64,000 bases of DNA from Conchocele bisecta (taxonomy: Eukaryota > Mollusca > Bivalvia > Lucinida > Thyasiridae). Location: contig CM055265.1 of the NCBI GenBank assembly GCA_029237695.1, forward strand, positions 110,100,773 to 110,164,772. The letters run 5' to 3'. Position numbers and translations under genes: made by a program. The notes beneath the pieces are model-generated. The model saw only the letters and a program-made list of their open reading frames with translations. It did not search any database and had not been told where the DNA came from. Positions 1 to 64,000 of this stretch are shown here, piece by piece (position 1 is the first letter of the stretch; the number at the start of each line of letters is the position of its first letter).

Positions 1-890
1 AGTTACTTCCCTTTATAAACAAACTTTGAAGGCGCAAATGTTTATTACTTATTGTTGGCTAATATAGATATTTTACATCGGAATAAACACGCCATCCACG
101 CTGTTGATTGTCAAAATAACCAGACAGCTGTGGTTGGCAAGTGGGTGGGGTAGGGGAAATAGGGCCCACTTTTTTTTATTCAAATCAAAAGTTAGCTACC
201 AGCCCACGCGTGTACCAAGTTTTAATTTCTACAGTATGTTTATGACTGCAGAGGTAATTTAAATTGAAAATATTAACTTGGTGACATAACGCGGTGTCAT
301 GACGTCATCGCATGATGTAAACTGATCAAAATTATATTTTTTAAAGAGATGAGATGTTGTATTTAACAAAACGGGTAAAATTTATATATTTTTGAGAAAA
401 TTAAATTTTGGAAAAACCAGATGCGATTTCAGGGCCTTCCTCTTTGCGACAATGTTGGGATTCTGGATTTGGCGGACAGGTGACAGAAATCGGAGCTGGA
501 TAAGAACCGACAGGCCTGATTCTGAATATGCGTGCTTGGTCTGTGGTTATTCTTCCAGATCATGTCATGCATGTTTTAATTTCACGTCGTGTCAAATCAG
601 CACTATTGAACATAATGAATAACTTTAATATTCTACAAGTGGTGTGGTGAGAATGAAAGTTCATCCAGCGTCTGATGTGTAACTGATGAATTAAGGTAAG
701 TTACTTGTATATGCCGTGGCATGCCAATATTGTTTTAGTAGAGCCCGATTGCAGATAACTCAACAGTGATCACAATGACGTCCAGGTGTGCGGAAGTCCG
801 TCCATATTATTTTTAAAGTTTTCTTAAAGTAATGTCCAGCCCTTAAAGGGCTCGTCACGCGGGCCGCCGCTAACTCGTTAACATGTTAAC
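1..890. other. no gene recognised
   Basis: AT-rich sequence without a convincing reading frame, splice-bounded exon or hairpin. A short open frame at 392-622 has no recognisable motif and is probably chance. Confidence 0.5.
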
Positions 891-894
891 AAGA

Positions 895-1440
895 ATGACA
901 ACATTTAGTGTTACCCTTGTCCGTTCTTCCGTCCGTCACCAACCTAGTAACTCGCAAAACTTTTAAACCGTAATAGCTACAGACCTGAAACTTGGTATAT
1001 ATGTTTGATTCGACCCCATGGTCATATATCTCCCCCTTGTCAACTTAGAATTTTCCAATTTTGGCTTGTAGCTCGTACAACTTTTAAACCCTAATAGCTA
1101 CACACCTGAAACTTGGTATGCAGCTTCCTTATGATGAGTAGATTTGCAAAGTTTATTTGGATTTGACCCCCGAGTCATGGATTATCTCCCCCTTTTTTAC
1201 TTAGAATTTGATAATTTTGCCTTGTAACTCGTAACACTTTTGTAATAGCTACAGCCCTGAAACTTGATATGTAGCTTCCTGATGATGAGTAGATGCGCAA
1301 AGTTTATTTCGATTTTTTTATTCAAACCCCGTGTCATGGATTATCTTCCCCTTTTGGACTTGGATTTTGTATCCTTGTTCTATGAACACAGTTTCTAGTT
1401 TAGTTATCTCCCTTTGTTTTTTCGCGCACTGATTTGTCCG
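895..1440. repeat. degenerate tandem repeat, about 120-150 bp period
   Basis: Three diverged copies of a unit containing 'taatagctacagacctgaaacttggta' (in parts) followed by 'gatgatgagtaga' and 'gtcatggattatctccccct' can be followed, starting near 949, 1069 and 1222. No protein motif is seen. This looks like old tandemly duplicated repeat DNA. Confidence 0.6.
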
Positions 1441-1523
1441 GATAATAACTCGAACACCCTTTGCAATATTTTTTATGAAACTTAACACATGCATAGGTAT
1501 CACGGGACAGTGCGGAGCTAGCG

Positions 1524-1756
1524 TTAAAGGTACATGCCCACTCAGTAGGCACAAACTGTTCTTTATATCAGAGACATCATCGGATACATTTTCTGGCAAA
1601 ATAAACATTAGTTTACCATTACCCACGTATTGTTTGGCATTATTATACATTTTATATCAGCAAAAAATTTCCACACTGATATCAGGGGCGATAACCGTGT
1701 TTCCTTCAAATGTTAAGGGACATTTTGAGCCTACTAAGTGGGCATGCACCTTTAAA
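1524..1756. mobile_element. TTAA-type MITE, short internally deleted copy
   Basis: It begins TTAAAGGTACATGCCCACTC and ends GGGCATGCACCTTTAA, the inverted termini of the roughly 511-bp family seen complete at 44334-44844. Only about 230 bp remain, matching one end of the full family in reverse orientation. Confidence 0.75.
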
Positions 1757-1800
1757 AAGGGGTTGGCCAATTTTTGTCGAGCGATATAGTCTGCACATTG

Positions 1801-2151
1801 CAGGGCCTGAAAATAGCACTGGTCCGAGGTCCTGGACCTGAAATTTTAAAGTCGGACCTTTGTATTTTACATGCAAAAAGTTCGCCGGACCTGTGATAAA
1901 ATTGAAATTGCGATCATCATTCAGTGGCAATGCTAAATCCATTCTGATTATCGTCTTATCAGATAATTTATAGTAACTCATTTGAGTATTTACACATGTT
2001 GTGACGACTAATTTTGCATAAGACAGATATATATTTCTACCGTTATCTAGCGATTATCCTCTCGGACCTTCCAAAAGATCCCTCGGACCTTTCAATTTTT
2101 TCCTTGTTAGGTGCCGGACCTACTGGTAAAAGCTGCTATTTTCAGGCCCTG
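1801..2151. mobile_element. MITE with CAGGGCCTGAAAATAGC termini
   Basis: The left end CAGGGCCTGAAAATAGCA is mirrored by the right end TGCTATTTTCAGGCCCTG. Both sides are flanked by a direct CATTG (1796-1800 and 2152-2156), a likely 5-bp target duplication. Inside, 'tcggacct' motifs recur near both ends. The CAGGG terminus resembles hAT-type elements, but those normally duplicate 8 bp, so the superfamily is left open. Confidence 0.75.
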
Positions 2152-2199
2152 CATTGACGTCCATCCGTAGTTTTTTTGCCGAGCCTGCTTGTGGAAAGC

Positions 2200-2830
2200 G
2201 AGACTTAGTGATCACGATGACGCCTGGGTGTCCGTCCGTCCGGCCGATATCGGTGTATGTTTTTAAATACCTTATATATCTCTGCAGTCGTAAGTCACAT
2301 TGACTTGAAACTTCAAATGCTTATTAGTCATCATCCGTATATTCATTCTGTGTCCCACTTCATGCGGCCCCTGTGCCCCAAGGTCAAATGACTTTGAAAT
2401 TTGTGTTAAAGTTTTAATCTCCACAACACTTACTCATTTGCTTCAAACTTCAGATAATTCTTTATTATCATCCATATTTTCATTCTATAGCTCACCCATA
2501 CGACCCACATGGCCAAGATCAAGGTCAAATGACTTTCAAATTTGCGTTAAAGCTTTTACATACCTTAATTCAAACTTCAAATAAATATATACTCTGAGAC
2601 CATCAAATGCCTCGGTGGGCTCGACATGCGGGCCACGGCCATCTGTTTTTTATTTACCGTAGGTTAAAGTTATTAAGAACACTATATGTTGGAAACCGCT
2701 TCGCCAATTCATTCGAAGCTTCACATGTGTGTTTATCATCATCCATGTTTTAATGCTCAACCCGTGCAGCCCCTGTATCAATATCAAGGTCAAATTACTT
2801 AAAGTTGTTGACGTGCCTGCTTGTGGACAA
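2200..2830. repeat. degenerate tandem repeats with 'caaggtcaaatgactt'
   Basis: Units of about 130-160 bp with 'aacttcacat', 'tcatcatccatattttcatt', 'cccatgcggcccctgt' and 'aaggtcaaatgactt' recur at about 2290, 2420, 2560 and 2690. Further copies lie at 4215-4340 and 38850-39010. No coding potential is recognised. Confidence 0.6.
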
Positions 2831-2841
2831 TACGATATAGT

Positions 2842-2960
2842 TTTATCACGTCAACACAGTGCGTATGTGCCGTGAAACACAGCGCCGTGAAACATTTTTG
2901 ATATCCAGTCAATACTGTTTTTGCATTTTACAGCCATTTGTAGGTGTTGACGGGATAAAT
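2842..2960. mobile_element. MITE with TTTATCCCGTCAACAC termini
   Basis: The inverted ends read TTTATCACGTCAACACAGTG and TGTTGACGGGATAAA. The interior includes 'gccgtgaaacacggtgccgtgaaacattt' in parts and 'gatatccagtcaatac'. Further copies are at 11956-12077, 32884-33003, 52573-52735, 63308-63458 and 63782-63870. Confidence 0.75.
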
Positions 2961-3113
2961 AGAATAGTAGGTTAGTGCCGTGAATGGGAAAAATATCTGG
3001 CGCGGCTCGGAAACGGGATGTGCTCGGCAGAGCCTCGCCCATCCCGTTTCCTAAGCCTTGCCAGATATTTGTTCCCATTCACGGCACTAACCTACTATTC
3101 TCTATGTCACATT
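2961..3113. mobile_element. hairpin MITE, AGTAGGTTAGTGCCGTGAAT family
   Basis: A near-perfect palindrome: AGTAGGTTAGTGCCGTGAAT on the left, ATTCACGGCACTAACCTACT on the right, with GC-rich inner arms around 'ggatgtgctcggcagagcctcgcccatcc'. It abuts the preceding TATCCCGTCAACAC element. The same pairing recurs at 32.7-33.0, 52.6-52.9 and 63.2-63.4 kb, so the two may form one composite unit. Confidence 0.8.
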
Positions 3114-3192
3114 GGCTACATACGTAAGTACACCCATGTACGTCACTTCGTGCGTCCGGTTAAAGTTTTTTGGATTTAGGTTTTTAAAGTTT

Positions 3193-4206
3193 TTAAAGGT
3201 ACATGCCCACTCAGCAGTCACAAACTGTTCTTTATAGGAATTAAAAACTGTATAATTGTGTCACTATTCCACCAGTTCTTAACATTTTGACTGCCCACTA
3301 TACATATATAATCATTTAGTAATATTTATTTTACCGATAGTGACTTGCGGTGGTATAAAGCTATATTCATATTCAAATGAGGCATGATATGTTTTAATTA
3401 TTTATACTAATTAAAGGTACATACCCACTCAGTAGGCACAAAATGTTATTTGTAGGAATTAAATAAGTGTATAATGTTGTCACTATTCCACCAGTTCTAA
3501 ACATTACGAGTGCCCGTTATATGGATATAATCATTTAGTTATGTTTATTTCACTGATAGCGACGCGCGGTGGTATCAGGCTATTTTCATAGGCAAATGGG
3601 GCATGATATTTTTAAATTACTTATACTAATTAAATGTGTCCCCTGAAAAAATAATATTTTCGACAGATTATAAAGAATGATCATTGCACATCAAAAAATA
3701 AATACAGATACTAAATTGTAATGTCCTGTAACATTTTAAGGAAATACGGTTATCGACCCTGATAGCAGTGTGGAAATTTACGTCTGATATAAAATGTATA
3801 ATAATGCCAATAAATACGTGAATGGTGAATTAATGTTTATTTTGCCCGAAAATGTCTCAGATGATGTCTCTGATATAACAAACATGTTGTGTCTACTGAG
3901 TGGGCATGTACCTTTTAATGCGTCACCTGACAAAATAATATTTTCAACAGATTATAAAGTACGGTATGATCATTGCACATCAAAAACTTAATACAGAGAA
4001 TAGCAATGTTCGTTAACATTTTAAACAAACGCGGTTATCGCCCCTGATATCAGTGTGGAAACTTACGCCTCATATAAAATGTATAATAAGTTCAATCAAT
4101 ACGTGGGGTAATGGTGAATGAATATTTATTTTACCAGAAAATGTCTCCGATAATGTCTCTGATATAAAGACCATTTTGTGCCTACTGAGTGGGCATGCAC
4201 CTTTAA
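3193..4206. mobile_element. TTAA-type MITE interrupted by a second copy
   Basis: The outer copy runs from TTAAAGGTACATGCCCACTC near 3193 to GGGCATGCACCTTTAA at 4206. At 3411 a second family member begins (TTAAAGGTACATACCC) and ends at about 3917, with TTAA on both sides. Beyond it the outer copy resumes at 'tgcgtcacctgac', just where undisturbed copies read 'actaattaaatgtgtcacctg'. Confidence 0.8.
3411..3917. mobile_element. nested TTAA-type MITE
   Basis: Inner copy inserted into the 'actaaTTAA' site of the surrounding copy. Terminal AGGTACATACCCACT and inverted GGGCATGTACCTT are bounded by TTAA duplications. A TTAA target is characteristic of piggyBac-type transposition, so this is probably a non-autonomous piggyBac-like element (inference). 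Confidence 0.75.
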
Positions 4207-4559
4207 GAACACTATATCTCTGAAACCGCTTCACCAATTCACTTGAAACTTCACATACTGTGTATTTATCACCCACATTTTCATTATATGTGCCCAATGT
4301 CAAGGTCAAATTACTTTTAGTTTTTGTTGGGCCCGCTTGCAGACAGCGCGATATAGTCGGCACATTGGCGTGCATTCAGTTTTTGGTTAAAGTGCTTTTT
4401 TTGGTTAAAGTTTTTCAGTATACTATCAAAGCCTCGGCGGGTGCGGCATGTTTTTACGTCAACGGGCTAAAGCTTTTTTGCAATAAATGTTTGTTTGTAC
4501 TATCAAATGCCTCGGCGGGCGTGACATGCAGGCCACGGCCATCTAGTTATTATGACATG

Positions 4560-5728
4560 CGATTTGATCAGTCGGCTATCGCACCATGTCTAGTACAGCA
4601 TCTTATCAGTAGGCCACCACACCATGCCCAGTATAGCACCTGATCACCGGCTATCGCACCAGGCCCAGTATAGCACCTGATCACTGGCTATCGCACCATG
4701 CCCAGTATACCACTTGATCAGTCAGCCATCGCACCATGACTAGTATAGCACTTGATCATTCGGCCATCCCACCAGGACTAGTTTAGCACTTGATCAGTCG
4801 GCCATCAGCCCAGGACTAGTTCAGCACTTGATCAGTCGGCCATCGCACCATGACTAGAATAGCACTTGATCAGTCGGCCATCGAACCAGGACTAGTATAG
4901 CACTTGATCAGTCGGCCATCGCACCATGCCCAGTATAGCACTTAATCAGTTGGCCATCTCACCAAGCCCAGTATAACACGTGATCAGTCGGCCATGCCGA
5001 GTATAGCACTTGATCAGTCGGCCAACGCACATTGCCTAGTATAGTAACTGATCAGTCAGCAGTCGCACCATGATTAGTTTAACACTTGATCAGTCGGACA
5101 TCGCACCACGACTAGTTTAGCACTTGATCAGTCGGCCATCGCACCACGACTAGTTTAGCACTTGATCAGTCAGCTGTCGCACCACGACTAGTTTAGCACT
5201 TGATCAGTCAGCCATCGCACCAGGACTAGTTTAGAACATGATCAGTCGGCCATCGTACCAGGACTAGTTTAGAACTTGATCAGTCGGCCATCTCACCAGG
5301 ACTAGTATAGCACTTGATCAGTCGGCCATCGCACCAGGACTAGTTTAGCACTTGATCAGTCGGCCATCGCACCCGGACTAGTTTAGAACTTGATCAGTCG
5401 GCCATCGCACCAGGACTAGTTTAGCACTTGATCAGTCGGTCATCGCACCAGGACTAGTATAGCACTTAATCAGTCGGCCATTGCACCAGGACTAGTTTAT
5501 AACTTATCAGTCGGCCATCGCACCAGTACTAGTTTAGCACTTAATCAGTCGGCCATCGCACCAGGACTAGCATAGCACTCGATCAGTCGGCCATCACACC
5601 AGAAATAGTTTAGAACTTGATCAGTCGGCCATCGCACCAGGACTAGTATAGCACTTGATCAGTCGGCCACCGAACCATGACTAGTATATCACCTGATCAG
5701 TCGGCCACCGAACCATGACTAGTAGTCT
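4560..5728. repeat. satellite array, 38-bp unit, about 30 copies
   Basis: Tandem copies of a 38-bp unit built from GCACTTGATCAGTCGGCC then ATCGCACCAGGACTAGTTTA. Units vary mainly at CCAGGACTAG versus CCATGACTAG or CCATGCCCAG. The left edge (about 4560-4720) is the most diverged, and the array stops sharply at 5728. The inner TGATCA and ACTAGT are short palindromes. No coding frame is maintained across it. Confidence 0.9.
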
Positions 5729-5729
5729 G

Positions 5730-6920
5730 CATGCAACTGAAGTCATGCAAGTTGTCCTGCGTTACAGACAGAAGTGGAGGTCGGAGGTGTAGTGTAGTCA
5801 TAGACAAAAACTGGTGGTGGTGATGATACACATTGTTCCCACTGTCGGATATAGACGGTAACATTTAGGACGTCAAATGTAGATGGCCGGTGTGTGTGGG
5901 GGATCATTGTTTTGTGTCCCCGGCGGTGGTGCGGGGTACAATGATGAATTACCGATGAATTACTTTATTGAACACACATGTATAAGATGCATTGTGATAC
6001 CTCACAATCCTCAGTTTTAAATCGATTCTGTATCGTAAAACTGAAAATTTATTAATTTTTAAAAACTTAAAATCGTGGCCGAAAATCGAAATGAATACTG
6101 GATGTTTACATGTGAAATGAACCGGTGCATCGGTATATTTTAACCGCAAGATTCTGACTATCTCATTGGTTAATCCAAATCGTCCCGTGTGGCACGGCAC
6201 AAATGCCGTGTAACACGGAATGCCGTGTAACACGGCACCTATCTTCTAATTCGTATCGTTTTACACGGCACCATTCACACCAACACGATATGCAAATTAG
6301 TAAAACGAAACGAACTTCGTGTCCTCATTAAAAACACAGCACGAGACGAACACGGGACGCACACGACACGCGTGCGTGGAAACGATACACATACACGATG
6401 ACCCCACTGTAGGGGCGGACCAAATATTAGGGCAAATAGTACACGGTAACACCGTTAATATATCGTATAGGTTAGCCACCTCCAAATAGTTTTACTATAT
6501 AATTTAACCGATTGCCATCCAATAAGGCCAGTCTCTCCTACTTTCATTATTCGCAAGGATGCTGTGGGACCCACTTGTACATGACATGCAGCCAGTCTGT
6601 ACTTGTTCTGCATGAACTAAACAATAGGTTCACTTACTCCTAAGAAAGAAAAATCCAACCTTCTCATATCCTCCAATATTGTTTACATTTTTGGCCACGG
6701 AAACTATGTTTACATCACGTGACCAACAGGTTCAGTATTTTCTTTTAAATGCTGCAAATATGCTGAAAACTGGTGTTAAAAGCACCCCAAAATATTCCTC
6801 AAGTGAAACTGGGTAGTAATGGATCAAGATTTGCAAGCAAACGGTGTCTGTTACCTCAAAACACCCGCACTATTGTTTTTATACCGGACTACTTTTGCAT
6901 ACACCCTGGGCGATTTCGCA
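5730..6920. other. no gene recognised
   Basis: There are no convincing exons. A local repeat 'tgccgtgtaacacggca' occurs at about 6185-6260 and echoes the 'gccgtgaaacacgg' motif of the TATCCCGTCAACAC MITEs. The rest is unassigned AT-rich DNA. Confidence 0.5.
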
Positions 6921-6929
6921 CCATTTGGT

Positions 6930-7190
6930 ATCCTCTAACCTATACATTTACGGTATTCTGGTACATTTATACCGTACACAAATCTGGTATGTTTGTACGA
7001 TACAAACGTACCAGAATTATACATATGTATAAAAATCGTATAAACGTACGATTTGAATGGTATATCTATACGATATTGGTTGGTATGTACGGTACAAACA
7101 TACCGTACGTTTATATTATATGCATATCGTATAGAAAACATATCGTATTGGTATAGTATACGTATAGTATTGGTATAGTATGTATAGTTG
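6930..7190. repeat. cluster of short TA-rich palindromes
   Basis: Dense palindromic or near-palindromic words such as GTACGGTAC, ATACGTAT, TACGTACGAT and CGTACGTTTATA, many containing a 'ggtatagtat' or 'cgtataga' step. The open frames here on both strands are by-products of the repetition. It resembles the palindrome arrays of the fold-back elements, but I could not find flanking terminal inverted repeats. Confidence 0.6.
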
Positions 7191-7476
7191 ACCTGCAGAA
7201 AAGCGCTACTGTACAGTGATCTCACGAATGTAAACCTAATTTACATATATATGAATTTACTCTGCTGTCGCCGACGTTCCATTCGTCCAATGGGATCACA
7301 TGACGCTACCGAATGATATCAGTGTAATGACAAGTCCCGTTCTTTTCAACGAAAAACATGTTCACTCAGTTTTCGAATTTTCTGCCATGAGCCTTTATAA
7401 AGAAATGGAGTATTGTTTCCTTGTAGCTACAACAAAAAAATACTCTTGATAAAGGCCAAGATTGAACTGAAATTCG

Positions 7477-7720
7477 TACGGAGCCCCGCAGTTGACGTAG
7501 AATTATTTTGTTTCGTTCCCACGAAAGTTCCCACGAAATAACAATTCGTTCCCTCAATTTAACAATTGTTATATCGTGGGAACTAATTGATAATTCGAGG
7601 GAACGAATTGTTATATCGTGGGAACGAATTGTTAATTTGAGGGAATGACTTGTTAAATTTAGGGAACGAATTGTTATTTCGTGGGAACGAATTTATAAAA
7701 AAAAATCCATGTCCCCTACG
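7477..7720. mobile_element. fold-back element family A (ACAATTCGTTCCC array)
   Basis: The left end is GTACGGAGCCCCGCAGTTGAC and the right end 'aaaaaaaaatccatgtcccct'. Between them are inverted arrays of the roughly 21-bp unit AACAATTCGTTCCCACGAAAT and its complement. Other copies: 8421-8539, 39016-39484, about 39820-40124, 47577-48027 and 54460-54769. Confidence 0.8.
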
Positions 7721-7801
7721 CGCGCTGTAAATTTCCCTTTGCAAATATATGTGGTGTATTTAAGACTGCGAATAGTGTAGACACAGATCAGATTGCACAT
7801 C

Positions 7802-8055
7802 AGGGGCCCGTTTCACTAAACTTCATACGACTAAAATGTTCGTAAGTGCAAAATTATGATAGTCTGTAAATTTCACATTAACACAGTTTCCTTGTAAACA
7901 ATTATTGGATTTACATTTATTGAGCATAGGCTGCATATGCTCAATAAATGTGAATCGCTCAATAAATGTAAATCCATCAATTGGCATTTCCAGACGATTC
8001 TAAATTTGCGCGTACGAACATTTTAGTCGTAAGAAGTTTAGTGAAACGGCCCCCT
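7802..8055. mobile_element. hairpin MITE with GGGGCCCGTTTCACTAAA termini
   Basis: Long palindrome beginning GGGGCCCGTTTCACTAAAC and ending GTTTAGTGAAACGGCCCC, with a central 'gagcataggctgcatatgctc'. A second copy is at 37213-37455. Outside it, 'gtgtagacacagatcagattg' and 'ccgatctgagtctacac' form a further inverted pair, suggesting insertion into another inverted-repeat element. Confidence 0.8.
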
Positions 8056-8420
8056 GAGCAGTCCGATCTGAGTCTACACTCTTTGAAATAAAATTAACAA
8101 GTGAAAAATATGAAGCTGACAAATAATGCAGTCCCTGATCAAACTGTGCATATATGTAGGATAACCTGGATCAACACTAATCCCAAACACTGTAATGGCT
8201 TCTTTACACGACAAATCGTGCGACATTCGTCATTTTTACAAGCAATAAAACCATAAAATATACAATTTGGACCGGATTTCTATAACTAAATTCAAAGGGA
8301 AATATCTAGCTAGGATCCCTCACTGGGTACACAAATGTCAGCAGTACTTAACCCACATGGGAGTGTGTCATCGTATACATGGTTAAAGCTTTTGGAAGAC
8401 GTGTTGTGTTGTGTTGTGTT

Positions 8421-8539
8421 AAATTGAGAGAACGAATTGTTAATTCGTGGGAACGAATTGTTAAATTGAGTGAACGAAGTGTTATTTGGTGGGAACGAAT
8501 TAGTAAAAAAGAATTCTATGTCCCCTGCGGGGCTCCGTA
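8421..8539. mobile_element. fold-back family A, partial copy
   Basis: A few GAACGAATTGTTAATTCGTGGG units followed by 'tccctgcggggctccgta'-type right end. The left arm is missing. Confidence 0.65.
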
Positions 8540-9060
8540 ATATTTAACACAACAACGACTATATTTTGTCCCAAATTTTATATCCGTCTGCGGTTTTCAA
8601 CTGTAATATTAACTGATTGATTTTGTTTTCAAAATGGCTTCCTATTTGTTAAAGCTGTAAATCAAGCTAAGGCCATCAAAACATATGTGGCCCAGCAATG
8701 GTTCAGAAAACAGTAGGAAGTGAGAGTAGGAGTTTTTCTCTTCTTTTTAAATGGCCAAAAAGTGCAAGATCGGCGGTCTCACACAACAAGACGTTTAGGC
8801 CTGAGCTCTCACAGAAACGCATTTATTTTCGAAAGCGAAATTGGAAAAATTTCGACTCGATATGTCGCGTTTTCGTTATTTCACATTTTGCATATTTGAA
8901 GATCGTTTTCGTGAAATGGCTAAGGACGTAATTAGTAACATGACATAGGCAGATTTTATTATATTAATCGTATATGGCCACGCTTGTTGAATGCTGTGAC
9001 ATGAATACTGTTTTCATTGATAAATGTCACGTAGATCGTACGCTGTCAAGCGACAAGTGA
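8540..9060. other. no gene recognised
   Basis: AT-rich sequence. An open frame at 8698-8931 (+) shows no domain or splice context. Confidence 0.4.
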
Positions 9061-9290
9061 CCTTTAACCTAATAAGATGTGCGATATCTCATGAAAAAGA
9101 CTTACAAACTTTACTACATTTTCCATAAATGACGTCGAAAGTTGACGAAGTTTTCATATCAAATGCGTAATTATTTGCTGAACATTTGATTAACTTTCGA
9201 CGTCATTTACGGAAAATATCGCAAATTTTGTAATAATTGTTCTTCTTGGGTACAAAATCATATGGCTTGTCTCGTATATATTGCTTGAAT
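9061..9290. mobile_element. inverted-repeat MITE around TGACGTCGAAAGTTGACGAA
   Basis: 'ttttccataaatgacgtcgaaagttgac' is mirrored by 'taactttcgacgtcatttacggaaaat', with 'ggtacaaaatcatatggcttg' beyond. Related copies at 19717-19880, 44845-45035, 48530-48620, 50790-50890 and 53985-54095 share the GACGTCGAAAGTTGACGAA core. Confidence 0.65.
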
Positions 9291-9529
9291 ACATTATATC
9301 GAGGGTACTAGCCTATAAGCACTGACTGAATTACCTGACGTATATTTCAATTAAGTGAACAATTTGCCGCGAAATTCTGTCACATGGCGGAGACTGTTTT
9401 ACTTTCGCGGAAAACAGCTAGTTCTATATCATATGCCTGGCCATGTATTTTCTGATAGCTATGAAACTTTTGTCAAAAACCAATTTCGAAAAAGATATTG
9501 TCTAAAGGTTGCAAAACGGATTAGTAAAG

Positions 9530-9582
9530 CGTGGCAACGGAATAAAATAAAAGTTTTCCATGTCCCCTCCGGGGCTCCGTAG
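9530..9582. mobile_element. fold-back family A terminus only
   Basis: 'aaagttttccatgtcccct' followed by CCGGGGCTCCGTAG matches the family A right end with no repeat array attached. It could be a solo terminus or the edge of a deleted copy. Confidence 0.5.
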
Positions 9583-9623
9583 TTTACACACTCCTTGTAT
9601 AAGTTAGATAATGTATTCGAGTC

Positions 9624-9743
9624 GAATATGGTTAGTTAACAGTGCATGGGGGAAATTTAGAGGGCCGGAAATCGTCGAGCCGCTAGGCGAGACGTATTTC
9701 GGCCGCCTAAAATCCCCCCACGCGCTGTTAACTAACCATATTC
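9624..9743. mobile_element. hairpin MITE (GAATATGGTTAGTTAACAG arms)
   Basis: GAATATGGTTAGTTAACAG on the left pairs with CTGTTAACTAACCATATTC on the right. Inner arms 'tgcatgggggaaatttagag' and 'gcctaaaatccccccacgcg' flank a GC-rich centre. A diverged copy near 24.94 and 25.70 kb is interrupted at its TTAA by a TTAA-type MITE, so this copy serves as an empty site. Confidence 0.8.
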
Positions 9744-9759
9744 AACGAGAAGACATTAT

Positions 9760-10680
9760 TTAACTAATGTATTGCACGGATACCCCAGAAACCTGAGATA
9801 AATATGATATATTTTGTAAACTTTGTTATAAGTTTGATACAAATACAATAACTTCAACATTTATTTTCAGACACTCCCCTTGGTTACCTCGCTGTCATTT
9901 AGCGTTCCGTAGACGTGCACTCAATGTCTTGCGGTCACTTGCAGGTTCACGACATGACATAACCGTATTACTCCGCTTGCAGTCACTGCTTAACCAACCC
10001 GGCCTGCAGATATTCGCAGTCTGATCAGTGTCTACAGTATTCGGTGTTCTGATATAGAGCCATCTAGGCGCGGGCACATCTAAACTCGGCATCGACCAGT
10101 CATTATTTTCTGATTTCGATTAAAAAAGAACAGAATACATGTACTCATATTTATTTGTAAACACGACGGAAATTATAGTCATTATTGATAGGTGGTAAAC
10201 TAACCCGAATGTTTTGCACAAACAGAACATTTGTTTACACACTCATTTAGGTGTTTGTTAACATGCTTTTCAAATTGTTATGGTCGTGAACATAACCTAT
10301 GAAAAATAACACATGATGTTTTGCTATCCGTATCCGGATCCGGATCCGGTAATGCTAGACTATATTATTCATACAAAAACGGATATGTAAATGTGTATTC
10401 ATTCGTTCTCGACCACCAGGTGACCTGAGATAAGGATATCCGTAAAGTCACGCGAGGGCTGAATGGTGATGACATTGAACATTAATTTAATAATAATTTG
10501 TAAACGATCCATTGAACTGGTATTAGCATCCAATTCGTGGGTTAAAACAAAGTTGTGACGTTTTGTTGACATGGTGAGCGCGTTGGACATAGCAAAAGTC
10601 GCATAAATTCAGCGAATAAAAAGTTAGGTATTATTTTGGGTCAGATAAATATTTTGAGATTCGCAAATATGTTCTATATA
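9760..10680. other. no gene recognised
   Basis: Unassigned sequence. 'gacatgacataaccgtattactccgcttgcagtcactgcttaaccaacccggcctgca' (9950-10010) recurs at 25715-25775, so part of this is a dispersed repeat. A short 'tccggatccggatccgg' repeat lies near 10330. Confidence 0.5.
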
Positions 10681-10691
10681 GGTGCGAGAAA

Positions 10692-10825
10692 AAGTATCCA
10701 TCATATGCACTGGTGTGAGAGAAGGATATTCCACGTCGTCAGAAACTCGGCAAAGCCTCTGACGACATATTCTGACATTCGGTGGAATATCCTTGCCCCA
10801 CACCAGTGCATATGATGGATACTCT
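10692..10825. mobile_element. hairpin MITE (AGTATCCATCATATGCACTGG arms)
   Basis: AGTATCCATCATATGCACTG pairs with CAGTGCATATGATGGATACT. Inner arms 'ggatattcca' and 'tggaatatcc' flank 'cgtcagaaactcggcaaagcctctgacg'. Confidence 0.75.
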
Positions 10826-11667
10826 TAATATAATCTCACTGTTCCTGGCGGCAATTTTGAGAAGGTCAGCCATCTCGAAACTGAAAAGATGTTTAGGCCC
10901 CAGTTATATTGTCTTAAATCATGGCAATCAATTTTTTCCTGCGAGCTTCATGATGTTTGTCTAGAATGCCAATTATATTTCAATCACAAAATCACCCGCT
11001 TTCCAGTAACGTAACGTCATCTCACATGTTTTAACGTCAAATTGACGGTGCAGTCCATTGAAATGTGCCATTGGGTTGTATCATTAAAAACGATATTGTC
11101 CGAAGTGTAGTAAAAATATCAAATCCAAATTTTCAACATAGCTTCCTGGCATATTGATGTACACTACTACACTGTTTTTTTACCTTATCTCCCCTTGTCC
11201 TTTACCAATTGATAGCTTTACCATGTTTACCATGATGTTAGTATGCTATGAACGGTACCGTAGTATATTGTAGTATTGCAGAGCTACTTCCCGCAACTAC
11301 CATGGTGTTACAGCTTCTCTATTATAATTACATAGTGTCATTGGCGCACTTCTCTTATTTGAACCAGTGATGCAATTTATATATTTCCTTTTCATATATA
11401 GTACATTAATAGCCTGGAGAGTTTCAAACAGTATTTGTTTCTAGAGAAAACGTATGGATGGGAATGGGTTTGCACCATCACCGTACATTTGCCTCTGGAT
11501 GATGATTGATAAAATATGCAACTTTCAGTCTCTAGTTACACAAGTGATCAGTTTTTGTGGAGATAACATATTTCAGTACTTTCAGTACTTTGATTAGTGT
11601 AATTATGTAGTGAGGGCCACTTGCTAGACTGGCATTGACCAACTGTGTCACCCTCGTTAAATAATGT

Positions 11668-11950
11668 ATAATTCCAGCACAAAAATATTTACACAATTCC
11701 CTAACATTTGATTGGTCGGTAGCAAGTCTCTGTCCAAAATTTATATCCCAGTAAACTCCCATGCCGAACTACTTTCCGTAACCGTGAGGCGCAGTTAAAA
11801 TAATTCTTAAGAAAACGGAAAATAAGCACATTTTCTTGATGAATTTATTTCAAATGCTGGAATTATAAGGAATGAATGGCATTTTTGTGGAATTTATCGG
11901 TGATATAAACTTGGAAAAGTCGCGGGAATACTGGACGAGGCCTTCCGAGG
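11668..11950. mobile_element. repeat family H ('gtgaggcgcagttaaaata'), reverse copy
   Basis: Contains 'aattccctaacatttgattgg', 'aactactttccgtaaccgtgaggcgcagtt', 'cattttcttgatgaatttatttc' and 'ggaatgaatggc..tttttgtggaatttatcgg', then 'gtcgcgggaatactggacgaggccttcc'. Related copies: 35050-35340, 40668-40955, 43150-43540 and 52140-52440. Confidence 0.7.
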
Positions 11951-11955
11951 CTTCT

Positions 11956-12077
11956 ATTTATCCCGTCAACACCTACAAATGGCTGTAAAATGCAAACATT
12001 GTATTGACTGGATATCAAAAATGTTTCACGGCACCGTGTTTCACGGCACATACGCACTGTGTTGACGGGATAAAAAA
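11956..12077. mobile_element. MITE with TTTATCCCGTCAACAC termini
   Basis: TTTATCCCGTCAACACCTAC on the left and GTGTTGACGGGATAAA on the right, about 120 bp, same family as 2842-2960. Confidence 0.75.
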
Positions 12078-12302
12078 TGGTGACGGTCCCCAGTTTTGCA
12101 TGCAACTTTAAGAGGAAACTTTCAATCATCCAAAGTTAAGATTTTTGCTCATGAAGTGATCCATGACCGTAAAATACTGCCCAAAATGTACCAAATATAT
12201 GGAATTCAGAGACGAATTAAATATAAAATTCGGGGACTATTTTCGATTTGGCGGGGGAGTATGTCACGGTACGTAACTCACTATGGGGTGAAGGTGTATA
12301 TT

Positions 12303-12376
12303 CGTGCCCGGTTAGCTCAGTCGGTTAGACCGATGAAAAAAGATGCAAACAAGAAGTCCCAGGTTCTATAACGATA
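12303..12376 (+). mobile_element. tRNA-derived SINE head, decayed
   Basis: 'gtgcccggttagctcagtcggttagac' is a typical tRNA 5' half with an A-box. 'cccaggttctata' sits where a B-box would be. The anticodon arm is disrupted and a hairpin MITE interrupts the unit at about 12380, so this is not a functional tRNA gene. Confidence 0.55.
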
Positions 12377-12379
12377 TGG

Positions 12380-12700
12380 CCAGTAGCCTATTTCACCAAC
12401 ATTGCAAAGTATACTTTCCTAGCAAAGTATACTTTGAGGGAGAAATTTTCAATTTTATGATAAATAAATTTATTATTTTTTATTATACTGAATTTATTAC
12501 ATTATCACAGCCATTATGGCTGTGATAATGTAATACATTCAGTATAATAATTATGCATACTTTTAATCATCAAATATATGTAGTTGTTAGTTCTATATGA
12601 AATAATGCATTTTAGGAAAAATAAATGATTACTCCCTCAAAGTATACTTTGCTAGATAAGTATACATGTACTTTGCAAGTTTGATGAAATCGGCTACTGT
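12380..12700. mobile_element. hairpin MITE family P (CAAAGTATACTTTG)
   Basis: 'gtagcctatttcaccaacattgc' is mirrored by 'gttgatgaaatcggctac'. AAAGTATACTTTGAGGGAG and CTCCCTCAAAGTATACTTT lie inside, and the apex pairs TTATTACATTATCACAGCC with GGCTGTGATAATGTAATA. Seven copies lie in the window: 12380, 13628, 19244, 49601, 49911, 50298 and about 53430. Confidence 0.85.
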
Positions 12701-13440
12701 TCCTCAGATTTTAAATCAAGTATTAGTAGGTGCATAATAATATTTAGACAAGCTACATCAACGGGGACCAGTTCAATCTGGTAATTCTGGTGCAATAGCA
12801 TTACGTATCATCCGTAAGATATATAAGGCCGTCTGTTGGGGATGACTAAGGAGTGTACAAATTGCCCGCTTATTGGTATACACTCGGGTTGGTTTGGTTG
12901 TAAGGTTGGACCCACGCCGGAGCGCCTTGGGGCGCCGTTTGACAGTCTGGGAATCTGAGAGTTACGTTAATTTCGAATAAATCCACTATACGATAATTGC
13001 AGAACTACTCCATTGTTCGCCTTAGAGAGGTTCGGTGCGATGGTGCGGTAATCCAGAGGTCCCCAGTTCGATTTCGGGCGGATGCGCATCTTTCTCGCCC
13101 TGTGGCATTTACAATTGTCACATGTGTGGTTGAACAGCTAGGGTATTGTTTCGACTCAACCCTCGACACAACCTCGTTGATCTACACCTGGTTTAAAAAA
13201 ATACCCAAGAACAAATTGGGGTTGCTATTTAGTAACAGACGACCAACATGCTGGCACAGAGTCAGCGCGGTGGCCGCGGCCTGTTTTTAATGGAAAATCG
13301 GAGGGCCCGGAGAAAAACAACAGACAAAACCGCCCGGACATAACTCAGAACCAATACCGTGAGACATTGGTTGTTGTACAGTCATCGTAGTGCTTCAAGA
13401 CTTGGCCCAGGGGTAAATTCTTCAAACTCAGTTTTTATGA
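12700..13440. other. unassigned; tRNA-like fragment possible
   Basis: Contains 'gatggtgcggtaatccagaggtccccagttcgatttcgggcgg' (13036-13080, in parts), whose 'ccagttcgatttcgg' is B-box-like and may be a second SINE remnant. An open frame at 12997-13290 runs over it but shows no protein motif. Confidence 0.35.
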
Positions 13441-14400
13441 TATCAATTCATATGCAAATATACCACCATCGGTATTAATAGTGTATACTGTTATGTAGAT
13501 TTGCATTTTGTTTTGCTACATTCTTGTAACCAATGTTTTTTTGTCATCTTTAGAGCACGAAGAACAAAACTGGGATTGGTTCCATTTTTTTCGGCAATTA
13601 CCATTTCGTATTTCAAAATGAGCGCCCTGTAGCCTATTTCATCAACATTGCAAAGTATACTTTACTAGCAAAGTATACTTTGAGGGAGTAATCATTTATT
13701 TTTCCTGAAATGCATTATTTCATATATAACTAACAAATGCATATATTTCATGATTAAAAGTATGCAGAATTATTATACTGAATTTATTACATTATCACAG
13801 CCATTAAATGGCTGTGATAATGTAATAAATTCAGTATAATAAAAATTAATAAATTTTTCAAAAAATTGAAAATTTCTCCCTCAAAGTATACTTTGCTACT
13901 AAAGTATACTTTGCAATGTTGATGAAATAGGCTACTGGTCCTGATTGATCAAGTGTTGATAGGTTGAAATAGGCTACTGGTCCTGATTGATCAAATGTTG
14001 ATGGTTGAAATACACTGGTCTGATTGATAAGTGTTGATAGGTTGAAATAGGCTACAGAAATGCTATATTCATTACATATACACTCCTAATACAGTAGAAT
14101 ATTGATTATTGTTTTGGTGATAATCATCTTTTGACCACACACAACAAAACCCGTGTTATTTTCATTTTTAACAGGTCCCATGGCGGCTATCTTAGACTTA
14201 AAAATGGCCGCCCTGAAATCGTATACAATATATTGTAATATTCATATCTACATTTATAATGCAGACAGAATGCTATTTTTTTTCGTCATCTACATACTTA
14301 AAATAATAAAATTGGGGTTGGTTCCACTTTTTCTGATGACTGGTATGGCGGACATTTTGTTTTCAAAATGGCCTCTGTGTAAATAATAATTATTTATTGT
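13440..14400 (+). repeat. left arm of a long divergent inverted repeat
   Basis: Contains 'taatagtgtatactgtta', 'tttgctacattcttg', 'acaaaactgggattggttccatttttt' and repeated 'aaaatggccgccctgaaa' units. These are inverted relative to 17050-17790, which reads 'ggaaccaacaccagttttgttg', 'aagatggcggccat' and 'ggtatacactatta'. A family P hairpin (13628-13937) is inserted in this arm. Confidence 0.65.
13628..13937. mobile_element. hairpin MITE family P
   Basis: Full copy from TGTAGCCTATTTCATCAAC to GTTGATGAAATAGGCTACTG, with apex 'cacagccattaaatggctgtg'. It is followed by two or three short repeats of 'ctggtcctgattgatcaa..gtt..gatagg..ttgaaatag'. Confidence 0.85.
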
Positions 14401-15629
14401 GTCTTCACTACGTACGGTATTTACTAAAGTGTATTTATAGTTAGGTTGTGTTTCTACTTTCTTGGAACAAAACTTCCTTGTATCATCAAAGAAAACATGA
14501 GTTGTTCCTATTGTATTCTAATTTTCAAAATGGCTGCCGTGAAAATCATATAATTATGATATAATCATAAACAAATCATTTGAACTGATTTTTTCCCAGA
14601 TTGTAATCATTATTGAAAGTAGAATGTTTATGTTTATGACTAAGGTCAATTTCAAGTCACTGTTTATGACAAACATGTTAGATTGCAAAATTGCCACTGT
14701 GTGTATACAGGATTTTCTTAATTATGGATACAGTGCTTTCAACCAGGTCCATCACCGTCTGCATTAGAGTCTACATCCTGTTGGTATTCCTGAAAGGCAG
14801 TGCTGGCACAATCACACTCAAAATGTGGGCAAAGGAGTTGCTTACATAAAATATATACCATATGCAATCTTGCATGCAGGAAAGTGTAGAAGCAATGTCG
14901 AAAATGCAGTATTTATGTCATTAAATTACTTTTTCGGCATTGAAACGCCAAGTGCACATGTTCAGTATGTGTGTAAAATGTCAGATTGATTGCCAAAACA
15001 CAGTTAGAGAGGTTGAATACACTGTATACCTAATACAGAATTGTTTGCAGGAAACTAGAAAGATGGCCACGTTGAAAAAGCAGTATTGTTCCATGGTCAT
15101 TATCATTATTTACGATTACCATATGGTCTTAAGAGATCACAACTTCAATATAAAAGGGATCTGTGCATTGATTGCCCAAATTGCGTTTCACTAGCTGAAA
15201 TTGTCATATTATCACTTGACAAAGCCAGAGACATGTAGACCTACGCATCTAGGTATGCATTATAGTTTACCACAAAGGCAAGCCAATGGCTAATGCCTTC
15301 ATATCATTGATTCTCGCAGAAAACTAGTATGCTCTGATTGAACATGAATAATGAGGCATGTTATTTGGCCACAAACTGTTTCTTTATGTGTAAGCACTGA
15401 CTGTTCAAGTGGAGTAAGATCACTTGCCTCTTATGTCCATGATATAAATACTCTATTCATGCCATCAGAGATTACAGGATATTTTACTGCTGTTGAATCA
15501 ATATGGCCTGTCAATGAAACACGTTTCTGGCAAAAAACATACGCTAACCCACGAGTCAGTAACATACATATATTCGAACTGTATTAAGGGTATGAATACA
15601 CAGGTACATGTAGTATTAACGAACTTACC

Positions 15630-16575
15630 TGTCAGTGATCACGAGTTGCGAGAAATCGCAAACTTGACTTGAGTAAGATGCACAATTGATGCTGCTAGAA
15701 AAACGAGTCTAAAGGGATAACTCAATAACTCAAATAATTTCAGAACGCAATGTCCTCAGAAAATAGTGGCGTTATGGGAATACGGAGATAAGCTGAAAGG
15801 TTCTAAACACATAATTCTGACTCCACTCGAGTCCAACATGTTGCAAGCCGTGGACAATGGCCATCTCGACATTTAGAAATGTCTTAGACGAACGCTAGAT
15901 ATTATGTTCTGGTAGAATGGTAGGATGATGTCCAATTGAAGATATAAACTGAAATGCCAAAGAGACAGACTCTGATATCACATTATGTACCAGACGACTA
16001 TCCATGACAAACTGTTGCTATAAACATTTCGACATGGAATGGAAATTAATTTCTGGTAACTGTTAACAACAACAGTCACACAGCATGAAATCTAAAATGG
16101 CCATTGGACAATTATAAGGGATTTACAGTAAGCATGGTATACCAAGTACACATGTGTCAGATGAAGTCTGCAATTTGCTTACCAGGTATTTGCTGATTTT
16201 GCAAAATAATTATATTTCCTTTACACATGCTCTATGTAGCCAATACCCCGTGTGTTAGCTGAGCGAACAGTAATCGTCGTGAAACACAGTTTCTGAAAAA
16301 CAAAAGATGAATGAACAAACCTATATTTGGGTACACTGGAATATCGAAACTCCCATAACCGGCACGGAATGGTCACCTGCACAGTTATTGGTGGGACAGC
16401 GGCTTCTATCCAGTTTACTGACCACTTGTGAGCAGGTATTGCCAAGAAATGTTTCGATGGGTGACAAAATCAGACCAAGTCATCAACAGAGCAAGAAACG
16501 CCACGATAAAGGCATAGTAGCTTTAAAATTAAAAGAGTTAAACATAGGTGACCAAGTTGGACTCCATAAATAGAG
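15630..16575 (+). pseudogene. decayed Ty3/gypsy integrase fragment
   Basis: Read across several frames, it retains a gypsy pol signature. First comes a stretch resembling the region upstream of the integrase zinc finger. Then an HHCC-like piece reads 'VDNGHLDI', a stop, then KCLRRTLDIMFW (about 15850-15915). A core-domain start reads MPKRQTLISHYVPDDYP, stop, QTVAINISTWNGN, stop, FLVTVNN (15954-16070). A C-terminal section NIETPITGTEWSPAQLLVGQ lies in the frame open at 16307-16573. At least three stops and several frameshifts are visible, and no LTRs were found. It sits between the inverted arms at 13.4-14.4 and 17.0-17.8 kb. The integrase assignment rests on family resemblance and is fairly secure; the element is dead. 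Confidence 0.75.
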
Positions 16576-17049
16576 CAACTTGTTGAGACCAGTTGCAGTC
16601 TGCTTGCACAATGCCAGGGAGAATATGAATATTACCAAAGCAATATACAAGACATTAATATACACTTTATTGGATAAAATGGATGATTTGTCATATTTTA
16701 TCTTCTTATTTTAAAGGAAAACACATGTGCTGACCCAGATATCATTTAAGAAATATAACTATAAGTTACAACAATACGTATTACATGTAAATACGTAATA
16801 CAACAATACGTAATACATGTAAATCCTTTGTGGCACACTTATTTATTACAGTACTAGTTAGCAATAATCTCAACAGTTTGTGTTCATTGTATTATGAGCA
16901 TAAGCAGAAGAAACATACAAAATATCACCACTGCATTAAACATGTATAATAAATATTAGAGTGTCAAGTTTCAAAATATACTGAAATAAGTATGCCTTTA
17001 GTTCTTATCTATAATAAATAATAATAAAAAACACCACATATAATTGATG

Positions 17050-17790
17050 TTGATGTTAAATATAAATTAATCTCAATGGCGACCATTTTGAAATTCAAAC
17101 TGGCGGTCATGCGGCTCGTAAGAAATGGAACAAACTTAAGTTTCAGCTATATGTTGTATATAGATATGTTTTCAAGTAAATACACACGTTTCAATCACAA
17201 TATCATTTGAAAGAACATAACTACAGCCACAGAAATACTAGAATGTGTAACAAATCTTTGATGTGGCGATGTACATAACATACTTAAATTTGGCGGCCAT
17301 TTTGAAGATAAAGATTACTCATAGCACAATACCAGTTAGCAATAATCTAAGCAGACTGTGATCAACGAGTATAACCAGAAGGAAAATACAAAATGTTACC
17401 ACGACATTCAAAAATGTACAATACATACTGGATTTCCAAGTTTGAAATGGCGGCCATTTTGAAAACCAAAATGCCTGGTGTCTCAAAATGTATTGAACTC
17501 ATTGTGCCAATAGTTCTTGTCCATAATAATGTGTTTTTCGCTGCGAAAACACCACTCATAATGACCTTGACCTCTAAATATAAATTTCAATGGCGGCCAT
17601 TTTTAATTTCAAGATGGCGGCCATATGGCTTACAGAAAAAAATGGAACCAACACCAGTTTTGTTGTATGTGGTCCATAGATGAAAAAAACCTGGGTTCAC
17701 ACAATGTAGCAAAAAAAATCACAAGACCTGAAATAACGACTTAACGGTATACACTATTAAGGTGTATACCGATATAATTCATGTGTAATC
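17050..17790 (-). repeat. right arm of a long divergent inverted repeat
   Basis: Built from about 250-bp units containing 'aatggcggccattttgaaa' (17075, 17300, 17445, 17590). It ends in 'aatggaaccaacaccagttttgttg', 'aatgtagcaaaaaaa' and 'ggtatacactatta', the reverse complement of the left arm at about 13460-13600. Confidence 0.65.
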
Positions 17791-18017
17791 AAAGTACTGA
17801 AAGTAATGAGCTGCGAGCACAACTGAAATGGGTGGTAAACAGTGTTTTAGTATATTCTCCTTTAAATATTTCAAATAGAGTAATTGTAGTAAATGATGTT
17901 ATGGGAAACACTCGACATATTTTGTATGTGGAGAGGGGAAGGAGCTGTATAGAAGCAGGAAGAATCCAGTAAGGCTTAGCATTTGTTTTGTATGCATTAC
18001 ATACACATCAGCATGAG

Positions 18018-18350
18018 CTCTGAAATTTTTATCAATTTTCGACATCATTTAAGGAAAATATGACTGATTTTCGAAATCAATATCGGCGAAATACGGCGAT
18101 GCGATAAGGTTGGTAATTCCATATCCGGGCTCAAGTATTGTAAATGAAAATGTACGCTATTACCACTCATTCGAAACATGCCGACGCGACGATTCAAATG
18201 AGTGAACCATCTAGACGACACGGTTCAAATGAGTGGTAACAGTATATTTTTATCAATTTTCGACATCATTTAAGGAAAATATGACTGATTTTGGAAATCA
18301 ATATCGGCGAAATACGGCGATGCAATAAGGGTGTTAATTCCATATCCGGA
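18018..18350. repeat. direct repeat pair flanking a small inverted repeat
   Basis: About 98 bp starting 'tatcaattttcgacatcatttaaggaaaatatgactgatttt' occurs at 18030 and again at 18250. Between them, 'ctattaccactcattcgaa' and 'ttcaaatgagtggtaacagt' form an inverted pair. Related 'gaccactcattt' arms appear at 52917-52970 and 61927. Confidence 0.6.
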
Positions 18351-18940
18351 TTCACTCTTCAAACACCTGTGGTTATAGTCTTGTTTTATGCAAATTTGTA
18401 CACACCGTAGTTATGAATGAAAAAAAGCCAGACAGGTGTGATTCGGGTTTACACCGTTAGGCCGTTTTATTTGTGGAAAATGAACGGCTAAATCTGAGGT
18501 TCCATTGGTTTTTCTTCAATTAATTATGTACCAAAGATATACATTCTCATAAATGTGAAATGTAAAATAGCATAACACGAGTCGTTAACAATGACCTAGA
18601 TACAAGATGTATACATACGCGCCACAAGAAGAAATAGCGCCGTGATATCTGACTGTATTTTGAGAACCGGCTACATAAGCTGTGAGAGGCGAGAACAGTA
18701 TATATTTAAAGCGAAACGTGGTATCAGTAGTATAGCCTACATAGACTATAGGCCAATATTTGAAGATGAAATCCTAAAAATAAGTAAGGCCAAAAAACGA
18801 GTAGGCAACTACCTCCTCGTGTCTCAGTGTAGTTACGGCCCTGATACGTCGTCTGGAAAAAAATGTGGATTACTAAAACATTGTTTATAATACTGAAAAA
18901 CTAATTATTTTATTTAAATTAATTACACTAGAGTTGATAA
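18350..18940. other. no gene recognised
   Basis: Contains an 82-codon open frame at 18642-18890 (+) with no splice context or clear domain. Confidence 0.35.
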
Positions 18941-18943
18941 TGT

Positions 18944-19157
18944 CTTAACCCTTAGACCGTAACACACAACAATTGTCGTCTGCTGTTGCTTTTATATATT
19001 GCCTTATTTCTCAATAACACATTAATTCTAAAGTGCTGTCAAAGCATGTTGTAAATTATTCTAAAGTGCTGACAAAGCACGTTTTTGATGATACAAATGG
19101 AAAATAGAAAATAAACAGCAGACGACAAACAACTAAGATAGCGGTGTAAGGGTTAAT
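18944..19157. mobile_element. MITE with TTAACCCTTAGACCG termini
   Basis: TTAACCCTTAGACCGTAAC on the left and GCGGTGTAAGGGTTAA on the right, with 'acaattgtcgtctgctgttgc' and 'aacagcagacgaca' inside. A second copy is at 35664-35880 and an end fragment at 48410-48455. Confidence 0.7.
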
Positions 19158-19243
19158 GGAAACGTCTTTCTATATTTGGTATAGAATGATCATTTCACAA
19201 CAAAAAATAAAGACATTTCACAATGGAATATAGCGCATGCTTC

Positions 19244-19553
19244 TGTAGCCGATTTCGTCAAAATTTCAAAGTATACTTATCTAGCAAAGTATACTTTGAG
19301 GGAGTAATCATTTATTTTTCCCAAAATGCATTATTTCATATAGAACTAACCACTGCACATATATGATGATTCAAAGTATGCAGAATTATTATACTGAATT
19401 TATTACATTATCACAGCCAAAATGGCTGTGATAATGTAATAAATTCAGTATAATACAAATTAATAAATTTATCCTTAAATTGAAAATGTCTCCCTCAAAG
19501 TATACTTTGCTAGATAAGTATACTTTGCAATGTTGGTGAAATAGGCTACTGGT
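19244..19553. mobile_element. hairpin MITE family P
   Basis: Full copy: TGTAGCCGATTTCGTC, AAAGTATACTTATCTAGC, apex 'cacagccaaaatggctgtg' and a closing GTGAAATAGGCTACTGG. Confidence 0.85.
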
Positions 19554-19716
19554 AAATTCATCAAATAAAATGGTCTCGTGATTGAGATTTGTCATTTACT
19601 TTGCATGAAACAAAATAAAACACATATATGATATCTGAGACATCATCTGAGACACCGCCAATTCAAGTTATTAAGTACTTATATGAGAAAAGCAATATGA
19701 AAGGAACTTGTGGAAC

Positions 19717-19880
19717 ATTTTCAATATTTTCCGTAATTGACGTCCAAAGTTCACGATATGTTAATAACAAATGTGGAATAGTATTCCTCATTTGCTGTGA
19801 AAGTTTCGTCAACTTTCGACGTCATTTGTGGAAAATATTACAGTTTATGTCAAAAACATTTCTTCTTTGTTACAACGTCT
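19717..19880. mobile_element. inverted-repeat MITE, TGACGTCGAAAGTTGAC family
   Basis: 'ttttccgtaattgacgtccaaagttcacg' is mirrored by 'gtcaactttcgacgtcatttgtggaaaat'. Same family as 9061-9290. Confidence 0.6.
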
Positions 19881-19926
19881 CAAACTTATGCTCCAATCGC
19901 GTTATCGCATATCCTGGACATGGTTC

Positions 19927-20176
19927 CTTTAACCCTCTGAACCCGAAAGCCCGCTATATCGGTTTATGCAAACAGTGCAGATCCAGATGAGCCGGCTCGT
20001 AACGAACCGTCTCATCAGGATCTGCACTGTTTGAAAGTAATTTTCATATTTTTGAGAAAAACAAATACCCCCTTTTTATAAATGGAATAGTTTGAAAATC
20101 ATTTTGCGATGATTGGATTGGTTGCAAAATTTAACATATCGCAGCCCATTCAGTTCCTTGGGTTGAAAGGGTTAAC
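19927..20176 (+). mobile_element. MITE with TTAACCCT(C/T)TGAACCCGAAAG end
   Basis: Starts TTAACCCTCTGAACCCGAAA and ends TTGAAAGGGTTAA. It contains the hairpin 'gtgcagatccagatgagcc..' / '..catcaggatctgcac'. An inverted copy lies at 20727-20976; others are at 45035-45285 and 51478-51717. Confidence 0.8.
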
Positions 20177-20379
20177 TATAAGGTACTGATAGTGACCTGT
20201 ACAGATCACGGAGGAGTGGAGTGTATCGTCACGCACCGATGAACCAGTTTCGCAATCAGATGAGCCGCAATAAAGTTTCATTATTATTGGATACCGCTAC
20301 TTCGAACGCAGTAAACGATTCGTAGTTTGACTTACAAGTGAATAAAGAATAACCACGAGCTATACAGGTATAGGCAATA

Positions 20380-20534
20380 GAGTATTCCAGTATAGTGTCT
20401 TTCGATATCAAGTTTATCAGGCAAGGCTAGGTAACGGGTAGGAATTCCGAGGATTGCCGAGGAATTCCTACCGTTTCCGAGCCGAGCCTGATAAACTTGA
20501 TATCAGCATACACTAAGCTGATATTCTATTTATC
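20380..20534. mobile_element. hairpin MITE (GATATCAAGTTTATCAGGC arms)
   Basis: GATATCAAGTTTATCAGGC pairs with GCCTGATAAACTTGATATC around a GC-rich 'aattccgaggattgccgaggaatt'. The same family recurs at 61665-61812. It lies inside the inverted pair 19927-20176 / 20727-20976. Confidence 0.8.
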
Positions 20535-20726
20535 AGCTAACGTGTTACACTAGCCGATGGCTAGTTTTCATTGAAAATAATGCAGATTTGTTTCTTTTGC
20601 GTCATTACACTGACGCCATTCGGTAACGTCATGTGACGACGTTCGACGATGAAAATATTTGATTAAAATATGTTTTACAGTCTGTTTCATCACTGTCTGT
20701 ACATACATGTATCTGAAATGCTGTTC

Positions 20727-20976
20727 ATTAACCCTTTCAACCCTAAGGAACTGAATGGGCTGCGATATGTTAAATTTTGCAACAAATCCAATCATCGCAA
20801 AATGATTTTCAAACTATTCCATTTATAAAAAGGGGGTATTTGTTGTTCTCAAAAATATGAAAATTACTTTCAAACAGTGCAGATCCTGATGAGACGGTTC
20901 GTTACGAGCCGGCTCATCTGGGTCTGCACTGTTTGCATAAATCGATATAGCGGGATTTCGGGTTCAAAGGGTTAAG
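20727..20976 (-). mobile_element. inverted copy of the 19927-20176 MITE
   Basis: Reads 'ttaaccctttcaaccctaaggaactgaatgg' to 'cgggttcaaagggttaa', the reverse complement of 19927-20176 with a few differences. The pair could fold into a stem of about 250 bp. Confidence 0.8.
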
Positions 20977-20999
20977 TATAATAGTCTAGTACTGGATGG

Positions 21000-21842
21000 T
21001 AGGATACAGGCTCCCGTGCGGTATGTCTGCCGAAAGTGATTTTTTTTGCTAGAAGTGCTGTTGAGGGACTTATTAAGCAGATAAAACGTGGTGGCAATTT
21101 TTCTTTTTTAACTTTTTACAGGCCGACGAAAATACCCCACCCACTTTTTTACTATTACACGCGGGTTCGCGTTCGTATCAGCTTTACATACATGATGAAA
21201 CTGATATTTTGAGTGTGATGTTATCGTCGGATGATTTAAAATCAATTAAGCAATATTCCAATGACAAGTTGTTGTTTTTTCTGTATACTTACGCGAAAAT
21301 ACCCCACCCACCTATTTGCCAGTATGAATATTGTGGATGTTTTGTAAATGTTTATGTAAATGTTGTGTGTAGCAATTATGTAAACTTTAACAGGGTATTC
21401 TTAACGAACGCATACGAAATATCTTAGGTGGCAATTTCATTTCTCATTTTTAATCGTTTACGGCCCGCGAAAATACCCCACCCACTATGTTAATATCACT
21501 TACATTTTTGCACATCCTTTGTATACGTGACAAAACTTACTGTTTGAAGACGAATAGTGTGAACCAGTGTAAAATAGCAAAGAAAAGATGGGTTGTTGTT
21601 GCCCACACAGGCTTCAAAATTGAAAAATATGCGGCCACATTAACCATTATGTATAATTGGTAACCATTGGTTACATATTATAGTAGGGTGATGTATGTAA
21701 AGACGTGTGATATGTCTGCCGAAAGTGATTTTTGGCTAAAAGTATTGTTTAGGGACTTAGTAAGCAGAAAAAACGCGGTGGCAATTTTACTTTTCATTTT
21801 TGATTTTTTTACGGGCCCGCGAAAATACCCCACCCATTGTTT
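21000..21842 (+). repeat. left arm of a large inverted-repeat element
   Basis: Repeats a block containing 'tatgtctgccgaaagtga', 'gggacttagtaagcagaaaaaacg', 'ggtggcaatttt' and 'gcgaaaataccccaccca' at about 21020-21150, 21280-21320, 21420-21490 and 21710-21840. The complementary arm is at 28443-28810. Confidence 0.65.
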
Positions 21843-21843
21843 T

Positions 21844-24482
21844 GCAACGAATGTGCCATATAATACAAGCGTCAACAACGTCCTAACAAACAAACGCCTC
21901 ATCCAAGTACTGGATAAAATGTGACGTATTAACTCTGTGCTACGCAGATATACTTGACAAAGACATGACAGTCGAGGCTAGTGGAGAATTAGGTCCGCGC
22001 ATTTAGGCAGGGCAATTGGAACGAATATGTGTCAGCCATCGATGAGCAAGTAACCTACTTCTTCGCGCGTGATTTATACAACTACGCTTCCAGTACACCT
22101 TGCCTTGAACGAGCTCAAGACCGAATTACCTGAAACATGGAAAGCACTCGAAGAAGGTGAGTTTTGTGTGAAGAAAACTGGTATACCATTTACCAATATG
22201 TTTGTGGATCAGAATCTGGAGCAGAGTATTAGAGAGTTGAAGGTGGTTGGGGGCATTACTGGTATAGCTCAAAGTGAACCAACACTCAATCGATTCCTAC
22301 TCACAGCTCCCGAAATGACACGCATCGCCGGTGAGTTTCAGTCATTGTATTCATCCGGTAGCAGCTCACGCCCTGAAGAACATTATCAATTGTCTATTAA
22401 ATTTGGTACACGAGCTACAACAAATGCAGCAAAAATCAAGATATGTCTAGAAAGCCACTGCGATCGAAATCCATTCGAAAACAAGCTGCCACTGGTAAAC
22501 ATAGTTTCCATGGCGGCTTTACCAGACACTGCAGTGTACGAAATTCTTAAGAGAGATGAGAAGGAAACTGAACGGTATAAAGAGTTCGTAGAAACGCGAT
22601 TGAGAACGGCATTTGCGCTATCTGTTTGGGATATAGTTGAAAATTTGAAGCTGAAAACACACGGTACATGTTTGACAAAATCAAATGTACAAATCGGCAA
22701 CAAAGTAGTGAAGCTTCGTGAAGATCGCCAATTACTTGCGCGGTTTTTAGTCGTTCAACAGGAAAGTCCATACATGATGTCGAAGCTGGGAGAAACAATC
22801 TGAAATTATAGATGGCTATACCACCACGATCTCTCTTTGCTACCGACGGAACATTTCTGCTACCATCGGACAAAGTCTCATTTATGAAGGAAATAGAAAA
22901 GTTCGGACAAGCTACGGAGGCTGTTACAAAAACTTCAGCTACATCTAATGAGAATACTACTGTTGCCGAGTTAGGAGAACTTACAATTGGAACAGCAGAA
23001 AATCCAGTTCAGACAGGCGAGGACATTGAAATGTGTAGTACAACTTCCGATGCCACTCCCGATAACTGTACTGACAAGGACAACGATACGTGTGTGCCCA
23101 CTGATGCTGGAGAGAAGGTGATCATAATAGATGCACAGGCCGTCGTTCAATGGACACAATATCAGACTTTGGGGTTGCGTTTTTGCAACGCATATCGAAA
23201 CTGATGACCGGTTATTCCGAAGGAAGAGTCATATTTGACAGATACACTAATGGCTCACTGAAGGGAAAGACAAGAGACAAACGTGCTGGTAAGACACAGC
23301 CAGTGCAATTCATAATACATGATTGCATGAACATACGCAACGTGTCTATACAACTTCTCTTGTCGCACAGCGAAACAAAATCCCAGTTAACTGAATACCT
23401 TGGACAACGACTGATTAAACGCTTTGCTAATAGTTTTCAGGGCATTGTTGTTGTGTTTGGAACATCTGCTCACACGAACAAGCCACATCTTATTAACCCA
23501 GGCCCATTCCCATGAAGAGGCAGATACACAGATCTCACTTCCCGCCCTCGATGCCTCTTTACAAAGTCATTCAGTTCGGGACAGTTATGTATGGTCCCCT
23601 CACACGGGTGTGTTCCTTCTGTTGATGGATATGGTAGCAACTGAAAATATCCCTGGTCAGCTGCAACTTTTAACTGGAAGAGGAAAATAACTCCGAACTA
23701 TCGATGTAAAAGAAATGTACTCTTAACTAGGGCCGGACAAGACAAAAGGCTTGGTTGGTCAGCGCAATTTCACAGGCGCAGACTCGGGCGGCAAGTTCTT
23801 TAATATATCAAAGAAAACTTGGATTGTCAAATACCTTTCCCTCAAACCTGAAGATGACATAGTTGGTGCTTTACAGGGGCTTGGAAATGGATTGGCACCT
23901 GACGATATTGGTATAACAAGCATAGAGAGATTCGTATGCATGGTTTATTCGCCCAATAGCATATGCAAGAGTGTACATGACGTACGATGGGAATTATTCA
24001 GAACCAAAAACCTTGAAAGTGAAAAGCTCCCGCCTACTCTTGGAACTCTCAAACCACATATACAGAGAGCCAACTTCATCTCAATGAGAGACAAAACGTA
24101 CCGAGAACCAAAACCACGCCTACCGCGTATTGATGATAATGGTTGGGAACTGGCCAGAAGGAAACTGGTGCCGGTTAAATGTCTCAATACACCGGCTCCA
24201 TTGGTAGTGCTGGAGCTGGTGAAGTGCGGCGAGAAAGAGAAACCAAACTGTCCATGTAAGCGAAACAGACTATCATGTACAGCACCCTGAAAGTGTGTCG
24301 ATTGTGATAACATTGAGGGTTACCGCATACGTGATGACGCGGACCTGTAAGTTTTAGTGACAATGTATAATTATGCAAATGTATACACAGAGTTAATATA
24401 TCACATTTTATCCAGTACTTGGATGAGGCGTTAGTTTGTTAGGACTTTGTTGACGTTTGTATTATATGCCGCATTCGTTGCA
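21844..24482 (+). mobile_element. decayed DNA transposon with about 97-bp terminal inverted repeats
   Basis: Left end 21844-21940 (GCAACGAATGTGCCATATAA through 'cgcctcatccaagtactggataaaatgtga') matches the reverse complement of 24384-24482 with few differences. The 2.4 kb between holds one broken intronless coding sequence. The element sits inside the larger 21.0-28.8 kb inverted-repeat structure. The outer boundary and target duplication are not resolved. Confidence 0.75.
22028..24290 (+). pseudogene. broken transposon-borne protein with PIN-like nuclease-type motifs and a Cys-rich tail
   Basis: Conceptual translation must change frame near 22075, 22803, 23195 and 23500, and crosses in-frame stops at about 23688 and 23733. 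In order the pieces give: a piece around YVSAIDEQVTYFFARDLYN; NMFVDQNLEQSIREL and GGITGIAQ (about 22195-22265); AIPPRSLFATDGT (22815); a conserved IIIDAQAVVQW-type strand (about 23120); HEEADTQI (about 23510); SPHTGVFLLLMD (about 23596-23630); GADSGGKFFNISKKTW (23768-23825); and a C-terminal PNCPCKRNRLSCT. I recognise this as a large uncharacterised family common in aquatic invertebrate genomes. The IIIDA, HEEADT and SP-D-T-D-V pattern suggests a PIN/XPG-like fold (inference). Here SP-D-T-D reads SPHTG, losing two acidic positions. The flanking inverted repeats argue for a transposon gene, not a host gene. Confidence 0.6.
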
Positions 24483-24964
24483 TTCTCATATGTAATTGTT
24501 TGGGTTGTCGGTTTGTGTCTGTTGTGGGTTTTTTTTTCGATTAGGAATTAGGGGAACCGTACACAGTTGATCGTTGCATGTACCTGTGTCTTTTGAAGGA
24601 TCTGCGACTACCACTGTACGCAGAGAATGTTGCCCTTGTGGTTCATACATTGTGTTGGCATCGTGTTAATATATATGGGCCGCGCTCTGTGAAAACCCGC
24701 CTTAATGACAACGTCATAAAAGGCTGAAAATGACGTCGCAAAGTTACAGGGCGCCACTGTGTACTGTCGAGGTGGTTCTATAGCATATGCTGCTTACATT
24801 TATGATATCTACCCGTGCGCACAGTTTCATGTTTGTTTCCAAAAGTGCACAAAATTGCACTATTATCGATTAGACTGCATTACGCATTTTGATGGGTCAC
24901 GCTAACTTTCATTTGAACGTGACAAGCCTAAGTTAGATAATGTATTCGAGTAGAATGTGGTTTG

Positions 24965-25693
24965 TTAAAGGTACATGCCCACGCAGTAGGCACAAAATGT
25001 TCTTTATAGGAATTAAATAAGTGTATAATTATGTCACTATTCCACCAGTTCTAAAAATTATGAGTGCCCGCTATACAAATATAATCATTTATTAATTATC
25101 AATTTACTGTTAGCGACGCGCGGCGGAAACAGTCTATTTTGATAATGTGCGGGGACGACGACTTTCACATCACGGCTTGCGGTGCGCATGCGCAGTATAC
25201 TACGCGCGCCAGTAGGCTTCCCAATATGTAAACAAGAATATCAACTTGTCGAAACGTGGACGGAAATTGTATGAAACGGCGTCGGCCAAAAAAAGGGCGA
25301 AATGTCTGAGGGACAGGCAGTACAGAGAGAGAGAGAGTGGTTAATATTGGCGACCAGATCACCAAATGGAAAGAGTTACGTGGAGATTTAGATTTGGACT
25401 CGAACAGAGATTTTTCTTCTCAACTTCCGATACTTCACTGCGTATTTCAAATATGTGATATGATTGACCGTGTCACGTGACGCGTGTTGGTAAAAATAGA
25501 GGTCGGAAAACGAGGTCGAGGTCGGAAAATACCCTTTCTGGTCACAGCATATAAAATGCGATTTAACACCAATTAACACGCGCCGTAATTAAAAATAACT
25601 CGTTAGTGGGTAGACAAATGGCTCATATAAGGCATGACAGAAAATGAAAAGTAGTAGTACAGTGTAACCTGCTGCGTGGGCATGTACCTTTAA
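24965..25693. mobile_element. TTAA-type MITE carrying extra internal sequence
   Basis: TTAAAGGTACATGCCCACGC on the left and GGGCATGTACCTTTAA on the right. It is inserted at the TTAA of a hairpin MITE: the flanks 'gaatgtggtttg' and 'cagtgcatgggggaaattta' are contiguous at 9627-9670. The first 170 bp match the family. About 25140-25640 does not, and includes a coding-like segment. Confidence 0.8.
25223..25440 (+). pseudogene. coding-like fragment inside a TTAA MITE
   Basis: One frame reads a basic stretch KRGRKLYETASAKKRAKCLR then DRQYRERE up to an (AG)n tract at 25324-25337. A second frame, shifted by one base at that tract, continues VVNIGDQITKWKELRGDLDL and DSNRDF. This 'basic KR-rich then V-N-I-G...W-x-x-L-R' pattern resembles a family of uncharacterised invertebrate proteins (recollection, not searched). 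It lies in the non-family part of the MITE, so gene-fragment capture is plausible. The dinucleotide tract is the likely site of the frame change. No start, stop or splice site can be assigned. Confidence 0.4.
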
Positions 25694-25714
25694 CAGTGCA
25701 TGGGGGAAATTTAG

Positions 25715-26260
25715 GGGGCATGACATGACAGAACCGTATTACTCCGCTTGCAGTCACTGCTTAACCAACCCGGCCTGCACATATGCGCAGTCTGATCAGT
25801 GTCTATATTTTTCGGTGTTCTTATCTAGAGCAATCTGGGCGCGGGCTTATACATTTTTCTGACCGCATTCTCCAAATTCGTATTGTGTCGTGTTAAACAC
25901 GACGGAAATTATAGTCATTATTGGTAGGTGGTAAACTCACCCGAATGTTTTGCACAAACTTAAAAGTCGGGTTAGCGGTAAACATTAAGGCGGAACAGCA
26001 TCTACACTGGTCACACATACAGACTGTGGATCGTATATTAGTGGATTTCTGCGATTTGCGAATGCATGGTGGGAGCCGGCCAGACAGGACCCAGACAATG
26101 ATCTCATCAGGTTACCGCTCTGCTAAAATCAAAGGATTTCACCGCATCCGTGCAATAATTTATAATAATTAGACACACTCAGGTAAATCTGCATTCGTGT
26201 ATTCATGACTTAATAATGTGTTACGTATATTTACATATTGCATGATCATATTTATGAAAT
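25715..26260. other. dispersed repeat and unassigned sequence
   Basis: 25715-25935 repeats 9950-10200 ('tgacataaccgtattactccgcttgcagtcactgc', 'acacgacggaaattatagtcattattg'). The rest, including an open frame at 25921-26172, has no recognised function. Confidence 0.45.
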
Positions 26261-26278
26261 ATCTTGGTTTACAGATGT

Positions 26279-26573
26279 CTACGGAAGCCCATTAGGGCCA
26301 CTTCACTTTTTTTTAATTTCCATTTTTGAAAATTCAAGAAAACATCTTGAAAATTCAAGAAAAGATCTCGAAAATTCAAGAAAGTATCTTGAAACATCCT
26401 TTATTAGAAACGATGCTGAAAATTCGTGAAAACATCTTGAAAATTCGAGAAAAGAACTTGAAAATTCAAGAAAAGATCTTGAAAATTCGAAAAAAGAACT
26501 TGAAAATTTAAGAAAACATCTTGAATAAATGGAAATTAAAAAAAAGTGAAGTGGCCCTAATGGGCTTCCGTAG
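26279..26573. mobile_element. fold-back element family B (AAGATCTTGAAAATTC array)
   Basis: CTACGGAAGCCCATTAGGGCCAC on the left is mirrored by GTGGCCCTAATGGGCTTCCGTAG on the right. 'ttttttttaatttccat' and 'atggaaattaaaaaaaa' lie just inside. The core is an array of the roughly 21-bp unit AAAATTCAAGAAAAGATCTTG. A larger, right-truncated copy lies at 48110-48400. Confidence 0.85.
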
Positions 26574-26579
26574 ATGGCG

Positions 26580-28440
26580 TTATATGGAAAGCGATTTCAT
26601 TCGTATTGGCCATACTTTCTGCACTGTTTGTCGCAAATTTAAAACTCACGGGGAAATGAACATGCGCAATATAATATATGAACCTGCAGGTATTTTTATC
26701 AGAACACTTTGTAAATGTCACATCGCCACATTTCCCCGACATTGACAGGTTTATGTATATATATTTTTTTTCAAATGGTAAACGCATTATCAAAAATTCA
26801 AACCCATACACATTTAAAAATACACAGTAATGGATAATTTTGCCCTGAATGTTCTGTTGGCCACTTTTGATTTTAACAATTATACATTCTACTTTCTAAA
26901 TAAGTATGCATGCTGTCGCGCGGGCATCAGTCACGCAAATAACAAACATATGAAGGAATCTACAAAGTACGGTTGATAAATGCGTACATTTATAAAATTT
27001 GAAGAAACTTATATAAAAAAATTAGTACCGGCAGTAAATTCATAGACAGGATCACACAATAACTTTTTTAAGCGGACACAGCTAACAATATCTGCCCTCT
27101 CGGTGTGGGGGTCAGCGCAGGATTAACACATAGACCTCCTACCTGCTAGTACGGGGTAAATGTACATAAGACCGTCAGCTACACAGGAAAACGTTCCTCC
27201 CGCTTTCTGAGATGTAAATTTAATTCCGAGTGTCGGGTATGGACAGTCGATTTTAAAATTGGTTTAAAACTCCCCGGGGGTGTCCGACTACCCTCTAGAC
27301 ACCATCGGGCGCTGAAGTCCTTGATATGTGCAGTCATAGGCCTATCCAAATGTTAACCAAATTCAGGTCATTCATTTCTACAGAAGAAAGTGCATGTGTT
27401 TCAATCACAGATTGCTTAATTTCAAACACCAGGAATGTCGTTTAGTTGTTTGTGTTTGGTCTTTGGTGAGTGACGTAATGTCTACATCAATAAATGACGT
27501 CAAAATTAACTGTTACGTAAATAACGTCAATTAGATTCTGAACTAAATTCTCAAATAATTACAATGTATCTTTCTGACGGTACATGTATATGCATGTACA
27601 TGTATATGCATAATCTGTGATAGTTGGCGATAGTAGCAAATTACGAAGTCACAGGTCGGCTATTATAGATTTAAAATCGATAGTGGTGCGTTTGATTTGT
27701 TCACTACATGTACATATCATAGTTTTATTCTGTTCAATGTTTGATAGTATACATACTAACAATTGTAGATACATTTAGTGCAACTTATCAGCAAATACAG
27801 TTTACAGCAAGAACAGTCAATGAGTCTATGAACACGCATTTCTACTGTATGCTGTCGTTTTGCATTGTACAAACGTCAGCGTTTCAATAACGTCATTTTC
27901 TCGATGACGTTACGTTTTTTTCCCTGCGTGATTCACATGGTGCTACAAAAAGTCAGATAAAACAAAAACTATGAAACATATTTGCATTTTCTTTTCAGCA
28001 TATTGATTTTGAAAGGAGCCCGCATCGAAAAATGTAAAAAAGTGCAAATTGAAAATGTTGTCATTAAGGCTGGTTTTCACAGAGCGCGGCCCATATATAT
28101 ATAAGTTATTTATTTTCCTCCTCGTTTGTTTACACTTTCATATGTTGGCATACTAATGTCAATATATTATGGTATTACATATGCAACATTCAAATATAAT
28201 AGGTAGATACACCACCAATCAACTTACACTATTCGTTATATATTGATGCTATTTCACAAATTAAATAGTGCAGCTGTGTAGTGATGGGAGAGAGAGTGGG
28301 GGTGGTGGTGGTGTGTAACAGAACATCGCATACGAATGGAAAGGCCAGGTCGTGCATTAGTGTGTCTATCTGGGACATACATCAATTTGGGACAAAGAAA
28401 ATGTGAATTGTCAAAGACTTCTCACATCTATTAAAATGTC
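26580..28440. other. no gene recognised
   Basis: Unassigned AT-rich DNA. Short repeats include 'tatatgcatgtacatgtatatgcat' near 27590 and a GGT/GTG run at 28290-28315. The right end of the 24670-28102 element lies within it. Confidence 0.45.
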
Positions 28441-28442
28441 AA

Positions 28443-28810
28443 CTAACGCAAATAGTCATACAGGTAAATGGGTGGGTGGGGTATTTCACGGATGCATACA
28501 ACGTTGAAAAAATGTAAATACACATTTATGATATTACCTTGTCTTGTGTGTGTCATAATATAAATTGTTTGGGTACAAATATTATTGTTATCACGTATAT
28601 ATCGCTGATGCAAATGTGAACCCTTGTATAATAGCAAAAAAATGGGTGGGGTATTTTCGCGGGCCCGTAAAAAAATCAAAAATGAAAAGTAAAATTGCCA
28701 CCACGTTTACTAAGTCTACGTTTACTGCTTACTAAGTCCCTAAACAATACTTTTAGCCAAAAAAATCACTTTTGGCAGACATATCGCACGACTTTACATA
28801 AATCATCCGA
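28443..28810 (-). repeat. right arm of the large 21.0-28.8 kb inverted-repeat element
   Basis: Reads 'tgggtggggtattttcgcgggcccgtaaaaaa', 'aaaattgccaccacgttt', 'cttactaagtccctaaacaatactttt' and 'tcacttttggcagacata', the reverse complement of 21690-21840. Beyond it, 'catccgactataatt' pairs loosely with sequence near 21680. Confidence 0.65.
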
Positions 28811-29390
28811 CTATAATTGGAAATAGAAAATACGACAAATAGAATACGCCAATTAATGTGTACTAATGTTAATCGGGAGTACAGCATGTATAAATAATAT
28901 AAACAAATGTATGAAAAAAAAGCTCGTTTTGGTGCTTGCTTTTTGCATATCAAATAAGTGAATTTTCAACTTTAACATTGTGCTCCTCAATTTGAAAATC
29001 GATGAGCATAGTATGTTTTTTTTTAAATTAGTGTGTGTATTTTGTATCCTACTTTTGAAAATCGAAATACCATGTGCGTTTACTTGCTGTACTTTTGATA
29101 ATACATGTATTAAATCTTATTAAAATTTAAGAATGTACCTTCGTTTCATTTTTGTAAAATTTGGTCAAATATTGATTTTATTAAGACAAATGGTTTCTCT
29201 ATGGGAATTTAACATGAGGAAAAGAGCTGGAGGACCTGGAGGAGGAATTGAAAAACAGTGCGTGTTTTTTTTAATTGATACTGAAACCTGGTTATATAGC
29301 TTGGAAATTTAATATCTAACAGAGAAAACAAAAGATGAGTTTTGAAAATCGGTCCACTATTTCTGAAATTAGAAAAATGTCCCCATGTCA
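28810..29390. other. no gene recognised
   Basis: AT-rich, with 'aatttggtcaaatattgattttatta' recurring at 34430 and 54930, so it is part of a dispersed repeat. Confidence 0.4.
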
Positions 29391-29392
29391 CT

Positions 29393-29600
29393 CGGGAAAT
29401 TGTGGGTTTTTTTCGCAATAAAATCGGTATTGGACCAAATTTTACGAAATAAAAGGAAGGTTTATTCTTAAATGTTGCTACAATTTAATATTATCGGGAA
29501 ATTGTGGGGTTTTTTTCGCAAAAAATCGGTATTGGACCAAATTTTACGAAATAAAAGGATGGCTTATTCTTAAATGTTGCTACAATTTAATATTATCGAT
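29393..29600. repeat. tandem duplication, about 104 bp, two copies
   Basis: A block beginning 'cgggaaattgtgggttttttt' and running through 'atcggtattggaccaaattttacgaaata' to 'tgctacaatttaatattatcg' occurs twice in a row with very few differences. Related inverted pieces are at 33640-33725, 34400-34500 and 54860-54960. Confidence 0.8.
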
Positions 29601-30216
29601 TTTTGTTATTGTTTTTGCATTATTTATATAGCCGTAACATTTGGGCAGGTTTCGCGAACCAGACAGTTTTATAGACAGGGATAGGCAAATAAATATTTTG
29701 AAATCGCCGCCATTTTTTACACATAACAACGACGTTAAGTTGGTCGTTTAATTTATAAAATCATGGGCTATTTCGTTTGCTATGGTACAAACGGACTCGC
29801 CGCACTTTGAACATATCAACTGTGATGCTTACAATGGTAAAAGCAACATAACGCATCGCTTACACATATCGTCCAAACTATCCGCAGTAAACGCAACAGC
29901 CGGTGATTTTGTTAGCCGGATATTTACATTGCATGTTTTGATAGTTTCAAAAATGTAAATAACCAAATATGGGGTTAAAATTTAGAATCATTTTGTTTTA
30001 CGTCATGTTGCTACAATTCATTGTACAGCGACGTTGACGGCCAATAACGCGTCGTTGAGATTAATGACGTACAACAAATTCTAACCAATCAGCAATGTCG
30101 CGAGATGTCACGTGGAGCTAATTTATGTATCGATAAATAAATGTAATTGGCGGGATAGGGATTTAACTTGCACAGCACAGGGCAATTATACATGTACATG
30201 TATATACATAACTTCA

Positions 30217-30729
30217 TAATGGAAACGTCCAATCAACGTATTGCGTTGATGTCCCAATAAGTTCGCGCGACGTTGTTGATTAGTTAAGTTTGTTTGACGT
30301 CATTAATATCAACCGGCAACGTCGTTGTCCATGAACTGCAACAAAATGACGTTGAATTTGGTCTTTTTAAAGTTTTATATAAAACGTTTGATCTTTTCGG
30401 ACTCCGTGCAAACTTTAAATAGATCGAATGTTTTTCTTGCTACAGTAAGCGCAATATCCCATGGTTTTATTACTTATATATACATTGCATATTCTGAAAA
30501 AAATGTAAATAGCCAAATATGGCGTTAACATTAAGAATCGTCTTGTACGTCATTTTGTCGCAATTCACAGAACTGCGACGGTCAATAACGGCATGCTGCA
30601 CCGTCATGAAAATTAATGACGTCAAACAGACTTTAGCGAATCAACAACGTCGCGCGACGTCACTTGGGGCTAATATAATGCACTGGGAAATAAACGTAAG
30701 CGTTGAATGGATGGACGTTTCCATTGTTA
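30217..30729. mobile_element. MITE immediately upstream of the HypX-like start codon
   Basis: 'taatggaaacgtccaatcaacg' at the left is mirrored by 'ttgaatggatggacgtttccatt' at the right. Inside, 'gcgcgacgttgttgattagtt' and 'aatcaacaacgtcgcgcgacg' extend the inverted repeat. Diverged copies lie at about 29940-30130 (partial) and 42286-42750 (intron 3). The right end is about 43 bp before the ATG at 30773, so the gene's proximal promoter or 5' UTR must overlap it. Confidence 0.75.
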
Positions 30730-30772
30730 ATTTAAGGCAGTGTGAATATTTCTGGTTGATTGTAGGTAAACA

Positions 30773-30895
30773 ATGAAGCTACCGAGACCGGGTTACGTGA
30801 ACACGCTGATTCGTAGAAACCTGAATGTGTTGTTGCTAAGCAACTCCGTAAACGGGATGACGAGACGGATACAGAACGAATTGCTTCATCGCCAG
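30773..30895 (+). CDS. hypX: HypX-like exon 1
   Basis: Encodes residues 1-41. The HypX-like fold starts at NVLLLSNSVNGMTRRIQNEL (18-37), matching the first beta strand and helix with which bacterial HypX begins almost at residue 1. The preceding MKLPRPGYVNTLIRRNL adds about 17 residues with four basic and no acidic residues, a possible mitochondrial presequence. The donor after CGCCAG is GTAAGC. The ATG is the first in frame. Intron 1 is 8.6 kb. Confidence 0.8.
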
Positions 30896-33800
30896 GTAAG
30901 CAAATATAGATTTAATTTTTAATATTTGTTTACCCTAGTTTCTCGATCACTGAAAGCAGAGAATTGAATCATTAATTTAGTAGATATTGGCGAAAGCGTC
31001 GCAATATGCGATTAGCATATTGCGACGCTTTCGCCAATATCTATTAAATTAATCATTAAATGTTCAATAACAGTTATATTTATTACCACAAGCCCCGCCT
31101 TGTTGACGTAATTTCCTATGACGCGCACCATGTGTACGATCGATTCAGTGTCACACCGCCAATAACGTAATACATGTAGTATCGTTGTTGAAAACACGTT
31201 TATGGCCAGTACTCTATTATAATGGACATGTTCCCTCGATGGGGTGGGGCAAGCAATAAGTTAGTTAACGTTCACATATTGAATTTTTAATAAACTAATT
31301 TATTAAAAATTCAATATGTGAACTATAATTATTACATATTGAATTGTGTGTAAGTTGTTATGGACGTGATATCACATGTTGCGCCAAATTGGATAACTCT
31401 GTATACATATAACTCTGTATACATATAGGTACTTAGTTATTCTTAGGAATCCCCCGTGTTTTCTATGCTTGTGTGCGCTTTATATATGTATTGTGTCTGT
31501 TTATGGCGTGGTAATAATGGATTATTTATGTTTCCTAAAGAATATAAAACCAAATCATCAAATCGTTCCTTTAATATACAGTAAAACCTCTCTAAACCGG
31601 ACACCCTGGGAGGTTCCCAGGGTGTCCGGCTTAGAGAGGTTTCACTGTAAATCGGGCATTTGATCATTCTGAGCCATTACTATGTGCTATGCGATCACGA
31701 ACATACATTACCATCTGAGATAAATGAACACGACACTCATCAAAAATAAGTTGTGTTATTGGTGTCCAGTTTAGAGAGGTTCCATTGTAAATAAATACAT
31801 GTAATTTGGTGGTAGGCTACAACCGAACACCTGGCTATCAATGTGTTATTATACACATGTAATAACGTATGTGCTATTTTCACATACTATTGCTAAACGA
31901 TCACTTGAATTTACTCATTACATGTACATGTCATTAGACATTATGTTTGTAAAACATGGATATGCCCCATTGGCATAATTGACTGTTAAAAATACTTGAG
32001 TGCTTCGGCGATATAGAGCCGGTAAAAAAGGTCAACGCTGGGTTTCATGTATTCCGTATCGCAGGTCATGTTGAAGGTACATGCCCACTCAGTAGGCACA
32101 GAATGTTCGTTATAGGAATTAAAGAAGTGAATACACGTTTACCATTTGTGTTTATTTTAAGATAAAAATATTTGTTGCTTCTTAAGATTCACCGCCAGAT
32201 AGTTCATATATCAGCAACGAAATAAATCAGGTTCCATATTTTAAAGGTATATGCCCACTCAATGTTCTTTATAGGAATTAAATAAGTGTATAATTTTGTC
32301 ACTATTCCACCAGTTATAAAAATGACGAGTGCCCGCTATACATATATAATCATTTAGTAGTATATATTTTACGGATAGTGACTCGCGGTGGTATCAGGCC
32401 AGGCTATTTTCATATTCAAATGAGGTATGATATTTTTAATTATTTATATTAATTATACAGATTATAAAGTATGATCATTACACATCAAAAAATAAATACA
32501 GAGAATAAATAGTAATGTCCGTTAACACGGTCATCGCCCCTGATATCAGTGTGGAAATTTACGTCTGATATAAAATGTATAATAATTCCAATAAATACGT
32601 GGGGTAATGCTTAATGAATGTTTGTTTTGCCAGAAACTGTCTCAGATGATGTCTCTGATATAAAGAACATGTTGTACCTACTGAGTGGGCATGCACCTTT
32701 AAGTGTGGCAAGAGTGGGTCGCATATACATATACATAGAGAATAGTAGGTTAGTGCCGTGAATGGGAAAACATATCTGGCAAGGCTCAGGAAACGGGATG
32801 GGCGAGGCTCTGCCGAGCACATCCCGTTTCTGTGCCGCGCCAGATATTTTTTCCCATTCACGGCACTAACCTACTATTCTATTTATCCCGTCAACACCTA
32901 CAAATTGCTGTAAAATGCAAAAATAGTATTGACTGGATATCAAAAATGTTTCACGGCACCGTGTTTGTTTCATGGCACATACGCACTGTGTTGACGGGAT
33001 ACATTCGTATTCCGATATATCAAGTGTTCACATATTTGAGTCATCCTTCAAGTTATACAAGGTGCATGATCACGTGGTTATAACAACAAAAGCAGTGGCT
33101 GCTAGTGTTGAAATCTTTCCCACTCCAAAGTAAGTATTTGATATTTTCCTTAATATGAAACGGATTTTAATGACATATGGCGCAGCAAACGCGTTTTCAT
33201 GAGCTGCATTTGGTCGTCCAGGGAGTTCGGCACAGACTTATGTCGTTTTTGCGAAGAGTCGATTTCCGTGTCTACCGACACGGAAATCGATTCTTCGCAA
33301 AAACGACAGCAGTTTGGGCCGAAGTACAGAGACCACCAAATGCAGCTTAACGATACGCGTTTGATGCGTCATATTTCAGCAAAATCCGTTACGTAATAAG
33401 GACAATATAAAATAATACTTACTTTGAATCGGATGGATTCTGAAAGTTTAATTACTTATTGTTGTTGTTAGTACCACGTGATCATACACATTGTTATAAT
33501 CTCTTACAAATATTTCGACATACATGACCACGGACGGACGTTCATTCGTCATTGTTTCCAAGCAAAGGAATGACCACCTGCTGTCTGTTTCACGACACAT
33601 GCCACATTGTACAGAAACAATTGCAAACAATGTTGCTAGAATTTAATATTATCGAAGACAATCTTCGATAATATTAAATTATAGCAACATTTAAGAATGA
33701 GCCTTCCTTTCTTTTCGTGAAATTTGGCAATTTCCCCATGTCAAATCCCCATAGACAATTTGTATGATCACGTGGTACTAACAACAACAACAAGTACTGA

Positions 33801-36800
33801 AATTTCCGGAATCCATCTGATTCAAAGTACGTATTATTTTATAGTGTCCTTATTACGTAACGGATTTTGATGAAATATGGCGCATCAAACGCATCTTGTT
33901 AAGCTGCGTTTGGTGGTCTCTGTATGTTCGCCCAAACTTCTGTCGTTTTTACGAATAATCGATTTCCGTGCCGGTAGACACGGACATCGATTCTTCGCAA
34001 AAATGACATAAGTCTGTGCCAAACTCCCTGGACCACCAAATGCATCTGATGAAGACGCGTTTGCTGCGCCATATTTCATCAAAATCCGTTGCATATTAAG
34101 GGAAATATCAAGTAATACTTACGTTGGAGTGGGCGACGTTGTTGTTGTTGTTGTGACCACGTGATCATGCACCTTAATAGACATATTCACAGAAAGTGAA
34201 AATGTCTATGGAGATTTAACATGGGGAAATATTTCTCATTTCAGAAATAGTGGACCTATTTTTTGTTTTCTTAGTTGGATCAATTCCAAGCAATCTAGCC
34301 AGGTTTCAGAGTCAATTTCCATTTGTTTTTATTGTTTAACTCCTCCCCCAGCCCCTCCACTTCCTTTTCCCCCCTGTTAAATTCCCATAGACAAATCAAC
34401 TTTTCGTAATAAAATCAATGTTTGACCAAATTTCACGAAATAAAAAGAAAGCACATTCTTAAATGTTGATAAAATTTTAATTTATCGAGATTCATATTGG
34501 TTTTGCATTGTTTATATAGCTTTGGACAGTTTTCGTGAAACAGACAGTAGACACAACAAACTTAGGTGGTTACGACATGAATTGCTTTTGTTTTATTTTG
34601 CCTTATACAATATCCACCTAAGACCTTGAAAATGTGCCCGGACGAACGGACGGACGTTCCTACATGACATCCATTGTTTTCAAACAAGAGAATGGCCACC
34701 TCAGACACGACAGGCGGTTGCGGAATAAGTTGTTTCGCTTTTTTGTTCTGTTTTTTTTTTTATTATTTTCAGAACTACTTGTATTTTTCTGATTGACGTT
34801 TATATTACATGTCATTTTTAAAACATGTTTAGTTGTTTATTCTTAATGACCCGTTATATAGCTGATCATCCTTCGTAAATGGGATGGAATATATGCATAT
34901 ATGCATAACATATATGTGACCACTGCCTCATTACAGTATCCTAAACGGCACATGTAGTGGCCAAGTCGGCCATCCTTGTGTGTTGCAGCCATCAGCCAGT
35001 TTCACCTCTGTTTCAGAATCAATGACAATTCAAAGTAGAACATATTATAGGAATGAATGGCCTTTTTGTGGAATTTATCGGGGTATAAACTTGGAAAAGT
35101 CGTGGGAATACTGGACGAAGCGATAAAAAAAGACAATTTTCGAAAAAAAAATCAAAAAAAAATAAAAATGTGTTTATTTTCCGTTTTCTTAAGAATTATT
35201 TTAACTGCGCCTCACGGTTACGGAAAGTAGTTCGGCGTGGAGTTTACTGGGATATAAATTTTGGACAGACACTTGCTACGAGCCAATCAAATGTTAGGGA
35301 ATTGTGTAAATATTTTTGTGCTGGAATTATGATATAATGTAGCTAATCATACATGGAAAATCCGGGACAACAGCATTATTGTCCCCACAGATCAGATGGT
35401 AGAGCGCTCGGGTAAATTAATTCGACCTGTGTTCCTTTTGTGCGAGTTGGAGCATCGGATAATTTTGTATTCATAACATATTCAACGTTGTATATGTCTT
35501 CGATATAGATTGTGGGCGAGTTTACTGCGCCACATATCGATGGTCTAGTAACATAAGGTCGTAAGTGCTATGCTTTAGCATAGCAGTTACGACCTTATGT
35601 TACTAGACCATCGATATCAGGATGCACATCACGCAGTCAGATCAGGGCTTACGGTATTCACACTTAACCCTTAGACCGCTACTGACAACAATTGTCGTCT
35701 GCTGTTGCTTTTATATATTGCCCTATTTCTCAATAAAAACATGGTTTGACAGCACTTCAGAATCATTTCCAATGGAAATGATTTCGAAGTGCTGTTGAGG
35801 CATGTTTTGATGATAAAAATGGAAAATAGAAAATAAACAGCAGACGATAAAAAAATTAAGATAGCGGTCTAAGGGTTAATTTATTATATACAATTATTGT
35901 CTTTTGTTGAATTGTACATGCGATTTACGGACCTGACCTGACCACAGGCGGAGGTGAACATCAATCTTCGAAGGCTCGTAAATCTCATGTGCACCGACTC
36001 AAACGAGTATAATTGTTTTATTATATGACCCATACCACGAATATTCAGAAAATCAGGAATAGTCACAGTCACACAATAACAATTACATGTGTCAGATTTA
36101 CGCATGCGCTCTAAGGAGGTGAACAATAGGTTTGTTTACACGAATACACATCTCGGCCAGGTCCGAGAGTGCTTATTCGTGTAAACAAGGTCTACATTCA
36201 ATCTGTGTAGATAATCACGTGGCCGCGTTTCGGCCAATGAGAATGACTGAACTACTTAGTCATATAATAATTACGTATATCGTATATTGTGCAATACTGG
36301 GCAATCAAGATGAATCACATTGTAACTATGGAAACATTTTACGTTTACAAATATGACATTTTATTGTGGTTTTCAATCGCCTGAAACAGGCGATTGAAAA
36401 CCACAATAAAATGTTTCAGGCGATTGAAAACCACAATAAAATGTCATATTTGTAAACGTAAAATGTTTCCATAGTTACAATGTGATTGAGCCAACCACTT
36501 GGTAACTTAAAGTATCTCCCACGTTATCAGGAGCACATATTTTCAAGCTCTAAATTGCTCTAGATAAGGCATCGAAATGACCAGCTAAACTGACTGGAAA
36601 ACGGCTACATCCATAGAAAGCTAAAGTTGACATAGTCCACTGACCCCGTGGTATCCTCTACGTATTCAAATTTCACCGTGTGCAATAGCTCATGACGCAT
36701 CCTTCCCTATTGACGCAATGGTGCAATTGTTGCGATTAGAATGGAACGCCAAATCTACATTAACTCAAATAATTAATGCTAGCTCTAAATAATTAGAACG

Positions 36801-39800
36801 AACATTAACTATTTAGAGCTAGCTCCAAATGATTTAGAGAGAGCTCTTCAGATGATTTGGAGCTATCTCTAGTAGTAATTAATGCTAGCTCTAATTATTT
36901 AGAGCTAGCATTAAAGGTACATGCCCACTCAGTAGGCACAAACTATTCTTTAAATCAGGAACGTCATCTGATACATTTTCTGGCAAAATAAGCATTCATT
37001 CACCATTACCCCACGTACTGATTGGCATTATTGTACATTTTATAGCAGATGTAACTATTCACACTAAAGTCAGGGGCGATAACCGTGTTTCCTTAAAATG
37101 TTAACGGGCATTACTATTTAATATCTTTATTTATATTTTGATGTGCAACACGTTGTACCTACAGAGTAGGCATGTCTTTAATTATTTGAGTTTATGTAGA
37201 TTTGGCGTTCCTGGGGCCCGTTTCACTAAACTTCTTACGACTACAATGTTCGTAAGTGCAATATTATGATAGTCTGTACATTTCACATTAACAATGTTTT
37301 CTTGTAAACAATTATTGGATTTACATTTATTGAGCATAGGCTGCATATGCAGCCTATGCTCAATAAATGTAAACCCATCAATTGAAATTTCCAGACGATC
37401 CTACATTTGCACTTACGAACATTTTAGTCGTAGGAAGTTTAGTGAAACGGGCCCCTGGAACGCCAAATTTTCATAAACTTCAATCATTATTGCCAGCTCT
37501 AAATAATTAGAGCTGGGATTAAATAATTAGAACTAGCATTAAATAGTTAGAGCATTAAATAGTTAATTATTCGAGTTTATACAGATTTGGTCTAAAGGTT
37601 AAGTATAGTTATATTATGCCAATCACTTTGCCTCATAGTTTTCAGTAAGCTCAATCGGTAACGATCAGACAAGTGGGTTATCTCCGGGTATTCCTCCACA
37701 TTTATTCCCACCCTTACGCCCTTATGTGTACCAACGAAAGCGTTTGTATAAGTGCTTTCGCGCTTGTTTGTCATCGTTGTAGTAAATAATGTTTAAAAGG
37801 CCAAAGCCGGAATTTAAAGGCCCTGAACGGCTCAGTATTACAATTTTCCGATTTTTTCAAACACAAAAACATGCTTGGCAACTGATTTAGTACACAAAAC
37901 TAACATATACTGCCTAATAGATACATCTCAAGTCTTGAGATTTACATCTTAATCGCAATGTGAAGACAACAAAAACTTGTTTTGTGTACCACTCAGTGCA
38001 AAATGTCAATATTGACAAATTTCATTTCCGTAACCCAACGGCTTCGGCTCGGAAGCGAGTCGATGAACTCCGGCTATCGGAATTCATCGGCCGCGAATTC
38101 ATCGGCCGCGAATCGGTGAGTTGAGGATTTGACCCGAGCGTCTATCGGAAAATCGATTGGGCTTTGAAACACGCACCTGCTGTTTGTTTAGCAACAAATA
38201 TTGATATTTTCATCGAATACAAACTCATTTTTGTACCAAAATGAATGCAAACAGTTTCAACGTGTGTGTAAATAGAAACCTGTTGTATTTATGTGTGGGA
38301 AAACCCAATAGGAGGCCAAATTCGGCAACTTGAGCCGTATAGGGGCTTTAATGGATCATGTTAGAATGTGTCTAATCCTCTGCAGTATGAGACTGTGGGG
38401 TATAATAAATAAGACACATACTTATTTATTATATACCTACCCATAAACTACATAGTTATACGATGTAAATACAAGTCATTTGTTCTCATCGATGAAATAA
38501 ACAACTTTCCGGTGAAAATACGACTACTTCCGCTATCTATATTCATAACGCGCACCTGAAAGAAAACAGCTCAAATAGGCTGCAAATACACATTCATTAC
38601 CGTATACAGTCTATAAAAAAACTGCTAATTTCCATGCAGCCGTATATAATAAATAGAATATATAACGGCACGAGTGAAATATAGACATTTCACACCACGA
38701 GATGAACATATATGTCATATTCGTTGCAAAAATATGAATATCCTCTATATATTCCCCACCCTGTCTGTCTGCCCGTCCGTCTTTCCATCTATCCGTCAGT
38801 ATGTCCGCTTGTCCGACTGTCCGTGATTTGCGTTAACGTTTTCGGGTACCTACTATCTCTTTAACCTACGTCAAATGGGCTTGAAAAATTCATGTGCGTA
38901 GTTATTATCATCCATATTTTGATTATTTAGGCCACCCATGCGATATCAGTGCTCAGAGTCAAGGTCAAATGGCTAGAAACCTGTGTTAATGTTTTTGAGG
39001 GCTACATCATACATCTGCGGAGACCCGCAGGGGTCATGGATTTTTTTTATTAATTCGTTCACACGAAATAAATAAATATTCGTTCTCTCGAATTCACAAT
39101 TCGTACACACGATATAAAAATTCGTTCCCTGGAATTAACAATTCGTTCCCACGAAATGACAATTAGTTCCCACGAAATGAAAATTCGTTCCCTCAATTTA
39201 ACAATTCGTTCCCATGAATTAACAATTCGTTCCCTCAATTTAACAATTCGTTCCCACGAATTAAACAATTCGTTCCCAACAATTCGTTCCCACGAATTCA
39301 CAATTAGTTCCCAACAATTAGTTCCCGTGGGAACGAATTATTATTTCGTGGGAACGAATTGTTAAAGTGAGGGAACTAATTCTTAATTCATGCGAACGAA
39401 TTGTTAAATTGAGGGAACGAATTGTTAATTCGTGGGAACGAATTGTTATTTCGAGGGAACGAATTGTCATTGCGGGGCTCCGTATAGATCGGTGTTACTG
39501 ATTCATTGTCTCTTCCCGTTGCAGGTTACGTTTAACCAGATCGAGACGAAATGCCCACGGGAAATGGAGAGGGCCGTGTCTTCGTTCAGTCCAGACGTGA
39601 TTGTATGCCCCTATCTCACGGCGAAGATCCCTGAATCGATATATAAACATAAGAATCGCCCGTGTTTGGTCGTGCATCCGGGAATTGCAGGTACGGTGGG
39701 ACCTCACCAAACCGGACACCCTACAAGGGTGTCCGATTTGGTGATGTCCCACTGCAAGTCGGTCATTGATAGTGTGTATTGTGTAAGGACGTTACGCTCG

Positions 39801-42800
39801 ATTTTCCTACCAGCTGGGAAATGGATTTTTCTTTATTAATTCGTTTCCACGAAATAACAATTCGTTCCCTCAATTTTACAATTCGTTCCCTCGAATTAAC
39901 AATTCGTTCCCACAATATAACAATTCGTTCCCTCGAATTAACAATTCGTTCCCACGAAATGACAATTCGTTCCCTTAATTTTACAATTTTTGTTATTAAT
40001 TCGTTCCCACGAAATAACAATTCGTTCCCACTGGAACGAATTGTTATATCATGGAAACGAATTGCTATTTCGTGGGAACGAATGAATAACAAAAATAATT
40101 CTACGTCCCCTGTGGGGCTCCGTAGAGGAGAGACTTATTCACATCTTCGCTATATATTAATGTTTCGTTCGATATTCCCTGTTGACGACTTTCTGTTTGG
40201 CATTTTATATAGTATGCTCAATGTTGCTCTTGTTACAAGAATTGGCGGCTCTTGTATTCATATACGCCTGAATGAAACAATATCCAACATATTGGAATTA
40301 TGCTACAGTGGAACCTCTCTAAACAGGGCACGCTGCGAGCCCCCAGAGTGTCCGTTTAGAGGTGTTTCTCTATACAGAGCTCCAGTTAAGGTGCGTAATT
40401 TGGAGGTAAATTTCTTATTTCTCCATCAAAAATGGCAAGTTCGGAGTCCTTTAGAATCGTCTCATTGAGACGATTCTAAAGGACTCCCAACTTGCCATTT
40501 TTGATGAAGAAATAACAAAATTTCACCCCAAGTTAGTCAAATTACGCACCTTAACTGGAGCGCTGTCTATACATGTAATTACAATGAATGAGAGCTGAAG
40601 CACATGCATGCTTGTTTTGTATCATGAACACGATACACATCAGAGATATTTGACACTGAAATCGATATAGGAATGAATGGCCTTTTTGTGGAATTTATCG
40701 GGGTATAAACTTGGAAAAGTCGCGGGAATACTGGACGAAGCGATAAAAAATTACAATTTTCGAAAAAAAATCAAAAAAAAAAAAGATGTTTATTTTCCGT
40801 TTTCTTAAAAATTATTTTAACTGCGCCTCACGGTTACGGAAAGTAGTTCGGCGTGGGAGTTTACTGGGATATAAATTTTGGACAGAGACTTGCTACGAGC
40901 CAATCAAATGTTAGGGAATTGTGTAAATATTTTTGTAACGGAATTATTAATAATTTAACACATAGATGGCGCACGGGTGTCCGGCTTAGAGAGGTTCCAC
41001 TGCATCATTCATCAAATTCTGTTATTATTTGCTCTAGTTGTACTATTGTTCTAAGGGAAGTTACTCGTGGTTTCCAAGTTCAGTAACCTGATTGTAAGAC
41101 TGGTCTATACCCATCGTATGGAAGCGTCCTGGTGCCAATGCTAAAATATATTTATCTCCAAATTAGGAGATGCTAACTCCTAATTAGGAGATACTATCTC
41201 CTAATTATGACTTAGTATCTCCTAATTAGGATGTACTATCTCCTAATTAGGACGTGATATCTCATAATTAGGAGTTAGTATCTCATAATTAGGAGCTATA
41301 TATATATATATTATATATATATATATATATATAAATATATATATATAGATATATATATATATATTAGCATGTCCTAATTAGGAGATACTAACTCCTAATT
41401 AAGAGATATTAAGTCCTAATTAGGAGTTACTAAGCTCTAATTAAGAGATAGTAAGTCATCATTAGGAGATACTAGCTCCTAATTAGGATGTAATGTCTCC
41501 TAATTATAGCTTAGTATCTCCTACTTAGGAGTTAGTATCTCCTAATTAGGATATAAAACTATTTTGGCATTGGCACCAGGACGCTTCCATACCATCGTAT
41601 CTCTTCTACACGTCGACCGTTTTCATTCAGGTGACCGCGGTGCTTCTTCCATCGACTGGGCGATACATGACAGCCGCGAGCTGTGGGGTGTTACCGTATT
41701 GGCCGCCAATGACGTCATGGATGGTGGCGCCATCTAAAACGTCCATGTACGTAGGTGAAATAACTGACGCGGCCGCCGACTGCGTGATAGACTCTTTATC
41801 GCGTTTCTCACAAGGTATCCAACCAGTTCCGTTGGAATATTCGCATCCTGAGGTCACGGGGACGTTTCGCCGTAACGTAAGACATTCCGACAGGACAATT
41901 GACTGGAGGATGCCGGCGAGTGAAATACTCACTCGAGTGCGCATGTCAGACACGCAGCCTGGCGCCATTGGGAAATTCGGAGCGAATGGGTTGACACTGC
42001 GCATGTTTGATGCGTATTTAGAGACGGGACTGCGCATGAGTGACGGCAATAGGGCATCGCTATCATCGACAAAACCAGGGGCAATGTTGGGACACAAGAA
42101 TGGGGCGATATTGATGAAGGCTGGAGACGAACATGGGGTGTGGATTGGGCAACTCAAACTTGTAAGTGTGTTGTTTCATCGGGGAGATGCATGTATAGGT
42201 AATATTCCGCACGATTATCGCAATGCGATGCATTTTCATTGAAAATATGAATATCCTCTATTACGTTATTTAGACCTTCTATAAATTCATAATGCAAACG
42301 CCCATTCGACGTATTGCGTTTACATCCCAATACAATACAACTCGCTTATTGGCATTAAACAGCAAAAAGCACATTTATAGCCATATAACAAACATGTATG
42401 ATGGTTTCAATACAATACAATACAATACATTAGACCTACGTGATGTCGCGCCATGTTGTTTATTGGTTAAAGTTCGCAACGTCGCTGTTCCAGGAATTGC
42501 GACAACATGACGTAAAACAAGATTATTGTTAATTTTAACGCCATATTTGGTTATTTACAGTTTTGAAATTATCAGAAATTGCAGTGTAAATATAAGTAAT
42601 AAAACCATGTGCTGCTGCGTTTACCGGAGAGAACAATACATTTGGTCCGTTTAAAGTTTGCGAGGAGTCCTTCGGACACCACGCACTTCAAACAGACCAA
42701 ATGTATTTGACACCCTAGTAAACGCAACAGCCCATAGTTTTATTCCTTAAATGCATTAAATTTACTGAATTCAGAATACCAGAGATCCGGCTGTCAAACT

Positions 42801-45800
42801 ACCCGCTGCACCGTTCCTCCAGAATATGAACTATCATCTCGCTGCCGAGTTCTCGTCTGAATGTGACTTTGATGACATCCGGGTCGTGCAGCATGGTAGA
42901 GTGTGTTACGTACATTTTGACTTTTACAACGGCGCCATGAACAAATATCAGGCCACCCGTCTAACGAACGCCTTAAAGACGGTGGCATCACGTGAAGACG
43001 CAGACGTTGTTGTGTTAATGGGCGGAGAAAGATTCTTTTCTACAGGTACGTACGAGGTACATAAAAGGGGCATATCAGGATTTTTTGAAAAAATACTATG
43101 AAAAATAAAGTATGTGTTTTCATCATGGCCCTGAGTAAAGTGGTTTAATATAGGAATGAATGGCCTTTTTGTGGAATTTATCGGGGATATAAACTTGGAA
43201 AAGTCGCGGGAATACTGGACGAGGCCTTCCGGCCGCCAGTAGAATATATATTTGTTTTTATTAGCATATGACTATATACCTGACAGCATCTATGGTTAGT
43301 GTAGATCCTGATCATCCCGTGTGTTCATAAAGAAGAATTATTATAATTCCAGCATTTGAAATAAATTCATCAAGAAAATGTGTTTATTTTCCGTTTTCTT
43401 AAGAATTATTTTAACTGCGCCTGACGGTTACGGAAAGTAGTTCGGCATGGAGTTTACTGAGATATAAATTCTGGACAGAGACTTGCTACGGACCAATCAA
43501 ATGTTAGGGAATAGTGTAAATATTTTTGAGCTGGAATTATTTGAAGATATGTGACAATACTAGGACCGCTGGGTTTTTCACCGATATCGGTACATAAGTA
43601 TCAGATTTATATCTTGTTGACCTGTGGCTATTTTATTTTCCGAGAAAACATTTAATTCTACTTGTGTGTAGTGTTCGCGATTTATTTTCTGATAGTTATG
43701 CATATTATACAATTATTAACTTTTGAGGAGATTTACGGTCATATTCACCGAGGCCGAAGGACGAGGTGAATATGACTTTTCGAAGGTCAGTAAATTTTAT
43801 TATAGTATACATATTACAGCAATGACAACTTATATGATACAACGTACGAATTTCCCCATGCTTTGATTGCGTGATTGCAGATGCTGATACACCTGAATAT
43901 CAGTCTCGGACTCGTCTCGTTGCGCGAGAAGTGTCCGAGAGTGTTATTCGAAATATGATGTTCACCTGGAATATCATATATGTCCGCAATCATGTGACTC
44001 TCAATCTCATTCAGTTGGCTGGACGTCTCAGTCATATAATAATACTTATTAGCCAGACCATCGCAGGACTGAAAATATACCCTTCGGAATATTTACACCA
44101 GAATTGGCGACTGACGGTGTCATTATAAAGGATTGCTAATTCAAACGTCTTAGCTCACGTGATGCAGATCGCATGAACGGACACGTTCAGATAATAACTC
44201 ACATGATTTCTATTTTATTTCATATTATAGTTGGCTATGCCTTGTTCAAAACCTCCTTCCCATAATGTATCATTCACACTTGGGACAAGACATGTGGTTT
44301 TGTACCTAAGACGATGTGCGACATCTCATGAATTTAAAGGTACATGCCCACTCAGTACGCACAACATGTTCTTTATAAGAATTAAATAAGTGTATAATTG
44401 TGTCACTATTCCACAAGTTATAAAACTGACGAGTGCCCGCTATACAGATATAATCATTTAGTAATGTTTATTTTACTGATAGTGACGCGCGGTGGTATCA
44501 GGCTATTTTCATATGCAAATGGGGTATGATATTTTTTAATTATTTATACTAATTAAATATGTCACCTGAAAAAATAACATTTTCGACAGATTATAAAGTA
44601 TGATCATTGTACATCAAAAAATAAATACGGATAATAAATAGTAATGGCCGTTAACATTTTAACGAAACACGGTTATCGGCCCTGATATCAGTGTGGAAAT
44701 TTACATCTGATATAAACTGTATAATATTGCCAATCAATACGTGGGATAATGGTGAATGAACGTTTATTTTGCCAGAATATGTCTCAGATGATGTCTCTAA
44801 TATAAAGAACAGATTGTGCCTACTGGGTGGGCATGTACCTTTAATTTACAAAATGTACGATATTTTCTAGAAATGATGTCGGAAGTTAACATAATATTCA
44901 AATCAAATGCTGTTGCTATGAAAATTTCGTCAACTTTCGACTTCATGTACATAAAATATCACATTTTATGTAAATAATTTTCTTGAAAACTCGCACATTT
45001 TCTTAGGTACAAAATCACATGGCTTGTCTTATATGTTAACCCTTTGAACCCGAAAGCCCGCAGTAGCGGTGTTTGCAAACAGTGTAGATCCAGATGAGCC
45101 GTCTCGTAACGAGCCGTCTCACCAGCATCTGCACTTTTTGCAAGAAATTTTCATTTTTTTAGAGCAAAAAACACCCCCTTTTCATAAATGGACTAGTCTG
45201 AAAAGCATCTTGTGACGATTGGATTGGTTGCAAATTGAACATATCAAAATGGATTCCAGTTATACTTAGGAGATAAATGGTTAATACATGTCGACCACTT
45301 ACGCGAATGTATATACGAGGATGGGTCAATAAGTAGTGTCACATGGTACCTAACTTTAAATCATAGGGTATGTCTAAAACTACACTTATCGTTCTATATT
45401 CCGCCAGGATAGTCTCTCGTGGGGTCTGTGACAGAATATTCCCGTTGTCGCCGTGCAGCAATATTCGTTGCTAAACAACCGGCGTTGATACATTGCACAC
45501 TTGCGATCAAGTGTGACTCAAATAATGGAATATAACTATGTTTGTGTAGTTTTTATCTGACGAATAGGCAGGATATGGTAGAACGTCATAATCTCGCACG
45601 CACACAACACGTCATTTTGTAAAGTTATGAGTCCCACGTCCAGTTCTTTTAGGCCCTGTAGAGCCGACTATTGTTCATCGACGACTATCGTTCACGTGTA
45701 TAATTAAGTCGGGGAAAATAACTTAGCCATTTCTGAAGCCATTTCACCTTTACTGTGCGTCGTTGAACAACTTAGACAATTTTAAGAAACTTCACTACCG

Positions 45801-48800
45801 GTGAACATTAGTCGTCGACAATAGTCGTTGATGTTAGAGCCGACTATTGTTCATCGACGACTATCGTTCACGTGTATATAATTAAGCCGGGGAAAATGGA
45901 AAGTTATTTTCCCCGGCTTAATCATACACGTGAACGATAGTCGTCGATGAACAATAGTCGGCTCTACAAGGCCCTTTTTGGAGAGCTTGTGCTTTACAGC
46001 TTGAAATAAAAATGTGTGATATTCTTTGTTGATTGCTTTACAGTTTTAACTCAACGAAGTATAATTACACAATCGGAATCGTACGAAAATTGTGTCAGAA
46101 GTATATATTTTTCATGTTTCTGCCAGAATTTTACTTGTCAGTGAGGCTTCAAATCGTCGCATTCCTTAGACTGGCTTGTTAATTCCGTTTTGTAACTACA
46201 TATTTATGCATTTCATTGACCTCGATGAAATACACGAGGGTGTCTTCTTCATTACGATGTATTCCAGTGGTGAGTTTGACATAAATCATAGGAGGATACC
46301 TTAAAGGCCCAACAATCGGTGCCCTGGTACCGAATTTAGAAGGAGGGGCATATCCAATTACTGATAGCGTCCCTAGCCTGTCAGTTGTACACTGGCTTTA
46401 TAAATAGAACACATAAACAGCAGCACATGTTTGTCGTCTGCTCCAATGTAGAACAGTGAGGGGGCTGCTGGATAGCCAGTGTAGGTGTTTCTGTACTGAC
46501 CAGTATCTAGATATATGGTATGTAGGCTTGTTATCAAGTTTGTGTCCCATAAAACACACAAATGATACAATGTATACCAGTCCCTCTAATAGTATTTGTA
46601 TGTTTTATTTGTGCATGAAAATGATTGAGCATTTACTCAGTGTTAAAAATTATATAGTATTTTGTGTCCGTTTAATGATTGTAGGAAACAGACAACCAAT
46701 TGATTTCCCATAGACCCACATTCACACAAACATGACAATCGCAAACTACCTGCGACAAAATCAATTTTGTTACTTCCATTCCTGGAGTCAGTGACCTAAG
46801 CCGGTTCTAGATCCATGCCAAACACGGGGTCATGCGGGTTGATTTCCATGAGTTATTTCCCTTTTTTTGACGAAACCGTCTACTTTCACTTTCGAAATCT
46901 CTATCTCACCCCCACATCAAGTCGCACACAGAAAAAATTTAACCTGCATGTGTAGAGCATGCAAATAATATAATACAATGTTTGGCACAGACATACCTTT
47001 CCTGCAGCATCTATTTTATTTATCTATCTGTCATAATAATAACAATCAATGCCGTTGTCCTGAGAATTTACTCCTTGTTGCTAAGCTGTACCAGGACTGG
47101 TTTACCATCTATATTATTCATAAGTTGACTGTGTCCTGTATGACCTGTCAGCTGAACTTAACCGGAATATTCATGATGATAGTATTACGTTCTATTGTCA
47201 AAATAGTTGACATACATGTGTAATGGAGCTTGAAGGGCAATGTACACAGAAAGGACACTGACCTACATTTGCTATTAAACTCATTACATATTTAAATAAA
47301 CGTATTTTGGAATGAATAACAAAACAAATCACCCTCCCAAATTATTTTATTTGATGAATTCCATCATAACAATATATTTGGTTGTGAAAAAAAGTAGTTT
47401 AACCATGGGGTAAACGGGAACAACGAAGATGGTCAAAAACGAAAATAAATGGAAAGTGACTCCGAAACCTGGCTAGACAGTTTGGAAAATGATGTAACAA
47501 AGTAAACAAAAATCAGATTTTGCAAAACGGTCAACAAATTCCAAAATTATTTTTATTTCAGCCCCATGTTAATATCTACGGAGCCCCACAGTGGATTTTT
47601 TTTATTAATTCGTTCCCACGGAGTGGCAATTCGTTCCCTCAATTTAACAATTCGTTCCCGCGTATTAACAATTCGTTCCCTCGTATTAACAATTCGATCC
47701 CACGATGTAACAATTCGTTCCTTTGAATTAACAATTCGTTCCCACGAAATGACAATTCGTTCTCTCGAATTAACAATTCGTTCCCACGAAATGGCAATTC
47801 GTTCCCTCAATTTAACAATTCGTTCCTTCGAATTAACAAGTCGTTCCCACGATATAACAATTCGTTCCCGTGGGAACGAATTGTTATTTCGTTGGAACGA
47901 TTTGTTAAATTGAGGGAACGAATTGTTAATTCGTGGGAACGAATTGCTAAATTGAGGGAACGAATTCTTATTTTGTGGGAACGAATTAATAAAACAAAGA
48001 ATTCTGCGTCTCCTGCGGGGTTCCGTAAATATCGAATATATCCAATGAAATAAACTCAATAATCAGACGTCAGTAAAATCTATTTTATTCATAGATTCCA
48101 ATGACTTAACTACGGAAGCCCATTAGGGCCACTTCACTTTTTTTTAATTTCCATTTATTCAAGATGTTTTCTTGAATTTTCAAGTTATTTTCTTGAATTT
48201 TCAAGATCTTTTCTTGAATTTTCAAGATCTTTTCTTGATTATTTTCTTGAAATTTCAAGATCTTTTCTTGAATTTAAGATCTTTTCTTGAATTTTCAAGA
48301 TCTTTTCTTGAATTTTCAATTTTCAAGATATTTTCTTGAATTTTCAAGATCTTTTCTTGAATTTTCAAGAAAAGATCTTGAAAATTCAAGAAAAGATCTC
48401 GATATAAAGCAACAGCAGACGACAATTGTTGTGTGTAGCGGTCTAATGGTTAAAGAGAGCGAAGCACGATTATATTGATAGTACTACAATATACGAGACA
48501 CGACATGTAATTTTCGTACCTAGTAGCATGTGCGAATTTTGATGAAAATTATTTACAGAAACTGTTATTTTTTATGTAAATGACCTCGAAAGTTGACGAA
48601 ATTTTCATAGCAAATGCGTATTTATATTTTTTAAAAAACCACGGTTATTTCCTAAACTAAACTCCTCCAAAGATTATATCTATTAAATAGCAAACGTTCC
48701 TCTGAGAGATGACAAAAACTACGATACAAATGTATTTTAGTTGTCTAGAAAGAACTGACCAATCAGATGCACTGATTTTATGAGATTTAATAACATATTG

Positions 48801-51800
48801 TTCCATAAATGAACACATTTTAAACTAAAACTGGATTGACACGAGTGAAAATGTGTTTCTTATATAATAATGTTGATTCCAATATGTATCTCTCGGTGTC
48901 CACTAATGTGCACGTGCACTTTTTGTTCCTTAACCCTTTCCCTTGTTTTGCGATATTTCGACTCATCCAAATCGAAAACATCTGAATAAAAGAACCAAAT
49001 GCTGGGTCAAATGATGGTTAAATTATCTGATAGAGTAGAAAACATTGTGGGAAAAGGAGAAATTGCTTGTTACAAGCAATTTCTCCTTTTCCCACACTGT
49101 TTTCAAAATACATCTTCTGCAGAGGCGTGAAAAGTCGTCTCTATCAGGGAAAGGATTAAGAGCACGGAAATATGTGAGAACAGGAAATACAATTATCAAC
49201 ATGAGCGACTGTACAACCGTTCAATATGCGAATTAAATGAAAGATCAAACAAACAGTTGCTTTTTAAATCACAGTCTATATTTCACAGTACAGTGAAACC
49301 TCTCTAAACCGGACACCAAGTAAACACATGTGATATTAGTTTTGATATGTTTCTTGGTCATTTTTCGCAGGTGATAATACCTGTTCATGATCGCATAGCA
49401 GACAACTACAAGTATGGCTCAGAATTGTCAAATTGTCAAATGACCGTAATACACTGGAACATATCTAAACCGGACATCCTGTGGACCTCCCAGGGTGTCC
49501 GGTTTAGAGAGGCTTCGCTGTACAACTTAAATGTGGCGATGACTGGAGAAATTAGGTTTATTGGTTTTGCGACCAGTGTAGATCCAGATCCGCACAATCT
49601 GTAGCCTATTTCATCAACATTGCAAAGTATACTTTACTAGCAAAGTATACTTTGAGGGAGTAATCATTAATTTTTCCTGAAATGCATTATTTCATATAGA
49701 ACTAACAAATGCATATATTTCAGGATTATAAGTATGCAGAATTATTATACTGAATTTATGACATTATCACAGCCAAATTGGCTGTGATAATGTAATAAAT
49801 TCAGTATAATAACAATTAATAAATTTATCATAAAATTGAAAATTTCTCCCTCAAAGTATACTTTGCTACTAAAGTATACTTTGCAATGTTGGTGAAATAG
49901 ACTACTGATCTGTAGCCTATTTATTTCATCAACATTGCAAAGTATACTGTACTAGCAAAGTATACTTTGAGGAGTAATCATTTATTTTCCTGAAATGCAT
50001 TATTTCATATAGAACTAACAAATGCATATATGTCATGATTAAAAGTATGCAGAATTATTATACTGAATTTATTACATTATCACAGCCATTAAATGGCTTT
50101 GATAATGTAATAAATTCAGTATAATAAAAATTAATAAATTTAAAAAAAAAAAAAAAATTTCTCCCTCAAAGTATACTTTGCTACTAAAGTATACTTTGCA
50201 ATGTTGATGAAATAGGCTACAGGCTCTGCACTGTTCGCTATTCCATCAATGAAACACACGTCCTGCTTTGCAATGTTGGTGAAATAGACTACTGATCTGT
50301 AGCCTATTTCATCAACATTGCAAAGTATACTTTACTAGCAAAGTATACTTTGAGGGAGTAATCATTTATTTTTCCTGAAATGCATTATTTCATATAGAAC
50401 TAACAAATGCATATATGTCATGATTAAAAGTATGCAGAATTATTATACTGAATTTATTACATTATCACAGCCATTAAATGGCTGTGATAATGTAATAAAT
50501 TCAGTATAATAAAAATTAATAAATTTTTAAAATAAATGAAAATTTCTCCCTCAAAGTATACTTTGCTACTAAAGTATACTTTGCAATGTTGATGAAATAG
50601 GCTACAGGCTCTGCACTGTTTGCTATTCCATCAATGAAACACACGTCCTGCTTCTAACAAGTAATCGATCGTTATCCGACTACAGGAGTGAGTTATTTGA
50701 CCAGGAGTTACACTGGTTACAAATCCCACAAGCCCCATTTCTCCAGGCACAGCCACATATAAGACACGCCATGTGATTTTGTACATTCGGGCATCTGCGT
50801 AATTTTATGAAATACGTTTACACAATTTATAATATGTTCCGTAAATGGCGTCAAAAGTTGACAAAAGTTGACATTTTATGAAAAATATTGTAAATAAAAC
50901 ACAAAAACAATAAAACTCAAAGGAAACAACTAGGAAAACGCTGACACAGGATTATGCTACAAAGTGCACATTAGTTCACGACGTCATGGACGAGTGTACT
51001 ATGAAACAGTGAACTATATAACCATTATTCTTATTTTACCTACAGTGTCGGCGTATCAATTATAAGGCGTTAATTCAAATATCCACGAAATGTTTTCTTG
51101 TGCGTGACAGGTATCCATCTGAACTGCATCGAAGCAAGTCGTGACACGTTCACAGAAGCGTTTGAAAATATCAACAAGATTAATGACGTCATCCATGCCA
51201 TCTCCGCCATGACGGACAAGCTGACGGTCGCTGCGTTACAGGGAAACGCCGGTGCTGGTGGCGCGATTCTGGCGGCCGCATGTGACGTAGTTGTTGCGCA
51301 CCCGGTACATATGGCATCACTATATTTTCGCAGTAAATCGTGTATTCACTTTTAAATGCAATATGTACACTCATATATTTTATATACACATGATACATAT
51401 ATATTGACATTGTATGCTGTATATGATGTATTGGAAAGCAGTATTTTAGAGATATATATAGAGTGAGTAAATCATTGTTAACCCTTTCAACACCAAGTAA
51501 CTTAATAGGATGTTCCATGCCAATGTTTCACGCTATTTCATTAATTTGGTTCATTCAAATTATCCCATTCTTCTAAAAGGGTAATCTGTACGACGTTTAA
51601 AATTATTAACAAACAGTGGAGATCCTGATGAGACGGCTCGTTACGAGCCGGCTCATCTGGATCTGCACTGTTTGCAAACATTGTCTCTATAGAGGTCTGT
51701 GGTGTAGAAAGGGTTAATGCGTTAGTGCTCATGCTTTAACACTCAAACTGTCGGATTTCGAGTTAGAATAGGTAGAACATATTCATGAAATAATATAGAC

Positions 51801-54430
51801 ACAAGTGTATTATACATATACACGATTACTCGAATCTCTGATGTTCTAAATAATGAAGTTTGATTTGCCGAGCTTGAGATGCTCAATCTCGGCCAATCAA
51901 ACTGGCTGATTTTGAGTACGAATTTGAAGAACAGGTTTAAAAAGTAAATTTCATAAACGCTGGCCCAGGTCGTCTGACTATATCACATTTAAGCATGTAG
52001 TCGAATCCTTGATGTTTGAAATCAGGATAGTTGATAGTCGAATATGAGGTGTGAAAAATAACTGCAAAAGACTCACATATCGTCGGTTATTTTGTCAGAT
52101 ATGTCCTACGATGTATAAGGAATATGTGATTTAATGCTGAACACGCTGATAATTCCAGCACAAAATATGTACACAATTCCCTAGCATTTGATTGGCCAAT
52201 GTAAACAAATGGCTGCCGTCTGTCAAAATAAACAAATTTTCTTGATGAATTTATTTCAAATGCTGGAATTAATATAAGGAATAAATGGCCTTTTTGTGGA
52301 ATTTATCGGGGATATAAACTTGGAAAAGTCGCGGGAATACTGGACGAGGCCTTCCGGCCTTCGTCCAGTATTCCAGCGACTTTTCCAAGTTTATACCCCG
52401 ATAAATTCCTCATAAAGGCCATTCATTCCTATAATAATTCTTCTTTATGAACACACGGGATGATCAGGATCTACACTAACCATATATGCTGTCAGGTATA
52501 TAGTCATATGGTAATAAAAACAAATATATATTCAACTGGCGGCCCAAATGTTAGTATGTACCGTAAATACCGTATTATCCCGTCAACACAGTGCGTATGG
52601 CCGTGAAACACGGTGCCGTGAAACATGTTTGATATCCTGTCAATACGACATAATCACTGCGTATGAATATGTGCGGTGACTGGGGTTATTTTTTTGCATT
52701 TAAAAGCCATGTGTAGGTGATGTTAACGGGATAAATAGAATAGTAGGTTAGTGCCGTGAATGGGGAAAATATCTGGCGCGGCACGGAAACGGGATGTGCT
52801 CGGCATAGCCTCGCCCATCCCGTTTCCTAAGCCTTGCCATATATTTTTTCCCATTCACGGCACTAACCTACTATTCTCCATCTATTTTCCTTATTTCTGA
52901 ACCAAAGTATATGTTGTGACCACTCATTTCAACCGTCTCGGCGAGACGGTTCAAATGGTGGTCACGACATATACTTCTGATGAGAAATAAAGAAATGATT
53001 GAGCCTTGCCATATATTTTTTCCCATTCACGGCACTAACCTACTATTCTCTATTTGAATGTCTATGCAGGGTGTGTTCCTAACGCCAACATACAAAGCCA
53101 TGAATTTATTTGGATCTGAATATTGGACATACTTCTTGCCGCGGAGGGTTGGCAAGGCGACGGCAGAAAAGCTAACAAGGAGCACAGACACGATATCCGC
53201 GGAACACGCTAAACAGATCGGACTGGTGGACAGTGTTGTTGGAACGTATGTAATTTCGTTTCCGTTATCATATAATTATGGAAATAACTCTGATCAAATA
53301 TGGTTCACAAAACTGAAGCACAACATCCGACCGCTGGTGGCAAATATAATGTCCCTAATAATATAATAATATATGTTATATAATTATGTAATTAACTTAC
53401 AATTTTAGCTATTCAAGTAAAGCCTGGTGAATACTTTTCTAGCAAAGTATACTTTGAGGGAGTAATCATTTATTTTTCCTGAAATGCATTATTTCACATA
53501 AAACTAACAACTGCATATATTTGATGATTACAAGTATGCAGAATTATTATACTGAATTTATTACATTACATGTATAACAGCCATGTTTGCTGTGATAATG
53601 TAATCAATTCAGCATAATAAAAATAAATAATGTTATCCTTAAATTAAAAATTTCTCCCTCAAAGTATACTTTGCTAGAAAAGTATACTTTGCAATGTTGG
53701 TGAAATATGCTACTGGTCCAGAGATGACTGATAATCGTTTCGCGAAGTGATATAAGAGTTGGCGCTGGTAGTTAATAATATAAACACATTTTCTTCCTGT
53801 ACACATACAGCGTATAGTGATTCAATTCAAATCCATCATACAATTGACAGTATGGTACATACTTATCATTGTACTATCATATCGATGGTCTAGTAACATA
53901 AGGTCGTAAGTGCTATGCTTTAGCATAGCTCTTACGACCTTATGTTACTAGACCATCGATATTTATTTGTACATTTCGCATTTCCTATAACCATTTCGTC
54001 AACTTTAGATGCCATTTACAGAAACCATGAGTTTCTTTAAAAGAAAATCATAAAAATAGCACATCTTCTTAGGTACAAAGTCACATGGCTTGATTCAAAT
54101 GTGTTTGACTATATTTTACTCATCGCATGAATGGTCCTTCCATGGTTTCGTCCTCATTGTATTTGTACTCTTTCCAGGAGCAAAGCGGCCTTCCAACAGG
54201 TAGTTCCTGCAGTTGTAATGGACCTTCTCGACAATGGCAAGGCGGCCGAATGCATCAAGCAAAAGACGACGGAGCGCGATGCCGATTGGTTCAGAACGCT
54301 GCAGAGACACCGGGATACTGAATTGACACATATGAGAGCTAATTTTACATCAGATGCGTTCCGCATGGCGATGAAGCGATTTGTGTATAAACTGGACGAT
54401 GATGAGGCGATAACATCGGTATCTTCCTAA
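30773..54430 (+). CDS. hypX: HypX/HoxX-like formyltransferase-crotonase fusion gene, seven exons
   Basis: Join 30773-30895, 39525-39690, 41631-42161, 42775-43045, 51111-51304, 53070-53245 and 54178-54430. All six introns are GT-AG and their phases (0,1,0,1,0,2) are consistent across every junction. The product is about 570 residues, typical for bacterial HypX. Residues about 18-273 form the N10-formyl-THF formyltransferase half (VVHPGIAGDRG 90-100, MDGGAI 126-131). Residues about 290-490 form the crotonase-like half (FDFYNGAM 321-328, LMGG 354-357, NAGAGG 409-414, GSEYWTYFLPRRVG 443-456), and a helical tail contains RHRDTELTHMRANF. Bacterial HypX moves formyl from N10-formyl-THF to CoA and releases CO for the [NiFe]-hydrogenase active site; the role in an animal is unknown. 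The family call is strong. Exon 3 contains a frame break, so this copy may be a pseudogene, a variant allele or an assembly error. Confidence 0.88.
30980..31057. repeat. hairpin (TAGATATTGGCGAAAGCGTCG arms)
   Basis: TAGATATTGGCGAAAGCGTC pairs with GACGCTTTCGCCAATATCTA around 'gcaatatgcgattagcatattgc'. It lies 90 bp into intron 1. Confidence 0.8.
31268..31325. repeat. hairpin (GTTCACATATTGAATTTTTAA arms)
   Basis: GTTCACATATTGAATTTTTA pairs with TAAAAATTCAATATGTGAAC around 'ataaactaattta', in intron 1. Confidence 0.8.
31577..31649. mobile_element. pogo/Tigger-like MITE, about 70 bp
   Basis: TACAGTAAAACCTCTCTAAA, then CCGGACACCCTGGGAGG, mirrored by GGGTGTCCGGCTTAGAGAGG and TTTCACTGTA. CAGTG-type ends with a TA on each side and the CTCT-TAAACCGGAC motif match the pogo/Tigger branch of Tc1/mariner (family knowledge). 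Other copies: 31765-31793 (end), 39694-39754, 40313-40374, 40976-41004 (end), 49289-49316 (end), 49450-49522, 57580-57650 and 57720-57791. Confidence 0.8.
32072..32703. mobile_element. TTAA-type MITE copies (one partial, one nearly full)
   Basis: A 5' end at 32072 (GAAGGTACATGCCCACTC) is soon lost. A second start at 32243 (AAAGGTATATGCCCACTC) runs through the standard interior to GGGCATGCACCTTTAA near 32703. Confidence 0.7.
32737..33003. mobile_element. hairpin MITE plus TATCCCGTCAACAC MITE pair
   Basis: The AGTAGGTTAGTGCCGTGAAT palindrome (about 32742-32880) abuts a TTTATCCCGTCAACAC element (about 32882-33003). This is the arrangement at 2842-3113 in opposite orientation. Confidence 0.75.
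33190..34110. repeat. inverted pair with nested hairpins in intron 1
   Basis: 33190-33400 and 33850-34110 are inverted copies. Each centres on a palindrome of the type 'gcgaagaatcgatttccgtg' / 'cacggaaatcgattcttcgc', flanked by 'tgcatttggtggtccaggga' and 'catatttcatcaaaatccgt'. The space between has its own hairpin 'atttaatattatcgaagacaatcttcgataatattaaat' (in parts, 33641-33680). Confidence 0.7.
35050..35340. mobile_element. repeat family H copy
   Basis: 'ggaatgaatggcctttttgtgg', 'gtcgtgggaatactggacgaag', then 'cgcctcacggttacggaaagtag' and 'caatcaaatgttagggaattgtg'. Related to 11668-11950. Confidence 0.65.
35385..35450 (+). mobile_element. possible tRNA-derived SINE fragment
   Basis: 'agatcagatggtagagcgctcgg' resembles the D-arm and A-box region of a tRNA. 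No matching B-box or acceptor stem follows, so it is at most a relic. Confidence 0.35.
35534..35617. mobile_element. perfect-palindrome MITE, about 84 bp
   Basis: ATATCGATGGTCTAGTAACA pairs with TGTTACTAGACCATCGATAT, and 'taaggtcgtaagtgctatgc' is likewise mirrored. A second copy is at 53879-53962. Confidence 0.85.
35664..35880. mobile_element. MITE with TTAACCCTTAGACCG termini
   Basis: TTAACCCTTAGACCGCTACT at the left, AGCGGTCTAAGGGTTAA at the right, with 'gacaattgttgtcagta..'-type inner pairs and a centre 'gaaatgatttc'. Confidence 0.75.
36130..36190. repeat. short hairpin (TTGTTTACACGAATA arms)
   Basis: TTGTTTACACGAATA pairs with TATTCGTGTAAACAA around 'cacatctcggccaggtccgagagtgc'. Confidence 0.65.
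36340..36475. repeat. hairpin with a duplicated inner arm
   Basis: 'ttttacgtttacaaatatgacatttta' is mirrored by 'aaatgtcatatttgtaaacgtaaaa'. The inner 'ttgtggttttcaatcgcctgaaa' arm pairs with two successive copies of 'caggcgattgaaaaccacaataaaatg'. Confidence 0.75.
36740..37214. mobile_element. fold-back element family E (AGAGCTAGC array)
   Basis: TGGAACGCCAAATCTACATT at the left is mirrored by 'taaactcaaataatt'-side GTAGATTTGGCGTTCC near 37190-37213. Inside is an array of palindromic words around GCTAGCTCTAAATAATTAGAGCTAGC. A TTAA-type MITE portion (about 36913-37180) is inserted in the array. Confidence 0.7.
37213..37455. mobile_element. hairpin MITE with GGGGCCCGTTTCACTAAA termini
   Basis: GGGGCCCGTTTCACTAAAC to GTTTAGTGAAACGGGCCCC with apex 'gctgcatatgcagc'. 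It sits exactly between two outward-facing family E termini (GGCGTTCC and TGGAACGCC). Confidence 0.85.
37456..37592. mobile_element. fold-back family E, second partial copy
   Basis: TGGAACGCCAAATTTTCATAA then 'ctctaaataattagagctggg' and 'taattagaactagcatt' repeats, ending 'cgagtttatacagatttgg'. Confidence 0.6.
37813..38352. mobile_element. MITE with TTAAAGGCCCTGAACGGCTC termini
   Basis: TTAAAGGCCCTGAACGGCTC at the left is mirrored by GAGCCGTATAGGGGCTTTAA at the right, about 540 bp. The terminal TTAA again suggests TTAA-targeted insertion. The GC-rich middle has 'gaattcatcggccgc' in direct repeat. Confidence 0.7.
39016..39484. mobile_element. fold-back family A in intron 1, ends 40 bp before exon 2
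   Basis: Left end 'tgcggagacccgcaggggtcatggatttttttt', right end 'gcggggctccgta'. Arms are about 20 units of ACAATTCGTTCCC(A/T)CGAATTA and its complement meeting near 39325. Confidence 0.85.
39525..39690 (+). CDS. hypX: HypX-like exon 2
   Basis: Residues 42-96 plus the first base of G97. Acceptor 'cttcccgttgcag', donor GTACGG. SFSPDVIVCPYLTAKIP is the second strand and PCLVVHPGIA carries His92, the position of the catalytic His of formyltransferases (family knowledge). A fold-back element ends 40 bp upstream, and a pogo-like MITE begins 3 bp after the donor GT. Confidence 0.85.
39694..39754. mobile_element. pogo-like MITE abutting the exon 2 splice donor
   Basis: CGGTGGGACCTCACCAAACC, GGACACCCT, then the mirror AGGGTGTCCGATTTGGTGA, TGTCCCACTG. 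The TA at 39692-39693 is the left target duplication; its T is also the T of the intron's GT. Confidence 0.8.
39820..40124. mobile_element. fold-back family A in intron 2
   Basis: Arms of ACAATTCGTTCCC units meet near 40030, and the right end is 'ctacgtcccctgtggggctccgta'. The left terminus is degraded. Confidence 0.75.
40313..40374. mobile_element. pogo-like MITE, diverged
   Basis: TACAGTGGAACCTCTCTAAAC on the left, GTCCGTTTAGAGGTG..TTTCTCTATA on the right. Confidence 0.65.
40380..40561. mobile_element. long hairpin (CTCCAGTTAAGGTGCGTAATTT arms)
   Basis: CTCCAGTTAAGGTGCGTAAT pairs with ATTACGCACCTTAACTGGAG. The apex is AATCGTCTCATTGAGACGATT, with about 80-bp arms and one small interruption. 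Confidence 0.85.
40668..40955. mobile_element. repeat family H copy
   Basis: Same order of motifs as 35050-35340, from 'ggaatgaatggcc' to 'caatcaaatgttagggaattgtg', followed by a pogo-like MITE end at 40976-41004. Confidence 0.7.
41116..41592. mobile_element. fold-back element family D (CTCCTAATTAGGAG array), ends 38 bp before exon 3
   Basis: TATGGAAGCGTCCTGGTGCC, AATGC at the left is mirrored by GCATTGGCACCAGGACGCTTCCATA at the right. The core is about 20 copies of a 20-bp unit built on the palindrome CTCCTAATTAGGAG, with an (AT)n tract at 41297-41360. 'ccatcgtat' flanks both sides and is a possible target duplication. Confidence 0.85.
41631..42161 (+). CDS. hypX: HypX-like exon 3, with internal frame break
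   Basis: Opens phase 1 after 'ttttcattcag'. The first frame gives GDRGASSIDWAI and ELWGVTVLAANDVMDGGAI, then meets TAA at 41735. From 41736 a frame shifted by one base resumes at KTSMYVGEITDAAADCVIDS and runs cleanly through RHSDRTIDWRMPASEIL and HKNGAILMKAG to GVWIGQLKL, ending at a GTAAGT donor. Bacterial HypX has roughly a dozen more residues (the W-A-x-x-x-F-P segment) exactly at the break. A deletion of 3n-1 bp at ATCT/AAA would explain both. The rest of the exon is free of other lesions. Confidence 0.8.
42286..42750. mobile_element. diverged copy of the promoter-proximal MITE, intron 3
   Basis: 'taatgcaaacgcccattcgacgtattgcg', 'gcgacaacatgacgtaaaaca' and 'aacgccatatttggttattta' match the 30217-30729 element. 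The inner hairpin 'acatttggtccgttt' / 'aaacagaccaaatgt' closes it. Confidence 0.6.
42775..43045 (+). CDS. hypX: HypX-like exon 4 (start of crotonase half)
   Basis: Residues 274-363 plus one base of G364. Acceptor 'gaattcag', donor GTACGT. It contains the inter-domain linker (DPAVKLPAAP) and the HypX-specific start of the crotonase fold: CDFDDIRVVQHGRVCYVHFD, FYNGAM, then ADVVVLMGGERFFSTG, which corresponds to the first oxyanion-hole loop of crotonases. Confidence 0.87.
43150..43540. mobile_element. repeat family H copy, intron 4
   Basis: 'ggaatgaatggcctttttgtgg', 'gaggccttccggccgccagt', then 'cgcctgacggttacggaaagtag' and 'caatcaaatgttagggaat'. Confidence 0.65.
44334..44844. mobile_element. 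TTAA-type MITE, complete 511-bp copy
   Basis: TTAAAGGTACATGCCCACTC to GGGCATGTACCTTTAA. Interior landmarks are 'ttccaca(c)agtt', 'gacgcgcggtggtatcagg', 'cacggttatcggccctgatatcagtgtgg' and 'ctcagatgatgtctc'. Other copies or parts: 1524, 3193, 3411, 24965, 32243, 36913, 57197 (duplicated 5' part) and 62570-62800. Confidence 0.85.
45035..45285. mobile_element. MITE with TTAACCCTTTGAACCCGAAAG end
   Basis: Same family as 19927-20176; it has the 'gtagatccagatgagccgt' / 'ctcaccagcatctgcac' hairpin. Confidence 0.7.
45651..45976. mobile_element. inverted-repeat MITE (AGAGCCGACTATTGTTCATCG arms)
   Basis: AGAGCCGACTATTGTTCATC appears directly at 45661 and 45836 and inverted at 45940-45965 (ATGAACAATAGTCGGCTCT), with 'ccccggcttaat' inner arms. 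The left copy is part of a partial duplication of the arm. Confidence 0.75.
45980..47570. other. intron 4 sequence, no gene recognised
   Basis: Minus-strand 46373-46570 has a compositionally protein-like stretch (GQYRNTYTGYPAAPSLFYIG) but no known domain or splice borders. The rest is unassigned. Confidence 0.35.
47577..48027. mobile_element. fold-back family A in intron 4
   Basis: TACGGAGCCCCACAGTGG to CTGCGGGGTTCCGTA, with arms of about 12 and 6 ACAATTCGTTCCC units meeting near 47870. Confidence 0.85.
48110..48400. mobile_element. fold-back family B, right-truncated
   Basis: CTACGGAAGCCCATTAGGGCC then about 12 units of AAGATCTTTTCTTGAATTTTC. It turns over at about 48366 and is cut short by a piece of the TTAACCCTTAGACCG MITE. 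Confidence 0.8.
49035..49110. repeat. hairpin (TGTGGGAAAAGGAGAAATTGC arms)
   Basis: GTGGGAAAAGGAGAAATTGC pairs with GCAATTTCTCCTTTTCCCAC around 'ttgttaca'. Confidence 0.8.
49450..49522. mobile_element. pogo-like MITE
   Basis: TACACTGGAACATATCTAAAC to GTTTAGAGAGGCTTCGCTGTA. A lone end of the same family is at 49289-49316. Confidence 0.7.
49601..49907. mobile_element. hairpin MITE family P, first of three in a row
   Basis: GTAGCCTATTTCATCAACATT to 'ggtgaaatagactactga'. Confidence 0.85.
49880..50653. repeat. 387-bp tandem duplication containing family P hairpins
   Basis: The block from 'tttgcaatgttggtgaaatagactactgatctg' through one family P hairpin to 'gaaacacacgtcctgct' occurs at 49880-50266 and again at 50267-50653, nearly identical. 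The hairpins themselves are at 49911-50220 and 50298-50605. Confidence 0.85.
51111..51304 (+). CDS. hypX: HypX-like exon 5 (oxyanion-hole region)
   Basis: Residues 365-428, acceptor 'gtgcgtgacag', donor GTACAT. GIHLNCIEA continues the strand broken by intron 4. INDVIHAI is a helix and LTVAALQGNAGAGGAILAAA is the classic second oxyanion-hole/CoA-binding helix start (NAGAGG). Intron 4 before it is 8.06 kb and holds three family P hairpin MITEs. Confidence 0.88.
51478..51717. mobile_element. MITE with TTAACCCTTTCAACACCAAG end
   Basis: Contains the hairpin 'agatcctgatgagacggctcg' / 'cgagccggctcatctggatct' and ends 'gaaagggttaa'. Confidence 0.7.
52140..52440. mobile_element. family H arm forming a long hairpin
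   Basis: From about 52280, 'aatggcctttttgtggaatttatcggggatataaacttgg' is mirrored at 52380-52430 ('ccaagtttataccccgataaattcctcataaaggccatt') around 'gaggccttccggccttcgtc'. Confidence 0.75.
52573..53053. mobile_element. TATCCCGTCAACAC MITE plus hairpin MITE, followed by a half hairpin
   Basis: TTATCCCGTCAACACAGTGC (52573) to GTTAACGGGATAAA (52735), the AGTAGGTTAGTGCCG palindrome (52742-52880), a short 'gaccactcattt'-type hairpin (52917-52970), then a lone right arm of the palindrome (53003-53053) just upstream of exon 6. Confidence 0.75.
53070..53245 (+). CDS. hypX: HypX-like exon 6 (GSEYWTYFLPRRVG)
   Basis: Residues 429-486 plus two bases of T487. Acceptor 'gtctatgcag', donor GTATGT. GVFLTPTYKAMNLFGSEYWT and YFLPRRVG form the most diagnostic HypX block, distinguishing it from ordinary enoyl-CoA hydratases. 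It is followed by AEHAKQIGLVDSVVG. A half copy of the AGTAGGTTAGTGCCG hairpin MITE ends about 15 bp before the acceptor. Confidence 0.9.
53430..53712. mobile_element. hairpin MITE family P, intron 6
   Basis: Its left edge is slightly truncated (starts at 'acttttctagcaaagtatac'). The apex is diverged ('cattacatgtataacagccatgtttgctgtg'). Confidence 0.75.
53879..53962. mobile_element. perfect-palindrome MITE, second copy
   Basis: ATATCGATGGTCTAGTAACA to TGTTACTAGACCATCGATAT; nearly identical to 35534-35617. Confidence 0.85.
54178..54430 (+). CDS. hypX: HypX-like exon 7 and stop
   Basis: Phase 2 acceptor 'tactctttccag'. Residues 488-570 end in DDDEAITSVSS with TAA at 54428-54430. This is the helical C-terminal tail (AVVMDLLDNGKAAECIKQK, DWFRTLQRHRDTELTHMR, AMKRFVYKL). 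A family A fold-back element begins 29 bp after the stop. A variant polyadenylation hexamer ATTAAA sits inside it at about 54747; no AATAAA is nearer than about 55525. Confidence 0.85.
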
Positions 54431-54459
54431 ATTCTTAAGACAGTACAGTGTGTGTATTC

Positions 54460-54769
54460 TATGGAGCCCCGCAGTGGGTGTAGAATTCTTGTTTGTATTA
54501 ATTCGTTCCCACGAAATAACAATTCGTTCCCACGAAATAACAATCGTTCCCTCAATTTAACCTACGCAATAACAATTGTTATATCGTGGGAACGAATTGT
54601 TAATTCAAGGGAACGAATTGTTAAATTGAGGGAACGAATTGTCATTTCGAGGGAACGAATTGTTATATCGTTGAAATTAATTGTTCATTCGAGGGAACGA
54701 ATGGTTAAATTGAGGGAACGAATTGTTATTTCGTGGGAATGAATTAATTAAAAAAAATCCATGTCCGTA
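54460..54769. mobile_element. fold-back family A just after the HypX-like stop codon
   Basis: TATGGAGCCCCGCAGTGG to 'tccatgtccgta', with a short left arm and long right arm of ACAATTCGTTCCC units. If the gene is transcribed, its 3' UTR must run into this element. Confidence 0.8.
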
Positions 54770-54774
54770 GTATT

Positions 54775-55840
54775 CTGTCGGTCATTTGCTATAAGATATA
54801 CTACTGTCTGTTTCTCGAAAGTTGCCCAAATTTTACGGCCATATAAACAATGCAAAAACATTATTTTTTTCGATAATATTAAATTTCATCAACATTTAAG
54901 AATGAGCCTTCTTTTTATTTCATGAAAATTGGTCAAATATTGATTTTATTACGAATCAAAGTACTGAAAGTACTGACTGGCGGGAGACAAGTAGCCACTT
55001 GTGAATTTGCATACTCAGAAAGTCCTTGTTGAAATATATTCGATGTTGATTATTGGATGTACAATCTGCAAATTTGGAGAATTTGATCAGTTACTGGTGT
55101 TTGTAAAATACAGCCTGCTCTAAACACAAATAGGTTGATGAAGCAAAGGTGCTTTATGTCCGACTAATAAACCGTTTTACGAGGTATATTGCAGACGTAG
55201 TATGTGAAATCTTTTCAAAATTATGACTGGGCGTAGGCCTACATACGTGTATGCTGCATGAACGGCAAAATGTTTTCATGAATTTTGTTTCGCTCACCCA
55301 GAGGGTAATTTTTCGAAAATCGCCCGTAAACCACAATATGAAAAAGAAATGGCCTTCGACATCGCATTGCGACTGCGTGGTACACGATACGGGGGGCGTC
55401 TCAATAACAGCAATTTGTTCTCTTCAAAAGTAAAGTTGGGCTTGCCAACTATTTTACACATAATGTTGAGCATTGCCGTTGCTATTAATAACTTGCTTTC
55501 AGTTCACTCGCTTTCACTGACTTTAAATAAATGTCACCTGACTGTTGGTGACTGTTGTTAATTGCGAACGCAAATAGACATATGAAGCTTCACTGCACTA
55601 TTGTAATAGTATATAGTAATATAGTAGAGTAATGTGTATATATGGTATGTGTTCTATGGTTTGCAAAGTAAAACTGACACGCTGTGCCAATTTCTCTGTA
55701 TGAGGCTATTTAAAATGGTCATTCTGATATATTTTACAGTTTGGTACATAATATAATTGATAGGAGTCTGTCTATGAATGATTGACTACATTATATCATA
55801 TGTTCAACTTCGCATTGCCAGTTCTTTGTTAAAAGCCAGG
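54775..55840. other. no gene recognised
   Basis: 54860-54960 repeats the 'aatttcatcaacatttaagaatgagcctt' element seen at 33.7 and 34.4 kb. The rest is unassigned. Confidence 0.4.
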
Positions 55841-55846
55841 GCCCGG

Positions 55847-55990
55847 TTGTTCAAAACATCAGTTAGCTTAACGGACTGTTAAATCCTTAACTGAATGGCT
55901 AAAATCTCTGTTAAAACAGAGATTTTAACCATTCAGTTAAGGATTTAACAGTCCGTTAAGCTAACGGATGTTTTGAGCAACCGGGCCCTG
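55847..55990. mobile_element. near-perfect palindrome MITE with CAGGGCCCGGTTG termini
   Basis: CAGGGCCCGGTTGTTCAAAAC pairs with GTTTTGAGCAACCGGGCCCTG. The apex is AAAATCTCTGTTAAAACAGAGATTTT, 144 bp in all with only a couple of mismatches. The termini resemble hAT MITEs. Confidence 0.85.
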
Positions 55991-56289
55991 ACGAGGTGAA
56001 ACTGGCTGATGGCGGGAATACACAACGATGGCCGAGTTGGCCATTCCATGTGCCGTATAGGATACAATAACGAGGCAGTGTTCGTAATATGGTATACATA
56101 TATTCCATCACATTTACGAATCAATTATCTTTGAATCAAAGGATGATCATGTATAGACCGGGTCCTTAATTGTAAAGTTGATTCCGTCGAGCACACCGTT
56201 TCATTCCATTACCCGTCTATTGCCCTCGTTAACTTAACCACTGTTAGTGTCGGTAGTCTGATATTATATAGTTGATTAGAGTACACAAT

Positions 56290-56450
56290 GATTGTCTTTT
56301 GATGAGGTGTACACGAGATTTACGGACCTGAGGAAAGTAATATTCATCGAGGCCAAAGGTCGAGGTGAATATGACGTTTCGAAGGTCCGTATATCTCGTG
56401 TACACCGACTCGAAAGACAATAATTAGTTTATTATACGACTTAAGGTTTT
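56290..56450. mobile_element. inverted-repeat MITE (GAGATTTACGGACCT arms)
   Basis: 'acacgagatttacggacct' is mirrored by 'aggtccgtatatctcgtgt', with 'gtaatattcatcgaggcc' / 'aggtgaatatgac' inside. Related copies at 35880-36050 and 43720-44040. Confidence 0.7.
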
Positions 56451-56745
56451 GCTGAAACCCGACTGACATTTATGTACAAGTTTGCACAAATAAAAGGTGA
56501 AACCGTTTTGTTTTCGGTTATGATGATAGTTATGTCTGTGACTGGCGAAATGGAGCTTGTGGATTTTGCGACCAGTGTATATCCAGATCAGCCTGTGCAT
56601 CCGCAGAGGCTGATCAGGATCTGCACTGTTCGTCATTCCATCAATGAAACACCCGCCATTCTTCTCACAATGCAATTTCCATGAAGACATATGTGACTGT
56701 GACTGGAGAGTAGAGGCTTATGGGATTTGTGACATGTGTAGCACC

Positions 56746-56849
56746 TACAGTAGGGTCAGCGTGTAAATGCACACACGAACGAACAAGACAGGTTGGTTCC
56801 AACCTGTCGTGTTCGTTCGTGTGTGCACTTACACGCTGATCCCACTGTA
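56746..56849. mobile_element. palindrome MITE (CAGTGGGGTCAGCGTGTAAG family)
   Basis: TACAGTAGGGTCAGCGTGTA pairs with TACACGCTGATCCCACTGTA; apex 'gacaggttggttccaacctgtc'. TA ends. A second copy is at 62411-62514. Confidence 0.85.
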
Positions 56850-57192
56850 ATCAAATAGCACACATAGGCGCGCCATGCACAAGCATGACAACTGTCGCCT
56901 TATTTTTTTTTCAGTCATCTCCCTTTATTTTGTTCGGACTGATTTTGTGTTTAGTCAGTAACAGAACAATGTTCATAAAGAATATGCTTACATAGACGAC
57001 GACCCAAAGGCGACACGCGTAAGAATGTGTTAGATCGCTTTCTATTTTTGTTTCTTTTCTCTTTTTTTAACTTTCGCCATACTAATTGTTGGGTTACCTC
57101 CCTTCGTTATTGGAAAGCAAAAGCAAAAAAACGGAATGACTTTTGATGCTGTCAAGCATCAAGTTGTTTAAAATTCTATAAAATGGGCGAAT

Positions 57193-57450
57193 TTTTAAAG
57201 GTACATGCCCACTCAGTAGGCACAGAAAGTTCTTTAGAGGAATTAAATAAGTGTATAATTGTGTCACTATTCCACCAGTTCTAAAAAGTACGAGTGCCCG
57301 CTATACAGATATAATCAGAATTTTTAAAGGTACATGCCCACTCAGTAGGCACAGAAAGTTCTTTAGAGGAATTAAATAAGTGTATAATTGTGTCACTATT
57401 CCACCAGTTCTAAAAAGTACGAGTGCCCGCTATACAGATATAATCAGTTA
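57193..57450. repeat. 129-bp tandem duplication of a TTAA MITE 5' end
   Basis: The first 120 bp or so of the TTAA family (from TTTTTAAAGGTACATGCCC to 'ctatacagatataatcag') occurs twice, starting at about 57192 and 57321, essentially identical. The rest of the element is missing. Confidence 0.85.
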
Positions 57451-57579
57451 GTAATATTTATTTATTTTTTTATATATTTATTTATGTTACGTAATAGGAA
57501 ATATATACATGTGTTGTCTCTGGAGTGTACATGACAGCAGGGTACGAGTCCACTTTATTTCCATTATTTTTTATACATT

Positions 57580-57650
57580 GGAATATCACTATACCGAATA
57601 CCACAGGTACCATCGGAGTGTTCGGTGTAGCGAGGTTCCACCATACAACT
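57580..57650. mobile_element. pogo-like MITE variant (ACCGAATACC)
   Basis: 'cactataccgaatacc' is mirrored by 'gtgttcggtgtagcgaggttcc'. Same subtype as 57720-57791. Confidence 0.6.
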
Positions 57651-57719
57651 CATGTACCTCAAAGCCCAGCTCTTCCAACACGTCCATGCTGTGGCTCTGA
57701 CAGCTGGTGATTGATTGCT

Positions 57720-57791
57720 TACAGTGGAAAACTCGCTATACCGAACACCTGGCGATACATATGGTGTTCGGTACAGCGAGGTTCCACTGTA
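57720..57791. mobile_element. pogo-like MITE variant (ACCGAACACC)
   Basis: TACAGTGGAAAACTCGCTATA, CCGAACACC at the left, GGTGTTCGGTACAGCGAGG, TTCCACTGTA at the right. Confidence 0.75.
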
Positions 57792-58258
57792 TTTGCATTT
57801 TATTGTGACCGGCTGTCATGTACACAATATATAACAGTATCATGGTATCTGTCTATACTATCAGTAAATGCTAACACATACAGTACGGGGCGCCAAGTGG
57901 GATATGGCTCAATTTTGTGCCACAAAATTCATTTTTGTGCCACAAAATTCAATTCTGTGTCACAAAATTCACTCAATTTTGTGTCACAAAATTCAATTCT
58001 GTGTCACAAAATTCACTTGTGCACAAAACTCAATTCTGTGTCTTTTGTGCCACAAAATTCAATTCTGTGTAACAAAATTCAATTCTGTGTCACAAAATTC
58101 ACTTTTGTGCCACAAAACTCAATTCTGTGTCACAAAATTCACTTTTGTGCCACACAATTCACTTTTGTGCCACAAAATTCAATTCTGTCAATTCTGTGTA
58201 ACAAAATTCAATTCTGTGTCACAAAATTCAATTCTGCACACGCATGTAAGAAGGACTA

Positions 58259-61106
58259 GTTTAAACATAGTTTATTGCATATAAATACAATAGGCTCGGG
58301 CTACAAGTTCTCTCAACATTAGTTACAGCCCTCACCTAAGTGTTACAAAGTACAATAATTCAACAGCAATGGCGATACATGAATACATGTATACAGGCAT
58401 ATAAACACGGATACAAACCAATAATCAAGCGATAAATATATGTTTACATAATGTATGGAAAGAAAACGGACAGAAAGGTAGAGAAGAGGTGGATAGTGAG
58501 ATATGAGATTTTGAGAAAGAATAAAAGTTGTTTTTGTCGCCAAGTACATATACTACATGAGCAAATCCATCAATGTATTAGTACTAGTTGCAATAAATTT
58601 CAGTGATCATTAATAACCTGTGGTTGTGGATGATATTGGCAAATCGAATGGAATACATCGGATATTGGATTACGTTACATACATCTATCAACGAAGTTAC
58701 TCAAATCGTTTTGTAGTTTTAATATAATTTTGTACAGAATTGAAGATAATAATATTGTTTTCATTGTTTTGTTCAGGTATGCCGTTCAAAAGCATGTGCG
58801 CGTTCAGGTTATGAAATCGTTGCAGTGACTGGCGTAGAATGAGACGCTGTGCATGATATTTGTTGCATTCAAAGAAGTAATGTTCAGCGTCTTCTACAAT
58901 TTCGCTACACTCGCAGTAGGGAGTTTCTCTGATATGGTTATTGCAAAGATCGGAATTGAGACTGCTACATTTATTACGAAGTCTTGCATGCATAACTGAC
59001 GAAAACCTGTCTCCCACTAAGTAATATGGTGGTATTTCATATTGAGTGTATAATTGTTTGGCGCATGCTGTTTTAAAGTGTCTAAGACTATCTACATTTC
59101 TCATTGAAGGATCAGTTTCATTCCAAAGTTGTACCACAGATGGTATAAATGATTGTTTGTATACTTCCAGTCGAGTAGTCGGGACATTTATATCAAATTG
59201 GTTTCTAAGGTTGTAACGAGATACGTTATTAACAGTGGGAGGAATCAGGTTGGAGATATAACTAGGTGCTTGATTGTTGGTTGCTTTGTACATGATCGAA
59301 AGCTTTTGAATACTACGTCGAACAGATAAAAGTTGCCATCCAACTTCTTTCCTTAAATTATCAAGTGACACTGACCGTGTTAAACCGGTTACTATTCTCG
59401 CAGCTTCATTCTGAATTTTTTCCAATGAATCTTTTTCATATTCTGTACATCCATCCCAGACCGACGAAGCATATTCGAGTATAGGTCTCATATAAGATAT
59501 ATATATTTGGTTTAAAGACTGTCTGCTTATCTTAAATTTTAGGTTACGCATTATTCCCAACACTCTCGCAGTCGAATAAATTATATTTTGTATATGTGTA
59601 TGCCATTTCCCGTTATTGCTCAGCGTTAAACCGAGATGTTTATGGTCGTCGACAAAGGTTATAGAAAGATTAGGTTTACAGGTCGATCGAGTAGTCTTAG
59701 GGTTAAAAGCATCGCTTCAGTCTTGTTAGGATTGAAACTGACCAACCATTGTTTAGCCCAGTCAGCAATAGTTAGCAGGTCATAATTTATTATGCCTTCT
59801 AGGTCATCAGTATTTGTTGTGGAAAATGATAGAGAACTGTCGTCAGCAAATAATCGAACAATACTTAGTAGATGGTCAGTTATATCGTTGACATATATTA
59901 GAAATAGTAAAGGACCGAGCACCGAGCCTTGCGGTACGCCAGCAGTTATTAACTTGGTATCTGAGGTTGTGGACCGTATTGATACAGACTGTTTCCTATC
60001 CGACAAGTAGTTTTCGATCCAGTGTAAGATACAACCATTTAATCCATTTTGCCGTAACTTAAATAGTAATCCCCTATGTCATACTCTATCGAAAGCCTTA
60101 GAAATATCACAAAATACTATACATATAGATTGCCTTTCATCAAATGCCTGACATATTTGATGGTGAATGTCTATAAGTTGGTATACCGTAGAATGGCCTG
60201 GTATAAAACCAGATTGTCTATTGTAAATCAAATTATGTGAGTGCAAGTGATTATATATATGTTTAAACATTATTCTCTCCATTACCTTACCTAGACAGCT
60301 TAATAACGATATAGGTCGATAATTTGAAGGCGTCTGCGGACACCCTTTTTTAAATAAAGGAATTACATTTGCCAATTTCCACGCCATCGGAAACTGACAT
60401 TCATTGACAGATCTATTGAAGAGGATCGCTAGAGGTTTTGAGACAGATGTAATAGTTCCTTTTAGCATTCTATGACTAACTAAATCGTGTCCACAAGCTT
60501 TATTAGTTTGTAAAATCTTTATAGTATCTCTGACCTCAGATTCGTTTATATTAATCATATCAAGAACTTGGTTAGTTTTTAATTCAAGCGGCGGTAAAGT
60601 AGAGTTGCTATCGTCAACCGTTGATATTGAAACGAAGAAGTTGTTTAGACAATTAGCTTTTTCAACATCAGAAAAACAGACAATTTCACTATTACCGTCA
60701 GTCGTTTTTAATGGTGGAATAGTTCCACTTGATTTTGCTATCTTTCACAAAATGTCGAACTAGCTTCCAGAAGTATCTTTTGTTATTTGAAAATGATTCT
60801 GTTAAATTAAACTCTATGTCATTGTAAAATGCTTCTCTTGCATGTTTTTTCATATTATTAACTTTGTTCCGAGTTGTTTTGTATTTATTCCAGTCGTCCA
60901 CCCTTCCAAATTGTATTGCTTTCTTACGTAATTTGTCTCTTAATTTGCTTATTTTACGAATATCGGAATCATACCATGGTTTATCGTTAGGCCGTACTGT
61001 GACTTGATTGCATGGAATGCATCGCTTAGCTAGCTCAATGAATTTAGATGTAAATATATTAGATGCATCATCTACACTGCCATTATTTAAATTTGTCCAA
61101 TCAGTG
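58259..61106 (-). mobile_element. 5'-truncated non-LTR retrotransposon (LINE)
   Basis: Minus-strand ORF2-type polyprotein from 61106 down to 58697, then about 440 bp of 3' UTR. Both ends are flanked by AGAAGGACTA (58249-58258 and 61107-61116), a 10-bp target duplication. The endonuclease domain is absent, so the copy is 5'-truncated as usual for LINEs. It is inserted into fold-back element C. Confidence 0.85.
58697..61106 (-). pseudogene. LINE reverse transcriptase ORF2, Jockey/CR1-like, broken
   Basis: From the 5' side: a linker region (KPWYDSDIRKISKLRDKLRK; ending near 60735 in a -1 frameshift before SGTIPPLKTTDGNSEI), then RT motifs NKACGHD, IPLFKKGCPQTPSNYRPISL, RQSGFIPGHST and FCDISKAFDRV. 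A TGA at about 60079 replaces the usual Trp after RV, and the frame continues HRGLLFKLRQNGLNGCI. Next come AGVPQGSVLGPLLFLIYVND and the catalytic box LFADDSS (near 59840). A frameshift at about 59690 precedes the thumb and C-terminal part (RPILEYASSVWDGC) and a Cys/His tail (PYCECSEIVEDAEHYFFEC). Jockey/CR1-superfamily placement is by motif resemblance. It is non-functional as read. Confidence 0.85.
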
Positions 61107-61664
61107 AGAAGGACTACCATTGGTCAGAAACTGCACTGGAGAAATGGGTCACGGTCGCCGATCTACACATTCAATGTCGATGATTCATTTCTCATTCTGC
61201 CGATGATTCATTTCTCATTCTGCCATTTTGCTTCAACTATCTCCAAACAGTCAAACGTTGACAAACCCATTCGTATTTAAACTCATTTGCGTTATAATTG
61301 TACACATAATTCATGTACATGTAGATCTCCCGCGAGTACAGACCTCATTTATTGTGTATCGCAAGGTACACCTGCCCCAGTTAAATCAATAATACACGCG
61401 CTGTGACCTGTGTTCTGACTGCTGTCTGTGTTTATAAACAGAATGTGTGTATTGGGCCATTTGAGGAAACCATTTGTAGTATTTGTGTAGATACCATGGA
61501 TACTAAGATGGTGTATACTGTAAATAATGCATGTAGACACATAGTTGCGAACACGTAACTTCGCAACTAGTAGACACAGATACAATACCATTTGTTTCAC
61601 AAGGTTAGATCTACTGTTAGAATACGACGTCATCTAATGTCATTTTCGAGCATAAAACGTTACC

Positions 61665-61812
61665 TGATAAATAGAATACCAGACTAGTGTATTTTAATAT
61701 CAAGTTTATCAGGCTCGGCTCGGAAACGGCAAGCCTCGGAATTCCTACGCGTTTCCTAGCCTTGCCTGATAAACTTGATATCAAAATACACTAGCCTGGT
61801 ATTCTCTATATA
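61665..61812. mobile_element. hairpin MITE (GATATCAAGTTTATCAGGC family)
   Basis: 'aatagaataccagactagtgtattttaatatcaagtttatcaggc' in parts is mirrored by GCCTGATAAACTTGATATC and 'aaaatacactagcctggtattctctat'. Second copy of 20380-20534. Confidence 0.85.
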
Positions 61813-62410
61813 TGGGCATGCTCTCAGGTCTAGCTATGTCCCGGCTACTTTATGTTTGACCCTGTTTACATAATTGAGAGAAAATTCTGAATATTTTTCT
61901 TATTTCTCCTTCAAAGTATATATGCTGTGTGACCACTCATTTGTAATCATAATATAACCAAAATAACTGTCCATAAAGAAGTATAATATTGATATATTGG
62001 GTTATATTTTCGCATTGAAATATTTAAACCTGCAAGTGTACTCAACCATCTAGTAAAATGGACTAAGACCGATCTCAACCAATCAACGTAGAGATGACAT
62101 AGACTATCCTACGCAAACTAATTTTTGTGGACAAAAATGAATTCTGTCCCACAAAACTGAATTTTCTTCACAAAACTCAATTCTGTCTTACAAAATTGAA
62201 TCCTTTATAACAAAAATGAATTTTGTATACGAAACGTATGCAGAATTGAATTTTGTGACACAGAATTGACAGAACTGAATTTTGTGACACAGAATTGAAT
62301 TTTGTGACACAGAATTGAATTTTGTGATTTTTAGTGTTACAAAACTCAATTTTGTCTGGACAAAATTGGTTTTGTACACATAATTAACCTGTCCTGCATG
62401 GCACCCCGTA

Positions 62411-62514
62411 TACAGTGGGGTCAGCGTGTAAGTGCACACACGAACGAACAGGACAGGTTGGAATCAACCTGTCGTGTTCGTTCGTGTGTGCACTTACACG
62501 CTGACCCCACTGTA
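62411..62514. mobile_element. palindrome MITE (CAGTGGGGTCAGCGTGTAAG family), perfect copy
   Basis: TACAGTGGGGTCAGCGTGTA pairs with TACACGCTGACCCCACTGTA; apex 'aggttggaatcaacct'. I see almost no mismatch along the arms. Confidence 0.88.
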
Positions 62515-62569
62515 ACCCAACACTAGTTTTAGTAGTTATATCGAACAGTATAGACATAGCTGAAACAAC

Positions 62570-62820
62570 TCAATCATTTATTATATTGATAGCGACTCGC
62601 GGTGGTATCAGGCTATTTTCTTATGCAAATGAGGCATGATATTTTTTAATTATTTATACTAATTAAATGCGCCACCTGAAAAAAATCATATTTTAGACAG
62701 ATTATAAAGTATGATCATTGCATATCAACAATACATACAGATACATATTAATGTCCGTTAACATTTTAAGGAAACACGGTTATCGCCCCTGGTATCAGTG
62801 TAGGGTAATGGTGAATGAAT
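62570..62820. mobile_element. TTAA-type MITE internal fragment
   Basis: 'gatagcgactcgcggtggtatcagg', 'actaattaaatgcgccacctg', 'cacggttatcgcccctggtatcagtg' in family order, with both termini missing. Confidence 0.65.
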
Positions 62821-63164
62821 GTCATCATCTGGATCAAATCCCTCGAATAATGATATCTCAAGACAAAATCAGTCTGTGGTTATCATTATTACATTTTTAT
62901 CAATCTTTGTTCTTTACACAAATCCTCATGAGACCTCGGATTCTTCACTTGCGCGTGCTTTACTAGATATACATCATGATAAGCATTCAACCACTACTTG
63001 TCTTCCTTAAACCTACTGGGAATTGAAAACAGATTGACACACATACTTTTTATAAGATAACTACATGTACATCTATACTAGCTGCGCATAGACACGCTAA
63101 CCCGATATCAAAGCCTGCCGTATTTCGGATTCGAAATTTATGTTAACTCATAATCGTAGTTATA

Positions 63165-63458
63165 GAGAATAATAGGTTAGTGCCGTGAATGGGAAAACAT
63201 ATCTGGCAAGCTTAGGAAACGGGATGGGCGAGGCTATGCCGAGCACATCCCGTTTCCGTGCCGCATCAGATATTGTTTTCCATTCACGGCACTAACCTAC
63301 TATTCTATTTATCCCGTCAACACATGCAAATGGCTTTAAAATGCAAAAATAAATAACCCCAACGACCGAACATATTCATACGCAGTGATTAGGTCGTATT
63401 GACAGGATATCAAAAATGTTTCACGGCACATATGCACTGTGTTGACGGGATAAAACCA
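63165..63458. mobile_element. hairpin MITE plus TATCCCGTCAACAC MITE pair
   Basis: The TAGGTTAGTGCCGTGAATGG palindrome (63170-63305) is followed by TTTATCCCGTCAACACATGC to GTGTTGACGGGATAAA (63458). The interior includes the 'ataaccccaacgaccgaacatattcatacgcagtgat' variant also seen at 52650-52690. Confidence 0.75.
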
Positions 63459-63781
63459 TGTACAATTCGTCGCATAAAATGTTACGTGATTGATTGATTG
63501 GTTGATGATTAGTTGAGTGGTTGGTCGATTGACCGATCGATCGATCGATTGATTCATTATTATTTTACGTGCGTTTAAGAGACAGCAATGTCATATGCAG
63601 ACGGGATTTTTAATGAAATTATAGTTACAGACAGAAACCAAATTTCAGCCACATTTTTCACTCAAGGTTACACAACCCGAAAATATGCGTGGGATTCTTT
63701 CGTACATAGAATGTTCGTATTATCTGTGGTAGCTAATTTGCTAAAACAGACATTTGAAGTCATTACATACATAATGCATTT

Positions 63782-63990
63782 TTATCCCGTCAACACAGTG
63801 CGTATGTGCCGTGAAACACGGTGCCGTGAAACATTTTTGATATCCAGTCAATACAATTTTTGCATTTTACAGCGCGGCACGGAAACGGGATGTGCTCGGT
63901 AGAGCCTCGCCCATCCCGTTTCCTGAGCCTTGCCAGATATTTTTCCCATTCACGGCACTAACCTACTATTCTCTATCTATTTTCCTTATT
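63782..63990. mobile_element. TATCCCGTCAACAC element fused to a half hairpin MITE
   Basis: TTTATCCCGTCAACACAGTGC begins the element. At 'tttgcattttacag' (63870) it jumps into the apex of the AGTAGGTTAGTGCCG palindrome ('cgcggcacggaaacgggatgtg') and runs out through its right arm. A deletion between the paired elements would produce this. Confidence 0.7.
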
Positions 63991-64000
63991 TCCGAACCAA

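Follow-up and report, generated by a model that had tools for sequence, protein, structure and literature searches.

The window, that is, the whole stretch of 64,000 nucleotides analysed here (C1:110100773-110164772, within the 1.89-Gb assembly of Conchocele bisecta), contains a HypX-like gene of seven exons on the + strand, with all six introns bounded by GT and AG. Its features are as follows, in window positions.

Exon 1, 30773..30895, + strand: ATG start and first formyltransferase strand; GT donor; tblastn against the Mactra orthologue 1e-6
Exon 2, 39525..39690, + strand: formyltransferase with HPG motif (His74 equivalent); GT-AG; tblastn 6e-17; same length as exon 2 of the C12 paralogue
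Exon 3, 41631..42161, + strand: Asp80 and Asp109 equivalents and the C-terminal subdomain of folate transfer; carries the lesion; GT-AG; tblastn 5e-49
Frame break within exon 3, 41732..41737, + strand: roughly 38 nt missing by comparison with the C12 paralogue; in-frame TAA at 41735-41737
Exon 4, 42775..43045, + strand: linker, and the first part of the crotonase domain; GT-AG; tblastn 4e-23
Exon 5, 51111..51304, + strand: crotonase core; GT-AG; tblastn 2e-12; same length as exon 6 of the C12 paralogue
Exon 6, 53070..53245, + strand: Tyr416 and Glu426 equivalents, GSEYWTYFLPRRVG; GT-AG; tblastn 1e-20
Exon 7, 54178..54430, + strand: C-terminal helices and stop codon; AG acceptor; tblastn 1e-13

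The choice of ATG is supported by an in-frame TAA at 30767-30769, immediately 5' of exon 1. The joined product scores above the cut-offs of PF00551, PF02911 and PF00378, and thus carries the N- and C-terminal formyltransferase domains and a crotonase domain in one chain. It matches Aquifex aeolicus HypX in the PDB with an E value of 5e-88 over query residues 16-550 and a Mercenaria protein annotated as 'HoxX-like' with an E value of 2e-175 (50% identity, 98% coverage); judged by sequence similarity, these matches lie well past chance. The 12 top protein matches are all from bivalves (Mercenaria, Sinanodonta, Pinctada, Mya, Potamilus and Mactra) at 48-51% identity, followed by the brachiopod Lingula at rank 13, the bivalve Dreissena at rank 14 and the nemertean Tubulanus at rank 17. 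A preliminary description of the window had claimed seven spliced GT-AG exons encoding a formyltransferase/crotonase fusion with the HypX motif set. The exons and their splice sites agree with this account, the three domains and the GSEYWTYFLPRRVG block are present, and the best matches are full-length HypX or 'HoxX-like' proteins, not plain enoyl-CoA hydratases. Its further claim that the exons assemble compatibly stands for the exons and their splice sites, which are real, but not for the joined frame, which at 1714 nt (3n+1) is interrupted by the TAA in exon 3. No further HypX copy was detected in the 64-kb window, where the remaining tblastn matches have E values of at least 0.067, and neither the tRNA scan nor the Rfam scan gave a match in it.

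Several other features lie within the window. Arrays of a 21/42-base unit resembling GGGAACGAATTGTTAATTCG occur in both orientations at 39078-40031, 47607-47987, 54574-54745 and 7564-7693, recurring in the introns of the HypX gene and just 3' of it. A 38-base tandem repeat of approximately 31 copies occupies 4564-5724, frames resembling by eye the reverse transcriptase of a non-LTR element lie on the - strand at 58697-61123, and two further open frames (249 and 187 residues) are located outside the HypX gene on the + strand at 22054-24290.

At the site of the frame break all 21 homologues printed alongside (20 from animals, and A. aeolicus) have at least a dozen residues, and a paralogue in the same genome, on contig C12, has 12 more residues than the window copy. 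We considered a 31-nt GT...AG mini-intron at this position, which would restore the phase, yet it is implausibly short for an intron and its excision would cost the domain further residues. The C12 paralogue has nine exons and is open over 601 residues, although its splice sites were picked by a script favouring resemblance to known proteins and its single exon boundaries are therefore provisional. Exon sizes in the window and C12 copies are 123/129, 166/166, 271/274, 194/194 and 176/176; the C12 gene possesses one extra intron in the region of window exon 3 and another in the region of exon 7. The two copies share 60.7% of residues over 570 codons and differ at 171, 130 and 340 sites in first, second and third codon positions respectively, with pN of 0.26 and a pS of 0.755 that is saturated, so that dS is not estimable. 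This pattern across codon positions, together with pN/pS, argues for a long period of constraint on the window copy.

It is rather probable that the window gene is now a functionless pseudogene and that only the C12 copy matters, as suggested by the break in exon 3 and by the intact paralogue. On the other side, the lesion is the only one across 571 codons, and the deletion may be young, or an allele, or an assembly error; in any case a pseudogene would bear on the window copy alone and not on the HypX family. Since the window copy is frame-broken, the working gene in Conchocele bisecta is more likely the C12 paralogue, to which we would provisionally assign the HypX function on sequence grounds.

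Both copies reside on contigs of host scale (C1, more than 110 Mb; C12, 88 Mb). Bacterial contamination, against which the preliminary description had argued from the spliced structure, was ruled out by these contigs, by the spliced paralogue with its matching exon sizes and by the animal clade in the trees described below.

In bacteria, HypX converts N10-formyl-THF via formyl-CoA to CO (PMC12134894). The residues proposed to carry out this chemistry were taken from the structure of A. aeolicus HypX (PMC6802093) and mapped onto 193 homologues. All five (the equivalents of His74, Asp80, Asp109, Tyr416 and Glu426) are present in the window copy, in 17 of 17 bivalve entries, in nine of nine entries from plants, algae and protists, and in 22 of the 24 entries from other animals, the two exceptions being fragments without one end. 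Across the 193 homologues the His is conserved in 192, the Asp80 position in 192, the Asp109 position in 193, the Tyr in 184 and the Glu in 190, with Thr replacing Tyr416 in six. Substitutions of the Tyr and of the Glu are reported to abolish the function of Ralstonia eutropha HypX (PMC6802093); the equivalents of both are found in all 17 bivalve entries and in 23 of the 24 other animal entries, with a gap in the one remaining. The CoA-binding positions are more variable. In place of the diphosphate contacts R9, Q15 and R131 the window copy has S, R and V, although these contacts are described as not crucial for CoA binding (PMC6802093). Of the residues touching the 3'-phosphate, the window copy retains Asn306 and Gln195 and has Thr for Ser194; Gln occupies the Gln195 position in seven of the 17 bivalve entries.

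The predicted fold of the Mercenaria orthologue, obtained together with 47 relatives, has a pLDDT of 91. Its top matches among the PDB entries listed are eight HypX chains (TM 0.79-0.82 by query, E values from 4e-56 to 1e-53), the best being 6j0p (TM 0.82/0.88, rmsd 2.7), and these are followed by ArnA at 1e-17 and, from that value on, by FMT, FDH and crotonases. This bivalve orthologue, as distinct from the window copy, is thus predicted to share the A. aeolicus HypX fold over both domains.

Phylogenetic analysis of 86 hand-chosen sequences (LG+F+R5, SH-aLRT/UFBoot, midpoint root) placed bivalves, Lingula, Tubulanus, Owenia, Branchiostoma, Trichoplax, corals, Nematostella, Hydra and their kin in one clade (99.9/100). 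This core animal clade, together with 12 other sequences (algal, protist and others, mostly fused to FolD), is split from all bacteria (99.4/100). A second tree, built under a site-mixture model with a quick search and a midpoint root, again recovered the 26 core animal sequences, split from the rest by one branch (98), and placed 45 sequences together beyond another (97), now including moss, Chara, a tardigrade, a fungus gnat and one further protist, with 38 bacterial or bacterial-like sequences, two bdelloid rotifers and the flatworm Macrostomum opposite. The attachment of the moss, tardigrade and gnat group differs between the two models. In the site-mixture tree the window protein groups with those of Mercenaria, Mactra, Mya and Dreissena (SH-aLRT 95), which points to a bivalve host, probably heterodont.

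As the core animal clade appears in both trees, HypX was most likely present early in animals, with the core clade ancestral by this sequence evidence. Of the two origins offered in the preliminary description, an old transfer or ancestral retention, the trees bear out the age of the gene, and retention suits the core clade better than a late transfer. Four animal groups place outside this clade: the bdelloid and Macrostomum proteins appear to have separate histories, as perhaps do those of the tardigrade and gnat. The matches listed (the best 120 of each search) included no HypX of vertebrates or of most insects. Five further proteins (P0062, P0079, P0122, P0123 and P0124) are 58-71% like Hydra HypX and may represent HypX of other hydrozoans. 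Many of the animal proteins are labelled 'hydrogenase maturation factor HoxX-like' in databases, and we found no account of animal HypX among the listings of open-licence PMC papers.

Clues to the donor and product come from relatives of the animal proteins. Fusions of HypX to FolD, which produces N10-formyl-THF, are found in Ascophyllum, Chrysoparadoxa, Togula, several protist transcripts, bdelloid rotifers, Macrostomum and Chloroflexi, and this arrangement makes it very probable, on sequence grounds, that the folate donor is likewise N10-formyl-THF. We also inspected 82 bacterial hypX loci, comprising 80 of the at least 556 confirmed in one scan of genome contigs and two from plasmids. In 41 of them the fetched stretch contains matches to HypB, HypD, HypE, HypF or a hydrogenase subunit and in the other 41 it does not; as the stretches are between 3 and 29 kb long, these genomes could still encode a hydrogenase elsewhere. 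Genes encoding MHYT domains adjoin hypX at five of the 41 loci without hydrogenase genes (L003, 10004-14159; L005, 1107-5323; L012, 381-6026; L038, 167-2719; L039, 9146-11722) versus none of the 41 with them. These neighbours lie 39 to 988 bases from hypX on the same strand, encode MHYT-PAS-GGDEF-EAL, MHYT alone or MHYT-PAS-kinase proteins, and are drawn from approximately three bacterial lineages. Each of the five genomes has just one or two MHYT genes, which makes chance adjacency unlikely, although the pattern was spotted post hoc. The MHYT domain of CoxC is described as a copper-dependent CO sensor (PMC11347149), and we read the adjacency of MHYT genes to hypX as support for continued CO formation by HypX that has no part in hydrogenase maturation. 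It is possible by analogy that the two genes form a pair of CO maker and CO sensor in these bacteria.

MHYT is also the commonest neighbour family at the hydrogenase-free loci, at four of the 79 neighbour proteins scanned (out of 144 listed; the MHYT protein of L012, among the other 65, was scanned separately). These 79 proteins revealed no single neighbourhood shared by hydrogenase-free bacterial HypX, and we found no partner common to the remaining 36 of the 41 loci. Nor were more MHYT-HypX pairs found in the order of Peribacillus, where HypX occurs in one of 397 genomes, that of Peribacillus itself. On a Mycetohabitans plasmid (L002, 10001-16696) hypX is followed by genes for an acyltransferase, an acyl carrier protein, an acyl-CoA dehydrogenase, an amino acid-[ACP] ligase and a DUF1839 protein, in a stretch that lacks hydrogenase genes, and in a member of the Bacteroidetes (L004, 10013-13255) a serine dehydratase gene (PF03313) is located 3' of hypX.

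On balance we think it probable that animal HypX is a hydrogenase-free CO synthase that converts N10-formyl-THF through formyl-CoA to CO. The window gene would then be one of two bivalve representatives of an old animal family, uncoupled from hydrogenase and akin to the HypX of other eukaryotes and of bacteria. The gene structure, family, residues, predicted fold of the orthologue, phylogeny and confinement of HypD and hydrogenase matches to a bacterial-looking contig (see below) are supported directly, and we infer CO release in animals, together with its mitochondrial location and physiological use. The N-terminal domain would remove the formyl group from N10-formyl-THF and move it onto bound CoA by means of the His74, Asp80 and Asp109 equivalents, and the crotonase half would decarbonylate formyl-CoA by means of the Tyr416 and Glu426 equivalents, yielding CO. 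In Conchocele bisecta the intact C12 paralogue would do this job, the window copy having its frame-breaking deletion. In many animals the enzyme is probably mitochondrial and would be supplied with one-carbon units derived from serine. At least 30 residues precede the conserved start in 15 of 25 core animal sequences, versus two residues in seven bacterial HypX entries; the first 30 residues of the extension contain 5-8 Lys/Arg and 0-2 Asp/Glu, so that it looks like a mitochondrial targeting sequence. The extension is absent from the other 10 and from both copies of this genome.

An alternative that we judge unlikely, but which deserves weight, is that the animal enzyme stops at formyl-CoA or breaks it down by hydrolysis to formate, having little or no decarbonylating activity, and would serve as an overflow valve for mitochondrial folate or as a formyl donor. 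Retention of the formyl-transfer residues and the variable CoA-binding positions of bivalves are consistent with such a role, but the two residues associated with decarbonylation, at the Tyr416 and Glu426 positions, occur in every animal entry that covers them, and the bacterial MHYT neighbours point to CO.

The case for a CO synthase uncoupled from hydrogenase also draws on a profile search of the whole assembly, which gave one match to HypD and three to the [NiFe] large subunit (PF00374), all on contig C895 and none on any other contig; the same searches gave matches in five and four, respectively, of 14 control genomes. C895 comprises 2,164,887 bases, with HypD at C895:633477-634523 and, in the stretch L097 3229-8300, frames that resemble a bidirectional [NiFe]-hydrogenase operon (by eye and from one PF00374 match), on which basis we take the contig to be bacterial. 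It may derive from a bacterial associate of the bivalve. A role in making CO or formyl-CoA without hydrogenase fits both the retained catalytic residues and the restriction of these matches to C895. We consider it very unlikely that both bivalve genes still serve a hydrogenase by supplying host CO to a bacterial partner: in favour of this idea, C895 appears to encode the hydrogenase operon and HypD and its sole match to HypX is a distant formyltransferase (27% over residues 88-329), but both HypX genes lie on host contigs and the gene is retained in animals from Hydra through to Branchiostoma. It is more improbable still that the gene encodes an enoyl-CoA hydratase of the ordinary kind, joined to an upstream domain by chance, since, although many hydratase models match the C-terminal half, none of the best 25 of 69 NCBIfam families exceeds its cut-off (the top score being 79.7 bits against 300), the formyltransferase half is present, and the PDB match to HypX (5e-88) far surpasses that to the best hydratase (8e-12).

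The animal proteins resemble HypX/HoxX of [NiFe]-hydrogenase maturation (A. aeolicus 6J0P; Cupriavidus necator pHG1) in their two-domain layout, five catalytic residues and predicted fold, but differ in that the gene is spliced, that no HypD or hydrogenase match occurs on host contigs, that the CoA-diphosphate contacts are changed and that an N-terminal extension is often present. Bacterial HypX proteins with no hydrogenase gene in the fetched stretch, including those with MHYT neighbours, belong to the same family but are not the closest kin of animal HypX in the trees. The HypX half of the fusions in Ascophyllum, Chrysoparadoxa and Togula is akin to animal HypX, whereas FolD domains are absent from the core animal proteins listed. 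A related N10-formyl-THF formyltransferase domain occurs in 10-formyltetrahydrofolate dehydrogenase (ALDH1L; PDB match 9e-10), which bears carrier and aldehyde dehydrogenase domains where HypX has its crotonase half.

Heme oxygenase is the usual source of CO in animals. The CO of siphonophore floats derives from serine, and to our knowledge no enzyme has been assigned to it. Wittenberg, as cited in PMC6820529, reportedly studied where the CO of the Physalia float comes from and the folic acid derivatives of the gas gland. Secretion of CO by siphonophore gas glands is documented (PMC6820529, PMC3916360), and Hydra, a hydrozoan like Physalia, encodes HypX with all five catalytic residues. By analogy animal HypX is a candidate enzyme for float CO; the main texts of one siphonophore genome paper and one zooid-expression paper make no mention of hydrogenase, formyl, gas gland or folate. 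Bulbs of the kelp Nereocystis are likewise rich in CO (PMC9601103), and the brown alga Ascophyllum possesses HypX in the FolD-fused form. A broader reading, which we offer tentatively and regard as rather doubtful, is that HypX is a heme-independent CO synthase ancestral to animals, hydrogenase-free and often mitochondrial, that converts serine-derived N10-formyl-THF to CO; that it is the missing enzyme of siphonophore floats; that its FolD-fused form is the source of CO in brown algal kelp bulbs; and that hypX with MHYT constitutes a module of CO signal and receptor in bacteria. If this were true, dedicated CO synthesis would be older and wider than heme oxygenase.

Given the intact C12 copy and relatives from corals to lancelets, some animals may have an undescribed route to CO. 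The occurrence of HypX in cnidarians, Trichoplax, lancelets and spiralians would mean that a dedicated folate-to-CO route exists in animals, and the origin of CO in siphonophore floats becomes testable through HypX. For the animals that possess the gene, the database label 'hydrogenase maturation factor' misleads.
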